From positions 186,001 to 250,000 of the forward strand of contig JAPDRO010000011.1 in assembly GCA_030247885.1 (NCBI GenBank): 64,000 nucleotides of DNA, given 5' to 3'. The position numbers were made by a program, and so were the translations under genes. The notes below the pieces were generated by a model, which was not told where the DNA came from, did no database searches, and worked only from the letters and a program-made list of their open reading frames with translations. This stretch comes from Taxawa tesnikishii (nom. ined.). Taxonomy: Eukaryota; Ascomycota; Dothideomycetes; Dothideales. This document shows positions 1 to 64,000 of the stretch, piece after piece. The first letter of the stretch is position 1. Each line of letters opens with the position of its first letter.

Positions 1-1012
1 GCAGCCCAAGACCGCTGGTAGCACGCCGAAAGGTTAGAAAGACGGCTTGCAAAACAGACGTAAAGAAACCTCGGAAGAGGGGAGAAGGTGTTTGCTGGTG
101 TTTTAGCTGTGCTGGGGGATGGTGGGTGCAAAGTAAGATGGACCAAAAACGAGAAAGGATAAGATTTGGGTATGAGGCGGAGCATATCGACGGGCAATGC
201 GAGCGTCTCCTGGCTTATCGTAAGTGCTGAACAAAACATTGCTGTACGTATGAAGCCCGTCAGACAAGCGGATGGCCAAGGGACCGGACCTACGTGTATT
301 TTCGTTATGCAAGGAGTTGCCAGAACGCTTGACTCACCCAGAGCTAGAGCTTAGAGTCTCTCTATCGATTTCTGTATCGCCCGGAGAAGCGGATGGAGAA
401 GAGTCAACACAGCGAGAGCGTAGCTCGAAAAAACGAGCACGGCGCATGAGAACCACCAAGCCAGAACAGAAGCTGGTAGAGCCCCTGTTGTCAACCGCAG
501 AGACGGTCATCTTGGATGCCGGATCTGACATATACGATTTCATCGCTGAGAGACGCCCGTGTCGTGCTGTAAGTCATGCAGAATCGCGTTTGCTACTATC
601 TTGTCTTCTTTCTAACAGTGCTTGCTCTATCAAATTTCAATTTCGGAAGGAACGGAACAATCACTCTATGATCGAGAATGCACAGGGCGAAGGAATTTTT
701 GATAAGACAATTATTGATTACTATTTGCGGCTGCTCGCAGCTTGTGCATTATGTATCCCTCCCCTATAAACATCACATACTCCTGTTTCCATGCTGTCGC
801 TATGTTTGTACATCCCACATCATCCCATCAGCCCATTCTCCCATCCACCGTACATGCATGTGCCCGTAACCCATATCGAGATCGCCACCCACGTCTCAAC
901 GCCGACGTGTGCAATCCAAGAACAAACGCCCTGACCCCGTCGCTAAATCGCAGCAGAACAAAAACAAAAACAAGCAAGCCCCTTCTTAATCTTCACCTCA
1001 CCATATTACCCA
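1..1012. other. Intergenic, no supported gene
   Basis: Open frames here are short, lack recognisable domains and have no convincing splice-linked partners. The longest plus-strand frame (272-769) is rich in charged and low-complexity residues and resembles no family I know. An A-rich stretch of repeated CAAAAA units near 955-980 lies just past the 3' end of the minus-strand DUF3433 gene and may belong to its 3' region. Confidence 0.5.
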
Positions 1013-3887
1013 TCAGACATCCCTCGCAACAACCCCCGCCCCATTCTCTCTGCTGACTCGATCGATACCAACCCACTCCCTTCCATCTCTGCCTACATAT
1101 CTTCCAAAGGCGAACCTCGGCTCCTCCAGCACGCCCATGCCGGCCACAGCCGTCAGCCTCGCTCTTCCAAAGCCTCTCACGCTATCCGCAAGGCTGACCT
1201 TGCTGCCCGCAACCCTCTGATCCTCATGCATACTGACCCTCTGCCCATCCGGCGCGCTCAGTAGTCTCGTGACCAGACTCGTCTTGGTTGCCGGAGCACG
1301 GAACGCCATGTCGGTGAGCAACCTGCTCTGATGCACCAACGCGATGACGTCAGCGATAGAGCGCGCCTCGACGGGCAAACCGCGCTTCTTCTTCGATGTG
1401 TAGATGAAAGTGTAGGAGAGCGCGTACAGGACCAAGAAGACGGTGAGGGCATAGAAAGCTGGCATGTGACCGTAGACACGGACGCGTTGCTGAGCGACGG
1501 AGAACTGGGCCCAGAAGACACCGCCTGCAAGGATGGGCAAGGTTGCTGCGAGTAGGGTGGTGAAGCTGAGGAGCGCGACGCGGTAGTGGCGGTTGGTTGT
1601 CGCCTTCAACGTGACGAGTACCAGGCCGTCGGAGGGATAGGAGAGGAGAAGGGATTCTTCAGCGAGGGCGCCGTCGGGTTTACGAAGGCTGGCGTAAGGC
1701 TGCAGACGCCTGAAGGCAAGGTCGATAGAGTACCAGAAGAGGAGGCAGAAGAGTCCGAGAATGGCGGGGATGAAAGAGTAGAGGAAGTTGGCAGAGGAGA
1801 ATCCGGCGGTGTTGACGGGAACTGGAAGGTCGGGTAGGAAACCGGAGCGGATGGCGGTGGCGGGAAGGTAGGAGACAACGAGGAACGCCAGGAGCAGAAC
1901 GATAGCAGTAACGGCCCACAAGGTGGTGAAAGTGGGCCGGAGGAACCAGGGAAGGTAGACAGGCGTTGACTCAAGTGGGTTGATGGGCGCCTTGGAGTCG
2001 TAGGTACCATGGCTGTGTCGTTGAGACTCTGGATCCGTGTTGGTGTTGGAGTACCGGCTTGTCGGAGGGGCAGCTTCTCGCGGATACGCCCATCTTCAAG
2101 CATGTACTGACGTACTGGGCGGTTCGGCGCACCGAGGGTGTGGAAGATTTCGTTCGGACGTTGCGAAGTGTGCCAATAGCCAAGGCTGTCCAGACGATCC
2201 GCAAGCCGCTCGCGCAACTCTGTGTGATCGCTATGGATGCTGTGTTGAGCGTAGGTGTCCAGGACATTGCTGCGCTCGAGTAAGACCAGAATGTCAGCCA
2301 TGCTGACAGGATCCCACTTGAGTCCAGTTTGTCGCTTCCGCAGGTAGATGAAAAGAGCAACCAACGCGGCAAGGAGGAAGACGTAGAGGACAATTGTGGT
2401 CCAGATGGTGCCCTGAGTGGCCAGCCACACCCACCTCTGCCTATAGTAGACGTTGAAGCAAGTAGCCAGAAGCGGAATGGTGAAGAGACTAAGCCAGGAT
2501 ACGAAGAGAAAGGTACCAATGACCAGCTGGCCGGCCTTGAAGTGTGCAAAAGTTGGCAATGTGAATCCGGAAGGGTACATTGGCAACAAAGGCCCGTGGC
2601 TTCTGCTCGCTGGCGAGTTGCAAGTCAGAGCAATGAAAGGAGCAATCCTGTAGACTGCGAGTTCAATCTCGAACAGCCAAAGAAGAAGAATCATCCCCAG
2701 CAACGTTGGCAGATACTGGAAGACGAAATAGCGGCCATCGCCAAACCCGCCGTAGTCCCACAAACTGGTGTGAATGCGTGACCATATGGCGCAAAACATG
2801 AGAGCGGCCAAGAAGAGAGTGAGGAGGAGGATGTATAATAGTAGTGATGCAGGCCGCAGTATGGCAGGTAGGAATCTCAGCGGTTGCTGGAAGGAGTCGG
2901 GCGCAGGATCGAAAGGTACGAAGAGCTCAGGTACAGGTGATTCTGGGACGGATTAGCTTGTGTCAATGGGAAACGGCAAGGCTGCTTCGCACAATACATA
3001 CGCTGAGTCGGAGGCTGCGCACTACTGCGTCTGGGAGAGCGCGGCGGTATGGGCAGAGGTTCGTCGAATCTCTCATAGTCATGTGCACCAAAGGCCGCCT
3101 GCGGCGATGTTGTGCAGTTCTTCAGCTCTTGTGTGCCACTCGTCGGGTCCGGAAGGGGTTGGTATTGGATCATGCAAGCCAAGGATCTCGTAGCTCTTGG
3201 GCCGTCCCCGCCGGATAAACGTTGTCCTGGATAGGCTCTGCTGCCTCTCACTTCCTCGTCTCTCGTCAACTGGTCCAGAGCGAAGTGAATATACGGAGTG
3301 TCGTCCACTCCCGGTGTGGGCGCGTTCTCCTCACGGCTGATCTCCTTGGCGGCAGAGCTCATGGAGAATCTCGGGTCAATGGGTGATTTGCTTGGTGTCG
3401 ATGCCTCGTAGACTGTGCTTGGTACCGGTTTCCTTCTGATTGGGGAGTGTCGTCGTCCAGTCTGGAGCGGGTGAGGAAGTGCGGGCACTTTGTCCATGGC
3501 GGATCCCGCTTGACGGGCTCTCTCGGTAGAGGATGACCGTCTCTTTCCCGTCCCTCGCATGGGAGACTGCTGCCGCTCTGGTGATGGGTTGGCAACATAC
3601 TCACGGGATTGTGAAGGTGTCCGGTATCGGGAAGGTGGGGTCTGGAATCTCTGAATAGGAAGGAACGACTCGGATCTTTGTCGGTCTTCGGAGTGTTGTG
3701 AGGTAGAGGAGAGGGAGTAGTAGTCTTCTGACGCTGCAACTGATCTGGCAGAACTTGTGTGCTGCAGAGTGGGTTGCGACACTGTGGCGTTGCGCTGTCA
3801 GCACTTTCCATGTGATCCTACAGTGACAGTCGCAAGCAACTTACCGTTGGTTTGCTTCAACTGGAGAGCCTCGAGAGAGGAAGTCAT
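1013..3887 (-). CDS. DUF3433 double-repeat integral membrane protein
   Basis: Fungal membrane protein of unknown function with two copies of the DUF3433 unit (paired hydrophobic helices, then a loop and an R-S-I-A-D or S-M-A-D motif before a helix). I read exons 3887-3845, 3781-3002 and 2942-1013. Intron 1 starts GTAAGT and ends CACAG; intron 2 starts GTATGT and ends CCCAG after a CTAAT branch site. The first 270 residues are a Ser/Pro-rich, probably disordered cytosolic tail. Between the repeats the frame slips by one base near the C4 run at 2067-2070; one more C would join the upstream REKLP to a downstream SRYSNTNTDPE in continuous coding, giving about 917 aa. The break could instead be an unrecognised intron, but no good donor-acceptor pair fits the phase. 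Family assignment is by recognition of the repeat; the cellular role is unknown. Confidence 0.8.
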
Positions 3888-4444
3888 TGCAACGGCAAAC
3901 GAAGAATACGGACGGACAAACGAAGGACACGAACGGGCAAACGGTCAGCGCTGAAGGAAGCATCATAGTGCAGTAGATAACGGGGCATCATAACGGTGGT
4001 TGCTGATCACACGGCGAGGGGCTGGTCGAAGGCGGGATGCGATGCGATGCGCTGGCTGGTTCCCGTGCGGTATGGCTGGGAAAACAGGATAGCGCGTCCC
4101 ACCCAGCAGGAACCGCTCATCTGTGCGTCAGGATCTGCACCTGTCCCATCCATATTGCCCGAAACATCAATTTAAATGTTTCATATGTTACTTCCTATAG
4201 ACGTTTGTGTTTGTTCTGTTAGTTAACAGAATGTGGTATAGAGCAGGGAGCGGGAGAGTGGTTGCAGCGCCACGACGCGACGCGTAACAATTGATTTGAT
4301 GGATTGATCGACGCGCCAAGACTGTCGTTCATCGCTTCCCGCCGCTCCGCAAACTGCCGTCTCCCGCCCGTTGCTTCCTCCCTTTCATCGTTCCCCACCA
4401 CATACTCTAACTTTCGGAGTCGCTCCCATGCATATTATATTGCC
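3888..4444. other. Intergenic between two minus-strand genes
   Basis: Upstream region of the DUF3433 gene and 3' side of the aminotransferase. It contains an imperfect array of CGGACAAACGAA-like units around 3890-3945, just upstream of the DUF3433 start. No gene supported. Confidence 0.5.
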
Positions 4445-5652
4445 CTACAACTTCCAACCCTTGACTATGCCCAACCCGCCCTTTTCGTTGCCATAGAGTG
4501 GCATCGTTCCGGGCGTACCCGCCTGCGCCCTTTCCATGATCTCTAAACCCATCTCCAGTTCTTTCTCAGTGACGGTCAGCGGTGGTGCGATCCTGAAGGT
4601 CCCGCCGAACGACGGCAAGGTGGCAATCTGAGCCCAGATGCCCAGCGCTGTCATTTTGCCTGCGATGGCGGCTCCTAGTTCAGGCGCTGCCGCTTTGGTT
4701 ATGGGATCACCAATAATCTCAACACCGGCCATCAGGCCCCGTCCACGGACATCCCCAATGCAGCCATATCTGGAACGACGCCATCCCCGTCGTGCTGGAA
4801 CCCGAACATATCTCCGGATCTGCCGATGGCCGTCTGGGCTTCGTCCACAATCAACAGCATGTTGCGCAGTTCGCAATGCCTCTTCAGGACTTTGAGGTAT
4901 CCATGTGGCAATGGATGCATGCCGGCAGAAGACAGGATCGGTTCTACGATTACAGCAGCCAAGGATCCTACGGTTTGCTGGTCGATCAAGGAAAACCCAT
5001 AGTCGAGCTCCGTCCGCCAGTCATGGCTTCCATCTGCGTTGCGAAAGATGGAGCGGTACGCGTTCGGGGACGCGAACATGAAGCTACCCGGTGTCATCGG
5101 TCCGTAACCGGGACCTCTACTATGGTACGTGGCGGCGTTGGCGTCAGATGTCATGCCATGCCAACCGCTTCGAAGACCGATGATCTCGAACTTTCCAGTA
5201 TACAGCTTTGCAAGTCTGATGGCAGCTTCGTTGCTCTCCGGGCCTACAGACACAGTCAGCAAGTCATTTGAAGCTTCGATCGTCCGTTGAGCACACTGGC
5301 CTGTAGAGAGAAATAGAGCTTTGTCAAGACCCTCAGGTAAGAGACTGGTAAGTCGTTTTGCCAGATTGACAACAAGAGACGAGACCATGGGGCTGAACAG
5401 GTGATCGAGGGACTCTGCATGTTCGGTGATTGTCTTGACGATCTCAGGGTTGCCATGGCCGATCAAGCAGGATATTTGACCAGACGTCCAATCCAGAATA
5501 CGATGACCAGAGCTGGTCGCTATGTAGCTGCCTGTAGCAGACGTGACGAGCTCCGGATGGAATGACGTGCCAAAATTCAGCAGCGTCTGCTCACCTTCCC
5601 GTTTCAGCTGTTCAGCGTCCTCTGCTGAAAGACTCGCATATGGTCCGGCCAT
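4445..5652 (-). pseudogene. Class III PLP aminotransferase lacking the lysine segment
   Basis: Relative of fold-type I class III aminotransferases or dialkylglycine decarboxylases. The start at 5652 gives a good N-terminus. Visible blocks are the T-G-S-Y-I/D-W-T-S-G-Q region, the STG cofactor loop, GLRSGWHG, and a VDEAQT motif that supplies the cofactor aspartate. At about 4763 the reading passes straight from VVPD to the C-terminal GCIGDVRGRGL block in another frame. About 95 residues usually lie between these, including the Schiff-base lysine (S-K-T-L-G) and the T-H-x-S-D-P loop, so catalysis is not possible as read. A 57-base in-frame insert at 5300-5244 interrupts the STG/ESNEA junction. 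It ends CTGAC...TGTAG like an intron but would need a GC donor. Either a real deletion pseudogene or a collapsed assembly segment. Confidence 0.75.
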
Positions 5653-5704
5653 GTTTCTACGCTACGTAAGAAGTAGCGTGAGCGCTTGTGAACGAAGATG
5701 AATA

Positions 5705-5732
5705 GACAATTGACAATCGACAATTGACAATT
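5705..5732. repeat. 7-bp tandem repeat (GACAATT)x4
   Basis: Four head-to-tail units of GACAATT, the second ending in C, lie 53 bases upstream of the aminotransferase start. They sit in the region that also faces the Zn2Cys6 remnant. Short unit, nearly perfect copies; possibly a variable promoter microsatellite. Confidence 0.85.
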
Positions 5733-6147
5733 GATGCAAACGGTGGGAAGACTCAGAATTTGAATTATCCTTCAGCTGTATCGGAAAGCACTGGTATATG
5801 TGCTTACTGTGGATATAATGAGGGGCTGCATGGCGAACAACCGATGGAGAGGTTCGTTGTCCGCGGGGTGAAGCGTCCCAAGCAGAATACGAGCCTGACC
5901 ATCAGAAGCTCTCCGGTATTCCATCGGACAAAGTTCTCCGACGGAAGACTCGACTTTCCAGACAACGTACGGCAACCATCTTCCCTTTCCAATACCAGCA
6001 ATTCGCTCACACCGCCGCCATCGTTCTACCTCAGTCTCTTGAAGTCAATTGGGAAAATCCTAGCTCTCCGACCGTGTTCCTGCCGAATGAAGGTTCTTCT
6101 TTTCCTTAATCAAGTCCGCAACCGCCCGTTAGAGACCAAATCCGACA

Positions 6148-6153
6148 TATATA
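6148..6153 (+). promoter_or_regulatory. TATA-like box before Zn2Cys6 remnant
   Basis: TATATA about 30 bases upstream of the first codon of the zinc-cluster frame. The spacing is compatible with a core promoter, which supports a formerly transcribed gene here. Inference from position only. Confidence 0.35.
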
Positions 6154-6177
6154 GCGGGCAACGACGCGGCGTCTTCT

Positions 6178-6471
6178 TTGCCTCCAATCAGCACAGGTCG
6201 GCCGTATCAGTCACGCAAGGTTGCTGCTTGTGATAGATGCCGGCAACGGAAAGCTCGCTGCCATATCAACGTTCTTGGTCAATCATGCAGTCAATGCCGT
6301 GATAGGCAATTACCGTGTCTTTTCTCGGACCACCGCTCTCAGGGAGCCGTCAGTCTGCCGGTGCTCGTAGAAAGCCATTCGACACAGCTAACGAACGGCT
6401 CTGCGTTGGTATGGGTCCTAACCACAACCACGGCCTACCACACTGGTCCGTGGACAAATCAGGATCTTTGA
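6178..6471 (+). pseudogene. Orphan Zn2Cys6 DNA-binding domain, start codon absent
   Basis: A textbook Gal4-type zinc cluster is readable: C-x2-C-x6-C-x8-C-x2-C-x6-C, beginning CDRCRQRKARC about 18 residues into the frame, preceded by a basic lead. The frame opens with TTG CCT CCA where ATG would give a natural Met-Pro-Pro N-terminus, so the start may have been lost by one substitution. Alternatively an upstream exon joins at the CAG near 6190. After the cluster only about 55 non-descript residues remain before the stop, and no fungal transcription-factor middle region follows. The convergent tannase gene ends at 6577. Most likely a truncated regulator. It may once have controlled the adjacent aminotransferase or esterase, but that is a guess from position. 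Confidence 0.6.
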
Positions 6472-6576
6472 CTCAGCTTTCAGAAATCCCGCAAAAAGCG
6501 CGACAAGTTTTGTCTTCTATTCGAATCCTCATTGCATTTCAGCACACTTTATTCCACAAGACAATTCTTCCCCGCT

Positions 6577-8322
6577 TCAATACACCGGCAACTTGATAGC
6601 ATCGAGATCGTAGAGCCATGAGTTGATGCTCCTCTGGTCGTACATACACTCCATGGTGCCGTTCCTCCACAGCGGCCTCAACGGCCAACCGCAAATCTGT
6701 TCGTTGGCGCCCTGATTCTCGCCCGCCAACACCGTCGCATTCAGCGTCTTCGGCTCGACGCCCTTCTCAACCCAGTCGATCAGCACAGCAAGGTTGGTCT
6801 GCGGGAACGGTCCGTTCGGCTGATTGGCATTGGCGCTGCAGTGTGCGGCGCCAGGGACGAGGAACAGCCTGTACCAATCGTTGAGCGCGGCGACGCTGGC
6901 GTTGTAGCTAAGGTTCGGGTACATAACGCTGCGGACGGATTCGTAGTAGCACACGGAGGAGGCGGTCGGGATGCTGTTGTCGGATTCGCCGTGGAAGTGC
7001 AGGACCTTGCCGCCCGCGCTGTGAAAGGGTGTCAGGTCGGGCCAGGTCGTCTGCAAGGTGTCTTCGTAGCGCTGCCAGCCGTCGATCATCCAGGCCTTGA
7101 GCGTGTCATATGTCACACTGTCGAGATTGGGAAGTGTGGACGCGTTCACCATCTGGAGGAAGCGGGTTACGAATTCGGCGCCGAAGGCGTTGACTTCGAG
7201 CTCCCATTGGTTGGTGCTGGAGTTGTACTGCGTCGCGGCGTCGGCGAAGGAAACGGAGGCCGGCTGGTAGGAGTAATAGACACGACGGCCGTGCGTATCC
7301 TTCAATCCATCAATGATAGTGCGTGCAACATTGACGCCTTGGGCTGTTACAGTGCCGTTCTGCGCGGGCGTGGCCGGAGAAGGGATTGAGACTGTCGATG
7401 CGGGCACAGCAGGGCAGGAGTACGGCTGGCCGATGGTAGAGTTCATGTTGAACTGCAGCTTGCACAGATCGGAACGCGCGACCACGCCATCTGTCTTGCC
7501 GTCGAGCGGGTCGCATGCCGCAATCGTCAGATTGGTGATCTTCTCCAGCTCGCATGGTGGCGGGTAGTAGCCGAGTGTCTGCTCGACGACGTTGGAAAAC
7601 AAGTGCTGGACCTGCTGGAAGGAGAAGCGGAAGGCGGGAGCGCCAGTAATGGCACCGTCCCATTCGTCGGCATACCGCTGTACCTGACTCCATCCTTCAC
7701 GTCCGCCCTCGGAGCATCCCTGGTAGTATGAGTACAACTTGGTCGAGTTCATATTGAAGAAGTGTTTGGTGAACTCCTTGCCCAGCACGCTGAGTTCGTG
7801 GATACCCTGGTAACCGAACATGAATAGGTGTTCCCAGTTCGTGGTACCGTTCTCGATCAAGAAGACAGTGTCGAAGTTAGTCGAGAAGCTGCCGAATCCG
7901 CCATCCGTAATACCAGCCACAGCGCCATAGATGATGCCTCCAGGAAGCGAGCGGTTGCCCGAGTTGATGGCGTATCCACCGCCGCCAGTAGAGAGTTAAC
8001 GATTCTGGAAGTTTGCAGGGGTGGGGAGCCAGTACGTGACATGAACCGTGTCGTTTCGGCCTGTATGAGAGTAGGCAAAGGTGACGTTGCAGTAGTCGAA
8101 CACGGCGTCCGGATAGAAGTTTTGGCCCTTGACCTGGGCACCCCTGACAGCAGTCGCTACGACAGACGAGGGATCGATGGTAATCCCATTGTAGAAGTCA
8201 TCCGAGGGCAGCGCTGCTTGGGCATAGGAGACCGTGCAGACGGAATCGAGGGTAGCATTGCTCGAGAGGGCAGCGGATGCCGCAGCGGTGAAGGCCGCCT
8301 GGGCCAGGAACGAAGAACGCAT
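6577..8322 (-). pseudogene. Tannase/feruloyl esterase family, one in-frame stop
   Basis: Secreted serine esterase of the tannase/feruloyl-esterase family, which cleaves ester bonds of plant phenolics. The ATG at 8322 begins a signal peptide of about 20 residues with an Ala-rich core. Family marks are all present: GCSEGGREGW with the nucleophile Ser and its neighbouring Cys, a GESD aspartate block, and PGAAHC with the catalytic His and partner Cys, so the CS-D-HC triad is complete. The C-terminus reads SINSWLYDLDAIKLP. One TAA at 7998-7996 interrupts the conserved NR-x-LSTGGGGYAIN stretch about 108 codons in, and both sides are in the same frame with no splice signals around it. Coding quality elsewhere is excellent, so this is a young nonsense allele or a single wrong base. 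About 580 residues without the stop, normal for the family. Confidence 0.75.
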
Positions 8323-9098
8323 CCGGAACTCTCAAGATGAGGTCTCGGGATGAGTGGCGATGTTTGCTGCTGGTGGAGAATGAGCCAGGGCAGAACAGTC
8401 CTCCAGTGAAGAAGGCATGGCTGATATATAATCCACGCTGCTGAAATCCATAGCAATCTGAAGAGGGGTAAAGGCCTTAGAGAACATCCGAAGTACGGCG
8501 TGTTTGATCATTGCCACCGCCAGGGTCATACCGTAGATTTCGGGATATAGTAATATCCCCAGCCCGTTATGTCGGCCTTCATTGCTCGGAGTACCTGCAT
8601 CCCAGGCATAGTCTGAGCCACACTCTCCACGCAGAAAAGCAAGCCTCGTACGCGACTGGAGTCCGTAGCTTGACTCGGACAGGGTCAACAGCGGACCGGT
8701 TGAATTGTTTGCTGGTAAAGGGCCGCGTAAGTGTCCATGCTGTATGCAGTTGTTGTTAGTCTTCCCCACTCTCCACGCTCTCCGCTCCCCGCTTTGCTCT
8801 CCACGTCCCACACTTTGCTGCGCATGTCGTGCAGGTTAAATGATTTACCGAAGGCTTCATTTCACAGGTGGTTCGGTTGGAGAGCAAACACGGTAGCGGA
8901 CGAATCGACTGTGGACCAAAATGCACCACTACTTAGGCCATCAGTTAGCCCTGCATGCGCCCGGCAGGGCAGAAGACTGAGTTCCAGACGAATCGTTGCC
9001 CCTGGAGCTTTTGAAGCAGCACAACGTTAAGGAAACACCGAGGAGATGCAAGCCGTGACCGGGAATGGGGCACGATGGATAGAAATGACCCTTCCGTT
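8323..9098. other. Intergenic, esterase upstream region
   Basis: Region between the tannase start and the hydrolase 3' end. Reading frames are short and featureless on both strands. No recognisable gene or repeat. Confidence 0.5.
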
Positions 9099-9966
9099 CT
9101 ATGCTCCCTTCACCTCTCCATCCGCCTTCTCCCCGGCGCATCTCCTCAACACCGCCGCCAACTTGTCCGGCATGCTCAAAAAGGACTATGCGAGCATTGC
9201 AGGGTGTACTTTTCAAATCTATCCTCGCCCGTCTCACGCACCATCATCTCCTGCTCGGACAGTCGGATGGCCTTGTCCTCACTGCAGAACACGTATGCCG
9301 CAGGGACGTCTCGCCAGGGCTCATAGGTGACACTGAGCCCGGCGGCTTGTGCGGGCATGATTTTGAGATGCTCGACGGCGGAGGCGGCGAGGGGAAGAGG
9401 GACATCGTGGTAGAAGAATTCGATGGGACGGTGGGTGTAGAGGACGCCGTCCTGCGGCTATAATGTCAGAGACTGGAATCTGACTGCAGCATGCGAGAGA
9501 CGGGCGGGCAACGTAGAGATGTAACAAGCTCTAAACTGTGCCACGGGTGGGAACTCCGACTTACTTTCATCAACGGCCGCAGCTCAGGTTCGCCAGTGAG
9601 CATAAGCCCTCCGCCTATCTTCGGTACGAAAGCCGTGACATAGACCAATTTCACCAGCCTCCCTTTTCGCTTTCCTGCCACGCTCTTCAACACCTCCCCA
9701 ACAGCCTCAGTTCCTTGGAATCCACCGAAGCTGTGCATGACGAGAATTACGTCATTCCGCTCCAACTCGCGCTCTAGTACGTTGCGGATGGCCTTGAGAT
9801 CATCGCTATACTGGTATGTGGCGATGTCACCGCCGTAGCACGGTAGCGTGAGGGCTGCGACCCGGTAACCTGCCTCTTCGAGATACTTTGTAGTGAAGGA
9901 GAAGTGCCAAGCGGAATGATGGGCGCCGGGCACGACGACGAAGGTTGGCTTAATTCTGGGAGCCAT
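9099..9966 (-). CDS. Alpha/beta hydrolase, small esterase-like
   Basis: Serine hydrolase of the AB_hydrolase_6 type, related to methylesterase-like fungal proteins. ATG at 9966; exon 1 runs 9966-9565 and exon 2 from 9457. The intron has a GTAAGT donor and a CTGACATTATAG end. Seen: an HSAWHF oxyanion-type loop after VVPGAH, the nucleophile elbow HSFGGF near residue 79, and SHSPF carrying the likely catalytic His. Directly after SHSPF the frame meets TGA at 9176. The A5 run on the plus strand (9178-9182) is the obvious place for one lost base. With it, LSMPDKLAAVL follows and the protein ends at 9099 with 253 aa, the expected C-terminal helix. As read it is 227 aa and keeps its triad. Substrate unknown. 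Confidence 0.75.
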
Positions 9967-10459
9967 GGAATGATTGAGGTGTTAGTCGTGGGCCAGAACA
10001 GCGTTGCCGGTATGCGATTGCCAATCAGCTAAACTCAGAGGTAGGACGGTGCAACATGTCAGCTATTTATCAACATCGAGCTGACAAAGCAACGATAGGC
10101 GGGCAGGAGGCCTCTCTTGCTCTGGTCCGTAGCAGTGTCTAACAGCTTCAGCTCAGGCGTCCAGTGTCGCACGGTGGATGCTACGGGAGCAATCCATTAG
10201 CGGTAAATAGACGTCTTCAGCAACTCCTGTAGCTGCAGTTGCAGCTCGTCAGGTTTCTGTAGCGTGGTACGGTGGCTAACTTAATAGATCCTCCTCTAGT
10301 ATTAATTAGTACTAGAGCGCGGTCCTCGGAGTCTTCCGGAATATCTCTTGGCAAAATCTTTAAGACTTGTATAGTAGTAAGAGCAGTGAAAGCCCGAAAG
10401 AATGTTGAAGCAAAGTAAATTGGCGTAGGCTGTAGAATCTAAAACATTCGACGTTCATC
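9967..10459. other. Intergenic with imperfect palindromes
   Basis: No gene. Two imperfect inverted sequences are visible: one built on AGCTGCAGTTGCAGCT near 10230 and one at 10294-10317. The rest appears unstructured. Confidence 0.5.
10294..10317. repeat. 24-bp imperfect palindrome
   Basis: CTCTAGTA and TACTAGAG arms surround an AT-only centre (TTAATTAG). Only two positions fail to pair, one mismatched pair. It lies in a gene-free gap between the hydrolase and desaturase. Could be a binding site for a dimeric protein or a terminal remnant of a mobile element; no partner copy was found. Confidence 0.5.
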
Positions 10460-12220
10460 TTAATGGTGGCCCAAATCGCCGCTTTCGGCAATGCTCTTCT
10501 GGCAAGCAGCTAATATCCTCGCCTGCTTTGCCACATCGCCCAGTTTGCCAATGACCTCCTTGTTGCCGTCTACGAATCCATACAGCGCGTACGGAATCCC
10601 AACATCCTGGCAAAACTCCTGCACCAGTCTCTGCGTCCTGCGGAGGTTGTGCCTCGGAATGCGTGGGTAAAGGTGGTGAACAGCCTGGAACTGCAGGCCA
10701 CCGTGAAAGAAATCGAGCCACTCGGGACAGTCGACATCCATTGTCGTTCTCAGCATGCGCTGGGGGAAGGATTCGCCGACGCCGAGATCGGCAGTGCTCA
10801 TAGCGAAGTGGCTGAGTGTGATCTGGACGTGCAGAGGCATGGTCACCATGTGGCTGACCATGATGAAGGCAATGCGTCCCGATGTCGTGGGGATGCTCTT
10901 GTAGACAATGCCATATCCAAACCATGTCCAGAAGAATACCTGGCCGGCAAGCTCGAACCAGCGATGCCACCAGGCAGGACCTTTACGTGGCCCAAGGCCC
11001 AGAAGGAGGTATTCCCAGCTCAATCGGTAGAGGTTGAAGCGTCCGAAAGTCAAAATAGGATAGTATAGATAGTGTTGGTACTTGATCATGAACTTGGCGA
11101 ATGGGTCATAAGTCATAATGCGGTCGTAGTAAGTTGATCGTAGGGAATCGAAGAATCGATGCGAGATGGCGAAAAAGGCATGTGCTCGATATCTGGGTCG
11201 TGTTCAGGTGAGTTAGTGACGATGTGGTGGACGTTGTGGTTGCGCTTCCACCAGCCTAGACTCAATCCTCCCAGGTAGTCTGCAATAATGACACCAATGA
11301 TGGTATCGATGGTGAAGTTGTGCGTGATGCCCATATGTCCTGCATCATGGGCAGTGAAAACGAGTTGATGCCAGAACGCTCCAAGAAAGAGACCGCTGAT
11401 GCTGTACCAACCCCAACGAAGGGTCAGGAGACACATGGCGAAGAGAAAGGTGTATCTGCAGAGCTCGATCATGTATGAAGAGTAGCGGCAGTCGTAGAGC
11501 CCTTCTGCCCGTATCCGTTGGTTCAGGAGCCGGTATTTGTGTACAATCTCTGCCTGGGTCTTTGAGTCCAGAGCCGGGTATTTTTCCAAGTCCTCTTGAA
11601 TATCTCGTTGTGTCCTCTTCTCCCCATCTGTCTGTTTCGATTCTTGAGACTGCTCTTCCAATGCCAGCGAGGAGAGCGAAGTGGCTGATGACGAGCGCGA
11701 GACGTCCTGATCAGGATTCCGCCTACGGAGCGAGTCCACAGGGTACTCGGCGGGTTCGAAGATAGGAGAAGGCTCTCCAGAGCTTCCCTGGCTCGACGAG
11801 TCCTGCTCGTCGGAGGTTGCACATGCTGGTGATTGCTCGTCATCGGAAACGTCTCTTTTCCGAAATACACCGCCCTGAATAGGCGGAAGGAAGTTTGTCC
11901 ATGGGCCCTCGATCTTGCCAATCTGGTAAGCTCCCATGCGGCTCAGTGCTTCTGCTGAGTGAAGGCTGTCAAAGTCAGTCTTTCGCGCTTCAATGCCCCG
12001 TGCCGTATGCCACTTACGCATGCACTTCATCGGAAGCATCCCGACCAACCATGTGCAGGATAGCCTTGTCTCCACCGGGATGGTACTTCCGCCATGGGTC
12101 TGCCTTGAGCACTTTGCCATCGAGGATAAAGACGGTGCGGCCTTCGGCAATAAGTGCTTCAATGTCCCTCCTGGAGAGTATCGTGTCCTTGCGGTTGGGG
12201 TAACGCGTGGCAGAGGCCAT
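10460..12220 (-). CDS. Cytochrome b5-fused front-end desaturase (delta-8 sphingolipid type)
   Basis: Membrane desaturase that introduces a double bond into the long-chain base of sphingolipids in the ER. The ATG at 12220 is chosen because MASATRYPNRKD leads straight into the b5 domain. The haem motif HPGGD is at residues 47-51. Exon 1 is 12220-12018; exon 2 starts 11965 after an intron with GTAAGT and CTGACTTTGACAG. After a charged linker come membrane helices and the three His boxes HDAGH, HNVHH and QAVHH, the Gln-type third box being diagnostic of front-end desaturases. Between the second and third boxes the frame slips at the T5 run (plus-strand A5, 11172-11176). One more T joins EHMPF to FAISHRFFDSL and gives about 569 aa, normal for the family. 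Delta-8 specificity is inferred from overall resemblance. Confidence 0.85.
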
Positions 12221-13678
12221 TGAAGAGATGGCAAGATCAAACAAAAAGGATTGGTGGTCGTTGTATCATGCCACAAAACAGGATGGGAGGGTGGTTGTGG
12301 GTGTTATAAAGGAGAGAGAAGGCTTCTCGAAGCCTGCAGTGCGTTGTTTGTGCTGTCTGGATTCGGCTCGACCATACTCTAATCCACGCCAAACGTCTGA
12401 CATGTGGGGACCACCGTTTCAGGGTCTTCGGTTTGTTCGGTTTGTTCAGCATGACTCGCGTAGACCAGCCACCTATATACATCCACTAGGTCCATGCAGG
12501 GATTGCAACCAAAAGGCCATGTCCAATACGTGAAAAAGAATACAAATCAAAACGTGATCTATCTGCACATCTGTGAATCACACACTCCGAGACTGTTCTC
12601 CGCTGTCCACAACGCAGCTTCGAGAGTCTCAAATCTCACCTTAGAGCTCACGAGGGGCTCCGGGCGAAGGCGGAGGAGTGATTGCGACCCCGGGCAGCAT
12701 ACAATGACTGTTGAGAACGTTGACTGCAGAGCGCTCTTATAGCGGACCTCATACGTGCCGATCAGGATGGACGAATGGACAATCGCATATCATTCAAGAC
12801 TGTGGGCCTCAATCGGTCTGGAGATGAGAGAACTTTATTGTCCTGGCCTCGCAGGGGTTGAACAGCACACTGGGATTCGACACCGCGAACCATGCTCGGT
12901 ACTGGCTCAAGGGACTTAATAGTCTTGTTTCTTCCATGCTTGCTGCCAGGCTCGAAGTGTTCAGAATGGCTTGGGTGGCTTTTGACGATTAGTTCTGCTT
13001 GCTTGTTGGCGTTCTAGAGATGGAGCAGAACAGGGTTGCGTCTTATGGAGGTTGAGCTTCCTATCTATAAATTTTGGATATCCCCTACGCGCCATGGACA
13101 AACCATTCTATCAAGCTACCTGAGTGTTTCTTAGTCAAACGGAATAAATTCCATCCAAGTCGTGCTCTTATACAGTCCACCTTCGGGCCGTTTCGCGCAT
13201 TGCTGTCATTGAATGAATCTTCCAAAGAGAGAACGGTTATTTCTTGGCGTGCGACGCATAACCTTCGCCGCGCTCACTCATCGTCAACGCAGAGATACAC
13301 CACTACCGACTGAACCAGTCCATGTTTTTAGATAGTCTCGGTGTAAGTTTCAATGCGATAGCCTCCCCTGAAATTCTTGTTGAATCTGTGGTGTGATTAA
13401 CACCAGACGTGGAGTCTGACCGAAAAAAGCCAACTGTTTATATCGCGCAAAATACGCAACTAATCAATTCTTCCCTATATCTTCCTATGTAGCATCATCG
13501 CCTTTCATGGAAGAAAACTGACGATGCATATGTCAGGTCCCAATGAATCGCCTTGTCTGAACGAGTGACGTCGAAAAACAACATCCCAGAGACCCAATTG
13601 TAATCCCATTGACTGTGGCTTTCGTACCACAAGCTCGGTGTAGCGAATTGCGTACAAATATTGGAGATCGATCAAGAC
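12221..13678. other. Intergenic between divergent desaturase and COG6
   Basis: About 1.45 kb upstream of two divergently transcribed genes. Frames are short and unsupported on both strands. No repeat or RNA gene recognised. Confidence 0.5.
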
Positions 13679-15882
13679 ATGGCCGCCAGCCACTTCCAGG
13701 ATCAGACGAGGCCTACCATGGACTCAATCGCCGGAAGCCCATCGGTCCTGAACCCCGGCCAAGCAGGAGCAAAGTCTAATGCTCTGCAAAGCCGGATAAC
13801 CAGCGTTCTGTCCGCATCATATGCAGACCTTGAGATCCGGGATGCGCTGGAAATGCTTGACGCGCGCCATGTTCACAACACAGCAGAAACTAGGCGGAAC
13901 CTCAGACTCGATGCTCAGAAGGAACTCATTGAATGCAACGGGGATGTGATTAGGGATTTCGGTCAGGTTGCGGAGGTAAATTGTCTCTTTCGTTTCCATA
14001 TGATCAAATCCGGAGCTGAATGGTGGTACAGCAACTCAAACGAATTGGTACCGCGATTGCAGGCCTAAATGCCTCGTGCTCTGCCCTACGGTCTCATATT
14101 ACTGCAGCTTCGCGTGAAACAGGACCGATGCTCGAAGAATCGGCCAGTCTCACGTTGCAAAAGCGGCACGCCGAGACCAAGCAGCAGCTGTTGTCGGCCT
14201 TTACGTCACACTTCCTGCTCTCAGACGGCGAAGTCACCGCTCTGACATCGACCGCGGAGCCGGTAACGGACGCCTTCTTTGCCGCTCTTGCCCGCGTGAA
14301 GAAAATCCACAGTGACAGCCAGGTCCTTCTCGGCACCGAGAACCAAAGGCTGGGACTCGAGATTCTGGACCAAAGCTCCAAGCAGCTCAACGCAGCATTC
14401 CAGAAACTGTTCAGATGGACACAACGCGAGCTACGGACGTTGGACCTCGAGAACCCCCAGCTGAGCGCCACGGTACGCCGCTCACTGCGTGTTCTGGCCG
14501 AGAGGCCCGCGCTCTTCCAAGGCTGTGTGGACTTCTTCGCCGAAAGCAGGGAGCACGTCCTCAGCGACGGCTTCTATGCCGCCCTTACCGGTAAAGCGTC
14601 AAGCGGCAAGGCCATCGAGCTCAGCGCACACGATCCCCTCCGCTACGTCAGTGACATGCTCGCGTGGGCGCATTCTGCGACTGTCGGCGAGCGAGAAGCG
14701 CTACAAGTCCTCTTCATCGGCGAAGGCGAGTCGCTTCAACAGAGCATGCGCGCGGGCCGCAAGAACGAGCCCTGGCTTTACACCTCCACGAGCGCCGAAA
14801 AGGACGATGCAGAGGAAAAGTATGCAGACGCTCCCTTCGACGGCACGAAAGCGCTGCACGACCTCGTGGACCGCGACCTCTCAGGCGTAGTGCGGCAGCT
14901 CCGTCAGCGCATCGAGCAAATGATCCAGAGCCACCCAGACGCCACCCTCTCCTACCAGATCGCGAACTTGGTCTCCTTCTACTGCGGCATCTTCGCCTCC
15001 ACACTCGGCCCGGACTCTGCAATCTTGAGCGGTCTGGCTCCGCTGACAGACGCCGCTATGCAGGCCTTCCGCACCACGACGCGCGACCACATCGCCAACC
15101 TGCACGCGGACGTCGCCGTGCCCTCCGCCCACGACCTCGGAGCGCCCGAGTTCCTGCTCGAGGCGTTGCAGACGCTGAAGACGCTGATGAGGAGCTACGA
15201 CACCTCGCTCGCCAACTCCAGCTCCGCCACCGGAAAGGGCGAGGAGGATGGCTTCGCGACCGTGCTGACCGAGGCCCTGGATCCGTACCTCGCCGGCTGC
15301 GAGAACGTCGCCAAACGGCTGGGGACGCCGCACGGTGCGGTTTTCGCCACCAACTGTCTGAGCGCTGCGAGAGGGGCGCTGGGCGGCTATGCGTTTACGG
15401 CGGAGAAGAAGGCGGAGCTCGAGGACACGATCGAAGAGGTCGTCGAGAGGCTGGAGGACGCGGTACACCACTGGTTCTTGCGCGAGTCCGGGCTCAAGCC
15501 GCTGGTGGACGAGTTTGAGAACTGGGAGCCGGATCTGGTGGCGCTGGAGTTTGATCGGTTGGAGCAGTTCGAGGTGCTGGAGCCGGAGAGGTTGGCGAGG
15601 ATGGCGAGGGAGTTGGATGCGTTTTTGCCGGGTGCCATGGAGGATGCGAGGGCTTTTGTGGGGCAGGTTGAGGATAAGGTGGTGGTGAGACGGGTTTGCG
15701 AACGGGCGGCGGATCGGTTTGTGGTGGAATTTGAGAAGCTGGAGGCGATCTTGAGGAGGGTGGATGAGGTGAGGTTGGAGAAGGAGGACAAGAGGGAGGA
15801 TAGGGATGAGGAGGATGAGGTGCTGTTGGTTAGGGATGTGTTCCCGAGAACGAGCGATGAGATCAAGGTGCTGTTGAGTTGA
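13679..15882 (+). CDS. COG6: Conserved oligomeric Golgi complex subunit 6
   Basis: Subunit of the eight-protein COG tether, which captures retrograde vesicles at the Golgi and keeps glycosylation enzymes in place. Two exons, 13679-13975 and 14032-15882, join in phase 0 through a 56-base intron (GTAAAT donor, GTACAG end) to give 715 aa, the usual fungal size. The N-terminal half contains the helical block with [20 protein letters not shown] and, after the junction, [20 protein letters not shown] with [12 protein letters not shown]. These are hallmark COG6 segments. The C-terminal half is acidic and helix-rich, ending in [13 protein letters not shown]. The ATG at 13679 is the first in frame after an upstream non-ATG opening. 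No frame damage despite 2.1 kb of coding. Its 3' neighbour on the opposite strand is the BolA gene, 309 bases away. Confidence 0.92.
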
Positions 15883-16191
15883 GCGTAGGCGGCTGGAGAG
15901 GGCTACTAGAGCCGGGGTAAATTGAATGTCTTTGTTGTTTGATGTGCTCGCATTGCCTTTGGGTATCTTCTTCGCTACGTGCCAGGCCCTTAAACCAACT
16001 AATCTGCTCTCGTGACTCGCAGTCTCCACTGTGTCTCTCTTCGAGGTGAACCTCCAACGCTTCCGCGGACCGACCCAACCCAATCCTCAAGGGCTTCAAC
16101 CCTTGCGTCTTCTTCAGACACACTCCTCCGCCAACCCCAAAAGCTTAGTTCTCTCCGTCACTTAATGTCCGTAGATTGCTGTCCTTGACCT

Positions 16192-16583
16192 TCACAACAG
16201 CTGCTCTTCAAACCTTACCCCTCTCCTCTCCCACTCCTCAGGCGTAAAACACTTCGGCGTCCACGCATGTATGGCCGCAATCTCCTCCTTCAGCGTGCTG
16301 TTCACCAACCTATGCCTTGCAAGCGTCGTCTTTTTCGCGAATTGAGGGGAGACAATCACGGCTTCGAACATTTGGCCGCAGCCGCCTGTCGTGGACATCA
16401 GTAAGTGGACTGAAGGCAAGAGGGAACGAGATGGAAGGATGGAAGTAGGGACTGACCTGACAAATCCTCAATGTCGACATGTGTGGCCTCGAGTTTGGTG
16501 CTGAGGGTTGACTTGAGTGTGTCCGGTGTGATGCCGGTTGAGGCCTGGGTCTGGGAGGCTTCGACGTCGGTGCGGGCGCTCAT
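16192..16583 (-). CDS. BolA family protein (Bol2/Fra2-like)
   Basis: Small BolA-fold protein that works with monothiol glutaredoxins in iron-sulfur cluster handling and iron signalling. Exon 1 is 16583-16457 and exon 2 is 16385-16192, joined through a GTCAGT donor and a CACGACAG end, giving 106 aa. Visible core: THVDIEDLSGGCGQMFEA, then VSPQF and ARHRLVN, whose His is the usual cluster ligand, then IHAWTPKCFTPEEW. The C-terminal part matches the Bol2/Fra2 or BOLA2 branch better than Bol1 or Bol3, but that split is by eye. No targeting sequence is evident, which fits a cytosolic protein. Confidence 0.9.
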
Positions 16584-18248
16584 TGTGAAGGACGTGGTGT
16601 GTGTGATAAACGTATAACAATGGGAGAATGGGTCGCGAGTAGAAAGTCTGGTAGCTGCTGTTTTTCAGATGCGCGAATGACGTGAGTGAACGCCAAGAAA
16701 TTGTTCCCTGGGGTGGAAGTCGACCGCTCCTCAGAACCCCCTCCATATCTGAACGGCAAACACTACAGGGATATCCAGCACGTCCACTGGCGCGAACGAA
16801 GCCGACAGCTAGTAGTCGGAATCCACAGAGTCTTTTCTCTCCTCACGCCAACGCTGTCAAGGCAACGCACCTCGTCGAAGATGCACAGCCACCCAGCAGC
16901 GGATATAACAGCCTGACTACCCGATATATTCTCCTCTCAACCTCTGATCAGGCAACTTCCTAGGGTGTGGAATGCCGTGCGAATCGTACTGGGAGCTGCG
17001 CCCGCGGCCTCCCAATATGAACGCAATAGCTACTCAGCATACATTGATATGGACCTCCTGAATTTGAGCGCCGCGCAGGGCAACTGCGAGTACTGCTCAT
17101 TGTTAGTGTCATCACTGAGAGCCATCCACCATGGATCCCACAGGCCAGATATCTGCAGCCTATTCTGGCGTTTAGGGGTAAAGTGTTACATGACATAGAC
17201 GGCAGTGCGCGTCGAAAGTCGGTCCCTAGAATGTCACTATCGTATAAAGTCATCAAGGACCATGACTTCAACAATTAATTGTCCCATCTTGCCTTGAGTC
17301 ACTGAATAGAAAAAGAACAATGCGTCGACAAGGGGATAGCCTGGCGTTTTGTTCCGGAGTTGCGAGGTCCCAACTGCTTCGCACGCAGATCTTGCTTCCT
17401 TGATCGCTCACTCTTGAGTCATGTATCAACAACTTGATCGTATCGTGTCTCTCTCTCTCACACACGGAACGTCGCAAAGACCTAATTATATCACTGTCAA
17501 GAGCTTTGGCCCAAACGTTTTCGGTCAAAGCGTTAGGACTCCTTGACTCGCAATGAACGCGCAACGCATCCTGAGTATGGTAATTTGATGCGCGCTCCTT
17601 CCAGCTTCCGACATGATGTACGCGTAGTTCTCCATTAGCTCTGCTCACTAACGGTTCGGTCCGCCGGTTTCCCTTAATCCGAGCGTGCAGCCTCGTATTC
17701 GCTGTCTCGCCTGTCGAACAGGCAGCAGAAGACGTTCAGATAAGCGGGAGAAAGGTTTGTCAGAGAGACTGTGTATGTGCAAACGGGACAGAGGTTTTTT
17801 TCTCTACAGTTCAAAGACGCATAATGGAGTAGGTTTGGTGTTGTTCTAATCACGGCTTCTGCGAGCTAGCGAATCGGGGACTTCAATCACCCCACCTTAC
17901 CCCAACAGAGACATATGTACATGTAAGCAGCCACAGAACCGTAACCGTGAAAGGAATGGAAAAGAACGCGAATGCAAGGATAAGAGGCGCAACTCTATAC
18001 ATGTACCTGAGACCTCGCACTTGCCGGCGGGGCCTGCTCGTGTCCGAAGGATTCCGCACCCTACAAGTACATGTGACTGCCCGCGACCTCTCCATCACCT
18101 CTTCCCTTCTTCTCCGCAGTCACGTCTCGCACCTGTCAAAACTCGTCCGCCCATCTCTACCCTACCTCGCGCTGTCGCAACGCCATATCCCAACATAACG
18201 ACTCCGTCTGCCACCGTCGCATTCACACCAAACAACCCTCTCTCAGCC
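16584..18248. other. Gene-poor 1.7 kb interval
   Basis: No convincing gene. A short plus-strand frame near 16965-17198 includes a C-x2-C segment and a run of small hydrophobics, too little to name. A CT-rich microsatellite lies at about 17446-17460. Confidence 0.45.
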
Positions 18249-18602
18249 ATGCCTCTAAGCGCATCCGCAACTATCGTCCTGGCACTCGCCTGTTGCGCGC
18301 TAGTGCTGTCCATGATCGCCGCCGTCGGCGCCTTCTACCAACGCCGCAACGGCAGCTCCGACACCGGGTTCCGACCCACGAACGACCAAGCGGACTACAT
18401 GCGGCAAGTGCGGCGCATGAACGTCGCCTCGCTGTTCCACAGCTCCCGCTCCCGGCCAAACTACTACAACCAACACCCGTCCGTGTCGGAGTACAACCAG
18501 CACCCGTCGCCGGCCGAGTACGGCGGCTACAACGGCTACAACGGGAAGAGCCCGCAGGTGTCCGAGTACAACGTCATGAGCCATCAGGATGTTTGTAAGT
18601 AG
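18249..18602 (+). CDS. Small single-span membrane protein, Tyr/Asn/Pro-rich tail
   Basis: I do not recognise this as a named family. ATG at 18249 opens a 117-residue frame with a clear hydrophobic helix at residues 7-27. A positively charged stretch follows, then a tail with near-repeats of YNQHPS and YNGYNG and two V-S-E-Y motifs. The upstream 150 bases are pyrimidine-rich, as in fungal 5' leaders. The stop overlaps a good donor (TTTGTAAGTAG), and a CTGACG...AAAG sequence lies about 60 bases on, so a second exon is possible and the true C-terminus may differ. Likely an endomembrane or plasma-membrane small protein; role unknown. Confidence 0.5.
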   Translation: MPLSASATIVLALACCALVLSMIAAVGAFYQRRNGSSDTGFRPTNDQADYMRQVRRMNVASLFHSSRSRPNYYNQHPSVSEYNQHPSPAEYGGYNGYNGKSPQVSEYNVMSHQDVCK

Positions 18603-19221
18603 CGGAATCGTTTTCTGTGCTTTGCCCGGACGAACGGGGGCTGACGAACCCGGAAAGAGAGAAGCCGTGCGGCGATGCGACGAGAGAGCGGACGTGTTTG
18701 CATTTGAGGACGAGGCGGTCGAGTGAGCGGTGCTGTGATGCGCCAACGCCACCACGTCACGGCAGCTTCACCTATCTACCACCCCCGTGACCGTGCCTCG
18801 GATTACCACACCGGGTCATACGAAGAATGGAATATGGAGAAAGGAAGGGAGGAAGGAGATGGTAACGATGGCGCCTTGGAATGCTGCAGCATGGACGGGG
18901 AGGGGCGCGAAGCGGCGATGCCTTCGCTCAGCGGGGCGCCAAAGTGGCTGCAGATCATGGTCATGGTTGTAATCTCAGCCGGTTCGGTGCAGCTGTGATG
19001 AACGGCAAGGGGAGCAAAGCGCCACCCACTACCTGTCGATTTCGAAACCATAACAGTCCCACAGTCGAGGTGTCCACGTTCGAAACCGGTGGGGCACTTG
19101 TTGCAGTTTTTTTTCTTCTTTTTTGCAGATGCATAACGAATGTTCTTTAGCGACTTTCTCTCTCTCTCGGAGTGAAAAGATGAACGTGCAGTAGACTCTT
19201 GCAGTCTGCTTTCTTTCCCCC
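18603..19221. other. Intergenic
   Basis: No gene supported. Contains a T8 and a T6 run near 19108-19125, the longest homopolymers noticed in the window. Confidence 0.5.
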
Positions 19222-21491
19222 TCATTCCATAGGATAATCCCAAGCCTCCTTCACGGGCACATTCTTCGCCAAGTGATTTCTGAACCGCGGTGCAGGGCGG
19301 GTACCTCTGGAGAGGAGGAGCAGATCTTCGATCGCGCTCGCCCATTTTATCAACGTGGCTTCGCGCCAGGCTGTGTGCTGGAGCGTGAGTCCGACGGGCA
19401 TACCCGAGGAGTCGAGACCGACGGGGAGCGTGATGATGGGGTAAGCTGTGTATCTGATGGTTAGAAGGTATTTCATGGGGGAGGACGGCTTGAGTGCCTC
19501 TGTGTGACTTGGTTGATGGATGTGATGGATGTGGAGGACGAGAGCGCAGCGCACAGCGAGACGTACCGGCTTGGGCGGCAATCTGCTGCCCGGCGCCCTT
19601 GACGTCGCAGAAGAGTAGTGCGTCGAGTTCTCTTTTCCTTTCCGTCTCTGAACCGGAAGAGCCGAGAGTTTGCGGATCCCTTAGTGCGGCATCGATGCCG
19701 TTCTCGCGACATTGGTGTCGGATGTGGGAGAGTGCGGCGTGGTAGACCTTGTCTTTCTCGCCGCGTGTGGCGAGCGTAGCGCGGAACAGATCCTGTTTGC
19801 GTCAGGCGGGGCTTCGAGGTATTGGGGCGGAGCAGGGCAGAGCGCGGCGGAAGAAGAAGAAGAAGGGAGAAAAGCCAAAGAATGGTCTGGCGTTATAGGC
19901 GTCTACGTACCTGTCCGGTCGGAAAGGCAGGATGGTCGCCTGGATATGGGCCTTCTGTGCCGCGATTTGCATCGTTGAAGGCGATTACATCCTCGAGAGA
20001 TTTGATCGGCGTGTTGGTAAGCGAGGCTAGGTATCGGTTGAAAGTGTAATAGCACTCAACCTTGTTGACCGTGATCTCTGAGCGTGACGGATCTGTGTCT
20101 CCATAGCGTTCCCAATCCCACTCACCATTCTCTCCGATCCTTTCCTCCGCACACGGCATCTCAACCCTCATAATCTCCGCCCCCGCCTCTTTTATTAGAT
20201 CAAACACTTCCTCAACGACCTTCCTCTGCGATTCGGGCGCCGAGTCCCAGAACCTCTTCCCCGGCACACCGAACCTTGCTCCCCTAAGCACCTCCTTGCC
20301 CGCCAGAAAGCGTGCATAGCACTTCTCCTGCCTCCTCTCCTTGACCAACGTGAATGGATCCTCGTTGTCAACCCCAACGATTGCATCCAAACCGCACACA
20401 GCATCCGCAACACATCGTCCCATCGGGCCAACAGAGTCCTGGGTTTCGGAGATGGGGATCACGCCGCTGCGTGAGGTGAGGCCGACGGTCGGCTTGATGC
20501 CTACGATGCCGGCGGCCATGGCGGGCCAGATAATCGAAGTGTCGGTTTCGGTGCCGAAGGAGAGGGGAACGATGTTAGCGGAAACAGCGACGGCTGAGCC
20601 GGAAGAGGAGCCTTCTGTCGATCACTCTGCGGATTAGCATATATTGCCGGATCGGTATGAGATACGCTGCCCGTCGAGATCGATGTAGGAAGCGTGAGCT
20701 ACCTACGGGGACTCCTAGACAGATCATACGCATTCCTTGTCTGCCCGCCACGCGCTGAGTAGCCATTCGAGTAGTCTCTAGAACAGCGCATGCCAGCCCA
20801 CTCGTCCAGGTTGGTGTGGCCGATGATGACGGTGCCTGCGTGGCGAAGCAGGGCTACAATGTGAGCGTCTTTGGGGACGATACTCCCGAGAAGAACCCAA
20901 GAGCCGGCAGTCGTTTGCATCTTGTCTTTTGTGGCCATGTTCTAAACAGAGTGAGCATGCGAGGGTGCATTGTGTACAGATGGAAGCATTGAAACCTTGT
21001 TGACCAATACGTCTTCTCACTCCGGCCCAAATAGCCTACGGCAGATGGAAAGGACCAAAGAGATACAAGGAACCCTTACATCTTTCACAAGCACAGGAAT
21101 TCCATGCAACGGACCCCTTAAACTACCATCCTTTCGCTCTTGATCGAGCTTCTCGGCAATCTCAATGGCATCCGGATTTGTTTCGATCACGCACTCTAAG
21201 TAGGGATTGACCTACCATGAGACTCAGCCGCTGCTACGGGGAAGGTGAGAAGCAAAGGAAGGACGAATGCAGCAAGATTTCACATACTCTCCGTATTCTC
21301 TCGAGACAAAACCTGACATATTGGGCGGAAGTCAAAGATCCAATGGACAACAGATGTTGTAGTTCATGTACGGTGACCTCGTACAGGTTGTGCTTTGCGC
21401 ATTGTGGCAGACGGAACGCAGGAGGGATGTCGTCCTGTGAGGGTGGATTCGGACTCGAGGGGACCATCACATAACCTTCACTGTCTGACAT
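19222..21491 (-). CDS. Amidase-signature family hydrolase
   Basis: Cleaves C-N amide bonds with a Ser-cis-Ser-Lys triad. Six exons join without a phase error: 21491-21288, 21211-21080, 20941-20707, 20614-19911, 19792-19567 and 19445-19222, giving 574 aa. Lys about 111 lies in GIPVLVKD, the cis-Ser loop is GSSSGSA near 192-198, and the nucleophile Ser is in TETDTSIIWPA near 217. Most relatives have TDGS here, so the Gly-to-Thr change is worth noting. The C-terminus has the usual YPIITLPVG and LPVGL-like ending. Fungal members of this group are often annotated as GatA-like amidases but act on small amides; substrate unknown. Fully open across six exons, hence probably functional. Confidence 0.88.
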
Positions 21492-22576
21492 CCTTGAATA
21501 GTGGCATGTGTTGATGATATGGGCGTTGATGAGGTGTGGTTGGTTGGAGATGCAGATGCAGGTCCGTCCTGCCCAGCCGAGTCGCGGCTTCACCCCAGCG
21601 ACCCACTCACACACGTGATACGGGAGCTCGGAGCATCGGCTTGATCTGACCACAGCAATTGCAGAAGCGACTGACTGTTTCGAAAGCGGGACAGAGGAAC
21701 GGGGAGAGACTGGAGTAACGGAACGAAGCAAGAAGAAGGCCGCGAACCATGCAGGCAACAAGCACTAAGCAACCCACGGCGGATGTTCCCAAAGAAGTTC
21801 CTCAGTACCCCGACCATGACCTCCATGTGAACCCATCCCATGTAATCATCGGTGCGGTCCGTGATGGTATTCTCCGTTGAAACCTAAAACCTGGTTGCAT
21901 GTTGTACACAATCTTTGTGCCTTATCGGGACGACTAGAGCAGCATCAACGATTGGCTGCATGGATTGAACGTTTCATTTGGCTAACGGAGATGCATCTTT
22001 TGGGCCCCGACGTTCGCTCCCCTGCTCCTTGAAAGCTGGCATGCAGAACCGAGAGTGCGGGCGATCCGATTAGCTGGTCCGATAGAGCAGGGAAATCAAA
22101 GGGATCCGGTCGTCGACTTGGCGTGAACATACAGAGGTTCGCAGAGGTCTGCTCGGGTCCGTGGCAGAGGAGGGTTTGTTATAGGCGTGCAGGGTCACTA
22201 AATTGATTGAGTAGTTGCAGGGCCCTCATTCGTATGCATGCCTGTTGGGTGGAGTTCTACTAGCGGTTGGAATCACCTTCCACAATCGTTTGCCTGCTTG
22301 ACTTCCCGTCTGAAACGCGGCCAATCGAGTTCGGCTCCGCGTTAGTGCACGCCTTTTCCTTGTGTCACGGCACAAACTGCCTTTGACTCGGTTAAGCCAT
22401 GCGCGTTGGCATCATGGCTAGTTGGTAGTTTCGCTCCTCACCTGCAGCCTGCGCGCCATTCGTGCGACTCTGCACACGCCTGCAAATCAAAAACATGTCC
22501 ATGTATCCCCATCACCCTCCCTTGAGCGCCCTCAAATCCCTCCTCTCCAGTGCAAGGGCTCAGGGGAAACTACACA
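21492..22576. other. Intergenic between divergent amidase and metallo-hydrolase
   Basis: About 1.1 kb shared upstream region. The amidase frame stays open upstream of its ATG but without recognisable sequence. No other gene seen. Confidence 0.5.
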
Positions 22577-23779
22577 ATGTCGCTCAAGGTGAAGCATCTG
22601 AACGGTGACACCACCTTTCTCCTCACCTTCACCCCCGCCATCGCACCTGCCAATTCGGCACAGCGCTTTCCGGGCGACTTCATCATCCTCGTGGACCCAT
22701 GGCTCAAAGGACCTTCGTCGGTGTGGACGCCCAAGTTCCAAATCTCCCACCATACACGCCCGTCGGCCATCACGTCGCTGAAAGACCTGCCGGAGCCGGA
22801 TCTGATCCTCATATCGCAGGACAAGCCGGACCACTGTCATAGGGAAACGCTGTGCTCGCTGCCACCTTCGAGCCAGATCCCGATCCTGGCCACTGCGGCA
22901 GCAGCGAAGAAGATCCGCTCCTGGAACCACTTCGAGAACCCAGACATCGTATCCGCTCTCCGCGAATACAGAGACAAGAACGAGTCCGGCACCATCTACC
23001 GGCGACCTCTGCCGCCCTACTCCTCCTCAAGCGCGCCCGGCGAAATCACCGTTTCCTACATGCCGCAGCGAATGGACATGACCCGCCTGCACAACGCCCT
23101 CGGAATCACATACCGACCACCGTCAACCGTGACCAAGGCCGTCACCGGCCAGATCGTCAACCTCCCACTCAGCCCTCCCGTCTCCCCACCCATCCACCGA
23201 CCCATGACCGCGGACAGCAACACCCGGCCACAGAGCCTGACCCGCAATCGCTCCATCGCCTCCATCGCGTCTCGGCCCGACACACCCACCTCCATTGGCT
23301 ACTTCCACGCCACGCCCGCCGAACACCGCGAGCGCACCCTCAGCGTCCTGTACTCGCCCCACGGCGTCTCGACCGCCACAGTCGCGCCCTACACCTCGTT
23401 CCTGGCGCGCGAGAACGCCCTGCCGCTCACTGCCCTCTTCCACTCCATCAACACGGAGCAGAATCCGTGGTTCATGGGCGGACGCGTCGCCGCCGGATAC
23501 CCGGGCGGCTTGGACCTGTTGCGCAAGGTGGGCGCGCACTATTGGATCAGTGCGCACGACGAGGACAAGGACAACAGGGGCTTCGCGACCGTCATGATCA
23601 ATAGCGGACGCTATAAGGTTGAGGAAGTGCAGAGATTGGTGGAGCAGGAGTTTTTAGGGTCGTGTGACGGGCTGAGTGCGGGACGGAAGAGGGATAGTGC
23701 GCACAGTGTGAAAGAGATGGGAAGGGTGCCGATTGTGGTTGATATCGATGTCGGAGAGGAGATGAGGATTGATGGATGA
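22577..23779 (+). CDS. Metallo-beta-lactamase-fold protein with altered metal motif
   Basis: A 400-residue single-exon protein of the fungal metallo-hydrolase-like group (beta-lactamase superfamily domain). The start at 22577 is the first ATG in frame and gives MSLKVKHLNGDTTFLL, typical of the group. Seen: VDPWLKGPSS near residue 38, then LISQDKPDHCHRETL where classical enzymes have H-x-H-x-D-H. The first two His are replaced, but D-H and a later His remain, so metal binding may be partial. A proline-rich linker with R/S/P repeats lies in the middle. Near the end come WFMGGRVAAGYPGG and WISAHDEDKDNRG, the latter probably the distal ligand region. Function unknown; could be a non-catalytic or differently tuned hydrolase. 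Confidence 0.75.
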   Translation: MSLKVKHLNGDTTFLLTFTPAIAPANSAQRFPGDFIILVDPWLKGPSSVWTPKFQISHHTRPSAITSLKDLPEPDLILISQDKPDHCHRETLCSLPPSSQIPILATAAAAKKIRSWNHFENPDIVSALREYRDKNESGTIYRRPLPPYSSSSAPGEITVSYMPQRMDMTRLHNALGITYRPPSTVTKAVTGQIVNLPLSPPVSPPIHRPMTADSNTRPQSLTRNRSIASIASRPDTPTSIGYFHATPAEHRERTLSVLYSPHGVSTATVAPYTSFLARENALPLTALFHSINTEQNPWFMGGRVAAGYPGGLDLLRKVGAHYWISAHDEDKDNRGFATVMINSGRYKVEEVQRLVEQEFLGSCDGLSAGRKRDSAHSVKEMGRVPIVVDIDVGEEMRIDG

Positions 23780-24599
23780 AAGGATTGCATGGGCTTGTCT
23801 TGCCTGGCATGGCTTACGACCTCTCCTTTTCACCGGAAAATGACTGAAGACGACCGTGCATGATGAGATGACATACCGAATCAAGACATCAAAGAAGGCT
23901 CCTGACTGTGAGGACGGCTCGCAGCCTTCTATCACACCGAGCGATACTGCGAACTCAGGGGTTGAGATGAGACATATCAACCAATACGAGTCTGCTGGGA
24001 CAGAGTACTCGAAGATGGACTGTGTCGGGACATGTCCCAAATTTCATCCACATGGCACGGCCAATCGTTCACAACAACGTTGACGAGCAGACTCGGCATA
24101 TCAGTCCTGAATGATCCATATCTCGCACACGATCGATCGTTTCACGAAGCGCATACGCGTGCATTCTCCATACCTACCGAATTAACCGCCACATGGGATT
24201 GCTCCACTGCGTCCATCTCCCCTCAGCATGTCTGACCGGACAAAAGCGATCAGCCATCACCTCGCGTCATTCTGAATCTCTTGTCTGACCTCTCAGCTCC
24301 TCATCTCGGCCTTCTTCTTCTTCAAACGACTCACCGTTGCAGGACCTGTCATCCGAATTGCACGACCATGCCATGTATATAGCTCCGTTGTCTCAATCAG
24401 CCCTTTGGCGTTGAAGAACCAGGAACAGTACAACGAGAGCTCCAGCGTGATAGCACCGAGAAAAAAGCGGGTAGCCAGCACAACCTACAATTCGGAGGCG
24501 CTATCCATTCTAGAGGTTACCTCACTGATCAAACAGTCTGTCCACATGAATTGTGACGCGGTCGAACCAAGACCATCGATATACGGCAACACGCCAACC
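23780..24599. other. Intergenic or decayed sequence
   Basis: A minus-strand frame at 24293-24481 has a hydrophobic core followed by a Lys-rich end, like the tail of a membrane protein. It may belong with the decayed gene to its right, but no splice link was secured. Confidence 0.35.
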
Positions 24600-25470
24600 A
24601 GGGGTGCGTATTCACAGCAGCAAGTCATCCAAAGTGGGGGCCAATAACCCAAAAACATCTGGCGTCGGATGAACACACGGATTTTTGTACGGTACGACAA
24701 TGATGATCTCGACGACAAGATGAAAGCTTGACATGAGATACGCAAGGAACAAGGCCGCTCCAGCAAAACCAAGGACTACGCTCGCGGCTCGGTTCAATCG
24801 TGAATGTGCACATGCATTCGCCTCGGACAACACCCTCGGTGTAATGGGACGCTCCCTCCACACGAAGCCTATAACGCCCTTGCTCCGGCAGCTGCGGCCG
24901 ATGCGGAAGGCAGAACCAATGATTGACCTGCTCGAACATGTACCAGCACCGTCCAGCTCCAGGGCACGACGTGATGCCTCGCCTGCCTTGCAACATATTC
25001 ATTGCGAGCTCGGAGCCTCTATGTACGAGCATAGCATTCCATCCAATCGCTCTGAGCGGGGTTTCGACCGCTTCGGCCAGTCATCGCCCTTTGCAGTGCT
25101 TTCCGGACGCGCCCGGAGTCCGCTGAGCGGCACAAGTGTCTCTGCTACCAATCCTCGGGACCTCTTGCTGTTCACTTCGCTCTCGCGAGAGCTGAAAAGT
25201 CCTGGCAGCTTGTCGGCGCTCTGACCGCGCATTGTATACGATGAACTCGGGCGCCGCCACCAGCCATCTGCCTCTTGCTAGCTATCGGAGGGGCCGTTTG
25301 ACCTCTGCATGGAAGACGTTCATGTGCGTGGAGCTGTGCACACAGAGGCTGAGGGCGAGGAGGCATGTCTGGATCAGACTCCATGTACCACGTTCGTTGG
25401 CCTCGGAAACGCATTGTGGATTGTTGTACTTGCTTGCGCCGGAGATGGTCAGGCTCGTAGCGTGCGTCAT
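24600..25470 (-). pseudogene. Decayed fungal integral membrane protein
   Basis: From an ATG at 25470, one frame reads an N-terminus that resembles a conserved Pezizomycotina membrane-protein family: RGTWSLIQTCLLALSLCV followed by HMN, then, after one in-frame TAG, RWLVAAPEFIVYNA and RRQAA. The spacing across the TAG matches an uninterrupted protein, and the codon before it is CGA. A second stop (CGA TGA) appears further on in the same frame. Further left, another frame shows a hydrophobic helix with YLMSSFHLVVEII, which may be the original C-terminal part. Two in-frame stops plus a frame change make this a likely pseudogene. CAG-to-TAG and CGA-to-TGA are both C-to-T, compatible with RIP-like or ordinary deamination. 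The family has no known function; the left boundary is approximate. Confidence 0.45.
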
Positions 25471-26086
25471 GGTCTTGTGGGAGTGTTTGTTGTTTCTTGC
25501 GAAGACTGAGCAGTTGAGAGCAGGCTGGCTGATTTAGATGCTATACCAGCGTTTCTCAGCCGCAGCCTTGTTGCTAGTTATGAAAACGTTCCCCTAAACG
25601 CCGAGCTGGCGTTGTAGCTACCTCGCTTGACGCCACGTTCTGCAGCTTCATCGTATCCGGTTGGCTGGCGAGGAGTCTATTCCTGGCTTGAAGGATCCTC
25701 TTTGACCCATGGTAGGGCTGCAAAGAGGGGGCTCCACCGAACACGGTGTTAGTAGGCGCTCTTGATGTGTAAACTACGCTGGAGCGAGATTAGAAGGCTG
25801 CTTCCCGTCCATGATTCTGGAAAAGTGTGTTGCAGAAGTTGTGTCCGAAAAGCCCCCTGCAAACCCTCCTCAATCAGTAAACTCATTTCAGGGTCTGCCC
25901 TCATTTACAGTCGAGTGCATCCCATCGACCGCGTGGTCCGGTGCATTTAGCAGTCCAAACCCCTGTAGATTTCTTGTGCAGCCAGCCTGCGTCAGAACAG
26001 GGAACCCTTTCCCGAGCTAGCGTAGACGAACTTTCCCGAACAGAGGCACACTTGATTTTCCTTGCCGAGAACGCCCATGATCTAAT
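25471..26086. other. Intergenic
   Basis: No gene supported; upstream of the decayed gene and downstream of the deacetylase 3' end. Confidence 0.5.
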
Positions 26087-26857
26087 CTAGCTTTGGGCAG
26101 CTTCCAACAGCGACGTGACGGTCACCACTCGGTACCCTTTGCGCTTGATCTCCGGGAGAATCTTGCGCAACATAGGAGCGGTCCAGCTCCGGCCGTCGTG
26201 GCAGATGATGATGCCGCCCGGTTGCAGCATGCTGAGGACGTGCCTGGCGTTGACGTTGGAGTAGGGGACCTGAGGATCGTGGGGGTAGATGTTGCCGAGC
26301 ACCAGCTTATAGTCCAGTCGGCGGACCAATTCGCGCATCTTTGTGCTGAAAAAGCCCGAACCGGGTCGGAAGTACTTGGCCGGCCACGCCGCTTTCGCTT
26401 CCGAGTATGCGTCTTGCAGCATGTCTTCAACTTGGTGGATCTGCTCCGTAAGAGTGGTCGAGTCTAGTGATTTCGACGGTTCGTCTCTCATGGCGTGGTT
26501 TCCCAGTTCGCAGCCGTTGCGGATGATGTCCTGGAGTATGCTCTGTCGGCCCAAGGCATGGGAGCCGATGATGAAGAAGGTAGCGGCGGCATCGTTTGCC
26601 CTCAGGATTTCTAGGAGTTCTTTGGTGTGTTCCGACGGCCCGTCGTCTATCGTGAGGGCCACGACCTTTTCGCTAGTGTCGACGCGCCACAGCACGTCCG
26701 GCCACCTGCGCTCAAAGTATCGGACTAGAAAGGTAGGTGGCTTGTATATAAGATAGAGTGGTGTGACAAGCACACAGCCCAAGAGAAACATGAATAAAAG
26801 TGACTGCATTCTTCGTTTGCGAAGACGCAGTCGCCGAGAAAAACATGCAAATGGCAT
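26087..26857 (-). CDS. Membrane-anchored polysaccharide deacetylase (NodB fold)
   Basis: Carbohydrate esterase 4-type protein that would remove acetyl groups from chitin or related glycans outside the cell. Single exon of 256 aa from ATG 26857. A basic N-tail and one helix at residues 18-38 suggest a type II membrane anchor. Motif 1 is TIDDGP at 69-74 (usual form TFDDGP). Motif 2 is NHAMRDEPS at 120-128: it keeps the first His but has Asp where the second His (H-x3-H) normally sits. That pattern occurs in a branch of fungal and bacterial CE4-like proteins. RPGSGFFS near 164-171 is motif 3, and the C-terminal IIICHDGR supplies the last His. Probably active on an unknown acetylated polymer; the ligand change leaves some doubt. 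Confidence 0.82.
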   Translation of the reverse strand: MPFACFSRRLRLRKRRMQSLLFMFLLGCVLVTPLYLIYKPPTFLVRYFERRWPDVLWRVDTSEKVVALTIDDGPSEHTKELLEILRANDAAATFFIIGSHALGRQSILQDIIRNGCELGNHAMRDEPSKSLDSTTLTEQIHQVEDMLQDAYSEAKAAWPAKYFRPGSGFFSTKMRELVRRLDYKLVLGNIYPHDPQVPYSNVNARHVLSMLQPGGIIICHDGRSWTAPMLRKILPEIKRKGYRVVTVTSLLEAAQS

Positions 26858-27361
26858 TCCCTACTTGTAAGTGTCGTAGCCTGAGTAGATGAGGGGAGAG
26901 TTTGGAAGAGGAAGCGTGGCTCCAAATGCGCGCTTACCCCAGAAGGAAGAATTTAACGAACTTATCCTCAGTTTCAGAATCCGGAACTCGCGTCACTTGT
27001 ACGGTAATATAACTACAATCAGAAAGTAGATCAAAACGCCCGATATCTTGTTTGCCTCTAATCCATCCCTTCGGTGTTCATCCCCAGACGCCTCTCCGTC
27101 TTCTGGGCCGTTGTCCAGATTCTATGGACACAATGCATATAGCCCCACAGCCTTGGAAAACTTTCTAGTCTTGGAAAACCAGAATCAGCTTGATCGATTA
27201 GCTTGGACAGTACCTCGAGCATTAACGTCTGAGGCATGACTGCAACAGTTGGTCAATCAGTCGGAGCAACTGTTGAGCATAACATGCATAGTTCCTCGAT
27301 GCATCTAGGCATAAGTTCATTCAGGCATCCGTCGGAAAACCACGCTTGCCAACACGACATT
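26858..27361. other. Intergenic
   Basis: Deacetylase upstream region; no gene recognised. Confidence 0.5.
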
Positions 27362-27436
27362 ATGGAGTGCGTGCACAGTCAGAGGAGCGTCAACACCTGG
27401 CTCTATGATCTCGATGTTGTCAGGTTGCAGGCGTAC
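27362..27436 (+). pseudogene. C-terminal scrap of a tannase-family gene
   Basis: About 25 codons read MECVHSQRSVNTWLYDLD and then VVRLQAY. This is closely parallel to the end of the tannase gene at 6.6 kb (MECMYDQRSINSWLYDLD, then AIKLPVY). No catalytic motif was found upstream in any frame, so only the 3' tip survives. Its orientation is opposite to the tannase gene. It may be a relic of a second paralogue or of a segmental copy. Protein-level divergence of roughly one residue in three suggests it is not a recent duplicate of the neighbour. Confidence 0.6.
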
Positions 27437-27834
27437 GTACTGGGGGAAGCAACGGATCTGAAGGAACCAGGCACGCTGGAATGCAACTCCAGTCGACCGA
27501 TGATGTACCATAGCTTGCTCACCTCTGCCGCTTTCGCCTCTGTACTGGTTCTTGTCTCATATGTTTAAGCACAATATGCATCGTAGCGATATCAAATCCA
27601 TGCATAGCGAAAAGAAAGGTACAGTTGACGAAGATGTCGTCATGCGACGCAACAAAATCCCCGTGGTCCCACCAAGCAATCTGTTGTGGTATCGTGAATG
27701 AGATCTCAAAATCCAAAAGCCAATCTGTTGAAGACAGAACACCAAGACCGTCCAGAACCTCGTAAGCATCATACCGCCGTGGAAGGGACGTTCAATACAT
27801 ATCAATCGTGATCGGCTGCACCAAGGAAACGCGT
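27437..27834. other. Intergenic
   Basis: Between the tannase scrap and the dioxygenase 3' end, converging. Nothing recognised. Confidence 0.5.
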
Positions 27835-29159
27835 TCAGCCGCATCGAGATGTACCACCAATGCCGTGTTGTTCGACCGACGCATCCGCATCCAGCTCCCA
27901 GCGTTCGATGGTGTCCGTGTCCTCAGCGAAGATGTCGTCCCATTTGTACTGCAAGCCAGGCGGACACGTCTTCTGGTCATCCCAAAGCCACAAGCGCAGC
28001 ATATGTCTCTTCATGGTTGGGGAGTCCTTGAAGTCGTCACGGCAGTGCAGGAGTGCGAGGTTGTTCACAAAACGCATGTCGCCACTGTGAAGACTTGTAC
28101 TCAAGGAGTACTTTTGTGCCAAGAAGTGCACAGCATCGAGCGCTTCGGCCTGGGCTTCTGTGATCGGTGGAATGTTGCTGAGACGCGGGGCCGCGGTCGA
28201 ACCGGTTATGCTGCGCCGAGAGAAGTTAAGAATGGGTGAACCTTCGTGACAGAACAAAAGCGGGCGCTGTCGGTAAGGTGGGTTACGTGCGAGTCTGATG
28301 CCCTAGTCAGTTACAACAATCGTAAAGCAAGTTTGACAATCTGACATACTCCTGGTGAACCCAGTCATCTTGAGCGAGTGTTTGTATGATATCAGGTCGA
28401 GTTCTAGCGAGCTCATTGTAAATTCTCCAAGATGAGGCAAGGATGCTCCTGCCACCTTCTGCTGCCGCATTCAAACAGTAGAATGCCAAGACGCCACAAA
28501 GGACGTCAGCGTGAAACGGTTGGGCGTCATTTCCGAATATTGTTGACCTCTTGTCACGGGGTATGGAGGAGTTCGTAGCATCGAATATGTGATCTGAAAG
28601 CAAATCAGAACCGTCAACCCCTTGCATACATGCTACACTTACTTATCATGCCTCCTTTAACGTCCTGACGTCCTCTCCGCTCCGAGATATAGCTAGAAAT
28701 CCCAAGAAATATAATCACATTGTCTTCCATCGGGTAATTGGAAGGGTCAAGCCCGCGAAGGATGAAAAACCCTACACCTTCATCAATGGATGACTTGTAA
28801 TTCTCCAGGACAGGTCCAAGCTGCGGTAGCGGAAAGCATTCTTTAGTTATTTTGGAGTACTCCAAATGAAGAGCTACGACAGTCAGCATATGGCGCCTGT
28901 TTCTTGTCAAGAATGGACCACTAACCCTTGCAATAATCGAGAGCCCTCGATATTTCGGCCTTTGCCCTTCCTCCAACTCGAACACATACTGCTTCTCATC
29001 CATCATGCCTCGACCCTCCCAAACCAGAGGTCCGTACAACTCTCGAGGCCACCCAGAGGGAATCGTCCCTTTCGCGAGACCGTTGGTGGAAAGGAATGCC
29101 GACCGGGCGCAATACTTGTCGTAGTCGGGGATCAGGTCGATATCGGCAGAATTGAACAT
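27835..29159 (-). CDS. TauD/TfdA-type Fe(II)/2-oxoglutarate dioxygenase
   Basis: Non-haem iron dioxygenase of the fungal TauD group, oxidising an unknown small substrate at the expense of 2-oxoglutarate. Four exons: 29159-28926, 28873-28643, 28593-28350 and 28294-27835. Introns are 49-55 bases. Seen: WPRELYGPLVW near the N-terminus, GFFILRGLDPSNYPMEDNV, the metal pair in PFHADV (about His183/Asp185), AAAEGGRS, FCHEGSPILNFSRR, and the distal His in ALLHCRDDF near 320, followed by the 2-oxoglutarate Arg region RHMLRLWLW. In exon 1, near 28957-28963, one base is missing: after it the frame EISRALDYCKAL is needed, both for family fit and to give the donor its correct phase. With it the product is 389 aa. 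The Zn2Cys6 regulator lies just upstream on the same strand. Confidence 0.82.
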
Positions 29160-29581
29160 TATGCGACAATGAAGACAGATTGATTGTAAGATGGCGTAGA
29201 TACCAATAATCGTTTCGCGCAGGTAGCAACGATAGCGCTGAGTGTAGATTTCGGGCGGGTTTTGCAAAGACAACACAGCCCATGGAAGCTTCAGGCTGAT
29301 ATTTCAGGTGAGCTGGATACGAGTGCGGGGTATCCGCTGTCCAGAAAAGCAATCGACCGCCCGTATGCACAGCAAACCAGCAAAGCGGCCAGGCAAACAG
29401 CTGGAGGAGATAGGAACGTCGGCATCAAGGAGCCAATCGAGACCGGGGATTTAATTCTGTATGCTCGGTCCTTCGAGGTGTACTTCCGAATCTGGCTCGT
29501 GACGGCACGAGGGCTAGGTCATTGGTGGTACGTCGCGTTCATGCGCCAATGAGTGTGCCGCTCCACACACACGGCAAGCAT
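29160..29581. other. Dioxygenase upstream region
   Basis: 422 bases between the regulator stop and the dioxygenase start. No gene. Likely holds the dioxygenase promoter. Confidence 0.5.
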
Positions 29582-32357
29582 TTAGGTAAAGGTCGGTTGC
29601 TCCGAGCTCCAATTGGTGTGAAACAGCTGACCGGTGAAGTACCCTGGCAGCCAAAAGTCCGTTGGAACACTCTGATTGGCTATTGGGGCGTTAGACGTGA
29701 TCTCGAGGGACTCTTGCATCTGGTCATACCATTTGCATTGTGTGCCTGCAAAATAGCATCAAGCATGCCGCGTCTTTGTTCATCCAGAGGGGCTAGTCCT
29801 TTGACCTTGATCTTGGCAGTGAGGACGGCCGACCTTCGGACGTAGCAATGGAAGTAATGGAGCAAGTTGAATGTGGCGCGCAATACATTGCTGATGAAGG
29901 CTTTGTTTGTGAACGTTTTCTAAGGACAGTCAGTGACACACAGCAGCCATTTTGTGGTTCTCACGTACCAGGTAGCCTCGCTCAATGCTGATCTGCTTCT
30001 GTTGCGCCAACGCTCTTTCACAACTATCCAACAGAATGTAAGTCGTTAGAAAGATGGTAAACCAATCCTTGCCATAGTCTTTTTGAATCATTGCAACAAG
30101 ACCCGACATAATCTGGCTATGCAAGGCGGGCAAAATGTGATTCTGGAACAGGGAACCAAATTGATAACTCAGCAAGTCGGTAATCGGAACAATACCATTG
30201 GCGTCAGGGGAAACACCTAACGTTTCGGTGCCGAGGAAGCACCAACCTCCTTCAATGCACCGAGCTGCTGACCAGAAGTACAGGGCATCTCTGAGTGTTG
30301 GTATCTGTACGTATGGGTGAGCTAAGGACCTAGTCTGTGGATAGGCGTTTTACAGACCTTGCATTCCTTAGCCAGTTGTTTGGCGCCTTCAAAGACCAGG
30401 GCTGTCACGCGCTCCTTATCATTCGCACTCATGATTGAGACATCGTACTGGGCCCTTTCCCGTAAGTGCCGTTTTGCAGCCAAGAGAGCGCCATCTAGCT
30501 GAGACAGGCCATAGGCGTGATTGTACATGAGCCAGCCGTCGGGGTCCTCCGCCTGAAAAGCTAGGCTGACGGTGAACCCATGTACAACCAGGGGAACGAA
30601 CAGGCCATTGCCTTGGGTCAACTTGATCTTTCTGACCTGCCCCGGGGACCATTCCTGAACATATTTGAGAAGACCAGCGTTTTTGCCACAACTGGGATGG
30701 TGTCGGTATTGAGCCAGAGTACTGGTGGTGCGAAATAGGACAGAGTTCTTATAGTCCTCTAATTCAACTACGCGGCATGCGGCGCTGAATTGCAGTTTGC
30801 GCGAACAAACAGGATTACCCGCCCTCGTTGTCAATTTGGCGCATTTTTTACACGGTTTACTAAGATCCTCGGAATCGTAATCACACTATAAGGTCAGCGA
30901 GCTGTATTTCCGATCGGATCATGGATCTTACTAACCCCTTCTTTGGACTTTCTGCACCTTACACAGACGAGTCCTTTCCTTTTCATGTAATTCATTCGTT
31001 CCTTCTCTGTGTCGGTGTATTTTCTCTTTTCTTTTCGCGGCTTTCTGATACCCGCACTAGCAACAAATGCTCGGTTGGTGACTCGAGTGGACGTCCGCTT
31101 CTTCTCAGCGGCTGAAGTTCTATTGCGCTTGGTGATCTTCGCTTCGCAAGGATCGACGGCCTCTAGGAGTGGATCTGGTAGCTTCATGTACTGAGCAGGG
31201 TCTTGACTGGTTCCTTCGCCGCCAAGCAACGGGTGCGACAGGTCATGATGCGGCTGAGACTGGCCTCGTGTATGAGGGGTGGTAGACTGGAGCTCACTGT
31301 CCAAGTCAAAGACCGAAGAAGTACAACCTCGAGACGTCAGGCTGTTGTCAAGGACTGCGAGACCGCCGATAACTTAACTAAATTAGCTGATATCTCTAGA
31401 TGCAGTCGTCGCTCTCTGGAATAAGTAACGAGTGCGTACCAAAACCTGTTCCCGGCTCCGAAGGCTGAAGCTGCTCTGTAGTCGCAGACTGAACAGGTAA
31501 CGCAAAGAGATTGTTGACTGTAAACTCCCAAGGGTCTGCGCTATGTGATGAGAATCTATGCGCAATATTGCTCTCCCTATACGTACCGACGAACGTGCCG
31601 TTATCACAAGACTCAGTCGTAGTGGGATGGCATGGAGCATCCAATAGAGCTTCTGGCTGTCCGCCACACCCTCCAGTTGGGTGCTCGTAAGGCCTGTCCT
31701 CCTTGCAGGCCAGATCCGGATCACTTTGCTGGTCTGTGCAACCTGAGAGTTGGGATGAGGATTCGGTGCCACTAGACTGTGACTTTATCTCCTCAACTTG
31801 CGGTGTAGCATAGCATGAGTCTAATGGACATCCAATAGTGACGACGAATTGAGTACCAAAACCGGATAACTGCTGCAGTGGGCTGGAGTCGTCCTTGAAG
31901 ATTGATGTGTCAAATAGTGGATTGCTGTCAACGGACAGGCCCTGAATGTTTCTGTTGTCAGTCCTGATAACGACTTCATCATATTCCCGGGCAGGCGAGT
32001 CGAATTCGCACAAGGGAACAGTGACAGGGGATCGCAAATTGACACCGGCGCTACCGCTAGAAACCGGATATAGCAGCTGGTTTGACCCCGATTCCCACTG
32101 AAACTCATTAAGATTACCGATACGTTCCAGAGCGTTAAAAGGTGTGGTCCATGTTTGCTTCTATGGACACCGTTTGTTTGATCTCGGTTGAAGGGCAGCA
32201 AACTTCGCTGCTCCAAAGGTGACAAGTCTGTACCTGCCAACCGTTTTGAAGAACGTGTATTCTGGATTTCCACGACACGCTGACGAATGCTCTCCAACTC
32301 ATCATCGTCCAGATAACCCAGTTGCTGCAACAAGGCTTGTATATGAAAAGGCGACAT
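29582..32357 (-). CDS. Zn2Cys6 transcription factor with central DNA-binding domain
   Basis: Fungal zinc-cluster regulator. Five exons fit: 32357-31440, 31372-30936, 30885-30358, 30304-29969 and 29919-29582. The cluster is split by the second intron. CVRCRKSKEG precedes it and CDYDSEDLSKPCKKC follows, with the sixth Cys in RAGNPVC, so the last spacing is long (11). A Lys/Arg block lies just before. The N-terminal 450 residues are Ser/Thr/Gln-rich and contain an L-G-Y-L-D-D-D-E-L helix; the rest has the helical character of regulator C-termini, ending TDFWLPGYFTGQLF. Two single-base losses are inferred: near 32145-32165, and near 29725-29735, where the QESLEITSNAP frame must be reached. With both, the length is about 852 aa. 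Tandem placement with the dioxygenase suggests, but does not prove, local control. Confidence 0.7.
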
Positions 32358-33296
32358 AGGATCAGCAGCGACAGACAGGGCGAGATTGTGTGGCCGAAGA
32401 ATGTTGACAGCGAAGAGACTGTTACCGTACTGCTGCTACCCGTCCGTCGTGCCACACGATGAGCGGCTTGCTTCATAAAATAACATCATGTCGATGGTCT
32501 TGTTGATGCCTGACCTGAAGCCGGTGGTTGGAGGCCGGTAGTTGAAAGCCGATGGTGGAAACCTGATCCTGAAACCCGGCGAGGAATATGCGACCTGACA
32601 GCGTGGAAGGCAACACACCGGTGTTGCTGCTTTGCATAGCCTCAGGCTCCCGGATCGACGGTGTGGCAGACGCCCCTGTCCTCCTCGCTTGTGCACGCGC
32701 GCCCCTTGCTGCAGCGCGGCCTTCACCGGTTTTCGCAAGAAGACATCACCGGGTTTCGGGTGATGGCTAAGGTTATAATCAAGGACCCACCATAACCGGT
32801 GTTCGTTGTCATTGCCAAGTGCTCGAGGGTTGTCCTCAGGCTCAGACTCAGGCTCCCATCGCCAGCAATGAATTTGGCTGCCACGGTCCGGCCACACGTC
32901 GCTTCGCCGGTCGCCGCATTCGATCTGCCGTTTCCACCAACCAATGAATACCTCGATTATACGGACCAATCATCACAACCATCACTGGTTCAGACGACCC
33001 ATCAACAATACTTTTCAGTGCGGCCTTGTAGCGATGACCCGGAGAAAACAAAGGATGCAGCGTTGAGCAACAAGCGGAAGAATCCTCCAGCAAATAGACA
33101 ATGGTGCCTAATTATTGTCGGCATTTTCGTTGCATGCTGGAAGAGTAGAAAAGTCCGTCTGTCATCACCAGAGCGGCCCAGGGAAAAGCAACATCAGGTC
33201 AGCACCAGTGTAAAGAAATGGGAAATCGAGGGCTGCGACTTCTTCGGCACACTGTACTATGCGACGCCATGCTTTACTCAGGCCCCGTCACCGACC
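32358..33296. other. Divergent upstream region, regulator and kinase-like gene
   Basis: Shared 0.94 kb upstream region. The kinase-like frame stays open leftward to about 32799, so an N-terminal extension of up to 166 residues is possible, but its sequence is low in recognisable content. Includes short direct repeats of CTCAGGCTC-like units near 32835-32855. Confidence 0.4.
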
Positions 33297-34820
33297 ATGA
33301 TCGACGTGATCGTTCCCGACCAGACACAGTGGCCCGCAGACTTGCGCGCGGTGCTGGGTGCTCGAGAATCTGCCCACATGCGCGATGGGGAGAGCATCCG
33401 CTCGTTGGGAATATCATCACATCTGACGGAGGCGCTCGCTCACTGGAGCAGTCAAGATCCGAATTTTGATAGCAAATACACCCAGTTGCCATTCGGTTCA
33501 AGCGTAAAAGTGCACGATATCAAGTCCGATATCAAAAGCATGTTGATCACTATGGAACCAAACATGCGCGGCGCAGAGAACATGCTCTCGCGGGACGAAC
33601 TTTCTCGCATCTGGAGGGAGTCCTATGGGAAGGCTATCGACATGCCACCTGCCATTGCAGTCAACCAGCTCGAGTTCAGAAAGCGTTTGGGATACAGAGT
33701 GGCATTGGTTCATCTAACTGGTGCTCATCGACGCAAGGAACCGGTTGTTTTCAAGGCGCGAACGGAAGCTCCGGGTAATTTGTACCATGAGCTCAAGGTT
33801 TTATTGACAATGCCATCCCATCCAGGAGTCATTGGTCGACCTTTGTACATTGTGACACTGGCTGACCGCGGGAATGTAGTGTGTGGGTTCATTCTGGAGT
33901 ATTATCCTCTCGGAACATTCGAGAATTACCTGCCTATCAAGGCGCAGCATGGCGACATCAAACAATTGACTAAATTGCGCTGGTGCCGAGAGATAACCGT
34001 GGCACTGATGCACGTTCAATCAGCTGGCCGTTTCCATTCAGATTTGAAGATGGACAATGTTCTACTGCACTATCGCAACGGACAGGATTCGGCAATGTTG
34101 TTCGATTTTGAGCAGGGGCGAAACCTTTTCTCCTGGGCACCACCAGAGATCTACCTCCTGGAATGGTTATGGGAGCTCAGTACGTCTACTAGGCTACCAA
34201 TCGGGAAACGTCGAGAATTTGAAGCCTTGCTCGATCGGTATTTGAGGTCCCGCAACTTCGCAAATCCTCCACCTGGCGCCAAAGGACCTTACACGAACCC
34301 CGATCAGGGATATTACTTTCCCTGGACCTCCAGCACCACTGAGGAGCGCGAAAAGGGGATGGTCTTCATGCTCGGCAAGGTCATCTGGTGCATATTCGAG
34401 GGCGTCGGAGAGATAGGGAACGTACTCGGTCGATCCATACGCAGGCCTTCGAATCGGGAGTTCCCAGACTTCCAAGATACACCAGAGTCAGTCCATGATC
34501 TGATCAGGAAGTGTACCGCCGGAGCCAGAGAATGGAATCGCGGCAAATTCGGTTTGTTCCGCGTGGGTGGGCAAGTTTTTCCTCGCGGAAAGACCGGACT
34601 GAATGGTGAACCAAAAGCGACGCTCGATGAGACGATGAGAGCTATCAGAGATACGTGGTCGGAGGAAATCGTTGAGATTAGAGCCTTTGTGAACGCTCGC
34701 ATGCGACTCGATGAAGGTTTGGCCAGCCCCAAGGACAAGCAATATCTTGGATACCTCGACCGGCCTACACTTTCAGAGGTTCTGCAGACTCTTGATGACT
34801 TGGAACAGAAGCTCTATTGA
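33297..34820 (+). CDS. Protein kinase-like protein with DFE in place of DFG
   Basis: Bilobed kinase fold is readable in a 507-residue single exon. Candidate beta-3 Lys is in VVFKART (residue 153). The C-helix Glu is in ELKVLL (165), the hinge is GFILEYYPLGT, and the catalytic loop is HSDLKMDN at 247-254. The metal loop reads DFE at 270-272 instead of DFG, and APPE at 281-284 stands for APE. Lys, loop Asp and metal-loop Asp are therefore present, so activity is possible although the Gly-to-Glu change is unusual. About 130 residues precede the kinase lobe and about 220 follow, with no motif I know. The start at 33297 is preferred because MIDVIVPDQTQWPADLR resembles the beginning of related fungal kinase-like proteins; an upstream extension cannot be excluded. 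Confidence 0.7.
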   Translation: MIDVIVPDQTQWPADLRAVLGARESAHMRDGESIRSLGISSHLTEALAHWSSQDPNFDSKYTQLPFGSSVKVHDIKSDIKSMLITMEPNMRGAENMLSRDELSRIWRESYGKAIDMPPAIAVNQLEFRKRLGYRVALVHLTGAHRRKEPVVFKARTEAPGNLYHELKVLLTMPSHPGVIGRPLYIVTLADRGNVVCGFILEYYPLGTFENYLPIKAQHGDIKQLTKLRWCREITVALMHVQSAGRFHSDLKMDNVLLHYRNGQDSAMLFDFEQGRNLFSWAPPEIYLLEWLWELSTSTRLPIGKRREFEALLDRYLRSRNFANPPPGAKGPYTNPDQGYYFPWTSSTTEEREKGMVFMLGKVIWCIFEGVGEIGNVLGRSIRRPSNREFPDFQDTPESVHDLIRKCTAGAREWNRGKFGLFRVGGQVFPRGKTGLNGEPKATLDETMRAIRDTWSEEIVEIRAFVNARMRLDEGLASPKDKQYLGYLDRPTLSEVLQTLDDLEQKLY

Positions 34821-35252
34821 CTGGGAACACCATGGTGGCTTTTGCCTGTCTTCGCTTTGCCTTGTTTGATTGTCATCTCGCATGCGTTGTCTATCTGTTT
34901 GTTATGTTAATATCTGTACCATTGGATCGTCGAAAGGTGTGGCGTCCTGGTTGTTTGACCTTTGCCTGAAATCGGATTCAAAGAGAACGCGACAACTATG
35001 ATTATTGGGATTGCGTGAGTCTTGGTACTACTGTCTGGCATTCTGCGAGCTTCATACATTGAATCATGACTAACGATGCAACGACGTAGAACTTCAGAGA
35101 TGGTGACAAGAGCACAGATTACACAGAAAATCCCAAAGCCCGACACCATTGTCTATGATACCCAATCCAAACTCCCAACTCGAAACAATCGTTGCTGATC
35201 CTATGCATTACCACTCAGTGCTTCTCGTTGTCGTTCTTCTTCGACTACCCAG
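34821..35252. other. Intergenic
   Basis: 3' region of the kinase-like gene. Nothing else recognised. Confidence 0.5.
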
Positions 35253-35528
35253 TCAGGTTTTCCCAGCCTGGTTGGTTGGCTGTTTCGCCCTGGCGGGCCT
35301 GTCGGCCTCGGGATTGCCGACATTGACGTCCATTGAGGACGAGCGTCGCTGGCCGGATTGACTGTAGAACATATCACCAAAGGCACCTGAGCAATCCGTA
35401 AGCAAGCTTTCCGAAAGTTGTGTGCAGATGTATGCCTTGCCGTTGCTGTTGATCATAGAAATGTACGAGCGACCGTTCGCGTTGCGGTCGGTCTGAGTAC
35501 TCCCACGACGAGAGTCTTGTGAAGGCAT
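35253..35528 (-). CDS. Small hypothetical protein
   Basis: ATG at 35528 opens a 91-residue frame with a Ser/Arg-rich start, then GRSYISMINSNGKAYICTQL, which has the feel of a folded short motif, and a polar tail. No membrane helix, signal peptide or known domain. Codon use is unremarkable. It may be a real small fungal protein or chance; no splice partner was found. Confidence 0.3.
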   Translation of the reverse strand: MPSQDSRRGSTQTDRNANGRSYISMINSNGKAYICTQLSESLLTDCSGAFGDMFYSQSGQRRSSSMDVNVGNPEADRPARAKQPTNQAGKT

Positions 35529-36967
35529 GATAACAAATGTCAGGTACAATGTAGTGCGAATAGCGACAGGTGTTCTTGGTGAGAGATTGTGGGAAGTTAA
35601 TGTGATATGGCGTGGAAGAAGGTTGTGATTTGAGGTGTGTATAAGAGAACAGCGCCATGATGGGAACAAACACACGCATACATCATAGGAGAAAGACCGG
35701 TATACATGGGCAACTCGGATGAGCAGGCCGGTCTTCTGTGGTCACAGAGAACAAAGTAACACCGGTGGTGCATGTTTCAGAGATCAATGTCGAGGGCATC
35801 CGGAGGCCGTGAGATGACGACAGAACAGTCCGTGATACACGCAACATCGTGGGAAGACCGGGATAGAACATCAAAGTCTCAGACAATCGTTGCTCAGACC
35901 AGGCACCTGTCTTGCGCCGGAGATCGACTGGCGCCATTTGCCAAGCAGATGAGATGAGCAGGGGTCGGGGTGCCGGGACGAACAACGCACCTTCAATAGT
36001 TGCGAGCGCTGGTAGTCCCGCTCACACGCGCCGTGTCTGTGTATCGCGCGGTCGTGTCTACGACGCTACGTCCTTAGGTATTCGTGGCCAAAGTCAAACA
36101 GATGTGAAAGCGCAGCTTCCCGGAGACCACTGTTCTCTCTAACACCGGTGAAAAGAAAACGGAACATCCTGGATGGTAGGGTGTCGGCACCCTTGACCGT
36201 TTCACGGGGCTTCAGGTATACACGCGCGTACATGTGTGTGAGCATGCAAACGGATGGCAGGAGCAAGATACACAGCCCCATTTTGGTGCACCCCGGCCTG
36301 GCTTGCATGGGTTGCAGCAGGTACAGCCGGAGCACCCCAATGAAGGAACCTGACTTTGCAAGGATAACGACTATGCACTTTCAAAACTGGGTTAAGTATT
36401 CGAGTACCGGTGATAGAATAGAATGAGCCAACGCTGGACAGACGAAAGTCTCGATTCCCCGACATGCCGAGAAGACTGTTGCCCGAGACCCAAGTCTATT
36501 CCATATCCTAGAAACATGCCACCACCACTTCCTGTCTCTTACCGCTAATAGCAAGCATGACAGCGTCAGGGACCGAGTAAGTACCTGCATGTACGCCGGA
36601 AGATATTGCTCGGCCGCCCAAGCCCAGCTCAGCTCAGTCTGAGCCCGCTTGTCTGCTTGCCACCCCCACCCTCCTCGGCAAGCCGACCGAGCAAGTCGTC
36701 TGACACCACTCAGCCATACATCCAACTCCAGGACTCCTGATCAAGAGAACAAAAACGCTCTGCAAACAGGCTTCCCATGTGGTTGTCCACTATGGTGCTA
36801 ACTCTTCAGTCGGAGCCTGTGTTTTCAGCTACCTGTGATCGAACATGGTGTGACTGGCAAAAATCTGTATACGTGTTCTATTAAAGCGAGTATGAGAGCA
36901 AAATCACATTCTGCTAGAACACATCGAACAAACAAACCGGAATGACGACATTGAGCAATCGGATGCT
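35529..36967. other. Gene-poor interval
   Basis: 1.4 kb with only short, unsupported frames on both strands. No repeat or RNA gene recognised. Confidence 0.45.
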
Positions 36968-38221
36968 TCAGCTGTTGTGAGTAGGTGCCGTCTCTGGCGT
37001 TGGCGTGGTGCCTCGCGAGATCCCCGACGTCAAAGCACCGTCAGACACAGACATCTGATCGACCGCACGACTCTCTTCCCCGAGAGCCGGGTCAGGAGCT
37101 TGTATTTCGGGTTGAGGGGATAGCGGTTGCGCCGGGTCTTCATGCCCAGCAATGACCCTAGCCTCCTTGTAGTCGCTGTACCACTTCTTGTTGCTCTCGC
37201 CATCGAACGAGAACAGCGACCAATGCTTCATCATCCTTTCCTGCTCCCCTTTCAAGTCGACACGCGCGTCCGGGCTACCATGCGCCTGTCGTTGGGAACA
37301 CCGCTGGCATCATTCTTTGTCGGGTTTCCTTGAATTACGCTGATGTGGTAGCCGATGGAAATTTCGAATGTTATCACGCCAGAGGAGGAGTCTTTGGTCA
37401 CTCGTCTCCTGGCGTCGAAGTCGAAGTCGTGTACGACAAGCCACGTGCTCAGTACGAGTAATATGACGGTGTAGATCTGCGTGAAGAGGGTGCACATGCC
37501 GAGGACCAAGATATGTGCGCCGGAGAAGGTCCAACCGATCCACCGAACGAAGTGGTAGAAAAAGGCCTTGGATCCGAGCTGGAGTTCCCAGGTGAAGGTC
37601 CGTACGATGCTCCAGGGCGCTTTGGCGGTGACCATTTTCCCGTCTGCGAGTGTGATGAGAAGGGTTTTGATCTTTTGTCTCTCTCCTCTGCTTTCGTTTC
37701 GGGTTGAGCCATGTTGTCCAGGGCATGCCGGCGCAGGTTTATCAGGGTTACCTGCACGACCACGGATGCGATGATTGCAATCGCGTTGCCCAATCCATAC
37801 CAATCCCCGGTGACGATTGTGCAGTCCACAAGTGGCGTAACAACGGTGAAACTGACGAGGAAAGTTAGCTATTCTAGATGATAGTAGTTGTGAGCATCCT
37901 GCTGCAGCTCGAACTTGAACTCTGTAGTCGCGGTACAAAGCTCCTGCGCCATCAAGCCGTAGTAATCCCATCGGTCACGTTGTACAGTGTGAATCCGGAC
38001 TGCGCAGACGTAAAGCGGTCTCCAGCAATGACAAAGTCACCAAGAAGAGGAAGGTATTCCGTCAGACGGCGTTTCTGCAGTGTGCCGATTGCGCGGTCGA
38101 CTTCTTCGTCGCCCAGCAAAGTCACAAGACCCAAGGCGTCGACGCGGATGGGGTTCCATTTCTTGATGTGGTCCCACGGCATGATAACCCCGACGCCTGA
38201 TCGCTTGCTGGGCAGCGACAT
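36968..38221 (-). CDS. Multi-span fungal membrane protein, frame disrupted
   Basis: Conserved-looking protein of unknown function. From ATG 38221: a cytosolic start (KRSGVGVIMPWDHIKKW), a helix-rich part with EEVDRAIGTLQKRRLTEYLP, helices including TVVTPLVDCTIVTGDWYGL, a beta-like segment TLLITLADGKMVTAKAPW, more helices (GWTFSGAHILVLGM, FTQIYTVILLVL), and a soluble tail HWSLFSFDG. The pieces lie in successive frames. Three single-base losses reconnect them: near 37957-37958, at the T4 run 37665-37668, and at the G3 run 37294-37296. One TAG remains after NYYHLE near 37873. It sits just before CTAAC...CGTCAG, so a 63-base intron with a weak GTTC donor could remove it; otherwise it is a true stop. 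Length would be about 400-418 aa. Confidence 0.55.
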
Positions 38222-38983
38222 GGTTGTTGAAGGAGATGGAAGATGAGTTAGAGGCGACATAGGGATTGATAGTAAGCACTTACCGTTTCGGAGCACCTTT
38301 CATGATGTATGCTTACGGCTCTGTGTACTCCAGCGAACCACGATGGCTATTCAACGGGACAGTTGACGTAGATGGCTCGCTCCGAGCCACGATGCATGCA
38401 CAGCGGTCTGCTCTGGCTCAAGGGAATTGGATAGTCGACATATCGAGGCTCAACGCCAAAAGGCATTTGCCTGGATGCCTTGGGCGCAGCAGTACAATGC
38501 ATGACCGACTGCGATACAAATGCGTGATATGCGGCATTGAGGCGGAGTAAAGCAGCTAAGTCTCCGCCGTAGACGACATTGTTGACAGTCCAATCGGTGA
38601 ACATCTGACATCTCCACGAGACACGGAGCAAGGCAAAGTGACTATCGATGCCAACAGTCCTAGCGACGGAAGAGATGGTCGAGTAGAAGCGCACAAAGTT
38701 GCATGTGCGAAGGCAGTCGTAAGAAACGTATCGTTCACATGCAATGCTTGGCACGCTAAAGCCGAACACGCGGAGCCGCATTTCGCGGGACCTACCACGC
38801 GTTATAGGTATAGGTACACAGGCACCTACATTTATACACTCGTACTTTCCAGACCCGCCAAGAGCCTTTTTGGAGAAACGACCAAAGTAACAGTGACAGT
38901 TTCTTACCCAAAAGCTTGCTCGGGTACATACACTATACCTAGGCCGTTACGCACCCCAATGCGACACTGTATGCACGCCGGAC
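38222..38983. other. Divergent upstream region, membrane protein and DOP1
   Basis: 762 bases between divergent starts. Short open frames only. Contains TAGGTATAGGTA-type repeats at about 38808-38816. Confidence 0.5.
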
Positions 38984-41900
38984 ATGTCCCTCGACCCTAG
39001 TAATGGTCGGCGCTCTGTCTCACCTTCCAGCAGCGCTGGGCGCTCCTCACCAATAACGCGTCCACCTCGCCGAGCCGAGGACGGTATGTGCGTTTAGCTG
39101 AGCGCTTTCAATGCTTGCTGTTTCTGATCTTAGTAGGTAACTCCAAGAAGGACAAGACCTATCGCCGTTATGCAGCTGGCATAGAGCGCGCTCTGGCGAC
39201 TTTCGATTCAGCCCAACAGGAATGGGCCGATTACATTGCCTTTCTGGCGCGCCTGCTCAAGGTGCGATTTACAAACAGCCATGACTGGAGCAATATTAAG
39301 CGTACAGAAACAGGCAATCCAGGCTCCTCCCCCAGCTTCGATACCCTCCCGGACGCACCCACAGTTGCGCTTAGACTGGCTCAGTGCTTGAACCCAGCAC
39401 TGCCCTCTGGGGTTCACCAGAAAGCTTTGGAAGTCTACACTTGCATATTCGCCTTGATTGGAGTACGTGAATAAGACAATACAGGATGAGCAGAGCTTCG
39501 CGGCTAACTACAACACAGAAAGATGCTCTTGCTCGCGACCTCCCCATCTATCTTCCTGGTCTCTCTCCCACCCTCTCTTTCGCTTCTCTCACAGTACGGC
39601 CCCTGTTCTATACCGTGGTTGAGGATCACATACTACACCTCGAGCGGTACGATCTGAGGCGCGCAGTCAAGACCCTCATACTCAGTCTGTTACCTGGAAT
39701 CGAGGATGAAACAAGTGAGGATTTTGAAAGGGCTCTTAGTATACTCGACAAGCTTCGGAGAGTTAGCGGGGGCGGTGGTACGGAAGGATTGTACCAAGGC
39801 TTCGAAGACGGATATTTTTGGCAATGCTTTTTCCTTGCCGTCATCACAGGTACATCGCGCAGGCAAGGCGCCCTAGCGTATCTTACACGTCGGTTGCCCA
39901 ACTTCACACCGCCGAAACACAGCCCTTCTGCTAAGGACAACGGCAATGGAACTGAAACCGAGGGACAGGTTACTGCGCTCTCACCGGCTGCGCAGGCTGT
40001 CGTATCGCCCGAGCCAGGCCTGCTCATACGCTGTTTTGCGGCTGGACTTCTCGATGGCCAAATGCTTGTGCAGCGTGGTTTCCTAGATTTGCTTGTAACG
40101 CATCTTCCTCTGAACTCCCCGATTCTACGAGAGACGATAGACCGGCCAGACCTGGAGCGCCTGGTATCAGCGGCTGTTGGTGTGGTCCTGAGAAGGGATA
40201 TGAGTCTCAATCGAAGATTGTGGTCTTGGTTCCTCGGTCCTGACATGGCCTCAGATGCACGTGAAGGAAGCCAGCCAAATTCTCCCGTTGATGAGAAGAA
40301 GGATCTCGCCCAGAACGCCATTTCCAGTCAGGTCACTTACTTTCAGAGATACGGCGCTGCTCCGCTTCGCAAATCCATCTTCACCCTATTACGCCAGGAA
40401 AACACTAATGCTGTTGATCGAGCCAGGCCTTTCCGCATATGTCTGTCTTTGATGGACCGATGGGAGGTCGGTGGATCGATCATACCAGATCTGTTGTTCC
40501 CAGCACTCGATAGCGCGTTCCGCTATAGCTTGACTGGTTCGGAAAACGAGATCAGCGAGGTCATCAGAAGCGCCAGTTTGTTTTTCGATGGTGTTGAGAG
40601 CGATCTCATCTGGACGCGCCTTATTGAAATCATTGTCTCAATCTTCGACGAGATCGAATCTAAGCCGGTCGACGCCCTTCACAATCTAGCTTTCCTTAAG
40701 TTCATCATCGGTCGCTTCAACGTCCGCGAAGAAGACATGCTTTTACAGCACATGCCGAATGCAGCACTCGTCATTGCCAGCCGGCTTGCAGTCGACTCGC
40801 GCCCATGGACACCGCAAAACCAATCTTTTTCGCTTCCATGCTCAATATTGTGAGTGAGCTTGTGCGAATGATACCTGGCCGCGCGTTCTCTGCTAGCAAG
40901 CGGGCAGAGAGCACACCCACCGCCGGGAGTTTACGGGCGAGCGAAGGATATACTGCAGCTGCAGAATTGGTTCTTGCATACTATTCTCATGAGGACGTCG
41001 ATGATTTGGCCAAAAGACAGGCACTTGATCCTTGGCTTCGTGGAGAATACCTCACTGGCAAACTGACCGAGGCTCTCGTACGCGCTCTCCATTCCAACGC
41101 TCATCTGTCTCACATTGACACATTGGCCGGGCTCGTTACCACCCTTTTGGCGAAGGTTGGAAGCTGCCAGATTGTACGTGATCTGGATATATACAAGTCG
41201 TTTGAAACAGCACTTAGCCCGGATTCGAGTGCGGCTCACGCTACAGAACCGGTTAACTTTTCTGTCATGAGCTCCCTCATGACTATTATACTACATGCCA
41301 GGATAGGAGATGAGACAACGACAGTGCTTAACCCAGATCAAGTCAAAAACCTCGAACCAGCTCTAATGAGCCAGCTATGGAGCTACTTGTCTCCTTTCCA
41401 ACCGAAACATCACGTGGAAACTGCACGTCTAATATGGCAACTGGAAGCTTTGACGACGGACGACAAGCGAGTCGAAGCGCAACTTGCTGAGTTTGTTTGT
41501 GAAGGTTGCCAGAAGCAGGACCACGAGACTGCAGGGAGGTTCGCAATACTGTGGGACTACACGATGCAAGCTAGTACAGCACGAAGCGACAAGGGTGGTC
41601 GTATGCTCACCCGCCGAGTCAGTACCATGTCTGTGATGAGCGACCTGGGCAACAACGTGGATCCCGAACGGGTGTTGATACGCCCGTTGCTGCTCTTGCT
41701 CGACTGTCTTCAAGATGGTTATGGTGAGGCTACAGTGTTTGTTCGCACATGGTTACAAAACGTATCAAGCCTGGACAGAATTATTGGCATCCTCCTGTCG
41801 AGATTGCAGTCCAATTTTGGTGATTACAAGAGGGGTTTGAAGAGGAATGTCACACGACGGCAGACGCATCGGGATCGGGAAATCGATCAGGATATCAGAG

Positions 41901-44732
41901 ACATTGCGTTCTCCTTTCAGCATCTGCACAACGTCCTCAGACACTCGACGCCAAATGCATGGGATATGCTGGCCAGCTTAGAAGACAGTACAGGTGGCGA
42001 TGCATTTGGGCAGTCAAATGGCTTTCTTGCAGTGGCCGAGATGTGCATTGAAGCTCTCAATATCAGGACGACCAGCGACAATACGAGATTGCATCATCTT
42101 GCACTATCGCTCCTAAGACTACTGATGGATAGTCCCAATAGAAACGCGCTGAAACCCCTTGAGCTGGAGACAACGCTTATAAACCAGCTTCAGAATAACT
42201 TAAGTACAGGCCCGGGCTCCATACAGACGACGTTTCTGAACTGCATACTGCAGGCGCTTCGGATACGACTTGCTGTGGATGCTGCTCCGCCGCCAATGTC
42301 GTCGAAAATCCCTGCTTCACCTAACCCGTCTGCTTCCACTGAACGTATTGAACCTGCACAGCTCCAGAAAATATCATCCCCGCCTACACAGCTGCTGGAC
42401 TGCTTACGTTCCGGCTTCTCGTCTCCCCACTGCCGACTCTTTCTTCAATATTGGGTTGACTTTCTTGCTGACATCCTCCCGTTGTACGCCGATGCCATAT
42501 TTGCAAACATGATACCACTTGTCGAATGCCTTTGCGATCAGACGACGGCCGCCTTCCAGTTCCTGAAAACAAACAACGAGACCGGTGCACCACACGAATC
42601 GATCCCGAACTCCACTTTGCCTGCCTTGCTGCACGGCATGGAGCTTTTGTTGGCGCATGCTCACCAACGCCTCCAGGTTGAGGACGTCAGCAGCCCCGTT
42701 ATGAAGTCTCCCCAACAGCCCCAGGGCTTTTTCGGAAACATGGTATCTGGTGTGTTTACCGCTGAAGGGCCTCCAAGTAAAACAAGCAGGACGAACAGCA
42801 AACTCACTCTGATCCTCTGCTTCCAAGACGCCATTCGCACCTGTTTCTCTATCTGGGCGTGGGCAAGCCATGGTACAGAAAGCAGCCATTCTGACCCTAC
42901 AAGCGCGGCGAGCATTTCTTTGATTGGACTCAAACTTCGCAATCGAACACGAAAGATTCTTGAACATCTGTTCGCTGCAGAGCCTTTGGAGACTTTGGAA
43001 ACTTTAGCTGTTGCCTGGTTAAGGCAGCAGTCCGTGGCAGTCCATGCTGAACCCTCTGTTGTTTTCAGTTTGCTCCATGTCCTGGAAGGCTCGAGACCGA
43101 GAAATACGGTGCCTGTCATCTTCAATGCCCTCTACAGCCGGACCAACCTTGACGCCTTGGAGATGGGACGGAGATCCAGCCTTACGTGCGACTTGACGGG
43201 AGGAGATGTGGTCGCGTTCCTGGTTGCTTACACCCGTACGGTCGAGGACGATGCCACAGATGAGATATGGGCCGACTGCATCTATTTCTTGCGCGATGTG
43301 CTTGCTAATCCGCTGCCTCATCGACAGATATTGCCAGCGCTGCTCGAGTTCACTGTACTCTTGGCTGAGAAGATTGACAATACCAACTTTGGGGAGCTGC
43401 GCAAGATGCGCCGCGAGCTAGGTGTAAGTTGCGGTTTGATGCTTTTCGTTCTTATGCGCTAACCTCGTCTAGGACATATTTCTTCGACTGTTGACCGCGA
43501 CGTTCACTACGAGATCTCAGGGTAGCTTGGCCGATGGGTCATCTACGGCTAACGGCGCTCCTGATCTTTTATCGAGCCTCAACAGCATTGCCCCTAAACT
43601 TCAACTTGTGCTAGAAAGCACCGACCGTGTCTTGAACGCCGTCAACACCATCTCGACGAACGCTGTCAATCCAGCCTTCCACTCCAAATCCTTCCCAGAG
43701 AATGTCACCGAGGGCCACCTGCGTCTGTTGCAAGAAATTGCCCAACAAAGCCCAGCAGCTAAGACGTGGAGAAAGGACATGACAGATGCCTTTAACAATC
43801 CACGCATACTCGCCTCTCCAGTCTCGGTGATGGAGAACAGCTGGTTCCCGGCCCTGCGGCGCTGGGTACTCAGCGACAAGGACCGTATGCCGGAACTAGT
43901 TTCACGCATCACAGCACCTTCAACCGCAGGCATCATGTTCGGCGTAGGCGCAAACGCAGCACGACTAGAAGCGGACCGCAAAACGCAAATGCACCTTCGC
44001 AGAATCGCCATCCTGCTGCTCGCCAACGAGCAAGACGCCTTCTTGAACAGCCTTAGCCTGATCTCCGAGAAACTCGTCGAGCTGTGCACAGCAGACGTGT
44101 CATCCTCACCCTCTTCAGTCACCCGAGCAGAAGTCTTCATGGTGATGCGCGCACTCCTCCTTTCCTTCGATGGAGTACATCTGTCCGCGCTCTGGCCCGT
44201 CATTAATGCGAACCTGCACGCCGCCATTGCGTCGATGCTGCCAAACAGTACTGATCAAGCCCGATACACGAACCTAGCGCTGCTGCAAGCCTGCAAATTG
44301 CTCGATCTACTCGTCGCACTCGCGCCAGACGAGTTTCAGCTCCATGAATGGCTTTACATCACCGACACCATCGACGCCGTGTACCGACCCGCGGAGTGGG
44401 CTCCCAGCGCTCTAATCGACGAAGTCGCTGAGGTGCTCGGCGCTGAATCCTCTTCTTTCGACCAGCAGCCCGTTTACGCGACCCCTACGACGCCGACGGC
44501 TGAGCACCATGCGTCGGGCGTGAGGCGGACGCTGCTTCGGGTTCAAGACGTAGATAGCCCGGATATGAAGGCTATGGCGAAAGAGGACTTTGTGAGGAGC
44601 ATATTGCAGCCGTTCTTTAATCAGTTGAGTATGTTTGCGTACGAGGCGACGTATGGAATGGGAGTCCCGGATCTGGAAGCTTGTATGCGGGGACTGTTGG
44701 GGGATTTGGTGGATGAGGGGACGATTGCTTGA
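38984..44732 (+). CDS. DOP1: Dopey family protein DOP1
   Basis: Large peripheral membrane protein that works with Mon2 and the flippase Neo1 in endosome-Golgi traffic and cell morphogenesis. Exons: 38984-39083, 39137-39462, 39519-43423 and 43473-44732, with introns of 49-56 bases. After a short Ser/Arg/Pro lead the Dopey N-terminal block is unmistakable: DKTYRRYAAGIERALATFD, ALRLAQCLNPALPSGVHQKA, ARDLPIYLPGLSPTLSFASL. The C-terminal exon carries the family's helical repeats, including ENSWFPALRRWVLSDKDRMP. The frame slips once between 40796 and 40835. The T5 run in ATCTTTTTCG or the C3 run just before can each be the missing base, and FASMLNIVSELVRMIPGRAF then follows. About 1863 aa with it. 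Because this gene is normally essential or near-essential, the break is more likely a sequence error than decay. Confidence 0.9.
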
Positions 44733-46054
44733 GTGATGCAGAGGGCTGGCGGATGTTGGAAAGTGGAGAGAGTGGCGGTGGAAAAGCGCTTCTCATGGAA
44801 GAATCCCAGTATTTACTCACGCGAAAAATCCTACATTCTCGCCTACGGATGGTGCTGGATCTTCCACGTTCGTAAGTATTGATTGGAGGCTTCAAGAAGA
44901 TGCAAGCTATGAGTTGTTTTCTTGTGGGAAGTCCCGCAAAGTAACTAGCACACTTCGTGTGCTTCATCACGCTACCTCTTGCCGCTTTTCCAAAGTGCAT
45001 AAGACACGTATGACCCCTTAGTACTCGCCTCTTCCTCTTCACTTTATATCTCGCACTCGTCTGTCAATAGGCCGGCGGGACAGTCTTCCCGGACAACTAG
45101 ATGGCAGAGCCAAGGAATGAGGTCTCAATAGAAAGATGGGGGATCCAACCATTATCTAGCAAGTTCTTTGAGAAAAGCTTCACAATGCAACGCCATTGTT
45201 CGTGGTGTAAGAGGCAGATCGAACAGTGCTCTCGCAAATATCATACAATAGATACTCTCGGGGTCTGATGACAATGAAAGGTTCGGCAGTGAGGCAGTGC
45301 TGTAGGATTCGTATAAAGCGCCACGGTGTGAAACTAGTCTGGGATGTACATGTTGGTCGCAGCGAAACAGTGTGTTAGCCGAGCTTGGCGTGTCATTTAG
45401 TACGATGCTTGATACGAGGATTTTTCGTATACCACGATGGGGTGGGTTCAGTAGAAACACATGCACCAACTGTAAGGAGGTTGTATTCCAACGGGATTTA
45501 AGGAGAAGGAGAAGGAGAAGGGAGAGGTCACAGTAGAGTTGCAGGATCTCGGTCCGCACGGCGAAGTGCCGAGACTAGACCGGAGGACTCGTAATGCCCA
45601 CGCAATACCGCAACGGCGACCAAAGCTTCGCAGATCAAACAAGGCGATCTCCAAGCATCAGGAAGGCTTGACAATACTTGTCTCTTCTTGTAGACATTTA
45701 CAGTCGCGAGGAGATTACAGATAGACAAGCACAAGATCAATTCCTGTTGCGGCACCGCGGGGGCGGCTACGGACGTGTCTGTAATACGAGCTCCCGGCAA
45801 GCGGCATGCTAAAGCAACGCTCATCCACACGAACGCGTACTCCATCGCTTGAATGTACGCGGCCTCAGCTTACGTTGCCCCGAAATTAGAGGCTGGAGTT
45901 CGCGGTTGTTGAAACAGCAATCGCCTCAATGCACAGCCTCAAACTTCTCCAAAATGTGTAGACTCATCTTCCTTTCCGTTTCTGTTCTTACTTTGCAGAC
46001 GTCTCGCCGTGTCTGTCATCAACAACTTTTCCGTTTCTCTTTTTCTCTGTTAGT
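44733..46054. other. Intergenic, possible unrecognised minus-strand gene
   Basis: Two overlapping minus-strand frames (45845-45528 from an ATG, and 45559-45152) have locally protein-like content but are not joined by any splice pair I trust. Otherwise no features. Confidence 0.35.
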
Positions 46055-47571
46055 ATGGTCAGGTTAAACGCTCTCCAATGGCTTTCGCTGTCTTCATACG
46101 CGCTCTCTGCGAGCGCAATCACCTTAGATGTCACCAGTGCTGGTAAGAGATTGCTCCCAAAGACAGCACACAACTTCACGGCTAACATTATACAGACTCA
46201 ATCAAGAGCGCCGCCAGTCAGGTTGCATACGGAATGATGAAGTACTACACAGGCAACAGGACCGGCGATGTACCCGGAAATCTGCCCGCTCCATACTACT
46301 GGTGGGAAGCTGGCGCCATGTTCGGAGAGATGGTCGAGTACTGGTATTACACCAACGACACCACCTACAATACAGAGGTCGTCCAGGCCTTGCAACACCA
46401 AGTCGGAGATGACGACGATTTCATGCCCTCAAACCAGACAAAGTCGGAAGGAAACGACGATCAAGTCTTCTGGGCTTTCGCCGCGATGAGCGCTGCCGAA
46501 CTAGGATTCCAGGACCCGCCCAGCGACGACGATCCATCTTGGCTTTCCCTTGCGCAAGCTGTCTTCAACGAACAAGCCGAAAGGTGGGATACCTCAACCT
46601 GTGGGGGCGGTCTGCGGTGGCAGATCTACCAATTCAACAGCGGCTACAACTACAAGAACGCCATTTCCAATGGAGGCTTCTTCCAGCTTGCGGCAAGGTT
46701 GGCAAGATATACAGGAAACTCGACGTACGTGGACTGGGCGGAGAAGATGTGGGATTGGTATACTGGCACTGTGTTGTATGATGCGACGGACTTTCGTGTG
46801 TACGACGGTACCAGCACGACGAACAACTGCTCCAACGCCGATCATACGCAGTGGTCGTACAGCTACGGGACGTTCATTGCGGGACTGGCATACCTATACA
46901 ACCATGTAAGTCGGCGTGAATTTGGATTTATGCAACTATCACTGTGGCGTCGAAAGCAAGTATAAGCTGATCTTGTCCTCCAGACGGAAGACTCAAAATG
47001 GATGACACCTCTCGACGGCATCCTCAACACAACCCTCACCACCTTCTTTCCGACGAGTATGGGCGACAAAATCATGGTCGAGGTCGCGTGCGAGCCATAT
47101 GGGACCTGCGACAATGACCAAAAGACGTTCAAAGCGTACCTCTCCCGCTGGCTGGCCGTCACGGCTCAACTCGTGCCCAGCAAGTACGACACTATCTTCG
47201 AGTACCTGAAAGCATCCGCTCAAGGCGCGGCAGGCCAGTGCGACGGCGGCACTGACGGCATGACATGCGGCAAGGAGTGGAACACGACGACCTGGGACGG
47301 CACGTACGGCGTCGGCGAGCAGATGAGCGCGTTGGGCGTCATCCAGTCGCTCATGATTGATGTCGAGGACAAGAAGGCGCCCCTGACAGCAGACACGGGC
47401 GGAACGAGCAAGAGTGACCCGAGTGCCGGGACCGGGAGTTCGACGTCGGAGGAGAGTGCTACGTCGACAAGGAAGATTACGGCAGGAGACAAGGCAGGCG
47501 CGGGAATCCTGACGGCGCTTCTGGTGGTCGGAACGCTTGCTGGTACTGGATGGATGTTGATGAGTGATTAG
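46055..47571 (+). CDS. GH76 mannan endo-1,6-alpha-mannosidase (Dcw1/Dfg5 type)
   Basis: Cell-surface enzyme thought to trim the GPI glycan core and transfer GPI proteins to wall glucan. Three exons: 46055-46142, 46196-46905 and 46984-47571, giving 461 aa with clean phases. The signal peptide covers about 20 residues ([14 protein letters not shown]). GH76 marks: [18 protein letters not shown], then [11 protein letters not shown] with the adjacent catalytic Asp pair at about 117-118, [23 protein letters not shown], and [13 protein letters not shown]. The C-terminus has a Ser/Thr/Gly-rich stretch, then a hydrophobic tail ending WMLMSD, which fits a GPI attachment signal with the omega site in the Ser/Gly/Asn-rich part. 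Likely located at the plasma membrane outer face or wall. No frame damage. Confidence 0.92.
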
Positions 47572-48350
47572 TAGTGAGGCTGTTATATACCCCTTTGAAT
47601 CTAGGTTTTTGGTTTCTGTTCAGTCTTGCCTGCTTGTTCGATTCGAGGCACGCGACACGTGAGGCGCAATCCACTGAACGTGCAGACAGCGGTCGTGGGC
47701 AACTTCCTTGCAACAAGTCAGTGCAGTGTAGTGCAGTGTAGTGCAGTGTAGTGCATAACAGTATCGCAGAGGCCCGGCTTCCCGATACAATGTATGCTTA
47801 TCCTTCTGTAGATGGGCGTGTCAACTTATCATGACGTCTTGGCTTGGCGGGATGGCCAAGCTTTCCGGGGCTCTCTTGATCGTTCGGCAAGGCAACCTCC
47901 ATCCTCTTCCCATTTTTGAACTCGGTATAGTGTTCTCTCGAAGACGGCTGCGCACGACGACTTTGCATGCAACCATGTCCAGAGCGTGTATCAGTGTGTA
48001 CCAGCAATCGGCATCCGATGGTGACACAGGCCGACTTGCCGACCTCGGACAAGCACACGGATTTAAGCAAGCTAAACCCAACCGGTCACTAAGGCGCGTC
48101 ACTCGGATAACGCTTGCCGGAAGTATGCATACAAACATGCATCAGCGGCAAAGAGCGATGCAACGATTAGGAAAGTGACAACGCATGGCTGCTGCTGCGC
48201 GCGCCGTGTTTACCGACACCCGCTTTTCCTTTATTTTTCGGAGCAGTTAAGTAAACCTCCATCGACGTCTTCTTCGTCCATCTCTTCCCTGCCGTCTGCT
48301 TGTTACTTCTGTCGTTGCATTCATTCTTTTTCACGACCACGGCTGCCGTC
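47572..48350. other. Intergenic with tandem repeat
   Basis: Between tandem plus-strand genes. Holds the 10-bp repeat listed separately; a pyrimidine-rich stretch precedes the next gene. No additional gene supported. Confidence 0.5.
47721..47755. repeat. 10-bp tandem repeat (GTGCAGTGTA)x3.5
   Basis: Perfect head-to-tail copies of GTGCAGTGTA beginning about 150 bases after the GH76 stop. A minisatellite-like array, likely variable in copy number. Confidence 0.9.
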
Positions 48351-50170
48351 ATGGAGAGCCGCACTCTGGAACCCATCCGGACTGGAGGGAGAACGGAACG
48401 CCCAACCAACAGACGGAGCGCTTCCGTGCGAAGTGCCACCAGTTCGAGATCACGACGGAGCAGGCCAAGCAGCCCCCATCTGCAACGTATCTACTCTTCG
48501 CACTATCTGGACGACCACAACGTTTATGACCACGAGCATGCTGCCACAGACACGGATAGTGAGCAGGACGAAGAGGAGGATGACGAGCGCGGGCTAGAGT
48601 CACAGGAGAGTTCCGAGGAGGAAAAAGAGAAAGAGGAGAAGGAGGAGCCAGACATTGTGCCGGAGATACAGGGCGCCGTGCCTGACGAGAGGGATCTGGA
48701 GGCCGGCCGGCCAAAACTGGAGAAGAAGGCTACCACTCGTTCAACAAGATCGTCAAGGGACCCCAACCTCGTGACCTGGGATGGCCCCGATGATCCCGCA
48801 AACCCCAAAAACTGGACTAAGAAGCAGAAGTGGGCTGCAACACTCGTCGTCTCCTCCTTCACCTTCATCTCTCCCGTGTCTTCGTCAATGGTTGCGCCTG
48901 CACTCGGTACCATCGCAAGGGAATTCAACATCACCGATTCAGCCGAGCAGTCTCTCGTGCTCTCCATCTTCGTCCTGGCGTATGCCATTGGCCCCTTGTT
49001 CTTGGGACCTTTGTCTGAGCTGTACGGTCGTGTCAGAGTCCTGCAGATCGCGAACGCATTTTACTTCGTCTGGAACCTTGCGTGCGGGTTTGCAACTTCA
49101 AAGGGCCAGCTTATGGCGTTTCGCTTCTTGGCCGGCTTGGGCGGCAGTGCTCCGCTTGCCATCGGTGGCGGTCTTCTCAGCGACTGTTGGAAGGCCGAAG
49201 AAAGAGGTCGCGCCATCTCCATCTACTCCTTGGCTCCGCTCCTGGGTCCCGCCATTGGCCCCATAGCAGGGGTTTCATCACCGAGAACACTACTTGGAGG
49301 TGGTGTTTCTGGGCGACGTGCATAGCGTGTGCGTGTATTCAGGTCTCTGGTCTATTTTTCCTGCAAGAAACCTACATTCCGGAACTCCTCAAGCGCAAGA
49401 AGAATCGTCTGATTCGAGAAACCGGTAACACGAAACTCCACACAGAGTTTGACGACCCGGAGAGGTCGTTCAGCAAGCATCTCCAGACTGCACTCGTCCG
49501 TCCTTTCCGCATGATCGCTACCCAACCCATTGTCCAGGTTCTCGCCGTATATATAGCATACGTCTACGGTATAATGTACCTAGTGCTCTCCACCTTCCCG
49601 GGTCTTTGGACGGGAGAGGATTATTACCACGAATCCATCGGCATTGGTGGTCTCAACTACATCTCCCTGGGTCTCGGTTTCTTCCTGGGTACGCAAATCG
49701 GCGCGCCACTGAACGACCGCTTCTACCGGAAACTCAGGCAGCGCAACAACGGCGTCGGCCGCTCCGAATTTCGCGTCCCCCTCATGTTTCCCGGCTCGAT
49801 CCTGATCCCCATCGGCTTGTTCTGGTACGGCTGGACGGCGCAGACGCACCAGCATTGGATCCTGCCCAACATCGGTGCTTGCATCTTTAGTATCGGCAAC
49901 ATCATGGTCTTCCAGTGCTGCCAGACGTACATTGTAGACGCTTACACGAGATTCGCCGCCAGTGCCGTCGCATCGACAACGGTGCTGAGGTCGCTTTGCG
50001 GATTCGGATTCCCGCTTTTCGCGCCGGCAATGTATGGCGCTCTTGGCTACGGATGGGGCAATTCCCTGCTGGGATTCATTGCCATAGGATTGGGACTGCC
50101 GGCTCCGTTCCTGCTATGGAACTTTGGCGAGAAATTGAGAGCCAAGTCCAAGTTCGCTGCTGGTGGCTGA
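48351..50170 (+). CDS. MFS transporter, DHA1 type (polyamine/multidrug)
   Basis: Proton-driven exporter of the TPO/FLU1-like group. ATG at 48351. The first 160 residues are cytosolic: a Ser/Arg-rich start and a strongly acidic segment at 66-102, as in polyamine exporters. Then DPANPKNWTKKQKW leads into helix 1. LGPLSELYGRVRV is the loop 2-3 signature, and GPAIGPIAGGFI is motif C. The second half begins PFRMIATQPIVQVLAVY. At the G4 run 49269-49272 one base is missing: motif C GPIAG joins GFITENTTWRWCFW only with one more G. With it the protein has 606 aa and 12 predicted helices. No splice signal can explain the shift. Substrate not inferable beyond the group. Confidence 0.85.
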
Positions 50171-50735
50171 GTCGATTGCGTTGCGATGGGGGTTCAAGTT
50201 TCTTGGGTTTGCTTGTTTTGCGTATGTGGTGATTGCGTTTTTCTTGAGCGTGGCGTTGGTGGGTAGGTAGATATCCTAGCGTGGAGCGTCAGGCAATAGC
50301 ATCCTGACAGTAAGAAACGAAATTAATCCTATTCTTCTACAGCACTTGACTCGGACTGCTTGTTCTAGAAACCCGCCGTATATGCCTGGGAATCGGACTG
50401 CATCATCGCTGTGTTCCGGTTCACCATCAGCCTCCAATCTTTCATCTTTTGAGACGCTCGGTTATACGAAAAAGATATCAAGCGGAACGTAATCTGTCAA
50501 GTCGAACTTGACTGCGCTGGAGGGATCGAAAAGAACAGCGGTTTGGCTGCACAGTGTAGTTGACTAGCGAGATGGGCTCTTCGCACAAGCCATGAACTAA
50601 ATACAATTGGATGTAGATGCCCAGAAACCAGTAACGGATTGGTTGGTGCACATTAGCCTCTCCCGGTTTTTCAACCGAACAAGCATGAGCGCGGATGGAC
50701 TGTTGGAAACAACCTATCCGAACCCGTGTACCGAG
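50171..50735. other. Convergent intergenic gap
   Basis: 3' sides of the transporter and the C2H2 gene. No gene supported. Confidence 0.5.
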
Positions 50736-52900
50736 TCAGTTGGCTTGATCTTCAGCATTCGATCCAGTCCTGATCCGGAAATCTCTCAGCCATTCCGGGT
50801 TGTCGGCCACTGTCTGATTCCAGCTATCTTCGCAATCACTGAAGCACACTCGCCTCGATTCTTGCTGAAACATCTCATCGGTTGGTACCACGCCCCGACT
50901 CATCAGCTCCCGCGCGAAACGACTCAAATGAAGGGTCAGCATCTCTGTGAACGCATTGATTCCGCTTAACTGAGTGTCGTCTGTAACCGGCTCAATAGGT
51001 GCATCTTGCGCTGCTCCCTTTATCCTCGAACAGATCTGCTGGTACTGATCTCTAGAGTGAGGGTTGGTAGCAGAGAAAGGTACTAGGCTCTTCGATTGGG
51101 ACCCGAGGAGGTAAGGCGGCATCGCGTTGATAACGCGAGACGCTACGGCAGCGTCAAAGCCGTGGTCTCCCTGCCAGTCACTCATAGTTTTGCCATTGCG
51201 AAAGTGCGCTGCCAGGTGGCTGGCTCGTTCATCCCAGCTGCTCAAGGTGGTGTTACAGAAGCCGCATCGAGACGCGACTGGCATGCCCTCAATTTTCCAA
51301 TCGTCAATTACCGGTAGCGTATCAAGCCGATGCACCAGTCGAAGATGTTGAACAAGATGGTCTTTCCGCCGGAAAACAGGGGCATCGGCTGCGGTACCTT
51401 GACATGCATGGTAGTTGTGTGTCTCGAGATGTTCGGGAGTTGGGTCAAGTGCGCTGCAATACGCGCAGTGCACTCTTCCTGTGTGTTCCATGACCACGGA
51501 AGCACCGTGCGGTGCGCACCTCCACTCCTCCATGTTCAGATGGAGCGATTTCTCATGTCGTACCCAGTCGTACTTGTGTTTGAACGTGTCGCAGCAAAAA
51601 GTACACTGGAAGATGCGCTCTTTGTCCGTGGCAGTACGCTGACTTGGACGCGCCCGGCTCTTTGCAACCCGCGTGCTTCTTGAGCGTTGGCTACGAGATG
51701 CTGATGAGGCACCGGAGTGTATTGAGCCTCCAGAGCGCCTGGAGGAGGCACTCGTGACGCTATCGAAACTCGTCTCGGATGCTGTCCGGCGGGGTCTCCG
51801 GGTGGAGCTGGTCCTCCGCCTAGGTTGAGTGCCCCTCTCTCACCGGCTGTGCCTCGGCCTGGTAGGTCCAGGCTTGTATCTTGTAAAGCATTATATATCG
51901 CGGATAAGTTTGCCGCTTCGTCTTCGGGTGGCGAATTCTGCCATCTCTGAAGAGGATCACCTGAGGCCGGCCCGGCCCAGGTGTTCACGAGAGCTTCTGA
52001 CACCGGAATCCTGATCGGCGTGGACACGCCTCTGCTTCCTGAATTCCGGATTCGATAGACGCTCCTCCGTCTCGGAAGTGAACGCTGCGAGGATGAATAA
52101 CCGCGATGAGCTGGAGAATCATTGAGCCATGTCGCAAGTTCCCCGCGAAGGTTAGTCGACGGAATCGCATCTTCCGTGAACGAGGTGGGCTGCGAGGTGA
52201 CATCGTGCCACATTCCGCTTCCTGAACCAGCGTTTTCACTACCAAAGCCCGGATCGGTGAAAGCCCACCCATTCTGCCCGTATGTCGCCTGGACATCGCT
52301 GAGGTGTGCAAGAGGTGATGCCTCAGCAGAATTCGGAGCCCATCCAGGAGGTGTACAGCTCAAATCTACAATAGCATCTTCAGGTCGTTGCTGGAAGTAG
52401 TCGCTGTTGAAATGGGGCAAAGGTGGAGTGAGTACTCGGCTGGAAGATTGACACGGCTCGGCTGGATAAGGAAAATTCTGCATCGAAAATACATCGCTGT
52501 CGTTTGGCGCATCTAGGGACTCAAGGTCAAGAGTAGTTTCGACTGCACCTGTAATTAGTAAAACCGAAAGTCCATGAGATCAGTGGTCTCAGCAGTCAAT
52601 TGAGAGGCCAACCATGTGTTGTAGCAGGATATGCTAGAGAGTCGCTGAGATGACATATAGTAGAAAGAAAGGATCTTGGTTGGGATACTGCTCGCTGCTG
52701 GAATCCATCTGCCTGTAGAAGACATACAAGAACATCCGGTTCCAGGGCAAGGTACTTACAGATACTGCGCCAAGGCAACTGACTGCTAAGACCACTGCAG
52801 ATGGCATGTTGGCGTGGAAGAACGTACAGCACTGGTCCAGATCCAGGTCCTCAAACTGGAAGGTGTCATCAAATTGACCGCGTCCCGCATTCTGTGACAT
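50736..52900 (-). CDS. C2H2 zinc-finger regulator (fungal, HLVQHLRLVH type)
   Basis: Nuclear DNA-binding protein of a conserved Pezizomycotina family. Proposed exons: 52900-52828 (MSQNAGRGQFDDTFQFEDLD) and 52548-50736, the 279-base gap having a GTACGT donor and TTACAG end; an extra small exon could hide inside. A Ser/Pro-rich middle precedes the fingers: FQCTFCCDTFKHKYDWVRHE, CAYCSALDPTPEHLETHNY, FRRKDHLVQHLRLVH and SRCGFCNTTLSSWDERASH. The finger region ends in WQGDHGFDAAVASR. At the C4 run 51832-51835 one base is missing; adding one G on the coding strand turns the middle into Ser/Arg-rich text that reaches the fingers in frame, giving about 628 aa. Lies between two MFS transporters, so drug or metabolite regulation is conceivable but not shown. 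Confidence 0.78.
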
Positions 52901-53588
52901 CTCGATATCGCTTGCGGAGTCTATGTACGGCGGAACGGTAAGGTAGTGTTGCAGTAAGGACAAGGACAGACCAAGTCAAGCGTGTGTGGGCGAGCAGAAA
53001 GAGGCGTAAGGCGCAAGAGCACACTCGTAGGGCGCAAGGCGTAGGGCGCGTTTCTCCGGAACTAGTTACCGTTCTTCTTCAGAATACCGAGAAGAGGCCA
53101 GTCAGAGCCCGAGAGTGAGCGGTTAATACGAGATTGAAGCTGCTCCGGATGGTCCTTTCATTAGACACATACATGTATACGTATTCGTTGCGGCATGCTG
53201 ATAAATGATGGCACGAAGGGCGAAAAGATGAGTCAGTCTGGACGCAGAATTCTTGGCGCCGAGAACGGTGGAGCGGAAAAGCCGTTCCGCTCCAGAGCCC
53301 AAATATCCAACAACTCCCTCATGCGCCCGTTTTGGATATCGCAAGTGGGTCTTCTGCCATACACAATGAAGACATTTTCATTCATCCGTAAGGTGTACCA
53401 AGGAGACGGACTCCACGCCTTAGGGCGCACGGCATCGGCCTCAATATGTGACCAATAGCCATAATCTCAAGGTTTTCACGCCATTTGACAACACTCTGAC
53501 AATATGTCAAGCTAAGAAGCATATTTACTGACGCCAGGCGGCTGTTCTCGTGGTTTCTAGTAACCAAGGTCATTCGAGCTTCGCACAT
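52901..53588. other. Divergent upstream region
   Basis: Between the C2H2 regulator and the second MFS gene, which diverge. Contains GGCGCAAGGCG-like direct repeats near 53005-53055. No additional gene. Confidence 0.5.
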
Positions 53589-55256
53589 ATGGCTATAACC
53601 AAGAATAGCACCAGCACAAGCAGTCTCCCAATCAAATCAGGGCCGTGTTTTGACGACGATGATCCTCGTAATCCGCTGAACTTCTCATGGGTAGGTTCGT
53701 GGTGCATTACGACAGTCAAGGGCAGCCCTGCTAACAGCGGGGGCAACAGATCAGAAAGACTCACATAGAGATAGCTGGGATCCTGGTAAGTACAGCTCGA
53801 GCCTGACTTGACGAGATCATCGTAGCTGACCGTCCTTCCAGTGCACATTCAATGGTGCTTTGGGTAGCTCTCTACCAAGCGGCGCGGCGACATACATCCG
53901 CGAATACTTTGACGTTGGGAGTCATACAGAGATCGTCCTCCTCAATTCTCTGTATCTAGTCGGCTATGCCATTGGACCGCTACTGTTCGGCCCTCTCTCA
54001 GAGTATGCTGGGCGTAGACCTGTCCTGGTCGGCGCATACATCGGCTACGCCATGTTTACCTTGGGCTGCGCACTGTCACCCAATTATACCGCCCTGCTTA
54101 TCTTCCGCCTGCTGTGTGGTCTGAACGTCGCCGCCCCGAATGCTGTTCTTGCCGGTCTTTATGCGGATATCCATGATGATCCTCGGAAACGTGGCAGAGC
54201 CATGGCCATCTGTATGTACGTCACGATCATGGGACCCCTGATTGGACCTATCCTCTCAGGCTTCATATCGGTCGTGTCCTGGCGGTGGACGTTCTGGCTA
54301 GGGCTTATTCTTGCCGGCGTCGGTTTGCCCGTCGTTCTGCTGTTACCCGAAACTTTTGCCCCCGTCCTACTGGAAAAGATGGAAGACTGGTCCGAGGAGT
54401 CCGAAGAGCCCAAAGAAGAGCTCTATCGTGTGCAGAGCACGAGAAGTGTGAAGACCTTGGGGGTTAGCTTGAAGACGATCTTCACGCGGCCGTTTGTTAT
54501 GACAGTCAAGGAACCCATATTACTGTTCACTTCCTTGTATCTGGCGCTGGTATATGGCGTATTCTATCTGTTCTTCCAAGCATACCCGATTGTTTTTCAA
54601 GGTGAGGAGCAGGCAGACCATCATTTTGCAGCTTTTCGTTGACGCACGAACCAGGTATATACGGCTTATCTCCAGGCATAGCAGGGCTTGCCTTCATTCC
54701 AGGTACGTCGAGCCAGCCCCTTTCTTAGCATACGGTTCTCATAACTCTAGTGATGGTTGGCTGCACGGTTGGGTTCGTGGGCTTCTTTGGGTTCGAATCC
54801 TACTATGTGAAAGCTGGGCAGGCCAGCGAAGCTTGGACGAAGATCGAAGAGTACCGCCGCCTGCCACTCGCCTGTGCAGGTGCATCTCCGATCGTCATCG
54901 CCCTCTTCTGGTTGGGGTGGTCATCGTTCGAGTCGGTCAACCCCGTCTTGCCAATGATGTCTGGAGTGTTCTTCGGAGCCGGATATGTGCTCATCTTCAT
55001 CGGCATGCTGAACTACCTTACCGACTTTTACAAGCAGGACTCGGCATCGGCACAGGCAGCGGCGGCTACCATTCGAGCCATCGCGGGCGTTTGCCTGCCT
55101 CTGGCCACGACTCCGATGTACGATCGTTTGGGAGTACAGTGGACTTGCTCGCTTCTGGGATTTCTTGCTTTGGCCATGGTTCCAATACCTTTTGTCTTCA
55201 TCAAATTCAGAGATTCCATCAGAGGTAGAAGCTCGTTCAGCCGAACAGCGCGATAG
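53589..55256 (+). CDS. MFS transporter, DHA1 multidrug type
   Basis: Plasma-membrane exporter. Five exons, all in phase: 53589-53690, 53738-53785, 53842-54601, 54655-54702 and 54751-55256, giving 487 aa. Two of these exons are only 48 bases, easily missed. DPRNPLNFSW precedes helix 1, GPLSEYAGRRPVLVGAY is the loop 2-3 signature, and GPLIGPILSGF is motif C of antiporters. The second half continues with RPFVMTVKEPILLFTSLYLA and ends in a short basic tail. Intact, in contrast to the first MFS gene. Upstream and divergent is the C2H2 regulator, an arrangement common for pathway-type regulation, though no binding evidence is visible. Confidence 0.88.
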
Positions 55257-55778
55257 GAGATCCATAGACGAACAGGAGAGTTTATGTTTATTCGATCCGA
55301 AAAGATAGCTCTACGTTTCGTCTGCTGAGTCGAGTGACGTTCAGAATGTCCCGTTCCGCCAATGTTGCTCCTGGTGCAAGTCATATCTGTAGATAAGCGC
55401 ACGTTTCGACGTTCGAGCGTGCGTTGAACATTCCTCGTTGAGCACCTCACCTCCAATGATTGCCCCTTTTGTAGAGTTTGATGCTAAACCCAGACCACTC
55501 GAGGAGCAGATATGGACGTTCGCTCCGATGCTGAGTTGGCCTTGCAAACGCATGCGGCAGCGATAGAGCTCTCACATCCAACATCACCGCTCGATGCTGG
55601 GGAGCAGTCATACAATCCCGACGTGTACGCGATTCCTGGAAGTAGTGGGTCTCTCGTACGGACTGCTCGAGCCAGATATAAGGTGACCCAACAACACTGC
55701 TGATCTTCTGCATGAGAAAATGTTCTTGTAGAGCCTCTGGCGAAGAAGTTTTGCTTGCCGCTTTTGATAAACATCTCC
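55257..55778. other. Convergent intergenic gap
   Basis: Between the MFS and PRP38 3' ends; nothing recognised. Confidence 0.5.
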
Positions 55779-56525
55779 TCAATCCCTCTCCATCGAGCTG
55801 CGGCTGCGTGAGCGTTGGTCTTGGCGAACATCCTCCTCATCACTCCTGTAATGGTCTTCGCCTCTGATTTCCTCAACGTCGGCGTCATCTGCCTCTGCCA
55901 CTCCGTTGCCATTCAAGTCCTCATTGTCAAGATCTTCCACTTCCTCGCCTAGCGGGCTGACTCTTGGCTCCAGAACATCCAAATCCTCGAGCTGCATCCT
56001 GGTGGGCATCTTCCACAAGCTGGTTGCGCAAACACGGTCCTTCGTCAACAGATCATCCACGAACTGATCCACGAAACTGAGGGTGTAGCCATCCCTCGTT
56101 CGTCTCTTTAGCTTTCTGTAGTCGCTCAAGTATGGTTCCAGCGTTTCGAATATGTCCTTTGGTTCCCAAGTCAGACGTATGTAAAATGCTGCCAAGGCTC
56201 TCAGGTATTTCCAGTCTTCCTGTTGTAGATAGTAAAGTATGATCTCTTTCTCGGGCGTGAGCTGCAGTAGCTTGAAAGCCAGGCATAGGAACGGCGAAGG
56301 CTTCTGCGCCCCGCCGTATGTTCCGCCGATGTAATTGATCTCAACCGCACGATCGCAAAGCGTTGCCGCGTTTAAACCGAAGCACTGTTCTTTCCAGTAG
56401 TACGAGTCGACGATGCGGTCGCGTACAGGCTTCTCGAAGAGCAGGAGTGGGTTCGCGCCGCGGATGAGTGTGCCGGTGTAGCCGCGGTCATCCAGCATGC
56501 GCTTCGCATCTGCTTGGTGTGCCAT
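55779..56525 (-). CDS. PRP38: Pre-mRNA splicing factor Prp38
   Basis: Component of the U4/U6.U5 tri-snRNP side that is needed for spliceosome activation. Single exon of 248 aa from ATG 56525. Core PRP38 text: ANPLLLFEKPVRDRIVDSYY, then WKEQCFGLNAATLCDRAVEI, YIGGTYGGAQKPSPFLCLAF, LQQEDWKYLRALAAFYIRLT and LEPYLSDYRKLKRR. LWKMPTRMQLEDLDVLEPRVS closes the domain. The C-tail is acidic and ends in Arg/Ser pairs, the usual RS-like end. Complete and unbroken. Divergent from the glycosyltransferase with 281 bases between the starts. Confidence 0.95.
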   Translation of the reverse strand: MAHQADAKRMLDDRGYTGTLIRGANPLLLFEKPVRDRIVDSYYWKEQCFGLNAATLCDRAVEINYIGGTYGGAQKPSPFLCLAFKLLQLTPEKEIILYYLQQEDWKYLRALAAFYIRLTWEPKDIFETLEPYLSDYRKLKRRTRDGYTLSFVDQFVDDLLTKDRVCATSLWKMPTRMQLEDLDVLEPRVSPLGEEVEDLDNEDLNGNGVAEADDADVEEIRGEDHYRSDEEDVRQDQRSRSRSSMERD

Positions 56526-56806
56526 ACTGTAGGAAAGCCAGAGGAGGCCCCTTGTCGGTGCGAGATTCTGTCCCCAGTGGACCGGTGCGCGAACTGTTCA
56601 TGTTGGAGACGTTTGAGAGTACGCGGAGGCTAGCTCCAAATTACGCCGCTTGGCTCGGGTTTTCTGCATGACTCGTGCAAAATATGATATCTGATAATCG
56701 CTCTGACGATGAAACCTGGTAAACAATGACGAGATCTGGGAAATTCAAGGTGATATGGGAACGCAGACGTTAACAAACGTTTACCGTACATTCAGTTGCA
56801 ACCACC
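56526..56806. promoter_or_regulatory. Divergent promoter region, PRP38 and GT8-like gene
   Basis: 281 bases separate the two ATGs, so both promoters must lie here or overlap. It contains a near-palindromic GTTAACAAACGTTTACC element at about 56769-56785. Inference from spacing. Confidence 0.4.
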
Positions 56807-58005
56807 ATGGGTAGACTACTCCTCACAAGCAGCCAGGTCTCCGTCCTCGTTTCATCTTGCATAGGTGAGTTCGGCATACAGTACTGATCATGATATCCGG
56901 CTAACTTTAGAGAGTGTTCTTTTTCACATGTCTACTCTTCCTTTCTGGCTACGTGCTCCAGCAACAGAGCGTCCATGGTCTTCAGGAGGCTCTCAAACCA
57001 AGAGTACCCGCTCCTCCGCCTTCAGCTGCACAAGTAACACCACTCGCATCCAAACTCAAAGCTTCGCGCTCGTTCGGTGGATCGCTGGGCTCGAGAGCGC
57101 ACGTAGCATACCAGCAGTATGTCAAACCCGAAGCGCCGAGTGCGTTCGTCGACTGGAACAAACTGGCACACGTACAACTTGTCAAAGATCACCATTCGGT
57201 CTGCAACGCGATCATGCTGTTCGGAGAGTTGCATCGGTTAAAGAGCCCCGCAAAGCGCGTGCTGTTATTCCCAAGAGCTTGGGCTCTGGAGAAGAAGGCA
57301 GACAAAGGAGACGTGTCCGACCCGTACCTTGACACCAGCAGAAGACTCATGAAGCTCGCTGCCAGGCGGTATCAGGTGGAATTGAGGCCTGTCGGACCGG
57401 TCGTGGACGGCGCGGACGAGGGCGCAGCGTCGAGTTATTCGCTCGCAAGTCTGTACGGGATGCTGGAGTACGATCGTCTCATGGTATTGTCGACACCGGG
57501 GCTGATACTCGATGCGACTCCGCTGGACTCGATACTCGCATACGCGCCAAGTTCCTTGATCGCGACGCTACAGCCAGACAAGCCAGCCGGCATCAATGGC
57601 ACAGAGTTGTTACTCGCGATGCCAGATAGCGAGGCATACAGTGTGGCAGCACGCGCAGTGTCGTTGGACGCTCGAGCAGATGTCGCGGTCGTACAGGGAG
57701 CCATGGCCCAATCACTTGTGCTAGACTCGTCGAAGGACGAAGAGAGGCTCGTCGCGTCTATATCTACGCTGCACGAAGCCGATAGAGACTTCAACGCGAC
57801 CGCATATTTGTCCTCGACTGCATACATCCGTTTCGCGGACCCGAAACTTCCTGGACCGGAGTACGATGTGCCGTACTCGGACAAGGTCAAGGCGAGGCCA
57901 CGAAACAAGGATGCGGACTGGGTGTGGACCAAGCTATACGGAAACTTTGCGCAGAAGCGGATGGATATCTGTGGGCTTGATCTGGAGCCGTGGAGGGGTT
58001 ATTGA
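56807..58005 (+). CDS. GT8-like glycosyltransferase, type II membrane
   Basis: Golgi-type nucleotide-sugar transferase of the fungal GT8/glycogenin-like group. Exon 1 is 56807-56864. Exon 2 best starts 56915, using CTAACTTTAGAG as the 3' site so that the phase fits, giving 382 aa. An N-terminal helix (VFFFTCLLFLSGYVL) acts as signal anchor. Then a stem, followed by AIMLFGELHRLKSPAKRVLLF and a transferase half with SLYGMLEYDRLMVLSTPGLILD. The usual D-x-D is weak: LEYDRLMVL with no second Asp nearby, as in several divergent fungal members, so activity is uncertain. The ending KLYGNFAQKRMDICGLDLEPW is characteristic of this group. Family assignment is moderate. Confidence 0.72.
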
Positions 58006-58499
58006 AGGGACTCTGGAAACAGCTCTGCTTGCATTTGGGGGAATCGGATGTAATGACGATGATGAGCTTGCATTGGGTGGGCATAGCGGAAGGCGTTGGT
58101 TCTTGGGGCATCGTTCTTGGTAGACAGGGTCTATGTGTCGCGAAAGCGGACCCTGTGGCACCAATGGTTGTCGTAGTAGAACGGTCAAATACCCGATGTT
58201 GTACTCGTACAGAAACGTGTTCTCAAATGGCCGGGTTGACATCAGTTGTTGTGCCGGCTTTTCCGCGATTCGCAGTCCCACTGACAGCCATGACAGGACG
58301 CGGGCCTTGCAATAGCTGCTGGGCATGCATCCACCGAGCGCGTTAGTAAGGCGGTCAGGCACGATTTAGAGCCTCTCGCGACAAGAGACTTGCGCGCTGT
58401 CACTCAGTCATGCTGGCAAATGTGGAGACAAGATGGGCCTCGATTCGATCGGATGCGAAGTCGGAAGGAGCGAAGGACAGCCGGTCACGCCTGCCGATT

Positions 58500-58514
58500 A
58501 GATAAGATTGATAA
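58500..58514 (+). promoter_or_regulatory. Paired GATA sites (AGATAA, TGATAA)
   Basis: AGATAA at 58500-58505 and TGATAA at 58509-58514, within 15 bases and in the same orientation, about 400 bases upstream of the siderophore transporter start. Fungal iron-GATA repressors bind such sites; closely spaced pairs bind better. The first is one base off the extended consensus. Confidence 0.5.
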
Positions 58515-58774
58515 AAGACCCCAACGCGCTGTCATAGATGCCACCCTTCCATCTTCTTGTTTTGTCGCGTCGACATACCCTTATACACATCCTTTACTTG
58601 CCATGTCCCTACGTGCCTCACTATACACTTCTCACTGAGCCACTCTCATCCTGTTTCTGTCCTTGTACATATTCCCATGTCATCCTTGGTGTACATAAGG
58701 TTCCATCCGTGCGCGGGTCTCAGAGCCGCCATCAGTGCCCGAGCCTTCCCCTGGCCCCGTAGCCCCCTGGTCCC

Positions 58775-58783
58775 ATCTGATAA
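58775..58783 (+). promoter_or_regulatory. ATCTGATAA, match to SreA/Fep1 iron-GATA consensus
   Basis: Exact match to ATCWGATAA, the extended site known for iron-sensing GATA factors (SreA, Sre1, Fep1), 130 bases before the start of a siderophore-iron transporter. Together with the upstream GATA pair it suggests repression in high iron. Confidence 0.65.
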
Positions 58784-58912
58784 CGCACCTGCATCTGCAT
58801 AGGTGAACTACAACGGGGGCTCCTTTCATACACTACTCTTTTGTGCGCATCTTCTTCTCTCATTTGTTGTCTCTTTCCTGTTTACGTCTTTCATGAATTA
58901 TTTCCTGAGACC

Positions 58913-61104
58913 ATGTTAGAGATTTCAACCCGCCAGTCCGTGGCGTCGCTGCGGTCGGCGGCCTCGCACCTATCGCTCTCTCGAAAAGCCAAAGCCCCGG
59001 ATAAGCCTGCAGGTGTCGAGATGGAACCCATGCCAGAACGCGGAGAGAGGCGGGAGTCTATTGCGTCGGAAGGCAGTCGTGGCTCCGCTCAAGCTGGTGT
59101 GAAGAGGCTGGAAGCCGTCAGTACGACCTGGTCGAAATGGTCACTTTATCTGGCATATCTAGGGTAAGTGATCGTGCCGGATTGCTCAGTCATGACAGTC
59201 ACATGGGAACCAGTAGGCATTTAGAGTACACAAGCGAGCTGATCACCAAGACAGATTGTACATGATGGCATACGCCACCTCGCTCGAGGGACAAACGACC
59301 ACCAATTTGACCGTCTTCGCTACGAGTTCCTTCACTGCACATTCTCTGGTGTCCACGGTCACCGTGATACAAGGGGTCGTTCTCTGTAATTAGGTGCAGC
59401 CCTTGTCCAGAGTTCGTGTAACTGACTTCTTGCAGCCGTGGTGAAGCCACCTATGTCAAAGATCGCAGACGTCTTTGGTCGCTTCGAAGCTTTCAGCATT
59501 AGCGTCCTTTTACTCACTGTTGGATATATCCAACAAGCTGGCGCCAACAGTGTAGAAACATACGCCGCCGCTCAGATATTCTACTCGGCCGGATCCACCG
59601 GCTTGCAGATCTTACAGCAAATATTCATAGCTGACACAAGCGACTTGCTCAACCGAGCTTTGGTGTCGACTATACCGGACATTCCATACCTAATCAACGT
59701 CTGGATAGGTTCGCCAATTGCAAGCGCCATCTTGGACAACCTTAGCTGGAGATGGGGCTTCGGAGTTTGGGCCATAATTCTTCCTGTATCTTTTCTGCCG
59801 CTCGCGTTGTCACTCTGGACCAACCAAAGGAAAGCCGCCAAGCGCGGCCTTCTCCCACCATCGCCATACGCAGGCAAGAGCTTGGCTTACGCACTCAAGG
59901 ACCTGTGGTACGAACTGGACTTTTTCGGTCTCTTGCTCCTCTCAGCGGCCATCTCGTTGATCCTGATACCGCTTACATTAGTAGAGAGAGCCAATGGAAC
60001 ATGGGGTAACGCGAGTATGATAGCTATGATCGTTGTAGGGCTTGTCTGCTTGATCGCGTTTCCTTTCTGGGAAAGGAGTCCGCGGCTGGCTCCTCGGGCG
60101 TTTTTCCCTGCAGAACTGGTGAGGAAGCGGACCGTGATGGCAGGAGTGGGAATTGCCTTCTTCTATTTCAGTAAGAAACATGTCTGCGCACGCAAAGCGC
60201 ATACGCTGACAAGAACAGTGGCATTCTACCTGTCGGTGTTCCCGTATTTCTACTCCTACTTGCTTGTTGTACAGAACAAGTCGGTCACCGCAGCTGGACG
60301 TATCACGCAAACATTCACGTTTTCTGCGACGGTCACTTCGATTTGCGTCTCCTTGTTCATGAAGTACACCAGACGCTACAAGTTCATCGTCACTGCTGGC
60401 GCCTGCTTGTATATCGTAGGGATCGCTGCCATGATCCGCTACCGTACTGAAGGCGCAACGACCCGTGCGCTAGTCGCTTGCCAAGTCGCCATTGGCGTTG
60501 GAGGAGGCTTGATCCATGTGCCTGCTCAAGTTGGCGTGCAGGCATCTGCTAGCCATTCAGAGGTCGGAGCAGCGACAGCGATGTTCTTGACCTTACTCGA
60601 AATAGGCGGAGCCGTGGGGTCGTCTATATCCGGCGCTATTTGGAGTGCTGCTGTTCCCGCCAAGTTGGCAGAGTACTTACCTGCGGAGACTCAAGACCAG
60701 GCGGCTGCCATATTTGGCAACATTACGCTTGCTTCGAGAGGATTTGATTTGGGCACTCCGACGCGAACTGCCATCAATCGTGCGTATCAGGAAACGATGA
60801 CCAGAATTCTGACAGTGGCGATCGTTGTCTGCATACCATTGATACCGTTAAGCTTGACAATGACGGATTACCGACTTGACGAGGTAGGTGGAACCCCTTC
60901 GGCTCTACATGGTATTCTAACAAGGTCCAACAGATTGACCAGCACGTCAAAGGTGTGGTTATCGGGGGTCATCAGGATGACGCTGATCACGACGAACGAC
61001 AACCATTGGCCCGTTCAAGGGATTGTGAGTTTTATGACACGACGCCCGAGGGCTCAGGCTCTACAGCCAGTTCGGTTTTTGATGGGACACGCAAGAGATC
61101 TTGA
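58913..61104 (+). CDS. Siderophore-iron transporter (SIT, MirB-like)
   Basis: MFS importer of ferric siderophores with 14 predicted helices. Five exons fit with correct phases: 58913-59163, 59255-59385, 59436-60170, 60219-60883 and 60934-61104, giving 650 aa. The N-tail is cytosolic, Ser/Arg-rich. LEGQTTTNLTVFATSSF (loop 1), PPMSKIADVFGRFEAF, and FYSAGSTGLQILQQIFIADT are SIT-family signatures. GYYL-like YFYSYLLVVQNKSVTAAGRI and VGGGLIHVPAQVGVQAS follow in the second half. The ending DYRLDEIDQHVKGVVIG followed by an acidic tail is also typical. The last exon is only reached through the intron at 60884-60933; reading through it gives a wrong tail. Adjacent GATA sites fit iron-regulated expression. 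Substrate siderophore unknown. Confidence 0.93.
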
Positions 61105-62650
<1,546 letters not shown>

Positions 62651-63743
62651 TGGAGGCTATCGGACTGCTGGGCTTTGGGCGTTCTGTAAGCGACCTTTCT
62701 ACCTCGTCTCTTCATATCGGGCTTTACACGCGCCTTTGGGAGTCATGGCGTACCTAGGCGCGTTTGGCTGGCCGTTGGGTTCAGTACTGGGTGTTTCTAG
62801 AGCGGAACTCTTTACAGACCTTTGAATCTCTTTTGACATTGAATCGCTTCACCATTCGCAAGAGAAAAAAAGAGGATCTCTTGGTTGGTCCCGGAATATG
62901 CGAGAGAGGTGTTCTTCTGAAACCAACGCTGGTGGGCGATGAGTGGCGACTACTTAGCATAAGGTATTGAGAGTAAGCACCCTGGGTCCTCTCACCCTCT
63001 CCTGTCTCTTATTTCCATTCACTCGATTGACTTGGTGTTGTGCACACCTTCAATGGGAGTAACAAGAAATGTGGCAAACAGGATTAGCTTCAAAGAGGGC
63101 CGTGTGTTTGAGGAATACAGTGCAGTGCTCTCGAAGCCGTCAGTTGAATGGACCGACTATCATCACAAGGCAGCAGCAACCCTACCTCATCTGCACACTT
63201 GAAAGGTATGCTGGTCTGACATGTGTTGCGCTCGCTCCCAGCACTTAGCGGCCATCCACTTGCAAATGGCAATAAGATTTCCAGCAGACAATCGAAACTG
63301 ACCGACAGCTTGCTGTCACAATTCAGCAGCACAGCCTTACGGGTACCTTAGACTTTGTACCCAGGTCTCCTAGGGCTGAAATAGCTGCCGCAAACCGTTA
63401 TAGTCAGTTATATGAGGGCTGATGTCTGGACAGACGTAGGGTAGCGTATGCGAGCATGGTCTTATCGCTGCTGCCACGCAATGGCAGCCACTGGTCTTTT
63501 TGACTGACTGTTGAGAGTACTGAGTGGCAAGATGGTTTTGGAGGACCCTTTCGGGCCGAGCAGGCGAGTTTCACATTCGGTCGTTGATGTTTTAAGGTGC
63601 CAAGCCACAAGTAAAGAGGTGGAAGAATCGAGCTCACTTCGCGGTTCACGAACTACACACGTACACAAACATTCCCACTTTCTTCTAATTTTGTACTCCG
63701 AACCGAAACCACACGTCTCTAGAGGATCCAGCTCGAAATAGCC
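62651..63743. other. Intergenic
   Basis: About 1.1 kb between CDC42 and the gene at the right edge. Contains an A7 run near 62866. No gene supported. Confidence 0.5.
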
Positions 63744-64000
63744 ATGCCCGAACCGACTCGCAGAGTCCGTGAGGATGTCTCCTCCAAGCCGAGAGCTGCG
63801 CCGCTGCCACGCTCTGCCTCTCCTCAGCGTGCAAACACTTCAGGAACGGGCCTGCTAAACAGAAATCCAGGACCGAACGCATTCGCTATGAGGGAAGAAG
63901 AGACCAACAGACAGAGACTCAGAGGCAACGCCTTCTTCCAAGAAGAGCACGCACGCCGTAACGCAACTCCGCCGACCGCAATCCACCCGCTGCTGCGCGG
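63744..64000 (+). CDS. 5' part of a gene running off the window
   Basis: ATG at 63744 opens a frame of 85 full codons still open at the last base. The protein start is Arg/Pro/Ser-rich (MPEPTRRVRED), then GTGLLNRNPGPNAFAMREEE and a basic helix-like EETNRQRLRGNAFFQEEHAR. No domain is recognisable yet. An in-frame TAG lies just before the ATG, so this is the likely start. Product unknown. Confidence 0.5.
   Translation, partial: MPEPTRRVREDVSSKPRAAPLPRSASPQRANTSGTGLLNRNPGPNAFAMREEETNRQRLRGNAFFQEEHARRNATPPTAIHPLLR

Follow-up and report, generated by a model that had tools for sequence, protein, structure and literature searches.

Protein-coding genes in the window, the whole 64-kb stretch of DNA analysed here (bases 186001-250000 of contig C3), are interrupted by frame breaks that are very probably sequencing and assembly errors, arising from under-called homopolymers in a long-read assembly made without accurate-read polishing. 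The apparent gene breaks are thus most likely an ordinary artefact and not a real feature of the organism. Long reads, most likely nanopore, would have shortened the homopolymer runs, and accurate short reads would not have been used to correct the resulting consensus; a base lost within an exon would then appear as a -1 slip in the assembly file, with the organism's own frame intact. The genome, probably that of a fungus to judge by its gene content and short introns, comprises 29,367,862 bases in 34 contigs, the longest of which reach 2.8 Mb, and the 264 kb sampled contain no N. The assembly was probably left unpolished, and its contiguity points to a long-read origin. On the same grounds, flow-type sequencing, which an earlier note on this DNA had named as another possible source of such errors, appears less likely.

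Detection of frame breaks

Frame changes were recovered with a 3-periodic coding HMM of order 4 that had been self-trained on sequence from the window and from 20 stretches of 10 kb of the same genome. The window and these stretches, which lie elsewhere in the genome, make up the 264-kb sample, drawn from 11 contigs. Every frame change was scored against its best GT..AG intron alternative, with a branch-point term included, and transitions with a score difference below 3 were classed as ambiguous; 14 such cases were kept out of the 36 that we call frameshift-like. The census covers frame changes spanning up to 150 non-coding bases, at loci other than ten of the chaperonin family. When 150 losses and 150 gains were planted in synthetic coding sequence, the detector recovered 127 and 128 of them, respectively, with the correct sign, and it made no call among 150 unbroken sequences. 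Since losses and gains were recovered equally, the detector is without sign bias in such sequence. A check on chaperonin-family genes used ten of the 20 loci from a profile search, the remaining loci overlapping these ten; at one of the ten, an intron was misread as a -1/+1 pair.

Frame breaks in the window

The window holds 16 frame transitions: eight frameshift-like, six intron-like, and two ambiguous. All eight frameshift-like breaks are -1 changes, the one-base-loss type, and score better than their intron alternatives. They are given below, together with one further candidate at 9178:

1989..2077, minus strand: DUF3433 gene, loss type; four-base homopolymer at 2067-2070; intron alternative worse by 6.9 nats
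4732..4767, minus strand: class III aminotransferase gene, frameshift-like (-1); absent from the list in the earlier note
9178..9182, minus strand: alpha/beta hydrolase gene, candidate break; plausible by homology
11115..11185, minus strand: fatty acid desaturase gene, loss type; five-base homopolymer at 11172-11176; intron alternative worse by 8.5 nats
37272..37298, minus strand: gene without a Pfam match, loss type; three-base homopolymer; intron alternative worse by 5.5 nats
37638..37698, minus strand: same gene as in the preceding entry, loss type; four-base homopolymer; intron alternative worse by 12.5 nats
40789..40824, plus strand: DOP1, loss type; four- and five-base homopolymers nearby; intron alternative worse by 9.2 nats
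49247..49312, plus strand: MFS transporter gene, loss type; four-base homopolymer at 49269-49272; intron alternative worse by 9.1 nats
51539..51839, minus strand: putative C2H2 zinc-finger gene, loss type; best interval 51614-51643; intron alternative worse by 6.5 nats

The earlier note had claimed twelve -1 sites in homopolymers, with no gain among them. Seven of these (2067, 11172, 37294, 37665, 40796, 49269, and 51832) were recovered here. Of the remaining sites, one is plausible (9178), one weak (29725), and one undecided (28957); 32145 and 37957 are unsupported by the coding model. The case therefore rests on seven of the twelve listed sites, the break at 4735 being of another kind. The absence of gains held up, as all three of the window's +1 changes score as introns. 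By eye, eleven of the twelve listed sites do contain a run of at least three identical bases, but runs of three are common.

Profile matches give the clearest view of individual breaks. In the MFS transporter gene, positions 4-141 and 142-346 of MFS_1 fall in two frames that join at base 49271; with positions 141 and 142 meeting there, no room is left for an intron. In the desaturase gene, presumably sphingolipid desaturase-like, FA_desaturase positions 5-85 lie in one frame and 86-250 in the next, the two matches being 69 bases apart. The claim that DOP1 is broken was borne out: Dopey_N and TPR_DOP1_M (to 40793) share a frame, and DOP1_C lies downstream in another. The remainder of TPR_DOP1_M was looked for downstream of the break at 40793 and not found. 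Each of two overlapping open pieces of the DUF3433 gene, 1609-2952 and 1016-2095, carries a complete copy of the domain, so the profile itself does not span the break. The gene broken at both 37272..37298 and 37638..37698 matched no Pfam family. The zinc finger match in the gene at 51539..51839 falls below the cut-off (E 0.025), and the originally listed position, 51832-51835, is allowed because the two open pieces overlap across 51539-51839 and the site lies at one end of that overlap.

The aminotransferase break differs in kind. Aminotran_3 positions 12-258 lie in one frame and 332-402 in the next, the two matches adjoining in the DNA. As the 73 positions 259-331 are absent, 4735 is not a plain homopolymer loss and falls outside the homopolymer-loss explanation. 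At 9178, the upstream piece matches Abhydrolase_6 positions 127-207 of 217, its last residue, at 9179, corresponding to position 207; the 28-aa downstream piece has no profile match, and the coding model favours +1 with 120-base flanks. At 28957, a plain in-frame intron scores highest (20.2), ahead of the straight frame (18.0) and of a -1 shift combined with an intron (13.0). A -1 shift is the sole positive pairing at 29725 (6.0 nats), where the decoder labels the region non-coding and no Pfam family matched. At 32145 the straight frame, at 4.2, outscores a -1 shift at 2.3, and at 37957 the coding model gave no positive frame pairing.

The earlier note had also set four clean genes against the broken ones. 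For PRP38 this proved right, with profile positions 3-172 of 173 lying within a single open frame. COG6_C likewise matches over positions 1-462 of 462 in a single open frame, with an ambiguous transition at the 5' end of COG6 (14020-14068). The amidase gene and CDC42 were only partly checked, Amidase and Ras each matching one exon.

Excess of lost bases across the genome

Across the 264 kb, we identified 72 frame transitions, comprising 36 frameshift-like, 22 intron-like, and 14 ambiguous cases. The frameshift-like set is made up of 33 losses (-1, including the aminotransferase break at 4735) versus three gains (+1; sign test 2.3e-7), and a stricter cut leaves 26 losses versus two gains. The 200 kb outside the window contributed 25 losses and three gains, with losses in 13 of the 20 stretches and on 10 of the 11 sampled contigs. 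Eight losses in 36.2 kb of coding sequence in the window compare with 25 in 87.9 kb elsewhere (p = 0.70); the window's loss rate is indistinguishable from that of the rest of the genome, and the window is not special.

Homopolymer context and depletion of long runs

Loss sites are associated with homopolymers above chance. Runs of at least four occur at 27 of the 33 sites, versus 12.1 expected from random coding stretches of equal lengths, and runs of at least five at 10 of the 33, versus 2.3 expected on the same basis; 20 of the 33 have a G/C run as their longest. Long runs are themselves depleted in coding sequence: no G/C run of at least six was observed versus about 47 by synonymous shuffling, in which the proteins are kept, and nine A/T runs of that length versus about 35. 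The corresponding figures for an E. coli K-12 control are 2 versus 7 for G/C and 25 versus 34 for A/T. Coding G/C runs of five are also low (60 versus 143; in E. coli, 8 versus 27). Since these lack the pile-up expected from a cap at five, natural avoidance accounts for part, not all, of the long-run depletion.

Non-coding DNA is depleted as well. Against a second-order Markov model, we found two G/C runs of 6 to 11 bases versus about 19, and 44 A/T runs versus about 71. Three AT-rich samples contain 8, 6, and 3 A/T runs of at least six versus 15.3, 13.2, and 2.4 under a second-order Markov expectation fitted to the very sequence tested, the third being without depletion. Genome-wide, exact G/C runs number 747 of length 6, 68 of length 8, and 25 of length 12, and the 140 G/C runs of five in the 264 kb scale to about 15,600 for the genome, giving a steep step from five to six followed by a flat tail. 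The 264 kb hold two exact G/C runs of six versus about 6.7 from the genome-wide count, which makes them less than fully representative of the genome. Some very long runs survive, with C15 and C19 runs present. An exact-match search of the genome for a conserved 18S string found none.

Recoding, with the frames restored by transcriptional slippage or by -1 ribosomal frameshifting, would be indistinguishable in its signature from a lost base, and two observations fit it: all eight window breaks are -1, and slippery-type heptamers occur at 6 of the 33 loss sites versus 1.7 expected at matched run length (p 0.015). However, 27 of the 33 sites lack a heptamer of the form X XXY YYZ, read in the upstream frame, at the point of shift, and most of the six slippery-type heptamers are not known to be efficient eukaryotic sites, which counts further against recoding. 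It would also have to act at 33 sites in 264 kb, and it leaves unexplained why long runs are depleted in non-coding DNA. Given the few heptamers and this depletion, we consider its probability close to negligible. The same holds for a genome-wide form of fungal recoding, in which runs longer than five would truly be mostly absent and real one-base losses would be fixed by slippage in transcription or translation.

Conserved genes outside the window

Under-called homopolymers should leave their mark on conserved genes too, and profile searches of the genome with the Cpn60_TCP1, Proteasome, HSP70, and DEAD families recovered two broken chaperone genes. In a CCT chaperonin gene on contig C1, presumably CCT5, the frame breaks at a G run, and the profile matches on its two sides abut (376/376). 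This break was missed by the coding HMM and was revealed by the abutting profile matches instead. An HSP70-family gene elsewhere on C3, which we take to be Lhs1-like, is broken at an A run, with profile positions 265/265 abutting. In both genes, the abutting positions leave no space in which an intron could lie. Neither the Proteasome nor the DEAD table yielded an abutting break, 37 of 132 DEAD candidates having been scored. Three seemingly cut DEAD-box stretches (L044-L046) were inspected by eye; two look like ordinary introns, and no breaks were added from them.

These genes bear on whether the frame changes are simply splice junctions of unrecognised introns. In keeping with that idea, an intron is the better-scoring reading for 22 of the 72 transitions, a plain intron is the highest-scoring model at 28957, and the coding model once took an intron for two shifts. 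Yet the intron-like transitions show mixed shifts (+1 in 13, -1 in 7, and 0 in 2), against the 33:3 ratio among frameshift-like ones, and the abutting profiles at MFS_1 and the two chaperone genes leave no space for splicing. We therefore regard unrecognised introns as a very improbable source of the breaks.

The remaining reading, real decay, holds that the broken genes are pseudogenes in this strain. It could accommodate the aminotransferase at 4735, which lacks 73 profile positions, and RIP-like AT-rich islands indicate that the genome does mutate repeats. Some loss sites also lie beside transposon pieces: in one stretch (L005), two of the four are next to Tc5/DDE_1 pieces, and decay there is possible. 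Against it, the losses are spread across 10 of the 11 sampled contigs, and chaperonin, HSP70-family, and DOP1 genes are among those affected. Just two in-frame stops were found within coding segments of the 264 kb, a number that is under-counted because the model penalises stops; the in-frame stop in the window separates two GH76 pieces and is compatible with an intron. The window bears no RIP signature (TpA/ApT 0.65), and decay would not deplete long runs in non-coding DNA. With conserved genes affected and in-frame stops apparently few, real decay is unlikely; in view of the transposon-adjacent sites and the caveat on stop codons, we weighed it slightly higher, and assembly error slightly lower, than we would have otherwise. 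The judgement of the earlier note that assembly error is likelier than decay is thus upheld by the genome-wide loss bias, the run context of the loss sites, the depletion of long runs, and the two broken chaperone genes.

Consequences for use of the assembly

If the sampled rate of 33 loss-type breaks in 264 kb holds, some thousands of broken frames would be expected assembly-wide. Gene counts, pseudogene calls, and family absences drawn from this assembly would be misleading until it is corrected with accurate reads. The combination of a run-length histogram with the sign of frame breaks offers a cheap check that can be applied to other genomes.

Comparison with known systems

The breaks share an identical -1 frame signature with programmed -1 ribosomal frameshifting. 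They differ from it in that a slippery heptamer is found at only 6 of the 33 sites and in that long runs are also depleted in non-coding DNA.

A closer likeness is to long-read homopolymer errors, as described in three published accounts. There, base callers working on k-mers cut runs off at 5 (PMC5889714). Assemblies of a fungus built from nanopore reads alone carried homopolymer frame errors, and polishing inserted bases more often than it deleted them (PMC7500977). Deletion errors were most frequent after runs of 4-5, with A/T runs the worse class (PMC12007338). Relative to these accounts, the present assembly departs in that some G/C runs of 12-19 survive in it and G/C runs are more often involved, unlike the A/T bias of PMC12007338; the balance of polishing changes in PMC7500977 is a further point of difference. 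In other respects it resembles what these accounts describe (PMC5889714, PMC7500977, PMC12007338), in that one-base losses dominate, runs longer than five are depleted, consensus runs of 4-5 mark the error sites, and the frames of conserved genes are broken.

Split genes in the window

4732-4767, minus strand: break in a class III aminotransferase gene, with 73 internal profile positions absent and a frame change
46234-47571, plus strand: GH76 gene in two pieces, in the same frame and separated by a stop codon

The aminotransferase gap represents either a true deletion or a collapsed assembly. The spacing of the two GH76 pieces is compatible with an in-frame intron.

Homopolymer runs and AT-rich stretches across the genome

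L003:9837 and L019:5058 (10-kb samples): isolated C15 and C19 runs
C1:100001-110000 (L002): AT-rich stretch, 23% GC
C20:50001-60000 (L021): AT-rich stretch, 28% GC
C3:1000001-1010000 (L012): AT-rich stretch, 40% GC

The C15 and C19 runs are present even though G/C runs of length 7-14 are entirely missing from the 264 kb sample. Exact G/C 6-runs number only 6 in the 1.16 Mb of contig C2, compared with 69 in 2.83 Mb of C1 and 22 in 1.03 Mb of C3; a C2 sample (L005) carries Tc5/DDE_1 transposon pieces. The dinucleotide ratio TpA/ApT reaches 1.75-1.79 in the three AT-rich stretches, a strong RIP-like signature.
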